A stretch of DNA of 29,737 nucleotides. It comes from a virus. The stretch spans positions 1-29,737 of the IMG/VR virus record IMGVR_UViG_3300030294_000134. One strand, 5' to 3'. This document shows positions 1 to 29,737 of the stretch, one piece after another; the stretch's first letter is position 1; every line of letters begins with the position of its first letter. The notes below the pieces were generated by a model. It saw only the letters and a list, made by a program, of their open reading frames with translations. It ran no database searches and was not told where the DNA came from. Made by a program: the position numbers and the translations under genes.

Positions 1-41
1 GATTAGATTTAAGTTTACTTTCATAAATAATTTATAAGAAT

Positions 42-638
42 ATGAACAACATCAATGAAAAATTAGTCGCCCGAGGCGATATTACAGCTAAATTCTACGA
101 TCAAAGAACTTTGACCGGATGGGAAAAAGCCTACAATTTGAGTTTACTCGCTTTGAGGTCATCCATTCTCCCCGTTCTTTCGGGGATTAAAAGGGTCAAT
201 TTTCTTGAGTGGTTTGGTAGTCAATACCGCCTCGGCACGATGACATTTTGTGACGAACATAAAAATGTTATTTGCAATAATGGTTTCTCGGCAGTCACAA
301 AAAGATTAGTCGGTGATTTTACTTATACCGGAGAAATTACAAAAGCCGCTTTGGGAACTGGTGTCGGTTCAGCATCCGCATCGGACACTCAACTAATTAC
401 AGAGGCATATCGAAATGATGTCATCTCGGGTTCTGCTCTTGGCAACATCGCTTATCTAACTGTTTTATTTACAGAGGCAGAATGTTCCGGCACTTATAAA
501 GAATTCGGAAATTTTATTGATGGTTTGGCCGGTGTTAATACTGGAATGTTATGGTCACATCTTGCAGGATTAAATTGGGCAAAAGATTTACAGACCGCTT
601 TAGTTATTTCTTGCAAATATACTTTGGTCAGTGCTTAA
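42..638 (+). CDS. Tail-fibre/baseplate-like structural protein
   Basis: 198 residues, no signal peptide or membrane segment. I do not recognise a named family with certainty. The middle part (about residues 70-190) is rich in short beta-type segments with Gly/Ser/Ala turns and aromatic patches (LWSHLAGLNW near 169-178), typical of phage tail-tip or receptor-binding subunits. It has no cysteine pattern suggesting an enzyme. It lies just before another fibre-like gene (942-2216) and before the lysis cassette, which is where siphovirus distal tail genes normally end. The start ATG follows an AT-rich leader without Shine-Dalgarno sequence, as for most genes here. Role as a virion protein is inferred from composition and position. 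Confidence 0.55.
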   Translation: MNNINEKLVARGDITAKFYDQRTLTGWEKAYNLSLLALRSSILPVLSGIKRVNFLEWFGSQYRLGTMTFCDEHKNVICNNGFSAVTKRLVGDFTYTGEITKAALGTGVGSASASDTQLITEAYRNDVISGSALGNIAYLTVLFTEAECSGTYKEFGNFIDGLAGVNTGMLWSHLAGLNWAKDLQTALVISCKYTLVSA

Positions 639-653
639 AAAATGTGCTAAAAT
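625..653 (+). promoter_or_regulatory. Predicted late-class promoter before 660-929
   Basis: A TGCTAAAAT extended -10 box (TAAAAT at 648-653) with a weak -35 TGGTCA at 625-630 and 17-bp spacing. It is a variant of the GTGCTATAAT box repeated before other late genes in this window. The predicted start of transcription falls at about 660, the A of the next ATG, so the mRNA would be leaderless or nearly so. Confidence 0.45.
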
Positions 654-659
654 AAAACT

Positions 660-929
660 ATGAGTAATATAAAAACAACATCAGAAAAATTACCAAACGG
701 AAAAATGATTTTGTCGGTTGATATTGAAGTCAATGATGAGGGCGAGGCTTGTAATATTGTTAGCCTAATGGCTATCGATTATGTTTTACTTGGTGCAAAA
801 GTCAATGATAAAAAAGAAAAGTTCAATGCTGAAAATTTACCATTCCAATTTCTAAAAGATAACTCAAAAGATAATAAAAAATATCGCGATGTTTTAAGAG
901 AGAGGGGCTTAAAAAACGATGAAGAATAA
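660..929 (+). CDS. Small hypothetical protein in tail-fibre region
   Basis: 89 residues, charged, with an N-terminal beta-type half (about 1-45) and a Lys/Asp/Asn-rich C-terminal half (46-89). No motif, signal peptide or membrane segment is visible, and I recognise no family. It sits between two fibre-like genes, 21 nt after the first and 12 nt before the second. It may therefore be a small tail-associated or chaperone-like protein, but nothing in the sequence proves it. A promoter-like box lies directly upstream, with its predicted start at the ATG. Confidence 0.5.
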   Translation: MSNIKTTSEKLPNGKMILSVDIEVNDEGEACNIVSLMAIDYVLLGAKVNDKKEKFNAENLPFQFLKDNSKDNKKYRDVLRERGLKNDEE

Positions 930-941
930 TTTTACAAAAAT

Positions 942-2216
942 ATGGGATTAGCAAAATACATCTTTGCAAAAAAAGAAAAATTACCTGCTGAAAATGTTTG
1001 CTCTATCAACCCCGATAGCGTGCAACCTCAAGCATCTGGTTTTTTAACTGGTGGCATCAATCCGTCTATCGTTTCAGTTTTTACTGCATTGGCTAGGTCG
1101 GGAGATAACGGAAAATTCAAAATAAATATAGATGGAATTGTTTGGGACAATATTTCTCCTCAATTTTTAATCGTTGGCACTAATACTTCAATGGGTTATG
1201 CCGCCGGTGCTGACTCTTATACTGGTGATACGATCACAGGAACATATTGTATTTTTCAAACATTTACAGTCGGTGCTAGTGATATGAAACTTACAACCGG
1301 TGGTATTTTAGGAATGAATGCGAATGCCGGTAATACTGAGGCCTTTATCGCCACCACAGTCGCAAATGCCCCCGCAGTCGTTTTGGGAACAGTTGTTGCG
1401 GGAAATGGTGACTATTCTAATACCGGAGATTTTACATCTTTGAATATTGTTTTATCGGCAGGTGTTAAATACGCAATCGGTGTTAGAAAGACAACCGGTT
1501 CGGCAAATATAAGAAACAACAGTTTGGGGGGTGCTTATAAGGGCGTTTATAGTGGGGGCATTTTGTCTGGCATGAATGCTTGGGGAGGTATAAATTTTAC
1601 CGTCAATGGTCAACCTCTAACTGCTCTATCTACAAGTTTAATCGCATCGCAGGTTCAGGCGGCCATTCGTGCTGTCACCGGCAAAACTGAAACAGTCGCA
1701 TATTCTACAAATAAATATATTATAACATCCTCCACTCTTGGTCGTGCATCTAAGATTTTGAAACTAATGACACCATCAGCAGGAACGGACATCTCGGGAA
1801 ATAATGCCACTCTATATTTAGATTGTGGAAATAATGCAATCGAGTCTGCCGGAACTGGTGAGGAATATAATTTACCAAGACTAAACAATGAGGGTGTCTT
1901 GGCTGTTCCGATCAAGAACAATATGCAGGTCGGCACTACCTACACATTGGCGTTAATCGATGCTTTCAAGTATGTCGTTCTAACAAATGCATCTGCCATC
2001 GCTGTCACCATCCCAACTAATTCGGTCGTTGCTTTCCCTATAGGAACTGAAATCTATTTAATTCAAGGAGGTGCGGGAAAAGTAACTCTTTCCGGTGCAG
2101 GAGTCACCATCAATTCTTTATCAAGTTATAAGTCGATAGCCGGTGCAGGAGGACAAGCGACATTGATTAAAATTGCGACTGATACATGGCAACTCTACGG
2201 AAATTTAATCGCCTAG
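942..2216 (+). CDS. Receptor-binding/tail fibre protein
   Basis: 424 residues, low in charge, rich in Gly, Ala, Thr, Ser and Asn, and predicted almost wholly beta. The last 110 residues (from about 315) form a module of the kind common at the C-terminus of phage tail fibres, a beta-sandwich with repeated short strands and an ending WQLYGNLIA. The central part (about 50-240) resembles lectin-like or jelly-roll surface modules. No enzymatic motif is seen. The ATG at 942 follows the 660-929 gene by 12 nt, so both are probably co-transcribed. This is likely the host-recognition protein or a virion decoration. The assignment rests on composition and location rather than on a conserved signature. 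Confidence 0.6.
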   Translation: MGLAKYIFAKKEKLPAENVCSINPDSVQPQASGFLTGGINPSIVSVFTALARSGDNGKFKINIDGIVWDNISPQFLIVGTNTSMGYAAGADSYTGDTITGTYCIFQTFTVGASDMKLTTGGILGMNANAGNTEAFIATTVANAPAVVLGTVVAGNGDYSNTGDFTSLNIVLSAGVKYAIGVRKTTGSANIRNNSLGGAYKGVYSGGILSGMNAWGGINFTVNGQPLTALSTSLIASQVQAAIRAVTGKTETVAYSTNKYIITSSTLGRASKILKLMTPSAGTDISGNNATLYLDCGNNAIESAGTGEEYNLPRLNNEGVLAVPIKNNMQVGTTYTLALIDAFKYVVLTNASAIAVTIPTNSVVAFPIGTEIYLIQGGAGKVTLSGAGVTINSLSSYKSIAGAGGQATLIKIATDTWQLYGNLIA

Positions 2217-2222
2217 TCGTTT

Positions 2223-2318
2223 ATGAAATCAATTATTATTGCGATATTGCTCTCGGGGGGATTACTCATTTTATTAGTTTTAAGTTTTTGGCTTAATATA
2301 ATCACAATCGTTCATTAA
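2223..2318 (+). CDS. Micro membrane protein (31 aa)
   Basis: A 31-codon reading frame starting MKSIIIAILLSGG and ending ITIVH. It is one hydrophobic helix (about residues 3-28) with a single positive residue at the start. It begins 6 nt after the stop of the fibre gene, which supports translation by coupling. Its place at the head of a run of membrane proteins suggests a lysis role (small holin, antiholin or spanin-like), as is usual for one-helix peptides next to phage holins. No lipobox is seen. Short hydrophobic frames arise by chance in AT-rich DNA, so confidence is moderate. Confidence 0.45.
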   Translation: MKSIIIAILLSGGLLILLVLSFWLNIITIVH

Positions 2319-2338
2319 ACAAAAAAGAAAGAGAGGCA

Positions 2339-2572
2339 ATGATGGGAAAAAACAATTTAACGATTACTGACCATCACATCATTCCATCGAGTCGAGGAGG
2401 AAATTCAAAAAGGCAAAACATCAAAAGAGTGCCCGATGGATTTCACAATTCTTTTCACACCGTGTTTGAAAATCTAACACCTGCCGAAATCTATGATTAC
2501 CTCGCCGAAGTGTGGTTCAGTCCGAATGGGGGATTTATTCCTCCATCTAAGTGGCTCGAAAGCCACTCTTGA
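2339..2572 (+). CDS. HNH-like mini-protein
   Basis: 77 residues. The segment DHHIIPSSRGG (residues about 11-21), then N at about 27 and FHNSFHTVF (about 35-43), follow the His-Asn-His order of HNH/ββα-metal nucleases without the zinc-binding Cys pairs. It is much shorter than a free-standing homing endonuclease. It is probably a small HNH-fold protein, perhaps a nicking enzyme or a degenerate nuclease. The purine run AGAGAGG just upstream is one of the better Shine-Dalgarno-like sites in the window. ATG at 2339 or 2342 are both possible. The gene interrupts a group of membrane-protein genes, as mobile HNH genes often do. Confidence 0.6.
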   Translation: MMGKNNLTITDHHIIPSSRGGNSKRQNIKRVPDGFHNSFHTVFENLTPAEIYDYLAEVWFSPNGGFIPPSKWLESHS

Positions 2573-2580
2573 AAGGTTCG

Positions 2581-2602
2581 AGGCCGGAAGAAATTTCGGC
2601 CT
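2581..2602 (+). other. RNA hairpin with GAAA tetraloop
   Basis: AGGCCGGAA and TTTCGGCCT (9 bp, one G-U) enclose a GAAA loop just after the HNH-like gene. No T-tract follows, so it is not a typical terminator. It may be a processing or stability element. Confidence 0.45.
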
Positions 2603-2654
2603 ATAACTATGTTGATAAAACTGTGGATGAAAAGTTGATGACGGGAGGGCAGTT

Positions 2655-2717
2655 GACATTTATGTTAAGTGCCTCTGACAAAAATGTTAAGTGGCTCTTT
2701 ACATTTATGTTAAGTGG
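2655..2717 (+). repeat. Three direct repeats ATGTTAAGTG(G), 22-23 bp apart
   Basis: The core ATGTTAAGTG starts at 2662, 2684 and 2707, so spacing is 22 and 23 bp, about two helical turns. Copies 1 and 3 share the longer form ACATTTATGTTAAGTG. A partial inverted copy TTAACATT lies at 2746-2753. The array lies 50-110 bp upstream of the promoter at 2765-2793. It may be an operator for repeated protein binding, or a decayed transposon end, since multiple short end-repeats occur in some insertion sequences. No transposase is present. Confidence 0.5.
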
Positions 2718-2764
2718 TCGGGGTCAAAAAACATCGATTTCTTATTTAACATTAGCGGTATTTC

Positions 2765-2793
2765 TTGGTCGAAAATCTCGCTAATAATATAAT
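2765..2793 (+). promoter_or_regulatory. Predicted sigma-70 promoter of lysis cassette
   Basis: TTGGTC at 2765-2770 and TATAAT at 2788-2793 with 17-bp spacing; a second overlapping TATAAT lies at 2793-2798. It precedes the small membrane protein at 2819, giving a leader of about 20 nt. Confidence 0.55.
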
Positions 2794-2818
2794 ATAATAA
2801 TCTAACTTAATACTTACT

Positions 2819-3028
2819 ATGAATAACATTTTACAATCAGTCACAAAAGTCGTTTTATTGCTGTTGATAATTGTTTTATGTATTGCCTATTTGATGGCAA
2901 TAATCAAAGCAGTTTTATCGGGTCAAGATGTCTTGGCTCAAATTCCGTTCAAGGAAATTCTCTTATTGGTTGCCGGTTTCTTTTTCGCCTACAAGGGGGA
3001 TGCCTCGCTACCATATGCCGGTAAATAA
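2819..3028 (+). CDS. Small two-helix membrane protein, holin-like
   Basis: 69 residues. Two hydrophobic segments are visible: about 8-33 (VTKVVLLLLIIVLCIAYLMA) and about 44-58 (FKEILLLVAGFFFAYKG). The connecting loop holds Ser-Gly-Gln-Asp and the tail is short. It is the first gene after a good promoter and directly precedes a gene for a phage holin-type protein, so a holin or antiholin partner is the likely role. I do not recognise a specific family. The ATG follows a leader without a Shine-Dalgarno motif. Confidence 0.6.
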   Translation: MNNILQSVTKVVLLLLIIVLCIAYLMAIIKAVLSGQDVLAQIPFKEILLLVAGFFFAYKGDASLPYAGK

Positions 3029-3050
3029 TAAATTAAAACAAAAAGAACAT

Positions 3051-3488
3051 ATGCATGTAAAAGAGGCGTGGGAATATTCGTTTATTTCAATCACATCTAA
3101 TTTTAAGGTTAAGGCGATTATCTCAATAGTGGGAGGCTACCTCTTTTCTTGCATTGGTTATGATGCAGTCATCATCGAAGTCCTTGCTTGGCTCGTAGTT
3201 ATTGATTGGATTTTTGGCACAGCAAATGCGATCAGAAGAAAAAAATTTACATCGTGGAAATTTTCTAAGGTGTTTTATAAATTCTTTTTCTATTTATTGC
3301 TTTTGATAATGGCTCATCAATCTCAAAAACTTTCTTTGATGCCGGAGTGGTTCGATGATGTTGTTGAATGGTTCATCGCTATCACTGAAATAAAAAGCAT
3401 CTTGGAGAATTCGGCCCTACTAGGATTTAAGGCCGCTAAAAAAATCGAGGCAAAGATAAATGATTTGCTCGAAGAAAAATTTAATTAA
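3051..3488 (+). CDS. Phage holin, phage_holin_4-type
   Basis: 145 residues from ATG 3051; an in-frame ATG at 3015 would add 12 residues and overlap the previous gene. The pattern IDWIFGTANAIRRKKFTSWK, then a hydrophobic helix (FYKFFFYLLLLIMAH), then ITEIKSILENSALLG, matches the order in the phage_holin_4 family (D-x-x-x-G...A, K-hydrophobic helix, E-x-x-S-I-x-E-N). Three to four hydrophobic segments are visible (about 17-38, 40-60, 75-95). Such proteins form the inner-membrane lesion that triggers lysis. It stands between two further small membrane proteins and a papain-like peptidase, giving a compact lysis group. The stop codon abuts the next ATG. Confidence 0.75.
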   Translation: MHVKEAWEYSFISITSNFKVKAIISIVGGYLFSCIGYDAVIIEVLAWLVVIDWIFGTANAIRRKKFTSWKFSKVFYKFFFYLLLLIMAHQSQKLSLMPEWFDDVVEWFIAITEIKSILENSALLGFKAAKKIEAKINDLLEEKFN

Positions 3489-3581
3489 ATGAAAATCTTT
3501 TGGAAAATAATTTGGGTCGTAATAAATGGGTTGGCTTATTTGAGCCTCGCTTTTATGACCTATGTGATTTTCGGGATGTAA
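3489..3581 (+). CDS. Micro membrane protein (30 aa)
   Basis: 30 residues, beginning MKIFWKIIWVV and ending YVIFGM: a single hydrophobic helix with Lys at the N-terminus. Its ATG starts on the base after the TAA of the holin, an arrangement that favours translational coupling. It overlaps in another frame the apparent longer start of the peptidase downstream, which argues that the peptidase really begins at 3593. Possible role as holin partner, antiholin or release peptide. Its small size makes it uncertain, but position and hydrophobicity support it. Confidence 0.5.
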   Translation: MKIFWKIIWVVINGLAYLSLAFMTYVIFGM

Positions 3582-3592
3582 AACTAAACTTT

Positions 3593-4744
3593 ATGCAGGA
3601 CAAAGATTTAGAATTAAACATCGAGGGGAAATTTATCGGGGGTGTTATGCCTCAAGAAGACGATGCTCGTGATTTTGCGTTCACGGCAGTCGCACCCTTT
3701 GATTGGAAAATGGGATTTGATATTAGAAAGGTCTTAGCAGTTCGAGAAATCTGCAAAGACCAAGAAGAATTTTTCGGAACTCGTGGCCGGAATGGTTGGG
3801 GGGTCGAGAGATACAAGGAAATTATAAAAATATTTAATGATAAGAAATTAAGGCCCTATAAGATACCGGTCAAAAATCAAGGCTCATCCGGTTCTTGCAC
3901 GGGTCAAGCACTCGCCTATTATTTAGAGGTTTTGAATTTCATTGAAACTGGCGAATGGGTCAAGATTTCTGCTCGGGATGTTTATGCTTATACCTCTATC
4001 GGGTTCGGTAAAGGTGGCTATCTCCGTGATGCCCTCAAATTGGCCGTAGAGAGGGGCATCGGCTCGGAGGACTTAGTTCCGTGTTATGACACCTTTAAGC
4101 TGTCTGATGGCAGTTTGGTGGTCAATGCGATGACAGAAACGGAGTATCTCGTTAAACCAATCGAGTCACCGGAACTAATCGCTGTCAGAAAGTCGCTACA
4201 AGGCAAGGAATATCGTTCTATCGCAGGAAGTGGAAAGGAGTTGATGGATGTGATGGCATGGGCGATGTTGTTGGGTCTTGGAAACTATTTCGCGGTCAAT
4301 GGCGAGAACAATGGCACTTGGCAATCAGAATACCCAAAACCGCCAGTCGGTTCGGGGAAATGGGGTCACGCATTATTCGCCGGTGTCGCTGAATTAGATG
4401 GTGACGGAAAACCTTACATCGGAGATTTGAATTCGTGGGGGAATGATACCGGTGTCGATGGATGGCAAAAATTAAAAGAGGATTATTTTATTACTAATAA
4501 TATTCAAAGCCCTTGGACTTATATCGACAAGGACAATAACTATAACAATATGGCTAAAGCAAATGTTAAAATCATCAAAGATAAAAATTCACCTGCTGTC
4601 GGAATTTGGCTACCTGCATTATCACCTCAAGCATTAGAAAGTCTTTGCTTAAATTTCGGAATTGAAACACCGAAATTGCCCGATGGTTCTATTGATTGGA
4701 AAAGTTGGGTTGATGGAGAACTTACGATCACAAAGGCCTCCTAG
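3593..4744 (+). CDS. Papain-like (C1) cysteine peptidase
   Basis: 383 residues from ATG 3593. The frame is open back to 3500, but that part overlaps the micro membrane gene. The papain catalytic set is intact: oxyanion Gln96 and nucleophile Cys102 in VKNQGSSGSCTGQA (residues 93-106), His259 in KWGHALF, and Asn280 in DLNSWGND followed by GW. There is no signal peptide and no pro-domain like that of eukaryotic papains. Residues 1-90 form an N-terminal extension and about 320-383 a short C-terminal domain with Pro-rich turns. The gene directly follows holin-type genes, so it may cleave cell-wall or surface peptides during lysis or entry, or be a virion or maturation protease. The substrate cannot be told. 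It is followed by a strong terminator. Confidence 0.85.
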   Translation: MQDKDLELNIEGKFIGGVMPQEDDARDFAFTAVAPFDWKMGFDIRKVLAVREICKDQEEFFGTRGRNGWGVERYKEIIKIFNDKKLRPYKIPVKNQGSSGSCTGQALAYYLEVLNFIETGEWVKISARDVYAYTSIGFGKGGYLRDALKLAVERGIGSEDLVPCYDTFKLSDGSLVVNAMTETEYLVKPIESPELIAVRKSLQGKEYRSIAGSGKELMDVMAWAMLLGLGNYFAVNGENNGTWQSEYPKPPVGSGKWGHALFAGVAELDGDGKPYIGDLNSWGNDTGVDGWQKLKEDYFITNNIQSPWTYIDKDNNYNNMAKANVKIIKDKNSPAVGIWLPALSPQALESLCLNFGIETPKLPDGSIDWKSWVDGELTITKAS

Positions 4745-4790
4745 CACATTGAAATATATTGCAGGAGGAAAGTTTTGCCTTGACCTGCAC

Positions 4791-4822
4791 AAACAACCAC
4801 TCGAAAGGGTGGTTTTTTGTTT
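4791..4822 (+). terminator. Rho-independent terminator after peptidase
   Basis: Stem AACCACT (4795-4801) with GGTGGTT (4808-4814), loop CGAAAG, followed by TTTT-G-TTTG. Flanking ACAAAC/GTTTGT can extend pairing. It closes the lysis cassette. Confidence 0.85.
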
Positions 4823-4955
4823 GTTCCTCGAAGAACAATTCAAATGTTCAATAATTTGAAAGTATTTTTATTGGCTTATTAACCCCTTTGTTTATAGGAC
4901 TTGATAAATATCAACGGAGGAATACGATTGCGACATAATAATTAGATATAAATTT

Positions 4956-5315
4956 ATGGACAGAGTAAAAAAAATGATTGAGCTAAAAGATAGAGGGTTA
5001 TCGTATCGGGCGATTGGTGTTTTATTTGGGGTGTCTGCTCAAAGAGTCAATCAGTTAGTCAAGGGATTGAACCATAGAGGTAAAACAAAATGGTTTAATT
5101 TAACGAAAATAATAAAGATGAGAGATAATTATATTTGCCAAATATGCGGAACTGAAAAAAAGAAAGATTTAATCGTTCATCATATTGATGAAGTTCCAAC
5201 TAATGATGAAAAAATAAATTTAATAACATTATGCCGGGGATGTCATTGCCATCTACATTTACAGAAAGGGCCTGTTGATAAAACAAAATACCCTAATGTT
5301 TATAAGACTATTTGA
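4956..5315 (+). CDS. HNH endonuclease with N-terminal HTH
   Basis: 119 residues. Residues 1-40 form a helix-turn-helix (SYRAIGVLFGVSAQRVNQLV). Residues 52-101 are a zinc-type HNH nuclease: Cys61 and Cys64 (CQIC), His75-His76 (VHHID), Asn88 (INLITLC) and Cys93/Cys96 followed by His97 and His101. Such HTH-HNH proteins are free-standing, often mobile, DNA endonucleases in phages. It is a lone gene between a terminator and the next promoter, which fits an inserted homing-type gene. It ends with TGA, showing TGA is a stop here. No clear promoter was found upstream. A 210-nt AT-rich gap (4745-4955) holds only the terminator. Confidence 0.85.
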   Translation: MDRVKKMIELKDRGLSYRAIGVLFGVSAQRVNQLVKGLNHRGKTKWFNLTKIIKMRDNYICQICGTEKKKDLIVHHIDEVPTNDEKINLITLCRGCHCHLHLQKGPVDKTKYPNVYKTI

Positions 5316-5319
5316 TTGC

Positions 5320-5349
5320 TTTACAATGGTTTATAAAAAGGTGTATAAT
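5320..5349 (+). promoter_or_regulatory. Early-class promoter A1
   Basis: TTTACA at 5320-5325 and TATAAT at 5344-5349 (18-bp spacing), with TG before the -10 and the element GGTTTATAAAAAGG between. Almost the same sequence precedes 8148 and 14183. It drives the small-gene operon starting at 5381. Confidence 0.75.
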
Positions 5350-5380
5350 TGTAGTATCATTAAATTAAGATAAATTATTT

Positions 5381-5602
5381 ATGAACACAGAGAACAAAAA
5401 AGCAATCGAGAGAAAGAATGATGGAGGGAATGATAAGACGGAGGAAATTATAAGATGTGTCGATGATATAATTCTCCACATTCAAAAAGGAGATAACATG
5501 GAAACTGCAATGACAAAGGCTATCGGGAGTTATGGTTATACAATCGCAAGTGCTGCCCAAGATGCTTTAATAAGAAACGCTGAAAAATTCAGTTCTAAAT
5601 AA
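5381..5602 (+). CDS. Small hypothetical early protein
   Basis: 73 residues: a charged N-terminus (1-20), a helical middle (IIRCVDDIILHIQKGDN) and an Ala-rich C-terminal helix with ALIRNAEKF. No motif or family is recognised. It is the first gene after early-class promoter A1, so it is probably made early, when phages express host-takeover proteins. Start ATG at 5381 lies about 25 nt after the predicted transcription start. Confidence 0.6.
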   Translation: MNTENKKAIERKNDGGNDKTEEIIRCVDDIILHIQKGDNMETAMTKAIGSYGYTIASAAQDALIRNAEKFSSK

Positions 5603-5611
5603 TAATTTAAT

Positions 5612-5646
5612 CGGAGAGGTGTGAACGAAATCCCCACATCTCTCCG
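5612..5646 (+). promoter_or_regulatory. 12-bp inverted repeat/hairpin between early genes
   Basis: CGGAGAGGTGTG (5612-5623) pairs with CACATCTCTCCG (5635-5646), one G-U in RNA, with an 11-nt loop. No T-run follows, so it is not a terminator. It could be an operator dyad or an mRNA structure controlling the gene whose ATG is 10 nt downstream. Confidence 0.55.
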
Positions 5647-5655
5647 GTCGCATAT

Positions 5656-5859
5656 ATGAAAAAAGAGAATTACATTTTATTAAGAAATGCCAATCGAGTG
5701 AAAGTTCTGTTGATGCTCGGTGCGATGACTTATGATGAGGCGTTGAACCATAAAGCAATAACTGATTATGAGGAAATGTTTAATCGAGAGGCAAAGCAGA
5801 TTGCCAAGTTATGGGGTCGGAAATTTTACCCATTTAATAAAGCTAAATTTTTAAGATAA
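5656..5859 (+). CDS. Small hypothetical protein
   Basis: 67 residues, basic, predicted mostly helical, with segments NANRVKVLLMLGAMTYDEAL and NREAKQIAKLWGRKFYPF. No recognised family. It starts 10 nt after a strong inverted repeat and is followed at 7 nt by another small gene, so it belongs to the early operon. A nucleic-acid or host-protein binding role is possible from its charge, but this is only a guess. Confidence 0.55.
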   Translation: MKKENYILLRNANRVKVLLMLGAMTYDEALNHKAITDYEEMFNREAKQIAKLWGRKFYPFNKAKFLR

Positions 5860-5865
5860 TAAATT

Positions 5866-6135
5866 ATGATTAACCACGATCAAGAAATTGAAAAAATGGC
5901 TCACCCTGAAAACTTTGACCATTCGATTGAGGATGCAGAAAGAGAGGATGAAAGAAAAGCAATTAAGGAGGATGCTCAAAAAAAGTTATTCAAAGAAATT
6001 TATGGGGCGATGATTGATAATAAATACTCGGATTTGAGTGAACAGGAAATCGCTAACACCTGCCTCGGGGTTCTAACTCTTTATAAGAATAAATTTCTAG
6101 GTTATGCGAGGGGCGTTGATTTATCACAAGACTAG
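5866..6135 (+). CDS. Small hypothetical acidic protein
   Basis: 89 residues with an acidic, highly charged N-terminal half (EDAEREDERKAIKEDAQKK) likely helical, and a C-terminal half with EQEIANTCLGVLTLYKNKF. No family recognised. It lies in the early operon, 6 nt after the previous gene, and ends with TAG two bases before the next ATG. Confidence 0.55.
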   Translation: MINHDQEIEKMAHPENFDHSIEDAEREDERKAIKEDAQKKLFKEIYGAMIDNKYSDLSEQEIANTCLGVLTLYKNKFLGYARGVDLSQD

Positions 6136-6136
6136 T

Positions 6137-6454
6137 ATGAAACCAGACCACTTAATAAAAGGCGAGGAGTTGGCGAGAAAGTTGACCACCTGCGATGTTT
6201 ACAAGTTGGCGGTTGGAATGATTAAGTCGAGTGTCGAGAATGGAGAAACCATTAACCAAATCAAAGCGGGTCAAATGGGTTGCACTCTTGGAGATTTTGT
6301 CGGGTTCGGTTCGATTGGTGGGTTCTCGACTGGTGATGCCAAGAGATATGGGTCGGATTATATCTGCATCAAGTTGGAAGATGAAAGAGAATTTATTTAT
6401 AAACTAAAAACTGTCTTTGACTCAATTCAGCGAAGACAACAATCATTATTCTAA
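6137..6454 (+). CDS. Hypothetical early protein
   Basis: 105 residues from ATG 6137; the frame is open to 6104 but that start lies inside the previous gene. Features: a helical N-terminus (EELARKLTTCDVYKLAVGMIKSS), a central Gly/Phe-rich stretch (GDFVGFGSIGGFSTGDAKRYG) and a charged C-terminal helix. The central stretch could be a ligand or nucleic-acid binding loop. No family recognised. Confidence 0.55.
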   Translation: MKPDHLIKGEELARKLTTCDVYKLAVGMIKSSVENGETINQIKAGQMGCTLGDFVGFGSIGGFSTGDAKRYGSDYICIKLEDEREFIYKLKTVFDSIQRRQQSLF

Positions 6455-6458
6455 AAGT

Positions 6459-7070
6459 ATGAAATCAAGAATTCAAAAACAAAAAAGAGAGCAGTTGAAA
6501 AAACAAATCGGCTTATTGCTAATAGTTGGATTGATTGCCGGAATGGTTGTTAATTGTTTCTCGATTAGATTGACTCAGGAAATGAGTCAGTTGAACCAAA
6601 CCTCAATCACGATGCCTAAGCATCAAGAGGAAACGAATATCAAGGAGGACATCAAAAAGGTTGAGGATGCTACTGTCGATGACATGGGTGTCGCAATCAA
6701 GAATGCCTCAAAGGAGTTTAATGTTCCGGAGTGGTTATTGCTTGGCATCGCAAATGCTGAGAGTGGGATGGGAAAATATTTCTATAAAGAATACGATCGT
6801 GAAAATTGCCATAACTGGTGGGGTCTAAAGGGTGGCAATATGGTCAACAGAAATGATGGGAGTTATTTGAGATGCTTTGTTGATGAGTCGGCCGGTGCGA
6901 GAACTATGGCCAAGACATTGAGAAATTATTATTTAGATGAGGGGAAGGACGATGCGATGAAGATTTGCCAAAAATGGATTGGCGCGAAATTCGCAAATAA
7001 GAAAGATGCCAATGGTTTGACCCATTGCACAAACTGGGTTTCAAATGTTAATAAATATAAAAATCTTTAA
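6459..7070 (+). CDS. Membrane-anchored lysozyme-fold endolysin
   Basis: 203 residues from ATG 6459; an earlier in-frame start at 6417 overlaps the previous gene. Residues 1-15 are basic and 16-34 hydrophobic (IGLLLIVGLIAGMVVNCFSI), a signal anchor. A Lys/Glu-rich linker (about 50-80) precedes a lysozyme-like domain: EFNVPEWLLLGIANAESGMG with candidate catalytic Glu101, NWWGLKGG (119-126), and a C-terminal half with SAGARTMAKTLRNYY. This order is that of soluble lytic transglycosylase/glucosaminidase-type hydrolases that cut the glycan strand. An N-terminal anchor with little charge after it resembles SAR endolysins, which are exported and released on membrane collapse. It is about 2.4 kb from the holin group, within small early-type genes, so an entry or exclusion role is also possible. 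Confidence 0.75.
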   Translation: MKSRIQKQKREQLKKQIGLLLIVGLIAGMVVNCFSIRLTQEMSQLNQTSITMPKHQEETNIKEDIKKVEDATVDDMGVAIKNASKEFNVPEWLLLGIANAESGMGKYFYKEYDRENCHNWWGLKGGNMVNRNDGSYLRCFVDESAGARTMAKTLRNYYLDEGKDDAMKICQKWIGAKFANKKDANGLTHCTNWVSNVNKYKNL

Positions 7071-7081
7071 TAATCAAATTT

Positions 7082-7486
7082 ATGGAAAAAGTAAAAATGC
7101 CAACAAGCGATATTATTTTGGATGTATTGGTTAAGGAGTTCGGGGTCGAGAATATCGATGTCAAAGACCCACTCGAGATTGAAAGATATATCGAGAAGTT
7201 GAGTGATGAGTGCATTATTAGTTTTAGTTATGATGTTATTCAAAATACCGGAACACAATGGCAACAGGTGGTCGTTTATTCTTCCGATTTAGGTTTATTA
7301 TTAACAAGACATCGTGCTAAGACTGATAAATTGACGACAACTTGTCACGGGAAATCAATCATCTTGGATGGTGATGCCCTCGGGGAATTCGATGACATCG
7401 ATGAGATGATTGGTCGGATTATAAATTGGGAGATTGATGCTCGTGAATTGTTGGAGGTCTTGGATGATGTCACAATTAAAGTTTAA
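7082..7486 (+). CDS. Hypothetical protein
   Basis: 134 residues, acidic, alpha/beta. Notable segments are IISFSYDVIQNTG, QQVVVYSSDLGLLL and an acidic C-terminal helix (DDIDEMIGRIINWEIDARELLEVLDD). No signature recognised. It is in the small-gene operon with a 4-nt gap to the next gene. Confidence 0.55.
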   Translation: MEKVKMPTSDIILDVLVKEFGVENIDVKDPLEIERYIEKLSDECIISFSYDVIQNTGTQWQQVVVYSSDLGLLLTRHRAKTDKLTTTCHGKSIILDGDALGEFDDIDEMIGRIINWEIDARELLEVLDDVTIKV

Positions 7487-7490
7487 TTTT

Positions 7491-7718
7491 ATGTTTTATC
7501 AAAAAATAAGAGAGTGCGATGATAGTGGGAAATTCAAAGCAAAATATAAAGTTGGTGATGTTGTCTTGGGTCGCAGAGTGTTTGGCGTTTATGTTGGCTA
7601 TAATATTCATCTCAACGAGGCGGTGATTATTGCATGGAGATATGAGGGCGAGGGCGAGAGTGTTCCTTTGTTATTTACAGACCAAGCGACATTGGTTAGG
7701 AGAGATTATAAAAATTAA
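7491..7718 (+). CDS. Small hypothetical protein
   Basis: 75 residues from ATG 7491; the frame extends back to 7434 within the previous gene. It contains KYKVGDVVLGRRVFGVYVGY and EGESVPLLFTDQATLVRR, the alternating pattern of a small beta-barrel (SH3-like). No family recognised. It is followed at 10 nt by the next gene. Confidence 0.55.
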   Translation: MFYQKIRECDDSGKFKAKYKVGDVVLGRRVFGVYVGYNIHLNEAVIIAWRYEGEGESVPLLFTDQATLVRRDYKN

Positions 7719-7728
7719 ATTTTATTTT

Positions 7729-8097
7729 ATGGAATTCACTAAAAAAGAAGATTTGGAAAAATTACAACCAAGTCTATTGGTTCGAGAGGCGGATTTAATT
7801 ATCAAATTTGTTAATGAGGCTCGTGAGCAGTTGAAAGTTATTAAGAATTTACTTGATAGCCACGAGGGTCAAACTGGCCAAAGGTTTTATGAGGGCGATT
7901 TACTGATGGAGTCCGATCGTGAAATGTTAAAAAAGGCTATTGGTTATATTGTTGCATTAGATGAAGTGACCGAAGAAAAGATTGATGAGTGGAGAACATC
8001 ATCGGATTTAATTTTAGAGATTGGGGATTTCTATAACCTCATCGAAAATGACAATGAATTACGACCCTATTTATCGGGGAAAAATAGTGTTGCGTAG
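7729..8097 (+). CDS. Hypothetical helical protein
   Basis: 122 residues from ATG 7729. Almost wholly helical and charged: FTKKEDLEKLQPSLLVREAD, ADLIIKFVNEAREQLKVIKN and TEEKIDEWRTSSDLILEIGD. No family recognised. Last gene of the early operon; its stop at 8097 overlaps the next promoter region. Confidence 0.55.
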   Translation: MEFTKKEDLEKLQPSLLVREADLIIKFVNEAREQLKVIKNLLDSHEGQTGQRFYEGDLLMESDREMLKKAIGYIVALDEVTEEKIDEWRTSSDLILEIGDFYNLIENDNELRPYLSGKNSVA

Positions 8098-8118
8098 GTT
8101 TATAAAATAGTGTATAAT
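8090..8118 (+). promoter_or_regulatory. Early-class promoter A2 before recombination operon
   Basis: TTGCGT at 8090-8095 and TATAAT at 8113-8118, 17-bp spacing, with TG upstream of the -10 and the shared element GGTTTATAAAATA in the spacer. It drives the LexA-like gene at 8148 and the recombination genes after it; the -35 lies in the end of the previous gene. Confidence 0.75.
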
Positions 8119-8147
8119 ACTAACATAATAATTAACAGGGAAGATTT

Positions 8148-8393
8148 ATGATTACAGCTAAAATGCCATTAACAAATCGAGAAGAAGATATATTCGCTTA
8201 CATTCTCGGTTATGTTGTTGATTGGGGTTATAGCCCGACTCGGCAAGAGATTGCGACAAAGTTTGAGATGACCCCTCCGGGTGCTCAAAAGTTTGTTCAA
8301 GCATTGGCCGATAAGGGTCGCATTCGATTACGAAAAGAGAGAGGCAAGGAGAGAAGTAATCGAAATATAATCATCATCGAAAGAGAAAAATAA
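8148..8393 (+). CDS. LexA-type DNA-binding domain protein
   Basis: 81 residues. LTNREEDIFAYILGYVVDWG followed by YSPTRQEIATKFEMTPPGAQKFVQAL and KGRIR matches the N-terminal winged helix of LexA. The C-terminal Ser-Lys autoprotease domain is absent, so it cannot be cleaved by RecA like LexA. It is the first gene after promoter A2 and has a purine-rich site (AGGGA) about 9 nt before its ATG. It probably regulates the recombination operon or competes with host LexA at SOS operators. The C-terminal tail is basic (RKERGKERSNRN). Confidence 0.8.
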   Translation: MITAKMPLTNREEDIFAYILGYVVDWGYSPTRQEIATKFEMTPPGAQKFVQALADKGRIRLRKERGKERSNRNIIIIEREK

Positions 8394-8417
8394 TTTAATT
8401 AAATAAACAACAATCTT

Positions 8418-9314
8418 ATGACTAAGGTCAAGGCAAAAGCAGTTGTTAAAAAAACTGCTAAGAAGAAAACTGTGCAGGTCAAACCAGTTTCTTCAAACAA
8501 GGAGGGTAGAGTTCACGAGGGGGAGATGATTGTTTTTAGTCCGGTTAATCCTAGCCAGTCTTTCGTGGTGGCATCGGAGATGGCGGATGATGATGCAATC
8601 GAGGCCGAATTAACAGGCAAGGCAGTCGAGAGTTATGTTTACTCATTCAAGGAGGGCGGAAAGACTGTCACCGGTCTTACTGTTTCGGGAGTCAATGAGA
8701 TGGCCCGATTACTTACCAAGAAAAAAGACTCGGGGATTAAAATTCGCATCGTTCCCGATAGTATTAAAATAGACACAAATGCCGAACAAGAGGGTCAAAA
8801 GGGAATTAGTGTCATCTTAATTGCGGAGAATATGTTATCGGGTGAAACTGCTATCGGTGCTAAGTTCGAACCATTCACAAAGAAAGGCGGAAAGAGTGGC
8901 AACTACCCAAATTCTTTCGCATTAGAAAAGGCAGTCAGTAAGGCTGAAAGAAATGCTAAAAGAAAATTGATACCGGAAAAGGTCGCAATCGAAATGATAA
9001 ACAAATTTATCAAGACGAGTGGTTCAACTGAATTGCCATCACAACCTCAAATCGGGTCGCATGGTTTTATACCAAGCACCACCAAAGAAATCGCACCAGT
9101 CGATTACTACACGAAGTTAATCACTATGATTGCTAAGGAGTGTAATGTTAAAATAATCAACGGAACAATCTCAAAAGAAGATGGCAAGAAGATGATTGAG
9201 AAGTTTAATGATTTAACGGGGTCGCAGTTGGCAAGTTTCAAACTAACTCAAGATGAGGCAAAGGGTTTATTATTCGATTTATTGAATTGCCCAGTCTTTA
9301 TCAATAAGAAATAA
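8418..9314 (+). CDS. Candidate Rad52-like ssDNA annealing protein
   Basis: 298 residues. Residues 1-20 are a Lys/Ala/Val-rich tail. Residues about 60-200 form one domain with beta segments (VESYVYSFKEGGKTVTGLTV, then GISVILIAENMLSGETAIGA) and a conserved-looking helix NSFALEKAVSKAERNAKRKL. That beta-sheet plus Ala/Lys helix recalls Rad52/ERF-type annealing proteins. The C-terminal 70 residues form a separate helical domain. The next gene is a PD-(D/E)XK exonuclease, and phage annealing proteins and exonucleases usually travel in pairs. The family call is inference; the sequence does not carry a signature I can name firmly. It may also be another phage recombination or helicase-loading factor. 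Confidence 0.55.
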   Translation: MTKVKAKAVVKKTAKKKTVQVKPVSSNKEGRVHEGEMIVFSPVNPSQSFVVASEMADDDAIEAELTGKAVESYVYSFKEGGKTVTGLTVSGVNEMARLLTKKKDSGIKIRIVPDSIKIDTNAEQEGQKGISVILIAENMLSGETAIGAKFEPFTKKGGKSGNYPNSFALEKAVSKAERNAKRKLIPEKVAIEMINKFIKTSGSTELPSQPQIGSHGFIPSTTKEIAPVDYYTKLITMIAKECNVKIINGTISKEDGKKMIEKFNDLTGSQLASFKLTQDEAKGLLFDLLNCPVFINKK

Positions 9315-9318
9315 CCAT

Positions 9319-10101
9319 ATGGCTAAATTAGAGAAGATACCAACTCGCACATTTACACTTTACGATGGCAGGGTCACAATCGATTTCTATGAGAAATACG
9401 GAAATTATAAGCATGTCTATATTCGCCGAGATAATGGAGAATGGCTCAAGTCGGTCACTAAGGCAATAAGCATTCTAAATAAACCCGCCTTAATCCCTTG
9501 GGCTTGTAAAATGATGGAGGAAAAAATCTTTTTCATCCTTGATACAATCGGAAAGATTACTCGGCCAGATATTACGATGGCGAAAAATGCTCATCGGGAA
9601 TTCAAAGACAAGGCGGCCGATAAGGGAACAATGGCTCACGATCTAATTAGTGAATATATAAAATTCAAACTAAAAGAGATTAAGAAGATGCCACCGATGC
9701 CGGAGGATGATGAAGTTAAAAATTGCTATCTCGCATTTAGAGATTGGGAAACTACTCACAAAGTCAAGTTCGTTTCAACTGAAAAATTGGTCTATTCGGA
9801 AAAATATAATTTCGTTGGAACTCTTGATTGTGTGGCCATCGTTGATGGGGAATTCTGTTTAATCGATTTTAAGACCTCAAACGGAATTTACCACGATTAT
9901 ATTTATCAAGTTAGTGGTTATGGAATTGCTTACGAAGAAGAATTGAAAAAAACTTTTGACCGGAACTGGATTGTTCGTTTCGGTAAAGACACAGGAGAGT
10001 TCGAGGCTAAGCCTTTTCAAACCGATGCCAAACTTCAAAAGGCTTTCCTCTCTTGTTTATATTTAGTGATGATTGAGGATGATGTTAAAAAATTATTATA
10101 A
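9319..10101 (+). CDS. PD-(D/E)XK exonuclease, RecB/Cas4-like
   Basis: 260 residues. Helix with His107 (GTMAHDLISEYI), Asp170 in FVGTLDCVAIVDG, then Asp183 and Lys185 in LIDFKTS, and Gln197/Tyr201 in YQVSGYGIAYEEE (QxxxY). This is the complete order of the RecB/Cas4-like nuclease family. No Cys cluster is present, so no iron-sulphur centre as in Cas4. The enzyme likely degrades 5' or 3' strands to make single-stranded DNA for the neighbouring annealing protein. The ATG follows the upstream stop by 4 nt. Confidence 0.88.
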   Translation: MAKLEKIPTRTFTLYDGRVTIDFYEKYGNYKHVYIRRDNGEWLKSVTKAISILNKPALIPWACKMMEEKIFFILDTIGKITRPDITMAKNAHREFKDKAADKGTMAHDLISEYIKFKLKEIKKMPPMPEDDEVKNCYLAFRDWETTHKVKFVSTEKLVYSEKYNFVGTLDCVAIVDGEFCLIDFKTSNGIYHDYIYQVSGYGIAYEEELKKTFDRNWIVRFGKDTGEFEAKPFQTDAKLQKAFLSCLYLVMIEDDVKKLL

Positions 10102-10116
10102 TTAAATATCAAATCT

Positions 10117-10656
10117 ATGACTAAGGTAAAAGCAGTCGCAACCAAAAAAGTTGCAAAAAAAGAGAAAGAGTTTCTAACCGAAGCAACTATCAAGCCAAGT
10201 GAAAAAATCACTTGCAAATTTCAATTAAGACAAATCGCTTGGAAACAGAATGAACTCGGGTGGTCATTATCTCTAAGTGTTGTCGCTAAATTAGATAAAG
10301 CCTTTCTAAATTATCAAGGCAGATTTGAATTCGATGATGAGCCTTATTTAGAAAGAATTGAAAAAGCAGAAACAAACAAGTTGCGCGTTTCTCGAGATAA
10401 CAAGTTATTCAAAGAAGAAAAGGATGCCGATATTCAAAACTGCATCGATACCATCAACAACATCAAGGAGGAGATGGAAAAGATGTCGGGTAAATGCCCA
10501 GAGATTGAATTCGGTGGCACTATCACCAAAGTCGATTGGGCGGGTTCTAACCCATCCATCACGATCATAGTTAATGACGATGTGGTCGAGTTATTAAACA
10601 AGGTTAAAACCTTTATGGGGAATTACCGTTTAATCCTCGTTCCAGTCATCAAATAG
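10117..10656 (+). CDS. Hypothetical protein of recombination operon
   Basis: 179 residues. A Lys/Ala/Val-rich N-tail (MTKVKAVATKKVAKKEK) closely resembles the tail of the 8418 protein. Residues 30-100 are beta-rich (CKFQLRQIAWKQNELGWSLS). A helix with ADIQNCIDTINNIKEEMEK follows, then beta segments IEFGGTITKVDWAG and PSITIIVNDD. No family recognised. Its place between the exonuclease and SSB implies a DNA-transaction partner. Confidence 0.6.
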   Translation: MTKVKAVATKKVAKKEKEFLTEATIKPSEKITCKFQLRQIAWKQNELGWSLSLSVVAKLDKAFLNYQGRFEFDDEPYLERIEKAETNKLRVSRDNKLFKEEKDADIQNCIDTINNIKEEMEKMSGKCPEIEFGGTITKVDWAGSNPSITIIVNDDVVELLNKVKTFMGNYRLILVPVIK

Positions 10657-10657
10657 T

Positions 10658-11188
10658 ATGGGAAAAATACTGATGATGAAAAGTGATGAGTTGAATGATG
10701 GCCAGAGAAAACTATTGCTCGATTTCATAAAAGAAAACGAAATCAAATATCACATCGCAGATGGCTCGGAAGAAAAATGTTTATGTTGTGGCCGGAAATC
10801 CGGTGCAAGAAAAATTGCTTTCTTTGCTGATATGGCCAGAGCTTTGCATAAAGTTTGGAAGTGGTGCGATGAGAGAAAAGTTTATGAGTTCAATCGAAAA
10901 GAAATTAAGCACCTATTCACGAATGAAAACCAGAGTGCAAGATTTGGAGATTGGATTTTATTCGGGGGATTAGTTTATCGGCCGAGTGGAAAGGGGAAAG
11001 GTGAATATGGATTAAACCTTGAGAGAGTCCGTCAATTTTTCAATAATGAGTTATTGATACCTACCATCATCGAGAAAAAGAAAGTCGATGGCAAAATGGA
11101 GTATATCAAAACCAATCCGAAAAACTTGAAAGATATGCCGGAGTTGAAAGATTTACTCACACCTCAAGGAAATTATAAATTATTTTAA
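10658..11188 (+). CDS. Hypothetical protein with CLCCGRKSGARK motif
   Basis: 176 residues. Residues 42-53 (CLCCGRKSGARK) hold a Cys cluster but no second pair is obvious, so a zinc site is only possible. A helical region with FFADMARALHKVWKWCDERK is followed by EIKHLFTNENQSARFGDW, which looks like a winged-helix segment. The C-terminal part is basic (TIIEKKKVDGKMEYIKTN). It starts 2 nt after the previous stop. Similar DNA-metabolism genes often encode replication or recombination helpers; the function is unknown. Confidence 0.6.
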   Translation: MGKILMMKSDELNDGQRKLLLDFIKENEIKYHIADGSEEKCLCCGRKSGARKIAFFADMARALHKVWKWCDERKVYEFNRKEIKHLFTNENQSARFGDWILFGGLVYRPSGKGKGEYGLNLERVRQFFNNELLIPTIIEKKKVDGKMEYIKTNPKNLKDMPELKDLLTPQGNYKLF

Positions 11189-11198
11189 TATTACGACT

Positions 11199-11624
11199 AT
11201 GAACAAAGTCATTTTAATTGGAAATCTAGCGAGAGATGTTGAAGTTAAGGCAACCCCATCGGGTCAACATGTGGCACAAACATCAATCGCAGTTAGTGAT
11301 AATTACACAGACAAAAGCGGAGTGTTGCAGAAAGTCACATATTTCGTCAATTTAGTTATTTGGGGGAAACCTGCTGACACATTCGCTAATTATTTATCTA
11401 AGGGGAAGAAAGTCGCTATCGAGGGGAAGATTGTCACTCGTGACTATCAAAATAATGAGGGGAAAAAAGTTTATGTCACGGAGGTGGTTGTTAGCAATTT
11501 CGAATTCTTAACACCTAAGCCGGATGCCGGTGGCCAATCGGTAGCACCATCAAATTTTGATGCACCCGTCACAGTCGATGAGGGGGAAGACCAAGAGATA
11601 AGAGTTGAAAACATCCCATTCTAA
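11199..11624 (+). CDS. ssb: Single-stranded DNA-binding protein
   Basis: 141 residues, near the usual phage SSB length. An OB fold covers residues 1-105: MNKVILIGNLARDVEVKATP, then VTYFVNLVIWGKPADTFANY and GKKVAIEGKIVTRDYQN. The C-terminus is disordered and acidic, ending in ENIPF, the conserved tip used to recruit partner proteins. It coats single-stranded DNA during replication and recombination. It follows the exonuclease and probable annealing genes in one operon. Confidence 0.95.
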   Translation: MNKVILIGNLARDVEVKATPSGQHVAQTSIAVSDNYTDKSGVLQKVTYFVNLVIWGKPADTFANYLSKGKKVAIEGKIVTRDYQNNEGKKVYVTEVVVSNFEFLTPKPDAGGQSVAPSNFDAPVTVDEGEDQEIRVENIPF

Positions 11625-11628
11625 ATAT

Positions 11629-12330
11629 ATGCCTCCAAAAAAAGCTATTGTTAAAAAGCCGGTTGTCAAAAAAGACAAACCGGTGGCCGAGGTCAAGGAA
11701 ACTGAAAGAGAAATTTGTGGGGTGAAGATTAGTAAAATTCGAAAATCATATTTCGAAAAACAACTCGAGGATTTGATTAACGGAATTCAAGCATCGGGAA
11801 GTGTCACGGAGGAGGAAGTCGGGGAATTGGGTTTATACCTTGAAAGTTTAAGAACCGAGAATATGTCAGTCGTTGAGAGAGTGCTTTCGGTGTTCGGTGG
11901 TTCAATCATCTCGGGCGGAGAGAATGGAAACCCTCCATCGGTTGAAGAATTAAGAGCCGGGCTGAATGATGATGAGTGGAGAGAAAAAGCAGACAAGGCT
12001 TATAATTACATAGAGGAAACTTTAACCACGATCAGAACAACCATCTCCGATAAAAAAGCATTCAATTCAAGTTTTTGGTCAGACCAATCCGTTGTCTTTC
12101 TTTCAATGCAGGGAGTTATCGATAAGGACTTAATCTATAAGGAACAACAATATCGAGCAAGGTTGACCGAGATTATCGACAAACACGGAATGAGTCGAGC
12201 TCAAGCAGAGGAGAGGGCTAAGCTAACCGCAGAATATTTCAAATGGCAGGATGTCACTAAGTTGGCAAAACGCATTGAAGAATTCTACACCTTTGCAAGA
12301 CGAAAGGATGATGAAACTAACCATCGCTAA
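11629..12330 (+). CDS. Hypothetical protein with basic N-tail
   Basis: 233 residues from ATG 11629; an open frame back to 11605 overlaps ssb. It begins with a Lys/Pro/Val tail (PPKKAIVKKPVVKKDKP) and then is mostly helical (FEKQLEDLINGIQ, EEWREKADKAYNYIEE-type segments, TKLAKRIEEFYTFARRK). No signature is recognised. The gene is in the recombination operon directly after ssb. Confidence 0.6.
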   Translation: MPPKKAIVKKPVVKKDKPVAEVKETEREICGVKISKIRKSYFEKQLEDLINGIQASGSVTEEEVGELGLYLESLRTENMSVVERVLSVFGGSIISGGENGNPPSVEELRAGLNDDEWREKADKAYNYIEETLTTIRTTISDKKAFNSSFWSDQSVVFLSMQGVIDKDLIYKEQQYRARLTEIIDKHGMSRAQAEERAKLTAEYFKWQDVTKLAKRIEEFYTFARRKDDETNHR

Positions 12331-12331
12331 T

Positions 12332-12646
12332 ATGCTACAATTCAAAGATTTTCAGCATGCAATTACAGATGATAGAGAATTTTATTATTCGTTTGAGAAA
12401 AATGGTTATGAGATTTGCCTCGAGCAATGTTTAAGTGGATTTTGTGTCGCAATTTATAAGTTCGGGCCGGATGAGAAAATCTCCGGCCTCGTAGAACCAA
12501 AGAGATGCACCGAGTTTGATTTTGCGGGTCGGAAATATCATTATTCTTTTGGAACAGACGGACTTAAAAAGGGCGAGGCAAATATGGTAAGATTACGGGC
12601 GATGAAGTTCGCAAACATCTTTTATAAAAAATATTTAACGATCTAA
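12332..12646 (+). CDS. Hypothetical protein
   Basis: 104 residues from ATG 12332, one base after the previous stop; ATGs at 12308 and 12311 in the same frame would overlap that gene. Segments: FYYSFEKNGYEICLEQCLSG, CVAIYKFGPDEKISG and FAGRKYHYSF suggest a small beta-rich fold with a C-terminal helix. Three Cys residues are near each other but not in a zinc-like order. No family recognised. Confidence 0.5.
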   Translation: MLQFKDFQHAITDDREFYYSFEKNGYEICLEQCLSGFCVAIYKFGPDEKISGLVEPKRCTEFDFAGRKYHYSFGTDGLKKGEANMVRLRAMKFANIFYKKYLTI

Positions 12647-12652
12647 AATTTT

Positions 12653-13369
12653 ATGCAGGTCAAGCAAAAAAAAGAAGTCGCACCTATCAAGGAAAAAGGT
12701 GTCACTCTTATGGAAATCCAAAAGGACAGTAGTTCGATGATGGCTAAGGTCAAGAGTTTGAAAATTAAAAACACAGATGATAATCGAGAGGCGATTATTG
12801 TTCTATCATCAATTGTTGCTAGAAAAAAGAGAGTTGAAGAATTGAGGCAGTTTTTTGTTAAGCCATTGAATGACCAAGTTAGTGCAATCAATGCTGAATT
12901 CAAAGGTGCATCGACACCATTGACGGAGATGGAGGCGATAGTCAAAACTGAACTGGTTAGATATTCAACGGAGGAGGAAAAGAAATTAGCAATCGCGAGA
13001 AAAAAGCAAGAAGAAAAAGACCGCATCAAATTTGAAAAAGACAAGGCTAAAAGAGATGCTGAATTACTTGCTCAAAAGGAGGCAGGAGAAATTTCAACCA
13101 AAGAATTAAAAGAGGCTCAACGAGAAATTAAGAAAGATGAGTTTGAATTTGATGGCAGTGATTTTCAACAGGCGAAAACTGTTCACACGGAGGCCGGTTC
13201 GGTTAGAATGAAAACAGTCATCGATTTTGAAGTTATCAATCCTAATGATGTGCCAAGAGAATTCTTGATAGTCGATGAAAGACTTATCAGAAAGGCAGTC
13301 GCCTCGGGAGTTCGTGTTATTAAGGGAGTGAATATCTTTGAGAAGAAAGTGCCTAACATCTCGCTATGA
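12653..13369 (+). CDS. Coiled-coil phage protein of recombination module
   Basis: 238 residues. A basic N-terminus is followed by a long coiled coil (about residues 50-150, e.g. RVEELRQFFVKPLNDQVSAI and KKLAIARKKQEEKDRIKFEK). The C-terminal globular part (VRMKTVIDFEVINPNDVPRE to the end) resembles the small C-terminal domain of a coiled-coil protein class often found beside exonuclease and annealing genes in siphoviruses. The exact role of that class is unclear. The last four bases ATGA overlap with the start of the next gene, implying coupled translation. Confidence 0.65.
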   Translation: MQVKQKKEVAPIKEKGVTLMEIQKDSSSMMAKVKSLKIKNTDDNREAIIVLSSIVARKKRVEELRQFFVKPLNDQVSAINAEFKGASTPLTEMEAIVKTELVRYSTEEEKKLAIARKKQEEKDRIKFEKDKAKRDAELLAQKEAGEISTKELKEAQREIKKDEFEFDGSDFQQAKTVHTEAGSVRMKTVIDFEVINPNDVPREFLIVDERLIRKAVASGVRVIKGVNIFEKKVPNISL

Positions 13370-13734
13370 GGCCTATACCGCCCAAATTAAGGGCAGAGAT
13401 TGCCAATGACCCGTTTATGCAGAAATGTATTTACGGGACCATTGGTCGAGGCTGTGAGTGCGAGGGGCGAGTTGAATGGGAACATGCATTTACTTATAAG
13501 GTGCAAATCAATGAGGCTTGGGCCATCGTTCCGGTTTGCACTTATCATCATAGAGGAAAGGGGCTAGATAAGGCCTACAATCAGTTTAGAGCCATTATTC
13601 GTGCCAATGTTGATGATTTAGTCGCAAGGATGCCTAAAACCAACTGGAGGCAGATTGATAGTTATCTAAGAGGCAAATATTCATCTACTCTCAAGGAGGA
13701 AATGACTGATGTCATTAAACCTCCAATCTTATAA
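13366..13734 (+). CDS. HNH/zinc-type protein, NinG-like context
   Basis: 122 residues. Cys30/Cys32 (GRGCECEG), then VEWEHAFTYKV with Glu39-His40, then VPVCTYHHRGKG with Cys58 and His61-His62. This is a compact zinc/HNH arrangement. It starts in the ATGA overlap with the coiled-coil gene and is followed by RusA, so a recombination or DNA-nicking function is likely. The His-Asn-His order is not fully classical, so it may be a structural zinc fold. Confidence 0.65.
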   Translation: MRPIPPKLRAEIANDPFMQKCIYGTIGRGCECEGRVEWEHAFTYKVQINEAWAIVPVCTYHHRGKGLDKAYNQFRAIIRANVDDLVARMPKTNWRQIDSYLRGKYSSTLKEEMTDVIKPPIL

Positions 13735-13757
13735 ACAAAATTTAGCTTGTCAAATTT

Positions 13758-14159
13758 ATGGCTACTATAAACATTATTAGTCCAGTTAGCGTCACCTTGC
13801 CTAGAAAAACAAAGAAAGATAAAAAGATTGCATTGAACATGAACATTTATCGAAACTTAAATTTTATGGTCAATAACCAGATGAAAGTTATTTACCACGA
13901 TCTAATGCAAGACCAATTGGGAAATCTCAAATTAAAGACACCTATCGATTTAAGATTTACTCTCTACAAAGGACAAAATCGAAAGAGTGACAGGGCAAAT
14001 GTTCTGTCGATAGTTGAAAAGTTTTTCTGCGATGCTCTTGTTGAATTTAAGTGCATACCCGATGACAATGATGACTTCATTCGTTCCACCTATTATGAAA
14101 CCGGTGGAGTCGATAGAAGTGACCCCCGTGTCGAGATAGTGGTTTGCCAGAGTTTATAA
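13758..14159 (+). CDS. rusA: RusA-family Holliday junction resolvase
   Basis: 133 residues, typical for RusA. Asp78 and Asn81 (KSDRANVLSIVEKFF), Lys88, Asp92 (CDALVEFKCIPDDNDDF) and Asp102/Asp103 fit the conserved acid cluster that holds the metal. RusA cleaves four-way junctions made during phage recombination and replication, so it complements the exonuclease and annealing genes upstream. Its last codons contain the -35 of the next promoter. Confidence 0.85.
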   Translation: MATINIISPVSVTLPRKTKKDKKIALNMNIYRNLNFMVNNQMKVIYHDLMQDQLGNLKLKTPIDLRFTLYKGQNRKSDRANVLSIVEKFFCDALVEFKCIPDDNDDFIRSTYYETGGVDRSDPRVEIVVCQSL

Positions 14160-14172
14160 AAAAGTGTATAAT
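14144..14172 (+). promoter_or_regulatory. Early-class promoter A3 before replication gene
   Basis: TTGCCA at 14144-14149 and TATAAT at 14167-14172 with 17-bp spacing, TG before the -10 and AGTTTATAAAAAA in the spacer, the same layout as the promoters at 5320 and 8090. The predicted start lies about 4 nt before the ATG at 14183. Confidence 0.75.
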
Positions 14173-14182
14173 ATAAATATAT

Positions 14183-14902
14183 ATGCAAGAGGACAAAGAA
14201 ATTGTTAGACCCAATTTTTGGGCAGTCATTCCCGCAACCGTCAGATATGACAAAAAGGTTGGTTCTACCGCTAAATTGTTATTTGCGGAAATAACAGCAT
14301 TGAGTAATTTCGAGGGCTACTGTTGGGCGAGAAATGATTATTTCGCAAAACTGTTTGACATCTCGGTCACTCAAGTCAGTCGATTGATTTCAAGTTTAGA
14401 GGAAAGAGGATTTATTAAAACAGAAATTCTCCGAGAAGATAAAACTAAGAGAAAGATTTTCTCGTTAATCTCAATCGATGGGATTGTCGGAAGTCCTACT
14501 CAAACAGATGACACCTTGATTGAAAAATTCGACAAGGCGGTTGGAGTATTGCCGGAGGCGATGAAAGAAGAAAGACAAAAGTTCCTTGATTATTTTATGG
14601 CCACCAATGATGGAAGTAAAAAACAACATTGGCAGAAACAGAAAACTTTTTCAATCAAACAGCGATGGGCGACTTGGATTGCTAATGCTCGGAAGTGGGA
14701 GAAACCAAAACCATTGCCATCAGATAAAGAAATTAGTCGGGAGGCTAAAAGAAATTCGGATGAGGTCGCTAGGAATAAAACAGTCGAAGACCAACTCAAG
14801 GAGATGGCTAAGCCTCGCACACCAGAAGAACAGGCTCGAGTTGATAAGCAGTTGGCCGATATGAGAAAAAATCTCGCTAATAAATTTTCATTTGCTAAAT
14901 AA
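14183..14902 (+). CDS. Winged-helix replication initiation protein
   Basis: 239 residues. The N-terminal 100 residues form a winged helix: KLLFAEITALSNFEGYCWAR, then YFAKLFDISVTQVSRLISSLEERGFI. This is the layout of phage replication proteins of the O/DnaD-like type that bind the origin. The middle (about 120-180) has helices with W residues (HWQKQKTFSIKQRWATWIAN), and the C-terminus is a charged coiled segment (EEQARVDKQLADMRKNLANK). Such proteins bind DNA and recruit the host helicase loader. No helicase or polymerase is encoded in this window, so the phage probably uses the host's replication proteins. Confidence 0.8.
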   Translation: MQEDKEIVRPNFWAVIPATVRYDKKVGSTAKLLFAEITALSNFEGYCWARNDYFAKLFDISVTQVSRLISSLEERGFIKTEILREDKTKRKIFSLISIDGIVGSPTQTDDTLIEKFDKAVGVLPEAMKEERQKFLDYFMATNDGSKKQHWQKQKTFSIKQRWATWIANARKWEKPKPLPSDKEISREAKRNSDEVARNKTVEDQLKEMAKPRTPEEQARVDKQLADMRKNLANKFSFAK

Positions 14903-14903
14903 T

Positions 14904-15131
14904 ATGAACGGAAAAAAAGAAAAGTCATTAAGACGAAAAATGAGAAAAGGTTTTGAGGGTTCTTTTATTATCTTTCTAAATACAAAGCCAAAATGGCTGC
15001 CATTATTTTTATGGCAGAGAGTGGCCAAGTTGATTTTTAATGAGGAGGGGATTGAAAGTTTCGGCGGATTGTATGGCATTAAAAAGCATACAGTCAAAGT
15101 CGGTGGTGTGATTTACAAAATTAAGCAATAA
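14904..15131 (+). CDS. Small basic hypothetical protein
   Basis: 75 residues from ATG 14904; 12 nt more of frame lie upstream but overlap the previous gene. Basic N-terminus (NGKKEKSLRRKMRKGFEG), a hydrophobic middle with WLPLFLWQRVAKLIF and a C-terminal beta pair (KKHTVKVGGVIYKIKQ). No family recognised. Short, basic and right after the replication gene, it may bind DNA or a replication protein. Confidence 0.55.
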   Translation: MNGKKEKSLRRKMRKGFEGSFIIFLNTKPKWLPLFLWQRVAKLIFNEEGIESFGGLYGIKKHTVKVGGVIYKIKQ

Positions 15132-15135
15132 TTTT

Positions 15136-15573
15136 ATGGATTTTTCGGAGATGATTAGAAAAAATTTATTTTTCAAAGTTGATTTCAATGGTAAGTATAA
15201 AAAAATCGAGGGGAAGATTAGACAGGATGTGAAATTCTTTTTGATTGGGGTGTTGCCTATTGTGGTGACATTCGCTGATGACACGAATGAAAGGACATTG
15301 ATAAACATTCCGGTTGAGGTTGAGTCAAATCCTTTCTTGAGAATGTTCCACGGGGCTAAGTTTAAGAATTTCGCGGCCATTGAGAAAGATATTCGCACAA
15401 AGTTCAAAGTGCATGATGACCAAGAATTCAATTATAAGAAAGATGCTAAGGAAATAATTGAAAAAGCAAATCGTGCATTCAAGAAAATCAGTGAGTCCGG
15501 TGAGTTTATGGGAAAGAAGATTAAAACAATTTTGATTATAAATTCAGACATCAACGAATATGCCAAAAAATAA
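15136..15573 (+). CDS. Hypothetical protein
   Basis: 145 residues with KVDFNGKYKKIEGKIRQDVK at the start, a beta-rich centre with two Thr/Asp stretches, and charged helices (KKDAKEIIEKANRAFKKISE). No motif seen. It overlaps the next gene by 14 nt. Confidence 0.55.
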   Translation: MDFSEMIRKNLFFKVDFNGKYKKIEGKIRQDVKFFLIGVLPIVVTFADDTNERTLINIPVEVESNPFLRMFHGAKFKNFAAIEKDIRTKFKVHDDQEFNYKKDAKEIIEKANRAFKKISESGEFMGKKIKTILIINSDINEYAKK

Positions 15574-16168
15574 CTTAAAAATCGTTAATAGAAAAGTGGC
15601 CGACCTAATTCCTGCGGGGTATAATCCTCGCAAGATTGGGTCGAGGGAAAAATTAGAGTTAAGCAAGTCAATTAAGAAATTTGATTTTGTTGAGCCGATT
15701 GTGGTCAACATGAACAAAAAAAGAATTAACATCGTGGTCGGTGGTCATCAAAGACTAGCAATCGCCAAGTCGCTTGGTTATCTCGAAGTGCCTTGTGTTG
15801 AGGTTGATTTGAATGAGAGGGATGAGAAAGAATTAAATTTAAGACTAAATAAAAACAAAGGCGAATTCGATGCCTCTTTATTAGCCGGACTCGATAAGGA
15901 ATTACTTGCTGAGGTCGGTTTTTTAGAAAAAGAAATGGCCAAGATGTTTGATGACGAAATCATCGACAAGGAGGAAGAATTTACCAGTGAAGTTTTAGAG
16001 GAAAATAACTACATCGTTTTTGTTTTTAATAACTCAATCGATTGGCTAACTGCCGAAGATAAACTCGGATTGAAATCAGTTCAAGCATTAGACAGCAAAA
16101 CTGATTATAAAAGAAAAGGCACGGGGCGAGTTCTTTCCGGTGACAAGTTTTTGAAGTTGATTAAGTGA
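15560..16168 (+). CDS. ParB-like N-terminal domain protein
   Basis: 202 residues. NPR (22-24), the segment ELSKSIKKFDFVEPIVVN, GGHQR (61-65) and GYLEVPCVEV (73-82) define the ParB/sulfiredoxin-type domain (CTP-binding in true ParB). Residues 85-125 hold ELNLRLNKNKGEFDA, also typical of phage ParB-like proteins. The C-terminal 70 residues have an unusual tail with NNYIVFVFNNSIDWLTAED and basic KTDYKRKGTGRVL. No DNA methyltransferase or partition gene is adjacent, although such domains are often next to one. It starts inside the end of the previous gene. Confidence 0.75.
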   Translation: MPKNNLKIVNRKVADLIPAGYNPRKIGSREKLELSKSIKKFDFVEPIVVNMNKKRINIVVGGHQRLAIAKSLGYLEVPCVEVDLNERDEKELNLRLNKNKGEFDASLLAGLDKELLAEVGFLEKEMAKMFDDEIIDKEEEFTSEVLEENNYIVFVFNNSIDWLTAEDKLGLKSVQALDSKTDYKRKGTGRVLSGDKFLKLIK

Positions 16169-16169
16169 T

Positions 16170-16289
16170 ATGTATAAATTAAAGCTAAAAGTTTTTTGGT
16201 GGGTCTATGGATTTCGGCATCCGTTCGATGGCATAAAATATTGGAAGATATTTTCGGAGGTTTGGAAAAAGGAAGATTTCGGTTATTAA
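16170..16289 (+). CDS. Micro-protein (39 aa), aromatic and basic
   Basis: 39 residues, MYKLKLKVFWWVYGFRHP to DFGY, one base after the ParB gene. It is rich in Trp/Phe/Tyr (about a quarter) and Lys, so it might be amphipathic or bind a membrane or protein surface. No family recognised. Supported only by position and lack of other coding sequence. Confidence 0.4.
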   Translation: MYKLKLKVFWWVYGFRHPFDGIKYWKIFSEVWKKEDFGY

Positions 16290-16322
16290 TTGTAAACTAA
16301 TTGTAAACTAACAAATAATAAT

Positions 16323-16469
16323 GTGGTATGTGCTGAAAAAAATAGATATTCAAAAAAAGATGCGATCTATAAAGTTCATCACATCAAAAAGAAGTTCGGG
16401 AGAATAGTCCGGTGCTATCATTGTTTTCAATGTAATATGTGGCATCTAACTCATAAACAAAAAACTTAA
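16323..16469 (+). CDS. Small zinc-finger protein, GTG start
   Basis: 48 residues from a GTG start at 16323. It runs VVCAEKNRYSKKDAIYKVHH to CYHCFQCNMWHLTHK. Cys at residue 3 and Cys31, Cys34, Cys37, plus His41 (WHLTHK), form a zinc-ribbon-like layout. This resembles a recurring small phage zinc protein with a basic middle and a C-x-x-C...WHLT ending. The frame is open upstream to 16296 without ATG, so GTG is the best start. The role is probably nucleic-acid binding. The family likeness comes from memory of such proteins. Confidence 0.6.
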   Translation: MVCAEKNRYSKKDAIYKVHHIKKKFGRIVRCYHCFQCNMWHLTHKQKT

Positions 16470-16474
16470 AAATT

Positions 16475-16645
16475 ATGTTTAAGCAGATATTAAAAGCCTA
16501 CGGATTAAAGCCAGTCAAAAGAATTTGTGATTGTGGTGTTGATAGGTGGTGCGATAAATGTTTAATCAGTAAAATAAACCCAGCGAACACTATGCTGATA
16601 ACCGGAAAGGCGGGGGATGGGAGTGATGCGGTTCGGTTAATTTAA
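16475..16645 (+). CDS. Small zinc-ribbon protein (56 aa)
   Basis: 56 residues, MFKQILKAYGLKPVKRIC then DCGVDRWCDKCLI: four Cys in C-x-C...C-x-x-C order (residues 18-29), a compact zinc knuckle. The end (NTMLITGKAGDGSDAVRLI) contains GKAGDGS. Sits in a run of small zinc proteins. Function unknown, likely nucleic-acid or protein binding. Confidence 0.55.
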   Translation: MFKQILKAYGLKPVKRICDCGVDRWCDKCLISKINPANTMLITGKAGDGSDAVRLI

Positions 16646-16655
16646 TTATAAAATT

Positions 16656-17396
16656 ATGTTTGAAATTGCTATACCAAGTTATAAAAGAGCAAATGATTGC
16701 CAGACTGCCAAATGGATTAGTCGAGGCATTATTTTTTGTCACGAATTCGAGGCGGCGGAATATCGCAAATTCAATAAGAATAAAATTATTACCATCCCCG
16801 ATGATATGGCCGGAAAAGGAATGGCCACGATCAGAAATTACATGTTAGATAAAACCAAAGGTCAAAATGTTTTATTGCTCGATGATGACATTAAACAATT
16901 CGGCTATTATGAGAAGTGCGAAATGTCGTTGATGACAGAGGGGGAGGTTTATGATTTGATGGAGAATTTCTTTCGCATGACAGAGGAGGCCGGAACTAAA
17001 CTATTCGGCATCAATCTTCAATCCGATAAAAAGTTTTATCGTGAATATTCGCCTTTGAGCTTATCATCCGTTATTCTCGGCCCTTGTATGGGTATTATAA
17101 AAGACAAAGATTTGAGGTTCGATGAAAGACTAGGATTGAAAGAAGATTATGACTATTCAATTCAAGTGTTGAGAAAGTTCCGAAAGATATTGCGTTTTAA
17201 TAAATATCATTATGTTTCTGCTCATATTAAAAAGCGAGGAGGATGTGCCAGTTATCGCACTATGGAGAAAGAAGAAAATCAAGCTAAGTTATTTCAAAAA
17301 AAATGGGGCAAGTCGATTGTGAGAATTCAAAGAAAGACTCAAGGAGGAAATCCGTCAATCAATCCGGTCGTTCAAATACCAATTAAAGGAATTTAG
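16656..17396 (+). CDS. GT-A-fold glycosyltransferase, TAGT-like
   Basis: 246 residues. The start FEIAIPSYKRANDCQTAKWI, the motif NVLLLDDDIKQFG (Asp76-78, DxD-type metal site), IRNYMLDKTKGQN before it, and LGLKEDYDYSIQVLRKF (Glu163-Asp164) all fit a GT-A glycosyltransferase. Of the families I know it looks closest to the phage glycosyltransferase group linked with oxidised or modified DNA bases (TET-associated glycosyltransferases), because of its start and the KEDYD region. No TET/JBP dioxygenase or hydroxymethyl-base synthesis gene is in the window. It could instead glycosylate a host or virion surface. It lies between zinc-ribbon genes and the packaging genes. Confidence 0.65.
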   Translation: MFEIAIPSYKRANDCQTAKWISRGIIFCHEFEAAEYRKFNKNKIITIPDDMAGKGMATIRNYMLDKTKGQNVLLLDDDIKQFGYYEKCEMSLMTEGEVYDLMENFFRMTEEAGTKLFGINLQSDKKFYREYSPLSLSSVILGPCMGIIKDKDLRFDERLGLKEDYDYSIQVLRKFRKILRFNKYHYVSAHIKKRGGCASYRTMEKEENQAKLFQKKWGKSIVRIQRKTQGGNPSINPVVQIPIKGI

Positions 17397-17405
17397 TGCT
17401 ATAAT
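17391..17405 (+). promoter_or_regulatory. Late-class promoter before small genes and terminase
   Basis: TAGTGCTATAAT: extended -10 with TATAAT at 17400-17405. A -35 hexamer is weak (TACCAA around 17377). The predicted start falls about 1-2 nt before the ATG at 17414, so the transcript would be leaderless. Confidence 0.6.
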
Positions 17406-17413
17406 AGGCTTAT

Positions 17414-17569
17414 ATGCCACATCAAACTATCAAAGGTTTTATAAAAGATAGAGTCGCCGACATTGGGTTATGGTTATTTCTTTGGGGTGCAGGAATGACA
17501 GAGGAAGAATACCACCGAGAAATTTTCAAACAAGAATATCGGAGGGCAAGAAAAGCAGGACACATATGA
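17414..17569 (+). CDS. Small hypothetical protein (51 aa)
   Basis: 51 residues: MPHQTIKGFIKDRVADIGLW, a central hydrophobic patch (IGLWLFLWGAG) and a charged end (EEEYHREIFKQEYRRARKAG). No family recognised. It has the late-class promoter directly upstream and its TGA overlaps the next ATG (ATGA), so the two are coupled. Confidence 0.55.
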   Translation: MPHQTIKGFIKDRVADIGLWLFLWGAGMTEEEYHREIFKQEYRRARKAGHI

Positions 17570-17790
17570 AAAGCAATTTGAGATGGGAAGATTTAAGAGA
17601 AAATATTTGCCCTGCGTGTGGGGCTGAATTAAAACGGAAACCAAACGAGAATTATTCTTGCGATTGTGGTTTCTTTTGCCGGTATGGTCGAGCAACCGAC
17701 ATCATCAATAATATTTATAATCAAAACAAGGATGAGAGGGCGGACACATTCCTAAGAAATCACGGAATAGATATGCCAGTCATTCGCTAA
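17566..17790 (+). CDS. Small zinc-ribbon protein (74 aa)
   Basis: 74 residues from ATG 17566. CPACGAELKRK, then CDCGFFCRYGR: four to five Cys as two C-x-x-C-type knuckles around 12-35, a typical single zinc ribbon. The C-terminal half is Asn-rich (INNIYNQNK). Similar ribbons bind nucleic acid or RNA polymerase. No family is firmly named. An earlier in-frame start exists at 17470 but overlaps the preceding gene. Confidence 0.6.
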   Translation: MKSNLRWEDLRENICPACGAELKRKPNENYSCDCGFFCRYGRATDIINNIYNQNKDERADTFLRNHGIDMPVIR

Positions 17791-17793
17791 CTT

Positions 17794-18015
17794 ATGAAAT
17801 TTAGCACAGAAACAATCTCGGTTATTTTAATCGCGATAATCGTCACAATCATTTTAACATTAGTCGAGTCCGTCATTGGGTATTATTTCCTAAAGTTAAT
17901 CGGTGGAAGTTTTACCTTTGGTCAAGTGATATGGATTATTTTAATAAGTAATTTATTAGTGGGGTTCGTTAAGGCTCTACGGGAACAATATGGAAAGCAA
18001 AGAGTCAAAAAATAA
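17794..18015 (+). CDS. Small two-helix membrane protein
   Basis: 73 residues: a first helix (VILIAIIVTIILTLVESV, about 10-27) and a second (FGQVIWIILISNLLVGFV, about 42-59) with a short loop and a basic end (KALREQYGKQRVKK). No signature known. It overlaps the small terminase gene by 26 nt. Membrane position is clear, function unknown; a superinfection-exclusion or host-membrane role is possible. Confidence 0.6.
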   Translation: MKFSTETISVILIAIIVTIILTLVESVIGYYFLKLIGGSFTFGQVIWIILISNLLVGFVKALREQYGKQRVKK

Positions 18016-18499
18016 ACAAACATTCAAGGTCAACATCAAGACTCAAGATGCTAAAAAGAATAAAAAGGCATCAAAGGGGAAAGGTGATGACTTAGATAAC
18101 TTAGATAGCAGTAAAACAATTCCGAGAGATACTTTGAATAGAGATATTTCAAAAGCAAAAAATAGAGTTGCTAAAACAAAGTTGAGGGTTCTCGATGAGT
18201 TGAGAAAAAGTTATAGCATTGTCACTACCGCACTTGCTAAGGCAGATGTTTCTACTGCAATATTTTATATTTGGTTAAAGGAAGATAAAGATTTCAAACA
18301 AGCAGTCGAAAATATTGATGATAGTTTTAATACCATAGTCGAGGACAAGATAAAACAGAAGATAGTTCAAAACGATGGTCACATGTTGAGGTTCTATGCC
18401 TCGCATCGAATAAAGAAGTTTAGACCAAAACTCGGATTAGAAAATGAGGATGAGGCCGAGCCATTCCGTGTCACGATCATAAATTCAAAAGGAAAATAA
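17990..18499 (+). CDS. terS: Terminase small subunit
   Basis: 169 residues. The first 50 are Lys-rich and probably disordered. Residues 62-110 form the DNA-binding helix-turn-helix of TerS: VLDELRKSYSIVTTALAKAD, then VSTAIFYIWLKEDKDFKQAV. The rest is a helical oligomerisation part (EDKIKQKIVQNDGHMLRFYA) and a short beta tail. TerS binds the pac/cos site and loads the motor. It ends 2 nt before the large subunit gene. Confidence 0.8.
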   Translation: MESKESKNKQTFKVNIKTQDAKKNKKASKGKGDDLDNLDSSKTIPRDTLNRDISKAKNRVAKTKLRVLDELRKSYSIVTTALAKADVSTAIFYIWLKEDKDFKQAVENIDDSFNTIVEDKIKQKIVQNDGHMLRFYASHRIKKFRPKLGLENEDEAEPFRVTIINSKGK

Positions 18500-18501
18500 A
18501 A

Positions 18502-19884
18502 ATGAAAGAATGCAACTGGGAACAAACAATCAAACAAGAGGAGGCTTGGCAATGCCTGTTAGATGATATGACAACCGAGTTGTTGTTTGGTGGTGGGGCA
18601 GGAGGGGGCAAATCTCGTCTTGGTGTATCGTGGATTATTTTAATGTGTGGAATGTATCCCGAAACAAGATGGTTGATTGGTCGTAAAAAATTAAAGAGAT
18701 TAAAGGAAACAACATTGAGAACTTTCTTTCAAGTTTGTCGAGAGTGGGGATTGAAAGCCGGTGTTGATTATAAATATAACTCATCAGATAGCATCATCAC
18801 CTTTCGGGGTGGTGCTGAAATATTATTAAAAGACTTGGCTCATCAACCATCCGACCCAGAATATGATGAACTCGGTTCTCTTGAATTGACTGGCGGTTTC
18901 GTTGATGAAGTCGGCCAGATTTCTTTTAAGTGTTGGTCAATCTTGACTTCTCGTATTAGATACAATCTCGATAAATACGGATTGACCCCTAAACTTCTCG
19001 GGTCTTGTAATCCTACAAAGGAATGGCCCTATTCGGAATTCTACAAACCCGATAAAGATGGGAAGTTAGAGACACATAAAAAGTTTATTAAAGCATTGGC
19101 GGCAGATAATAAGTTTTTGAGTTCGAGTTATATAACTCAGTTGACTAAGATTAAGGACAAGGCAACTCGAGAGAGATTGCTCAATGGTAATTGGGAATAC
19201 GATGACGACCCATCAATCTTGTTTTCATTCGAGGTTATTCAAGACCTATTCACCACTAAGGTCGAAGATAAGAGCAACAGGTTCATCACTGGTGATGTTT
19301 CTCGCAAAGGTCGAGATAATATGCCCATTGGTCTATGGCATGGCTTACAACTGATTAAGGTGGCAATGATACCCTATGAGATAAGGTCATCGACCAAGAA
19401 ATCAGCCGAGTGGATTATGAAGTTTGCTCAAAAGCACAATGTTCGCTTTTCGCATATCGTTCTTGATGAGGATGGGGTCGGTGGCGGTGTTGTCGATAAC
19501 ATCCCGGGATGCATTGGTTTCTTAAATGGCAGTTCCGCATTCTTAACCAAAGACGAGAAACGAAGAAAGGCAAAAGGAGAATATTATATCAATTTCGGAA
19601 ATCTAAAAACTCAATGCTATTTTAAGATGGCCGAATTAGCAGAGGCCGGAGAGATTGGCATCAATGAAGATGCTTTTGCTAGTGATGAGGACAAACAAGA
19701 TTTCATCGAGGAAATGGGTCAAGTAAAACAAAGAGATACCGACAAGGATGGCACAGTTTATTTGGTTGATAAGAAAACAGTCAAACAGAATATTGGACGA
19801 TCACCGGATTTCTCCGATATGGCTATGATGAGAATGCGTTTCATTGTTAAGCCAAGAGTTGCCATTGACATTATTGATTTATAG
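18502..19884 (+). CDS. terL: Terminase large subunit
   Basis: 460 residues. Walker A is GGGAGGGKS (30-38), Walker B GGFVDEVGQ with Asp135/Glu136, coupling motif LGSCNPT (166-172). The RNase H-like nuclease domain carries Asp265 (FITGDVS), Asp322 (IVLDEDGVGGG) and Asp436/Asp439 (GRSPDFSDM), so both ATPase and endonuclease sites are intact. TerL pumps DNA into the prohead through the portal and cuts the concatemer. The ATG follows an AAAAGGA site inside terS. Confidence 0.95.
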   Translation: MKECNWEQTIKQEEAWQCLLDDMTTELLFGGGAGGGKSRLGVSWIILMCGMYPETRWLIGRKKLKRLKETTLRTFFQVCREWGLKAGVDYKYNSSDSIITFRGGAEILLKDLAHQPSDPEYDELGSLELTGGFVDEVGQISFKCWSILTSRIRYNLDKYGLTPKLLGSCNPTKEWPYSEFYKPDKDGKLETHKKFIKALAADNKFLSSSYITQLTKIKDKATRERLLNGNWEYDDDPSILFSFEVIQDLFTTKVEDKSNRFITGDVSRKGRDNMPIGLWHGLQLIKVAMIPYEIRSSTKKSAEWIMKFAQKHNVRFSHIVLDEDGVGGGVVDNIPGCIGFLNGSSAFLTKDEKRRKAKGEYYINFGNLKTQCYFKMAELAEAGEIGINEDAFASDEDKQDFIEEMGQVKQRDTDKDGTVYLVDKKTVKQNIGRSPDFSDMAMMRMRFIVKPRVAIDIIDL

Positions 19885-19885
19885 A

Positions 19886-19914
19886 TTGTCGCAAGTGTCA
19901 ATTTGTGCTATAAT
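19886..19914 (+). promoter_or_regulatory. Late-class promoter before portal
   Basis: TTGTCG at 19886-19891 and TATAAT at 19909-19914 with 17-bp spacing, extended -10 TTGTGCTATAAT. It gives a leader of about 26 nt to the portal gene at 19947. Confidence 0.7.
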
Positions 19915-19946
19915 TTAGATAGTTAAATTTAACTCACAAAAATAAT

Positions 19947-21359
19947 ATGGGATTTATTGAAAAATTTTTCAACCGGACAGAGAAGAAAAGCGTTCCTTTG
20001 TCTTTTTTTTATAACTCGGGCATTTTGAATTCAATCATCACTCGAAGTGATGCTCTTGATTTCTACAAGTCTTGGGTTTATGCCTGTGTCGCAAAGCGGT
20101 CATCGGGTTTGGCTCAAATAGAATTTAAGTTATATCAATTAAAGGCCGGAAAGGTCGTTGAATTGTTAGAACACCAATTATTGGATTTGCTCTATCGTGT
20201 TAATCCGGAAACTACTAAATACAATTTCTTTCAGTTGTCGGCTATCTATCGTGATTTATTGGGTGCGTCCCCTTGGATTTTAGAGAAAGTAAACCCATCG
20301 GACAAAGTGCCTACAAATATGTATTTGGCTAGACCAGAATATTTCAAGGTTAGGAGAGATGCTCAAGGACTTATCACCGGTTATAATTATACTATTGGCT
20401 CATTCAATAAAGATTATACAGTTGATGAGGTTATTTTTTTAAGAAACTACAACCCACAAAATCCTGATGTTGGGATGGGCATCATCGAGGCAGTCAGACA
20501 GACCGCTGAAAATGATGATTATATTTTACAGAGCAACAATTCTCTTTTGAAGAATGGTGCTCGGCCTACTGGTTATTTGGAAACAGATGAAACCTTAACC
20601 AAGTCGGAGATTAAAAGATTAGAAAAGAAAGGCAAGAATAAATGGGCCGGTCTTGAGAATGTTGGCAGACTTCAAATTCTACAAGGTGGTCTAAAATTCA
20701 AAGCCGATATTATTTCACCAAAAGATTTGGATTATATTCAAGGCAGAGGAATGAACAGAGATGAAATTGCGGCCGTGTTCGGTGTTCCAAAATCTCTTTT
20801 AACTTTTGATGATGTTAATCGTGCCTCCGCATCTACCGGAGAATATCAATTTAATAAATGGACTCTTGAGCCAATCGCAACAGAATGGATTGAACAGTTG
20901 AATGAGTTTCTTGTTCCTAAGTTCGGTTCGGATTTATGGTTAGATTTCGACTCATTGGCTAAGGAGGATGAGGATTTAGAATTAAGAAAGAACACCGAGT
21001 CTTGGAATAAGTGGAGAACTATAAATGAAATTCGTGAATGTGATGGCGATTTGCCTCTTGAGGGTGGTGATTATATTTATATGCCTATAATGTCAGTTCC
21101 TGCCATTGGTGGTGTTCAAAAGAAATCAGCAGAAACTATCATCAAAGTTGGTTCGGCCACTAATCACGATCTAAATATTCAACAGGTTGATAGAAAGACC
21201 GCGAGAAAAGTTCTCAAGAGAGTTTCGTTGAGAAATTTCCGCACAAATAAGATGGCCAACGATGTGACCGAAAAGATGATGAGTAAATTAAGAGATAAGA
21301 ATTCAGTCGTGTTGAAAATCGTTAGTGACGAAAGTAAAAAAAAAAATCCTTTAGTCTAA
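19947..21359 (+). CDS. HK97-type portal protein
   Basis: 470 residues, HK97 portal length (about 400-470). The pattern WVYACVAKRSSGLAQIEFKL, YRDLLGASPWILEK, FLRNYNPQNPDVGMGIIEAV, NGARPTGYLETDETLTKSEI and MNRDEIAAVFGVPKSLLTFD is the classic order of the phage portal family. Twelve copies form the ring through which DNA enters. The C-terminus ends in KKKNPLV after an 11-A run at 21336-21346, which also lies in a second reading frame continuing into the next gene. Confidence 0.93.
   Translation: MGFIEKFFNRTEKKSVPLSFFYNSGILNSIITRSDALDFYKSWVYACVAKRSSGLAQIEFKLYQLKAGKVVELLEHQLLDLLYRVNPETTKYNFFQLSAIYRDLLGASPWILEKVNPSDKVPTNMYLARPEYFKVRRDAQGLITGYNYTIGSFNKDYTVDEVIFLRNYNPQNPDVGMGIIEAVRQTAENDDYILQSNNSLLKNGARPTGYLETDETLTKSEIKRLEKKGKNKWAGLENVGRLQILQGGLKFKADIISPKDLDYIQGRGMNRDEIAAVFGVPKSLLTFDDVNRASASTGEYQFNKWTLEPIATEWIEQLNEFLVPKFGSDLWLDFDSLAKEDEDLELRKNTESWNKWRTINEIRECDGDLPLEGGDYIYMPIMSVPAIGGVQKKSAETIIKVGSATNHDLNIQQVDRKTARKVLKRVSLRNFRTNKMANDVTEKMMSKLRDKNSVVLKIVSDESKKKNPLV
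21336..21346 (+). promoter_or_regulatory. A11 slippery run linking portal and MuF-like gene
   Basis: Eleven consecutive A in the portal frame (AGT AAA AAA AAA AAT). A -1 shift inside the run changes CCT TTA GTC TAA to TCC TTT AGT CTA and reads straight into the next gene, whose frame is open from 21338. A fusion of portal and gp7/MuF-like protein would follow, by ribosomal frameshift or polymerase slippage. Confidence 0.5.
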
Positions 21360-21394
21360 CCGATGACCAAAAAGAATTGTTCTATAAGTCGAGA

Positions 21395-22042
21395 ATGTCG
21401 GAGGAGAAATTATTAGAAGATAAATGGATTGGAGATTTCAAAAGTTTCTTCAAAGACCAAGAGAAAAGATTTATCACTAAATTAAAAGACCATAAGAAAA
21501 GTGCTATCGGAGATTTGGGAATTGATGTCGAGGATGAACTACAAGCCACGATCACAATCATCGACCCATTGATTTATGCCACCGTGATGCAAGGAATTAA
21601 ACAGGCATCGGATTTATTACAACAACCATATATCGCAGACCTTGATTTCTTAAAGGCTTGGATTGCTAAAGTTAGTGAGGAGATTGGAACAGTTATCAAT
21701 AACACAACTATCGATGCTTTCAATTCGTCATTAACTATCGGCCTTGAGTCGGGTGAGGGAATTGCTGATTTAACAAAGAGAGTTTCGGAAGTGTTTGACT
21801 TTGCTACTGATACAAGAGCCACGATGATTGCTCGAACTGAAACGGCAAGAGGAATTGCAGAGGCCCATCGTCAAACTTACGATTATTATGGCTATGAGCA
21901 TGTTGATTGGTTGACCTATGATGCTTGTGACGAATGTATTTCTAAGAGTTTACAGAAATGGACAGTCGATACTATTGCCGGAGAGATACCAGTTCATCCA
22001 AATTGCAAATGTGATTTCGTTCCGTCAGTAAATAATCAATAA
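21395..22042 (+). CDS. SPP1 gp7/MuF-like head morphogenesis protein
   Basis: 215 residues from ATG 21395, the first ATG in frame. A TTG at 21377 is the only earlier possible start; the frame is open from 21338. The N-terminal 90 residues are helical. Residues about 120-210 carry the gp7/MuF-type signature: LTKRVSEVFDFATDTRATMI, ARTETARGIAEAHR, DACDECISKSLQKW and VHPNCKCDFVP, with the Cys-rich HPNCxC end. Members sit with portal and capsid and are ejected or help assembly. Because of the A-run upstream it may also be made as part of a portal fusion. Confidence 0.85.
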   Translation: MSEEKLLEDKWIGDFKSFFKDQEKRFITKLKDHKKSAIGDLGIDVEDELQATITIIDPLIYATVMQGIKQASDLLQQPYIADLDFLKAWIAKVSEEIGTVINNTTIDAFNSSLTIGLESGEGIADLTKRVSEVFDFATDTRATMIARTETARGIAEAHRQTYDYYGYEHVDWLTYDACDECISKSLQKWTVDTIAGEIPVHPNCKCDFVPSVNNQ

Positions 22043-22047
22043 AACTA

Positions 22048-22077
22048 TTGGATGAATTCGTCTAATTGTGCTATAAT
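22048..22077 (+). promoter_or_regulatory. Late-class promoter before prohead protease
   Basis: TATAAT at 22072-22077 with TGTGC directly upstream (TTGTGCTATAAT) and TTGGAT at 22048-22053 as a weak -35, 18-bp spacing. The ATG of the protease at 22108 follows a leader of about 24 nt. Confidence 0.65.
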
Positions 22078-22107
22078 AAAATTAGTCAATATAAAAAATT
22101 AAATTCT

Positions 22108-22974
22108 ATGGACAATAAAAATCACGCAGAGGCAAAAAAGGATTTCAAGTTATCGGGCATCAAGTTCAAAATACTTTCGACTGAGGAGGCCGGAGGTGAG
22201 GGAATTATTGAGGCCTATGTTTCTATTTTTAACAATGTTGATTTAGTGGGTGATATTATTCAGCAAGGTGCATTCGCCGAGTCATTGATGAAGAAACTTC
22301 CTAAAGGAGTTTGGTCACATGATTGGCAAGCACCTATTGCTTTAACCCTTGAGGCTCGTGAGGATGCTAAGGGCTTATATATTAAAGGACAGTTCATCTT
22401 AACAGTTCAAAAAGCACAAGAGGCTTACGATCTAATTAAAGCCGGTGTCATCGATGAGTTTTCAATCGGGTTTAGAGTTCTTGATGATGAGTGGAAAGAA
22501 GATGGCACTCGTGTCATCACTAAAGCAAGACTTTACGAATGGTCACCAGTTTTAGTCGGTGCTAACCCAGACACAGAATTGATTTCAGTCAAATCCGGTG
22601 AAGATGCCGAAGAAGAAACAGAGGAAGAGGTTATCGAACCAATCCCACCTGTTGAAGAAGTCATCCCCGTTGTTGCTGAGGAAGTAGTAAAGGAAGTTGT
22701 TGAAGAAGAAAAGGCTATCGAGAAAGTTAAGCATGATTTAGAAAAAGGCGTTGTCATTCTTTCGTTTACTGTCAAAGGTGAAACCATAACGGAAGAAATT
22801 AAAATGAGTGATAATTTTATTAAATACTTAAGAGAGAAGAAAGCTCTCAAAAAAAAGGTCGACACTAATAATGGAGAGGGCGATGCAACCCGAAAAATTC
22901 TCCGTATTAGACAAGTTGCTCTGCAACAAAAATCCTCAGCCGAGTATGTGCTAAGGATTACTAATAAAAAATAA
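22108..22974 (+). CDS. HK97-type prohead protease with acidic scaffold-like tail
   Basis: 288 residues from ATG 22108. His71 (GVWSHDWQAP) and Ser119 (EFSIGF) fit the U35-type prohead protease His-Ser pair, with Glu144 (LYEWSPV) in the usual third place. The core is about 165 residues. Then follows a long acidic stretch (about 167-215, rich in Glu/Val/Pro), then a more basic C-terminus (KKALKKKVDT). This long tail is unlike the short protease of HK97 and could act as scaffold during capsid assembly. The next gene is the major capsid protein. Confidence 0.85.
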   Translation: MDNKNHAEAKKDFKLSGIKFKILSTEEAGGEGIIEAYVSIFNNVDLVGDIIQQGAFAESLMKKLPKGVWSHDWQAPIALTLEAREDAKGLYIKGQFILTVQKAQEAYDLIKAGVIDEFSIGFRVLDDEWKEDGTRVITKARLYEWSPVLVGANPDTELISVKSGEDAEEETEEEVIEPIPPVEEVIPVVAEEVVKEVVEEEKAIEKVKHDLEKGVVILSFTVKGETITEEIKMSDNFIKYLREKKALKKKVDTNNGEGDATRKILRIRQVALQQKSSAEYVLRITNKK

Positions 22975-22993
22975 TTTTAATCTTTACAAAAGT

Positions 22994-24028
22994 ATGGAGA
23001 ACATTAAAGAAATTACAATGGACGAATTAAAAGGTCTATTGGGAGATAGCATCAAGGAATTGATGCCTACTCTAAAGAGTGAAATTGTTGGAGAATTAAA
23101 GGGTGACATGAAAAATGTTATCACTAAAGACACCGATGAAGAAGTTGTTGAAAAAGCAGCCGGTTTCATCAAGGACTTATGTAATGGCGTTTTAGAAAAG
23201 TCAGTTGACTCATCTACCGCCTCCTTTGGTTATACTGTTCCAACACAGTTAGCAAGTTTCATTTTGGTAATCAAAGATAAGATTGCTAAAATGCGTAAAT
23301 TAGCGTTCGTGTTCCAAATGGCTGGTAATTTCCAATTACCTACTCAAGGAACTGGTGTGACTGCTTATTGGGTAGCTGAAAACGATGAAATCGATGAAAG
23401 CAATCCAACAGTCGGAAAATTAACATTGTCAGATTATTACTTAGCTGCTCGTGTGCTTATGCCTCGTCAGTTATTAAATACTTCTGCAATGAACATAATG
23501 AACTATGTTGGTGAATTATGTGCAAGGTCTTTAAGAGCCGCAGAAGAAACCGCGTTTATTGCCGGTGATGGTAATGGCAAACCAACAGGTTTGAGATTAG
23601 CAAACATCGCACACATCGACATGGTTGGTTCTGCAATCGCTTATGGTGATATTGTTAATTTGTTTTACGAATTACCAGAACAATACCGAGAAAATGCTGT
23701 GTTCATCACTTCATCTGCCGGTGTTAAGTTAATTCGCACTCTTGTGGATTTGAACAGGTTGCCTATCTTTGATATGCGTGACCAAAAGATTTTCCAAAAG
23801 AGTCTTATTGAAACCGTTGACATCCCTGCTAATTTAGGAAGTGGCACAGATACTACTGAAATTTATTTCGGTGATATGTGGTATTACTGGATTAAGGATG
23901 GCGAAACTATGTTCGTTGATACTCAAAAAGTATTAAAGAACCTACAAATCGAATTGGTAGTTGCCGAAGCAGTTGATGGAGTTTATACTCTACCAGATGC
24001 ATGTCGCAAATTAGTTGGCGTAAAATAG
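22994..24028 (+). CDS. Major capsid protein, HK97 fold
   Basis: 344 residues. Residues 1-72 are helical and acidic, like the delta/scaffold domain removed by the prohead protease. A boundary near SVDSSTASFGYTVPTQ (70-85) is a probable cleavage region. The body has YWVAENDEIDESNPTVGKLT, VLMPRQLLNTSAMNIMNYV, AAEETAFIAGDGNGKPTGL and the C-terminal end TLPDACRKLVGVK, all typical of HK97-like capsids. It is the shell subunit. The upstream leader is ACAAAAGT without Shine-Dalgarno. Confidence 0.93.
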   Translation: MENIKEITMDELKGLLGDSIKELMPTLKSEIVGELKGDMKNVITKDTDEEVVEKAAGFIKDLCNGVLEKSVDSSTASFGYTVPTQLASFILVIKDKIAKMRKLAFVFQMAGNFQLPTQGTGVTAYWVAENDEIDESNPTVGKLTLSDYYLAARVLMPRQLLNTSAMNIMNYVGELCARSLRAAEETAFIAGDGNGKPTGLRLANIAHIDMVGSAIAYGDIVNLFYELPEQYRENAVFITSSAGVKLIRTLVDLNRLPIFDMRDQKIFQKSLIETVDIPANLGSGTDTTEIYFGDMWYYWIKDGETMFVDTQKVLKNLQIELVVAEAVDGVYTLPDACRKLVGVK

Positions 24029-24033
24029 TTAGT

Positions 24034-24072
24034 TATCTTTGGCCCTCTTTCTTAACGGAGGGGGCCAAGATA
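24034..24072 (+). terminator. Strong hairpin after major capsid gene
   Basis: TATCTTTGGCCCTC pairs with GAGGGGGCCAAGATA, about 13 bp with one bulge and a 10-nt loop. No T-tract follows, so it may be an attenuator or mRNA-stability element rather than a full terminator. Confidence 0.55.
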
Positions 24073-24114
24073 TAACCTATTATTTACAATTTACAAACTA
24101 ATCTCTAAAAAAGT

Positions 24115-24336
24115 ATGTCAAGCAAAAAAAACAAAAAGGTTCAATCAAGTGCTGAACAAATCGCCAAGAACAATGGCTCTGTTGGGACTTCTAAATTGAC
24201 ACCTAAAAAAGGTTCTAAGTTGACCGCAGTTTTATTTATCAAATCCTACACACCTTATGTTAAGGGTGACATTGCAGGTTTTGAGGAAGATGTCGCAAAC
24301 GAATTAGTTGAAAAGACTGTTGCTGAATTAGTTTAA
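24115..24336 (+). CDS. Small GDIAGF-motif protein of head module
   Basis: 73 residues. A basic/Ser N-terminus (1-35) precedes AVLFIKSYTPYVKGDIAGFE and a helix (EDVANELVEKTVAEL). The GDIAGF-then-helix unit is common in small phage head-region proteins, whose function is unclear. A similar unit starts the next gene. It follows the capsid gene, so a capsid accessory role is likely. Confidence 0.6.
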   Translation: MSSKKNKKVQSSAEQIAKNNGSVGTSKLTPKKGSKLTAVLFIKSYTPYVKGDIAGFEEDVANELVEKTVAELV

Positions 24337-24341
24337 TCACA

Positions 24342-25808
24342 ATGATGGTATTAGCTAAATATTTGAAAGGTCACGATCTATTCGTTCCCGGAGATATTCG
24401 AGGGATGGAATTGAGTGAGTTCAAGATATTGGCTAATAAAAAGATTGTTGAAGAAACTACTATCGCCGATGAGTGGAAAGGTAGCACCGAGAGAATGAGT
24501 CTAAAAGGTTTTAACATATTGGGTAAGAAATACCGCACCGATTTCATTGATGTGGTCATTCCTACAAAGGACATTGAGAATGTTAAGAGTTTAGAAGTTC
24601 TTAAAAAAGCCGAGAAGTCCGGTTCAATCTCTTTGAATATTATTGAGAGAAGTTTCAATGATAGAGTCGGGGGATTTGCTAAGGCTTGTAATGATGGTGC
24701 TAAGTTAAATTCTGCTCTTGGAGAATATATTTTATTTTTGAATGATGATGTTGAGGTCGGCACTAATTTTTTTGCCGACCTTTTATTACCTTTCAAGGAT
24801 GAGAGTGTTGCCATGGTTGGGGCCGATTGTTCGAGGTTAAATACTTCGGTCAATGGTTCGGTTCTATGTGTTCGGAGAGAAGTGTTCGAGAGTGTCGGGG
24901 GTTTCGATGAAGATTATTTCTTTATGTGGGAGGACAATGATTTATGCCAAAACATAAAGAGGCGAGGATGGAAAATTGAAATCTCAAAAGCTGAAGCCAA
25001 ACACGAGGGGAAAGACAGTTTGAATAATGGTTCGGAGTTTTGGAGAACTAATTACTTTAATGGAAAAAATAAGTTTGATGCTAAATGGATGAACGGCCAA
25101 AGAGTTATCGGTTCAATGATTGTCGGGAATGAGTCGGGTCGTTATATGTCGAGAGTCATCACTGATTTATTCAAAAGAAATTTAATCGATGAGATGGTTG
25201 TCGTATGTGATGATAGTGACCCAGAAACTATTGCGGAATTAGATGCATTGAAAAAGTTTTACCCGATTGATATTAAAGTGCATGAGTTCAAGTTATTCGG
25301 AGAGGCTGAAAATATATTAAGAGAGAGGTCGATTGATTATGCGATCAGTAAAAATCCATTCGGGATTATACCAATCGATGCTGATGAGTTCCTTGATGAA
25401 GAATTATCGAGGAAAGAAATAATTGAATTGTTGAATAAAGGTGTCGGGTGGGATTTTCCTATCGTGCATTTTTGGGGAGATGAAAAGAAGTGTCGAGTCG
25501 ATGGAGTATTTGGTCATCAAAAGAATGTCAGACTGTTCCGGTATTTACCAGATAGGAGTCAAAAGTTCTTTGAGAAAAACCTACATTGTGGCTCTTGCCC
25601 GATTTATGGCTACTCTGCTCGAAAGACGACTAAATTCGTCTTGAAACATCTCGGGTATGTTCGACCCATCGATATTCAAGCCAAGAAAGAAAGACAACTC
25701 AAGCATGACCCTAAAATGTTGCTCGAGGATGCCACCTTATACGAAAAGATGGTGCGAGAGGGAGAATGTCGGGAGTTTAGTAAAGAGGAGTTCCTTAAAG
25801 GGTGGTAA
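24342..25808 (+). CDS. Two-domain GT2 glycosyltransferase fused to GDIRG unit
   Basis: 488 residues. Residues 4-40 repeat the unit of the previous gene (LKGHDLFVPGDIRGMELSEF). Residues 67-225 are a GT2 domain: FIDVVIPTKDIENVKSLEVL, YILFLNDDVEVG (Asp135-136), GGFDEDYFFMWEDNDL (Glu197-Asp198), with His221 near the end. Residues 254-360 begin a second GT-A domain: RVIGSMIVGNESGRYMSRVI and GIIPIDADEFLDEE with DAD (346-348). The C-terminus has HCGSCPIYGYS and HLGYVRP. It sits inside the head operon, so it may glycosylate capsid or tail protein, or modify the host surface. Donor and acceptor cannot be told. Confidence 0.85.
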   Translation: MMVLAKYLKGHDLFVPGDIRGMELSEFKILANKKIVEETTIADEWKGSTERMSLKGFNILGKKYRTDFIDVVIPTKDIENVKSLEVLKKAEKSGSISLNIIERSFNDRVGGFAKACNDGAKLNSALGEYILFLNDDVEVGTNFFADLLLPFKDESVAMVGADCSRLNTSVNGSVLCVRREVFESVGGFDEDYFFMWEDNDLCQNIKRRGWKIEISKAEAKHEGKDSLNNGSEFWRTNYFNGKNKFDAKWMNGQRVIGSMIVGNESGRYMSRVITDLFKRNLIDEMVVVCDDSDPETIAELDALKKFYPIDIKVHEFKLFGEAENILRERSIDYAISKNPFGIIPIDADEFLDEELSRKEIIELLNKGVGWDFPIVHFWGDEKKCRVDGVFGHQKNVRLFRYLPDRSQKFFEKNLHCGSCPIYGYSARKTTKFVLKHLGYVRPIDIQAKKERQLKHDPKMLLEDATLYEKMVREGECREFSKEEFLKGW

Positions 25809-25902
25809 TACCGCCAAAAAACTAAATTCTTTGGGGGTAGGTGAGGAGATAGCAAGTTTTATGAGTCAATGTTCATCTTAAAATACCGCCTCGCTATGAG
25901 GC
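25807..25902 (+). repeat. Non-coding gap with repeated AATACCGCC and a hairpin
   Basis: The 138-nt gap 25809-25946 has AATACCGCC at 25807-25815 (overlapping the gene end) and again at 25882-25890. GCCTC-GCTAT-GAGGC forms a 5-bp hairpin at 25888-25902. No gene is seen here. A possible remnant of a lost small gene or a stability element. Confidence 0.3.
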
Positions 25903-25946
25903 AATTAGAGGGCTAAAATGCCTATTTACAAATTAGTCAAAATCTT

Positions 25947-26540
25947 ATGATTAAATTAGCAGAGTTAAAATCTTATATCGGGGAAACTTCAAGCACCTAC
26001 GATACTAAATTGACCTACATCGTGAATGGAGTTAATCGTTTCGTTGAAAGATGGTGCAATAATAAATTGATATTCGGGTCGGTGATTGAATATGTGAGTC
26101 GAGAAGAACTCGAGGAGGATGATTTTCAAATATTTTTAGATAATCGAGTCAATCTTTCGGGGGTCAAGTTATATCGAAATACTGGAACTTACTCAAATCC
26201 TGTTTTCGTTGAAGTGACCGACATCAATGTTCGACCAAGTGAGGGCATCATCGAAGTAAATGCTTATAGTGGAAAATACGATTTATCAAATGCTTATAAA
26301 ATCGAATACAATGCCGGTTATCATCTTGAGGCGAGCGGAGAGGGTGAGAATGCTATCGCCATTGATGTGCCAGATGATTTGAGATTGGCTTGTTTGAAGT
26401 TTGCCGGTGCTGTCGTTAATAAGAGTAAGGCAGAGGGTGAGAGTTCGGAAAGTTTGGAGGGTGCATCAGTCAATTTCGAATTACAGTTCAATGATGATAT
26501 TAAAAAAATGCTTTCGGCATTCAAATCAATAAACATTTAA
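25947..26540 (+). CDS. Head-tail connector protein, gp6-like
   Basis: 197 residues. LAELKSYIGETSSTYDTKLT and IVNGVNRFVERWCN at the start, and a C-terminal helix with DLRLACLKFAGAVVNKSKAE, fit the helical connector proteins (HK97 gp6/QLRG type) that dock under the portal. The middle has an inserted beta part (NLSGVKLYRNTGTYSNPVFV, then YKIEYNAGYH), as in many connectors. The genes in front and behind are head and tail completion genes, which supports the call. Confidence 0.75.
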   Translation: MIKLAELKSYIGETSSTYDTKLTYIVNGVNRFVERWCNNKLIFGSVIEYVSREELEEDDFQIFLDNRVNLSGVKLYRNTGTYSNPVFVEVTDINVRPSEGIIEVNAYSGKYDLSNAYKIEYNAGYHLEASGEGENAIAIDVPDDLRLACLKFAGAVVNKSKAEGESSESLEGASVNFELQFNDDIKKMLSAFKSINI

Positions 26541-26544
26541 TCTT

Positions 26545-26844
26545 ATGAGATTTATTTTTGATAAAACAATAACAGTCGAGAGGCCATTGCTTTACGATTA
26601 CCACGAAAAATATATTGTGCATGGAACTATTCAAGGAATAATCCTACCGATAAAAGCAGAGGACATGATGCTCACAGATGGAACACCCGGCAAGGCCTTG
26701 AAATTACTTTGCAATATCGACCAAGATTTGAAAGAGGCTGACAGGATTTCTTATGATGGAGATTATTATACAGTTAAAGCGATCAGAAAGTTTGAGATAG
26801 GTAGCCTCGCAAGAATTGAGGCATTCATCTATCAAAACCAATAA
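26545..26844 (+). CDS. Head-tail joining/stopper protein
   Basis: 99 residues, beta-rich: FDKTITVERPLLYDYHEKYI, GTIQGIILPIKAEDMM and RISYDGDYYTVKAIRKFE. This size, the small barrel pattern and the place between connector and gp10-like gene fit the head closure/stopper proteins (SPP1 gp16/HK97 gp9-like). Sequence alone is weak. Confidence 0.65.
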   Translation: MRFIFDKTITVERPLLYDYHEKYIVHGTIQGIILPIKAEDMMLTDGTPGKALKLLCNIDQDLKEADRISYDGDYYTVKAIRKFEIGSLARIEAFIYQNQ

Positions 26845-26848
26845 CCAT

Positions 26849-27298
26849 ATGATGACATTAGAGGTGAGAAATTTAGATAAACTGATTGCGGGATTTGATA
26901 AAGCACCTCAACTTGTTGGCGATGAATTAGTGAAAGCAGTTCGAGATGTCGGCGCGTTAATTCTTAACACGGAAAAAAGAGAAGTTCCGGCCAAGACTGG
27001 AACATTGAGGCGGTCGGTCAACATGCGATTATTTAATGTCGGGGTTGAAATCGGACCGAATTCGAAATATGCCTCTTGGGTTCATAATGGCACGGGTATC
27101 TTTGGGCCGAATGGTTCGCCTATCGTTCCGAAAAGAGCAAAGGTTCTAGCATTCAAAGTCGGAGGAAAAATGATATTCGCTAAGTCGGTCAAAGGACAAC
27201 CCGCTAATCCATTCGTTCAAAGAACTATCGATAGCACAGAGGGGCAAGTCAATGATATATTCGACAAAGTTTTAATAAACACTATTGAAAAATTATGA
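26849..27298 (+). CDS. HK97 gp10-like tail completion protein
   Basis: 149 residues from ATG 26849; an open frame from 26816 overlaps the preceding gene. LDKLIAGFDKAPQLVGDELV, then AKTGTLRRSVNMRL, YASWVHNGTG and GQPANPFVQRTID match the gp10-type pattern (TGxLRxS, V..GTG, PFxxR). These proteins help join head and tail. It ends ATGA, coupled with the next gene. Confidence 0.85.
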   Translation: MMTLEVRNLDKLIAGFDKAPQLVGDELVKAVRDVGALILNTEKREVPAKTGTLRRSVNMRLFNVGVEIGPNSKYASWVHNGTGIFGPNGSPIVPKRAKVLAFKVGGKMIFAKSVKGQPANPFVQRTIDSTEGQVNDIFDKVLINTIEKL

Positions 27299-27702
27299 GA
27301 ACAGAAATCTTAAATGCTTTATTCGATAAATTAAAATCAATCGAGTCAATCAAAGAAGTTTATAAATTCACGGCCGGAAATTTTACAAATTACCCTGTCG
27401 CTTTAATTGTTGGGAGTGAGAATGTTAGTGAGAGAGAAAGCACTAATCACATCAAGAAAACTTATACCTTTAAGGTTAGAATTTTGCAGGAAGTTAATGA
27501 GGAGGCTCGAGGCAAGGAGGATGGTGAAGATATTATCAACAAAGTATTTGATGACATCGACAATGCTATCGATATGGATGACACCCTCGGGGGGTCTTGT
27601 GATGATGTCAATATTCGTTCCGTGTTTGCATGGGAAGATAGAGAGCTATTGATGAGGGCTGTCGACATCGATATTACATGCGTTAAGCTAAAACAATTTT
27701 AA
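27295..27702 (+). CDS. Tail terminator/completion protein
   Basis: 135 residues. EILNALFDKLKSIESIKEVY and NYPVALIVGSENVSERESTN, then KKTYTFKVRILQEV and VDIDITCVKL show the alpha/beta pattern of tail terminators (gpU-like) that cap the tail tube. Position before the major tail protein supports it. Confidence 0.7.
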   Translation: MRTEILNALFDKLKSIESIKEVYKFTAGNFTNYPVALIVGSENVSERESTNHIKKTYTFKVRILQEVNEEARGKEDGEDIINKVFDDIDNAIDMDDTLGGSCDDVNIRSVFAWEDRELLMRAVDIDITCVKLKQF

Positions 27703-27722
27703 TAATTTTTAAGTTAAATAAT

Positions 27723-27908
27723 ATGTCTATTAAAAAATTCGAGGACAAATCAATTAAGGTCGAAAGTGTGCTGACAAAAGATGAAGAAAGTGCTATAATT
27801 AAATTAGAAGAACATTGCTACCCCGATTATGGCATAACCATCAAGGCTAAAAATAAAACTGAGGCCGATGAAAAGTTGTTTGAGTTGTTGGGTAATAAAA
27901 AAAAATAA
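27723..27908 (+). CDS. Small hypothetical protein
   Basis: 61 residues, charged, with EESAIIKLEEHCYPDYGITI and KAKNKTEADEKLFELLGNKK. No family recognised. It lies between tail terminator and major tail protein and carries a strong promoter-like sequence inside its coding region. Possibly a small tail accessory protein. Confidence 0.55.
   Translation: MSIKKFEDKSIKVESVLTKDEESAIIKLEEHCYPDYGITIKAKNKTEADEKLFELLGNKKK
27771..27799 (+). promoter_or_regulatory. Late-class promoter inside 27723-27908
   Basis: CTGACA at 27771-27776 and TATAAT at 27794-27799 with 17-bp spacing; extended -10 AGTGCTATAATT. It could raise transcription of the major tail protein gene (27938). Confidence 0.6.
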
Positions 27909-27937
27909 TTTTATAAATAAATTAACTCTAAAAAAAT

Positions 27938-28918
27938 ATGAGTGAAGTATTAAAAAGAAAATTTCAAATCGGTGTCGGTAAAGAAACAGTTAGAGGCACA
28001 GTTGCGACCCCTGCTATTTGGTTAAAACCATTGACTCAAGACATCCAAGATAAAATGGAAGTCAAGGCAACTGAAAGAGCAATGGGCGTGATTGAAGATA
28101 GTGATGAACAAGTTGTCATCAAAAGATTATCGGGTGGAAAGATTACCGGTGAAGTGATGGACAAATCAATCGGTTATTTTTTACTCGGTGCGTTGGGTCA
28201 AGTGAATTCTGCTGCTCAAGTAGCACCAAATGCTTTGGCTTACGATCATACTTTTTCCGTTTTACAATCTGCTAAGCATCCAACCTTATCAATCGATGTG
28301 AAGAAAGATGACATCGAGCATATGGTTTATGCTAATAGTGTCGTTGATAGTTTGAAATTAGATGCTAAAGTTGGTGACTATGTTAAGTTCGAGGTTGGAT
28401 TAAAAGGCAAAAAAGGTGTTGCCTCTGTCACAACCCCATCTCAAGTCGCTGAAAATATTTTCTTGGCTAAACATATTACTGCCGGAATTGCTGATACCTA
28501 TGCCGGTTTAAGTTCTCCAACCGCTATCGCTGTTAAAACTTTATCTCTTGATATTAACAAGAACATCGAAGATAAGGATTTGCTCGGTTTAGATGGCCCA
28601 TCCGATTTCTTAAATAAACAGTTAGTCATTGAGGGTTCATTAGAAATGATTTTTGAAAATACTACTGTTAGAGATTATGCATTAAACGGCACACAGAAAT
28701 CAATGATTATCACAATGGTGAATAGTGATGTCACAATCGCAACTTCTGCCAATCCTAAATTGGTCATTAAGTTGGCTAAAGTTAAATTCGGAGAACCGGT
28801 TGAGAGTGGTGACAATAATGATTTCGCCAAAGTGGTTGTTAAATTCAAAGCCTTTTATTCTACTGCTGATAGCAAGAGCATCGAGGCCATCCTTTCTAAC
28901 CTAACCACATCTTACTAA
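27938..28918 (+). CDS. Major tail (tube) protein
   Basis: 326 residues, beta-rich, with RKFQIGVGKETVRGTVATPA at the start, the middle domain LKLDAKVGDYVKFEVGLKG and an end of PKLVIKLAKVKFGEPVESGD. This is the layout of siphovirus tube proteins of the large, two-domain kind. It follows the tail completion genes and precedes a strong terminator and the tail chaperone, the standard order. The leader CTCTAAAAAAAT before its ATG resembles that of other highly expressed structural genes. Confidence 0.8.
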   Translation: MSEVLKRKFQIGVGKETVRGTVATPAIWLKPLTQDIQDKMEVKATERAMGVIEDSDEQVVIKRLSGGKITGEVMDKSIGYFLLGALGQVNSAAQVAPNALAYDHTFSVLQSAKHPTLSIDVKKDDIEHMVYANSVVDSLKLDAKVGDYVKFEVGLKGKKGVASVTTPSQVAENIFLAKHITAGIADTYAGLSSPTAIAVKTLSLDINKNIEDKDLLGLDGPSDFLNKQLVIEGSLEMIFENTTVRDYALNGTQKSMIITMVNSDVTIATSANPKLVIKLAKVKFGEPVESGDNNDFAKVVVKFKAFYSTADSKSIEAILSNLTTSY

Positions 28919-28926
28919 GCCAAATC

Positions 28927-28951
28927 GGGGGAGGTAATCCCTCCCCCTTTT
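28927..28951 (+). terminator. Rho-independent terminator after major tail gene
   Basis: GGGGGAGG (28927-28934) pairs with CCTCCCCC (28940-28947), loop TAATC, followed by TTTTATTTAT. A strong, classical terminator that may separate high tube expression from the tail assembly genes. Confidence 0.9.
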
Positions 28952-28977
28952 ATTTATAAACTAAGATTAAAAAATCT

Positions 28978-29307
28978 ATGCAGGTCAAATTATCAAATGG
29001 TGAGGCAACAGTTAAAGAATTCGTCACTCGTAAATTAAAAAAAGAAATCAACCGAGCTATGTTTCAAGGTGTTGACTCCGAGATGGAAGTCGATGCATCT
29101 AATAATGGCGGAAACAAGCAATCAATGAAAGGATTTAATGTCGTGAATATGGATGCGGCTAATGATATTGCTTTATTGGGCATGGTTGAAAAGATTACGA
29201 TCAGCGGAGAAGATAAACCAATCACTCAATCCACTTTCGATGAAATGAATTCGGATGATGCTAATACTATTATCGATGCCATTAACGAGATTTCGAAAAA
29301 AAAATAG
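28978..29307 (+). CDS. Tail assembly chaperone, short form (G-like)
   Basis: 109 residues. No motif, but place between major tail protein and tape measure, size, and a slippery A-run near its end fit the gpG-like tail assembly chaperone. N-terminal part MQVKLSNGEATVKEFVTRKL, centre with MFQGVDSEMEVDASNNG and a C-terminal helix NTIIDAINEISKKK. It would coat the tape measure protein during tail assembly. Confidence 0.75.
   Translation: MQVKLSNGEATVKEFVTRKLKKEINRAMFQGVDSEMEVDASNNGGNKQSMKGFNVVNMDAANDIALLGMVEKITISGEDKPITQSTFDEMNSDDANTIIDAINEISKKK
29296..29304 (+). promoter_or_regulatory. Frameshift slippery site of tail chaperone
   Basis: Nine A's in the frame AAA AAA AAA TAG. A -1 slip avoids the TAG and reads on into the T-frame open from 29286, as in lambda G/GT. 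Confidence 0.75.
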
Positions 29308-29510
29308 CAAACGAGATAGATGATTTCATCGGCACTTATCTCGTAGGAATAAATAGCGAACCACCGGATGATTACATTGATTATGTTCTATGTAAAAAAT
29401 TCCATTGGACACCTCAACAAATCGATGAGATGGATGACAATAAAATCGCCATATACTTGAAGTTTATGGAGATGGAACACAAAAAAGAAGTTCTCGATAA
29501 TCAAAAATAA
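29304..29510 (+). CDS. Tail chaperone extension (T part of G-T)
   Basis: Reading frame of 68 codons entered by -1 frameshift, starting IANEIDDFIGTYLVGIN and running on to EMEHKKEVLDNQK. It has no start codon of its own near the beginning (first ATG about 29426) and no Shine-Dalgarno, so it is made only as fusion to the 28978 protein. It contains helices and WTPQQIDEMDDNKIAIYLKF, as in other T-parts. It ends 6 nt before the tape measure gene. Confidence 0.75.
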   Translation: MANEIDDFIGTYLVGINSEPPDDYIDYVLCKKFHWTPQQIDEMDDNKIAIYLKFMEMEHKKEVLDNQK

Positions 29511-29516
29511 ATTTAT

Positions 29517-29737
29517 ATGGCAGATAAAAAGGATTTAACCATAGTCATCAAAGCAGTCAATGAGGCTCAAGCCGCTTTAAGAGAGGCTCAAGCTGATTTG
29601 GGTGGTGTCGAAACTAAGTCAAAGGGCCTAAATATAGGCCTTTTGGCGTTGGCGACATCGGCAATGTATATGGGCAAAAAGATGTGGGACTCATCGGAGG
29701 AGGCTATTCGTGGTCAGAACCAATTGAATGCTGTTCT
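29517..29737 (+). CDS. Tape measure protein, N-terminal part
   Basis: Starts ATG 29517 and runs off the window, so 73 codons are seen. MADKKDLTIVIKAVNEAQAA, repeated EAQA segments and a hydrophobic GLLALATSAMYMG fit the start of a tape measure protein, which sets tail length and lies next to the tail chaperone. A hairpin AAAGGGCCT-AAATAT-AGGCCTTTT (29621-29643) inside it looks like a terminator stem. Confidence 0.75.
   Translation, partial: MADKKDLTIVIKAVNEAQAALREAQADLGGVETKSKGLNIGLLALATSAMYMGKKMWDSSEEAIRGQNQLNAV

What the first reader, a model, noticed from the sequence alone, without database searches (positions are those of the whole stretch)
1..29737. All GATC sites on the + strand are preceded by C, and never by TC
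By reading the whole window I found 25 GATC (for example near 98, 1231, 5878, 10562, 16363, 21549, 29199). All are CGATC; the base before that is A (19), G (4) or C (2), never T, although TCGAT is common. Codon choice follows: Asp-Gln is GAC CAA in about a dozen genes (3769, 11589, 12872, 23780 areas), but GAT CAA only after TAC or CAC (98, 5877). CGATCA and TGATCG are the same duplex, yet only the first is on the + strand, so simple palindrome restriction cannot explain it. Acting on mRNA or one DNA strand is inference: an RNA-cutting host toxin, a strand-specific mark, or a mutational process.
Basis: seen in the sequence. Interest (0 to 1): 0.75.

Follow-up and report, generated by a model that had tools for sequence, protein, structure and literature searches.

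The report
Evenly spaced one-strand GATC words
A group of viruses of Bacteroidota-type bacteria has purged the DNA word GATC from its genomes except as the longer word (A/C/G)CGATC on one strand, kept about once per kilobase at unusually even intervals, which looks like a dispersed one-strand DNA signal not described before and whose purpose is still unproven.

Summary
All 25 GATC in the window are VCGATC on the + strand (codon-preserving shuffle: 109 GATC, of which 91 are AGATC, GGATC or TGATC; observed 0 of those). (1) The sites are evenly spaced (CV 0.38; random 0.95; no random draw as even). An unsupervised scan of 42 genomes ranks four phages of this clade first, all for CGATC/GATC. (2) Relatives only 60-70% identical in protein keep the rule, and VCGATC is enriched over codon expectation (27 seen, 5 expected, in G007). 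Yet single sites are conserved no better than any 5-mer, so density and spacing are maintained, not positions. (3) The clade is monophyletic, and its complete circles (34.2, 33.9, 34.3 kb) hold 27, 41 and 30 sites, all on one strand. Several distant relatives also space a thinned-out GATC evenly (~0.75/kb) with other flanks; 30 related loci have none. An RNA-cutting toxin or a mutational bias explains neither enrichment nor spacing. My best reading is two opposed selections: GATC is costly, while a + strand VCGATC about every kilobase serves a process that reads one DNA strand. That process is inferred. Proximity-dependent restriction is the main rival.

The parts
97..103 (+). VCGATCD site 1
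1230..1236 (+). VCGATCD site 2
1908..1914 (+). VCGATCD site 3
3228..3234 (+). VCGATCD site 4
4724..4730 (+). VCGATCD site 5
5876..5882 (+). VCGATCD site 6
6793..6799 (+). VCGATCD site 7 (CGATCG, also readable on -)
7913..7919 (+). VCGATCD site 8 (CGATCG, also readable on -)
9638..9644 (+). VCGATCD site 9
10561..10567 (+). VCGATCD site 10
12028..12034 (+). VCGATCD site 11
12638..12644 (+). VCGATCD site 12
13897..13903 (+). VCGATCD site 13
16362..16368 (+). VCGATCD site 14 (intergenic)
16827..16833 (+). VCGATCD site 15 (inside the TAGT gene; also present at the homologous place in G004)
18473..18479 (+). VCGATCD site 16
19797..19803 (+). VCGATCD site 17
21166..21172 (+). VCGATCD site 18
21548..21554 (+). 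VCGATCD site 19
22427..22433 (+). VCGATCD site 20
24373..24379 (+). VCGATCD site 21
25341..25347 (+). VCGATCD site 22
26779..26785 (+). VCGATCD site 23
28242..28248 (+). VCGATCD site 24
29197..29203 (+). VCGATCD site 25
8418..9314 (+). candidate reader module: Rad52-like single-strand annealing protein
   Evidence: low-confidence model (pLDDT 58), Foldseek to human RAD52 E 5.5e-5, prob 1.0
9319..10101 (+). candidate reader module: PD-(D/E)XK exonuclease
   Evidence: phrog_298 exonuclease E 2.9e-37
11199..11624 (+). single-strand DNA-binding protein
   Evidence: PF00436 E 3.2e-31
14183..14902 (+). replication initiator / DnaD-like helicase loader
   Evidence: phrog_19658 E 1.4e-19, phrog_186
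15560..16168 (+). ParB-like protein, cassette partner of TAGT
   Evidence: PF02195 E 3.1e-8; phrog_620
16656..17396 (+). TAGT DNA glycosyltransferase, the best conserved protein of the clade (76-85% identity)
   Evidence: PF20691 E 2.3e-16
24342..25808 (+). glycosyltransferase family 2 protein, apparently with two GT domains, present in all members of the clade
   Evidence: PF00535 E 5.7e-9

Best explanation
VCGATCD on the + strand is a dispersed, interchangeable, one-strand DNA signal held at about one copy per 0.8-1.3 kb by two opposed selections. GATC itself is costly, most simply because hosts cut it, so every GATC without a function is purged, as in the many relatives with none. A + strand VCGATCD about once per kilobase is useful, so these are kept or made anew. 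Because each extra copy costs, the set stays economical and evenly spaced. I infer that the user is the phage's DNA replication/recombination machinery acting on one strand (a Chi-like pause or switch signal for end-processing, or a priming/loading site). Shown: absolute context rule, one strand round whole circles, enrichment, even spacing, turnover of positions, single origin, inheritance together with a clade-specific Rad52/exonuclease/SSB/initiator module and TAGT. Inferred: the cost, the benefit, and who reads the site.
For: Zero GATC outside VCGATC where shuffles expect about 80-110 GATC in all, and VCGATC above expectation: ACGATC 19 vs 5.2 (window), CGATC 38 vs 11.1 (G004), 27 vs 5.4 (G007), 36 vs 21.7 (G008). 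Spacing CV 0.38, 0.46, 0.38, 0.61 against 1.08-1.37 for the same words drawn from codon-shuffled genes, 0 of 20000 draws as even in each. Closed circles: CV 0.40, 0.46, 0.41, all one strand. CGATC or GATC is the most regular word in each of four clade genomes, which rank 1-4 of 42 genomes. Gap distribution has both tails cut: gamma beats shifted exponential by 27 log units. Positions turn over at the rate of generic 5-mers, and frames 0/1/2 and intergenic DNA are all used, so the signal is not codon-based. Non-conforming GATC in relatives lie almost all in newly acquired tail-region genes, i.e. not yet purged. Clade monophyletic, 100/98. Sister phages G011 and G012 share the head-tail genes but lack the pattern and the TAGT and GT2 genes. 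30 related loci (388 kb) have no GATC, so GATC is under strong purging in this group.
Against: No phage primase or Chi-reading helicase-nuclease was found and no flanking structure is conserved. Known phage Chi-type, nick and EcoP15I sites are not evenly spaced (T7 and tf controls). In distant lineages GATC is evenly spaced with other flanks and without enrichment, so even spacing may come from GATC itself rather than from a VCGATC reader. No host chromosome with the pattern was found.
Confidence: 0.4

Rival explanations
1. Proximity-dependent restriction. Hosts carry a GATC nuclease that must bridge two sites (the looping Type IIE manner), so isolated GATC are tolerated and close pairs are removed; the flank rule in this clade is the context that the enzyme cuts badly or that is protected.
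For: GATC is the only palindrome that is evenly spaced when rare: 15 non-clade loci at 0.3-1.5 GATC/kb, Stouffer z -4.8, while ten other palindromes in the same band average about zero. G413, G416 and G417 space GATC evenly at ~0.75/kb with different flanks. Type IIE enzymes induce looping and need an additional recognition sequence (PMC4081073). That Sau3AI, a GATC enzyme, loops DNA is recalled from memory and was not found in the text read.
Against: Does not explain enrichment of VCGATC over codon expectation, the thin upper tail of gaps, or strict one-strandedness of a site whose core is a palindrome.
Confidence: 0.27
2. VCGATC on + is the target of a one-strand phage DNA glycosylation made by the ParB-like/TAGT/GT2 enzymes; the sugar shields the GATC and its even placement protects the genome or marks it for packaging.
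For: TAGT is the best conserved protein of the clade. The ParB-TAGT pair sits just upstream of the terminase genes here and in Streptococcus phage Javan291, and recurs in Microbacterium phages. In T-even-type phages TAGT adds a second glucose to modified cytosine (PMC13390438). It would explain why only these GATC survive.
Against: Phages with ParB and 65-68% identical TAGT (L064, G013) use GATC freely, and no other evenly spaced word was found in them. No methylase or hydroxylase that would make an acceptor base was found. One copy per kb is too few to block restriction in general.
Confidence: 0.13
3. Sites of programmed single-strand nicks, as in T5, phiKMV-like and tf phages.
For: Those motifs are also confined to one strand (tf 14:0; PMC3517423, PMC11780129). 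A small protein with HNH-like spacing of Cys/His is encoded at 13366-13734 (sequence inspection).
Against: CGATCG sites, cuttable on both strands, are allowed and even enriched in G005 and G008. Known nick motifs are not evenly spaced. The HNH-like protein has no homologue in G008.
Confidence: 0.07
4. RNA-level selection: a host endoribonuclease cuts GAUC in mRNA unless it stands in VCGAUCD.
For: All genes are on +, so mRNA sense and the + strand coincide.
Against: Predicts tolerance only, not enrichment or even spacing; many relatives also purge GATC as a two-strand palindrome.
Confidence: 0.05
5. Type III-like restriction escape by uniform site orientation, as for EcoP15I sites in T7.
For: T7 has 36 EcoP15I sites, all in one orientation (PMC3874151).
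Against: CGATCG gives both orientations and is present in every member of the clade; T7 sites are randomly spaced, CV 1.01; enrichment is not expected.
Confidence: 0.04

Closest known systems
Chi sites in phages (RecBCD/AddAB signals)
   Same: Short, strand-oriented, dispersed, enriched in phages without a RecBCD inhibitor (PMC3784561).
   Different: No reader enzyme identified, no host with the motif found; even spacing and embedding in an otherwise purged palindrome are new. T7's seven Chi octamers are one-stranded but not evenly spaced.
EcoP15I sites of phage T7
   Same: Dozens of sites, all one orientation (36:0).
   Different: T7 sites are randomly spaced (CV 1.01); here two-way CGATCG sites are allowed and the word is enriched.
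Localized nick motifs of phages T5, phiKMV and tf
   Same: Motif on one strand only, conserved in diverged relatives.
   Different: tf has 14 longer motifs, unevenly spread (CV 0.83); here 27-41 short words, evenly spread, some readable on both strands.
Restriction-site avoidance (GATC)
   Same: All other GATC contexts are at zero, as in many relatives.
   Different: Avoidance alone leaves no enriched, oriented, evenly spaced subset.

Membership tests
Simple Type II site avoidance | Depletion symmetric under reverse complement of the flanks | tested here: not met
   CGATCA 16 vs TGATCG 0; DGATCG 0 where ~25 expected
Simple Type II site avoidance | Remaining sites randomly placed | tested here: not met
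   CV 0.38 vs 1.08 under codon-shuffle null; other palindromes random
Chi-like signal | Strand-oriented, over-represented short word | tested here: met
Chi-like signal | Recognised by a helicase-nuclease (RecBCD/AddAB type) | not testable with these tools
   needs host and biochemistry
Chi-like signal | Over-represented on the host chromosome too | tested here: inconclusive
   true host unknown; the MAG that contains G007 and Bacteroidota genome G019 show no bias
Type III strand-bias escape | No site in the opposite orientation | tested here: not met
   CGATCG sites: 2, 7, 3, 15 and 14 per genome
Localized nick motif | Motif strictly on one strand | tested here: not met
   V-CGATC on - strand 2-13 times per genome, within CGATCG
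Localized nick motif | Strand breaks at the motif in virion DNA | not testable with these tools
   metagenomic contigs only
Target of TAGT/ParB DNA modification | Pattern present wherever the enzyme pair is present | tested here: not met
   L064 and G013 carry the pair without the pattern
mRNA-toxin site avoidance | Only depletion, no enrichment or spacing | tested here: not met
Two-site (Type IIE) restriction escape | Close pairs of sites rarer than chance | tested here: met
   min gap and CV far from null in the clade and in G413, G416, G417
Two-site (Type IIE) restriction escape | A host GATC enzyme that needs two sites | not testable with these tools
   host unknown

The most novel reading that the evidence does not exclude
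Bacteroidota phages use GATC-containing words as evenly spaced landmarks, about one per kilobase, kept by selection irrespective of position; the flanks that make a landmark valid differ between lineages and in the window's clade define one DNA strand. This would be a genome-wide, density-controlled signal of a kind not described in phages.
Probability: 0.35. Interest if true: 0.9.

Novelty: new variant of a known kind. Interest (0 to 1): 0.74.

Why it matters
Oriented words (Chi, T7 EcoP15I sites, nick motifs) are known in phages, but not a word whose spacing is regulated while its positions turn over, nor one built around a palindrome that the same genome otherwise forbids. It gives a purely sequence-based handle on an unknown process that reads one strand every kilobase, or on proximity-dependent restriction as a force shaping phage genomes. 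Either can be tested in a cultured relative.

Tried and rejected
A host chromosome with the same oriented word: one search seemed to show it (first 50 ACGATC of genome G019 all on +), but reading the DNA showed both strands equally; the listing had shown only + matches. The Bacteroidia MAG that contains relative G007 has no bias either. TAGT alone (G013, L064) and the GT2 protein alone (L163-L167) do not bring the pattern. Other ParB-TAGT phages (Javan291, Merry, Jefe) have no evenly spaced word. A strict period: none. A longer consensus: flanks beyond VCGATCD carry little information. Structure of the clade-specific protein at 11629-12330: a helical model of moderate confidence, not informative. 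The exonuclease and the 11629-12330 protein have no close homologues outside the clade among the collections searched, so the recombination module could not be separated from the pattern. Chance, codon choice or base composition: excluded.
Full report
What the window is. It is an IMG/VR virus record of 29,737 bases from a tailed phage of Bacteroidota type: its large terminase is 46% identical to that of Flavobacterium phage 11b. All predicted genes lie on +. An overlapping contig (G002) closes the circle: 34,167 bp, with two more VCGATC sites in the missing 4.4 kb and no other GATC. Genes include terminase, portal, capsid and tail proteins, SSB, a replication initiator, a PD-(D/E)XK exonuclease, a RusA-like resolvase, a ParB-like protein, a TAGT glycosyltransferase and a GT2 glycosyltransferase. 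The protein at 8418-9314, without family matches, resembles RAD52 by fold (low-confidence model), as expected for a single-strand annealing protein next to an exonuclease. Genes were called by a simple longest-ORF rule, not curated.

The observation. Counts and contexts are exactly as reported. Codon-preserving shuffles expect 109 GATC, 34 AGATC, 26 GGATC, 31 TGATC and 6 TCGATC in the window's genes; the genes hold 24, 0, 0, 0 and 0 (the 25th site is intergenic). The allowed word is VCGATCD. CGATCG, readable on both strands, is allowed; DGATCG is not. So the rule looks only at the + strand: a GATC is tolerated if the + strand reads VCGATCD.

Gaps between the 25 sites have CV 0.38 against 0.94 for random placement. 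Drawing the same number of sites from VCGATC places that arise in codon-shuffled genes gives CV 1.08, and none of 20,000 draws is as even. G004, G007 and G008 give the same result (0.46, 0.38, 0.61; none of 20,000). In a blind scan of all 4- to 6-mers in 42 genomes of relatives and controls, the four clade genomes take ranks 1-4, with CGATC or GATC as the top word in each. Both tails of the gap distribution are cut. There is no fixed period.

Phages with 60-70% identical proteins obey the same rule: G004 41 of 42 GATC, G007 30 of 30, G008 39 of 43, G005 38 of 47, and short contigs 7/7, 4/4 and 9/9. Other avoided words differ between them, so the rule is not a by-product of shared restriction avoidance. 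The exceptions lie almost all in unshared tail-region genes: new DNA that has not yet been adapted, which also shows that a stray GATC is not lethal. A terminase tree makes the clade monophyletic (100/98) and places the unpatterned sister L067 just outside.

Enrichment and turnover. VCGATC is not merely left over. CGATC is 38 against 11 expected in G004 and 27 against 5 in G007, and ACGATC is 19 against 5 in the window. Yet at homologous codons a site is shared no more often than a generic 5-mer (7-36% against 12-21%). Density (about 0.8-1.3 per kb) and spacing are therefore restored at new places after sites are lost. Because positions are not shared, the spacing of the genomes is close to independent evidence. 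Sites occur in all three frames and in intergenic DNA.

A wider pattern. Of about 75 related loci, 30 (388 kb) have no GATC at all, others use it freely, and several keep it at about 0.75-1.3 per kb with even spacing but different flanks: G413 (DGATCH, CV 0.39), G416 (MGATCK, 0.50), G417 (0.35), G414 and G415. In non-clade loci with 0.3-1.5 GATC per kb, spacing is more even than random (Stouffer z -4.8), while ten other palindromes in the same density band are not. In these lineages GATC is depleted or near expectation rather than clearly enriched. So even spacing may be tied to GATC in general, and the one-strand VCGATC rule is the special form of the window's clade.

Controls from known systems. 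T7's 36 EcoP15I sites are all in one orientation but randomly spaced (CV 1.01); tf's 14 nick motifs are one-stranded but not even (0.83); T7's seven Chi octamers are one-stranded but not even. One-strandedness has precedents (PMC3874151, PMC3517423, PMC11780129, PMC3784561); even spacing has none that I found.

How it most likely works. Two opposed forces fit all the facts. GATC is costly in these hosts, as shown by its complete loss in many relatives, and a + strand VCGATCD every kilobase is useful to something that reads one strand. Minimal cost at sufficient coverage gives even spacing, and strand specificity falls out because a - strand copy brings cost without benefit, whereas CGATCG still contains a + strand copy. 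The likeliest reader is replication or recombination machinery: the clade differs from its unpatterned sisters in carrying its own Rad52/exonuclease/SSB/initiator module as well as TAGT and the GT2 protein. This last step is inference. Against it, no reader is identified, and the even GATC spacing elsewhere suggests that proximity-dependent restriction may produce part of the pattern. A glycosylation mark is possible but TAGT alone does not bring the pattern. Nicking and Type III escape are weakened by the CGATCG sites. An RNA toxin and mutation fail on enrichment and spacing.

Limits. All sequences are metagenomic, hosts are unknown, DNA chemistry cannot be seen, and all genes lie on one strand, so DNA and RNA readings cannot be separated. 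One apparent breakthrough was a listing artefact and was withdrawn after reading the DNA.

Noticed in passing
window and relatives G004, G007, G008: Very broad avoidance of restriction-type words: window GTAC 0 of 39 expected, ACGT 0 of 37, GAATC/GATTC 0 of 53, GGATA 0 of 36, GAAGG 1 of 40, TTTAAA 0 of 27; other relatives add TCGA, CATG, CTAG, GCGC and GAAGA. The sets differ between relatives.
   Followed up: partly
L204-L207 and L210 (G413, G416, G417): Distant relatives with GATC kept at ~0.75 per kb, evenly spaced, but with other flank rules (DGATCH in G413, MGATCK in G416).
   Followed up: partly
window 15560-17396; MK448727 14807-16158; PP763431 49109-51449; OP985602 48876-51271: A ParB-like + TAGT cassette, sometimes with a UDP-glucose dehydrogenase, recurs in phages of Bacteroidota, Streptococcus and Microbacterium; in the window and in Javan291 it lies just upstream of the terminase genes.
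   Followed up: partly
window 8418-9314: Protein without family matches that folds like RAD52, probably a new single-strand annealing protein family.
   Followed up: partly
window 24342-25808: GT2 glycosyltransferase of 488 aa, apparently two GT domains, placed inside the head-gene block; full-length homologues also in other phages (L163-L167).
   Followed up: partly
window 19947-22042: Portal and Mu-F-like head protein are separate genes here but one fused open frame in G004, G005 and G007.
   Followed up: no
L190, L191 (Microbacterium phages Merry and Jefe): AGCT almost absent (3-4 against ~100 expected) while GATC is common.
   Followed up: no
L192 (phage T7): The Chi octamer GCTGGTGG occurs 7 times on one strand and never on the other, although T7 encodes a RecBCD inhibitor.
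   Followed up: no
G004, G007, G008: TGACGG / GACGGA is 3-5 fold enriched over codon expectation on + and nearly absent on -, without even spacing.
   Followed up: no
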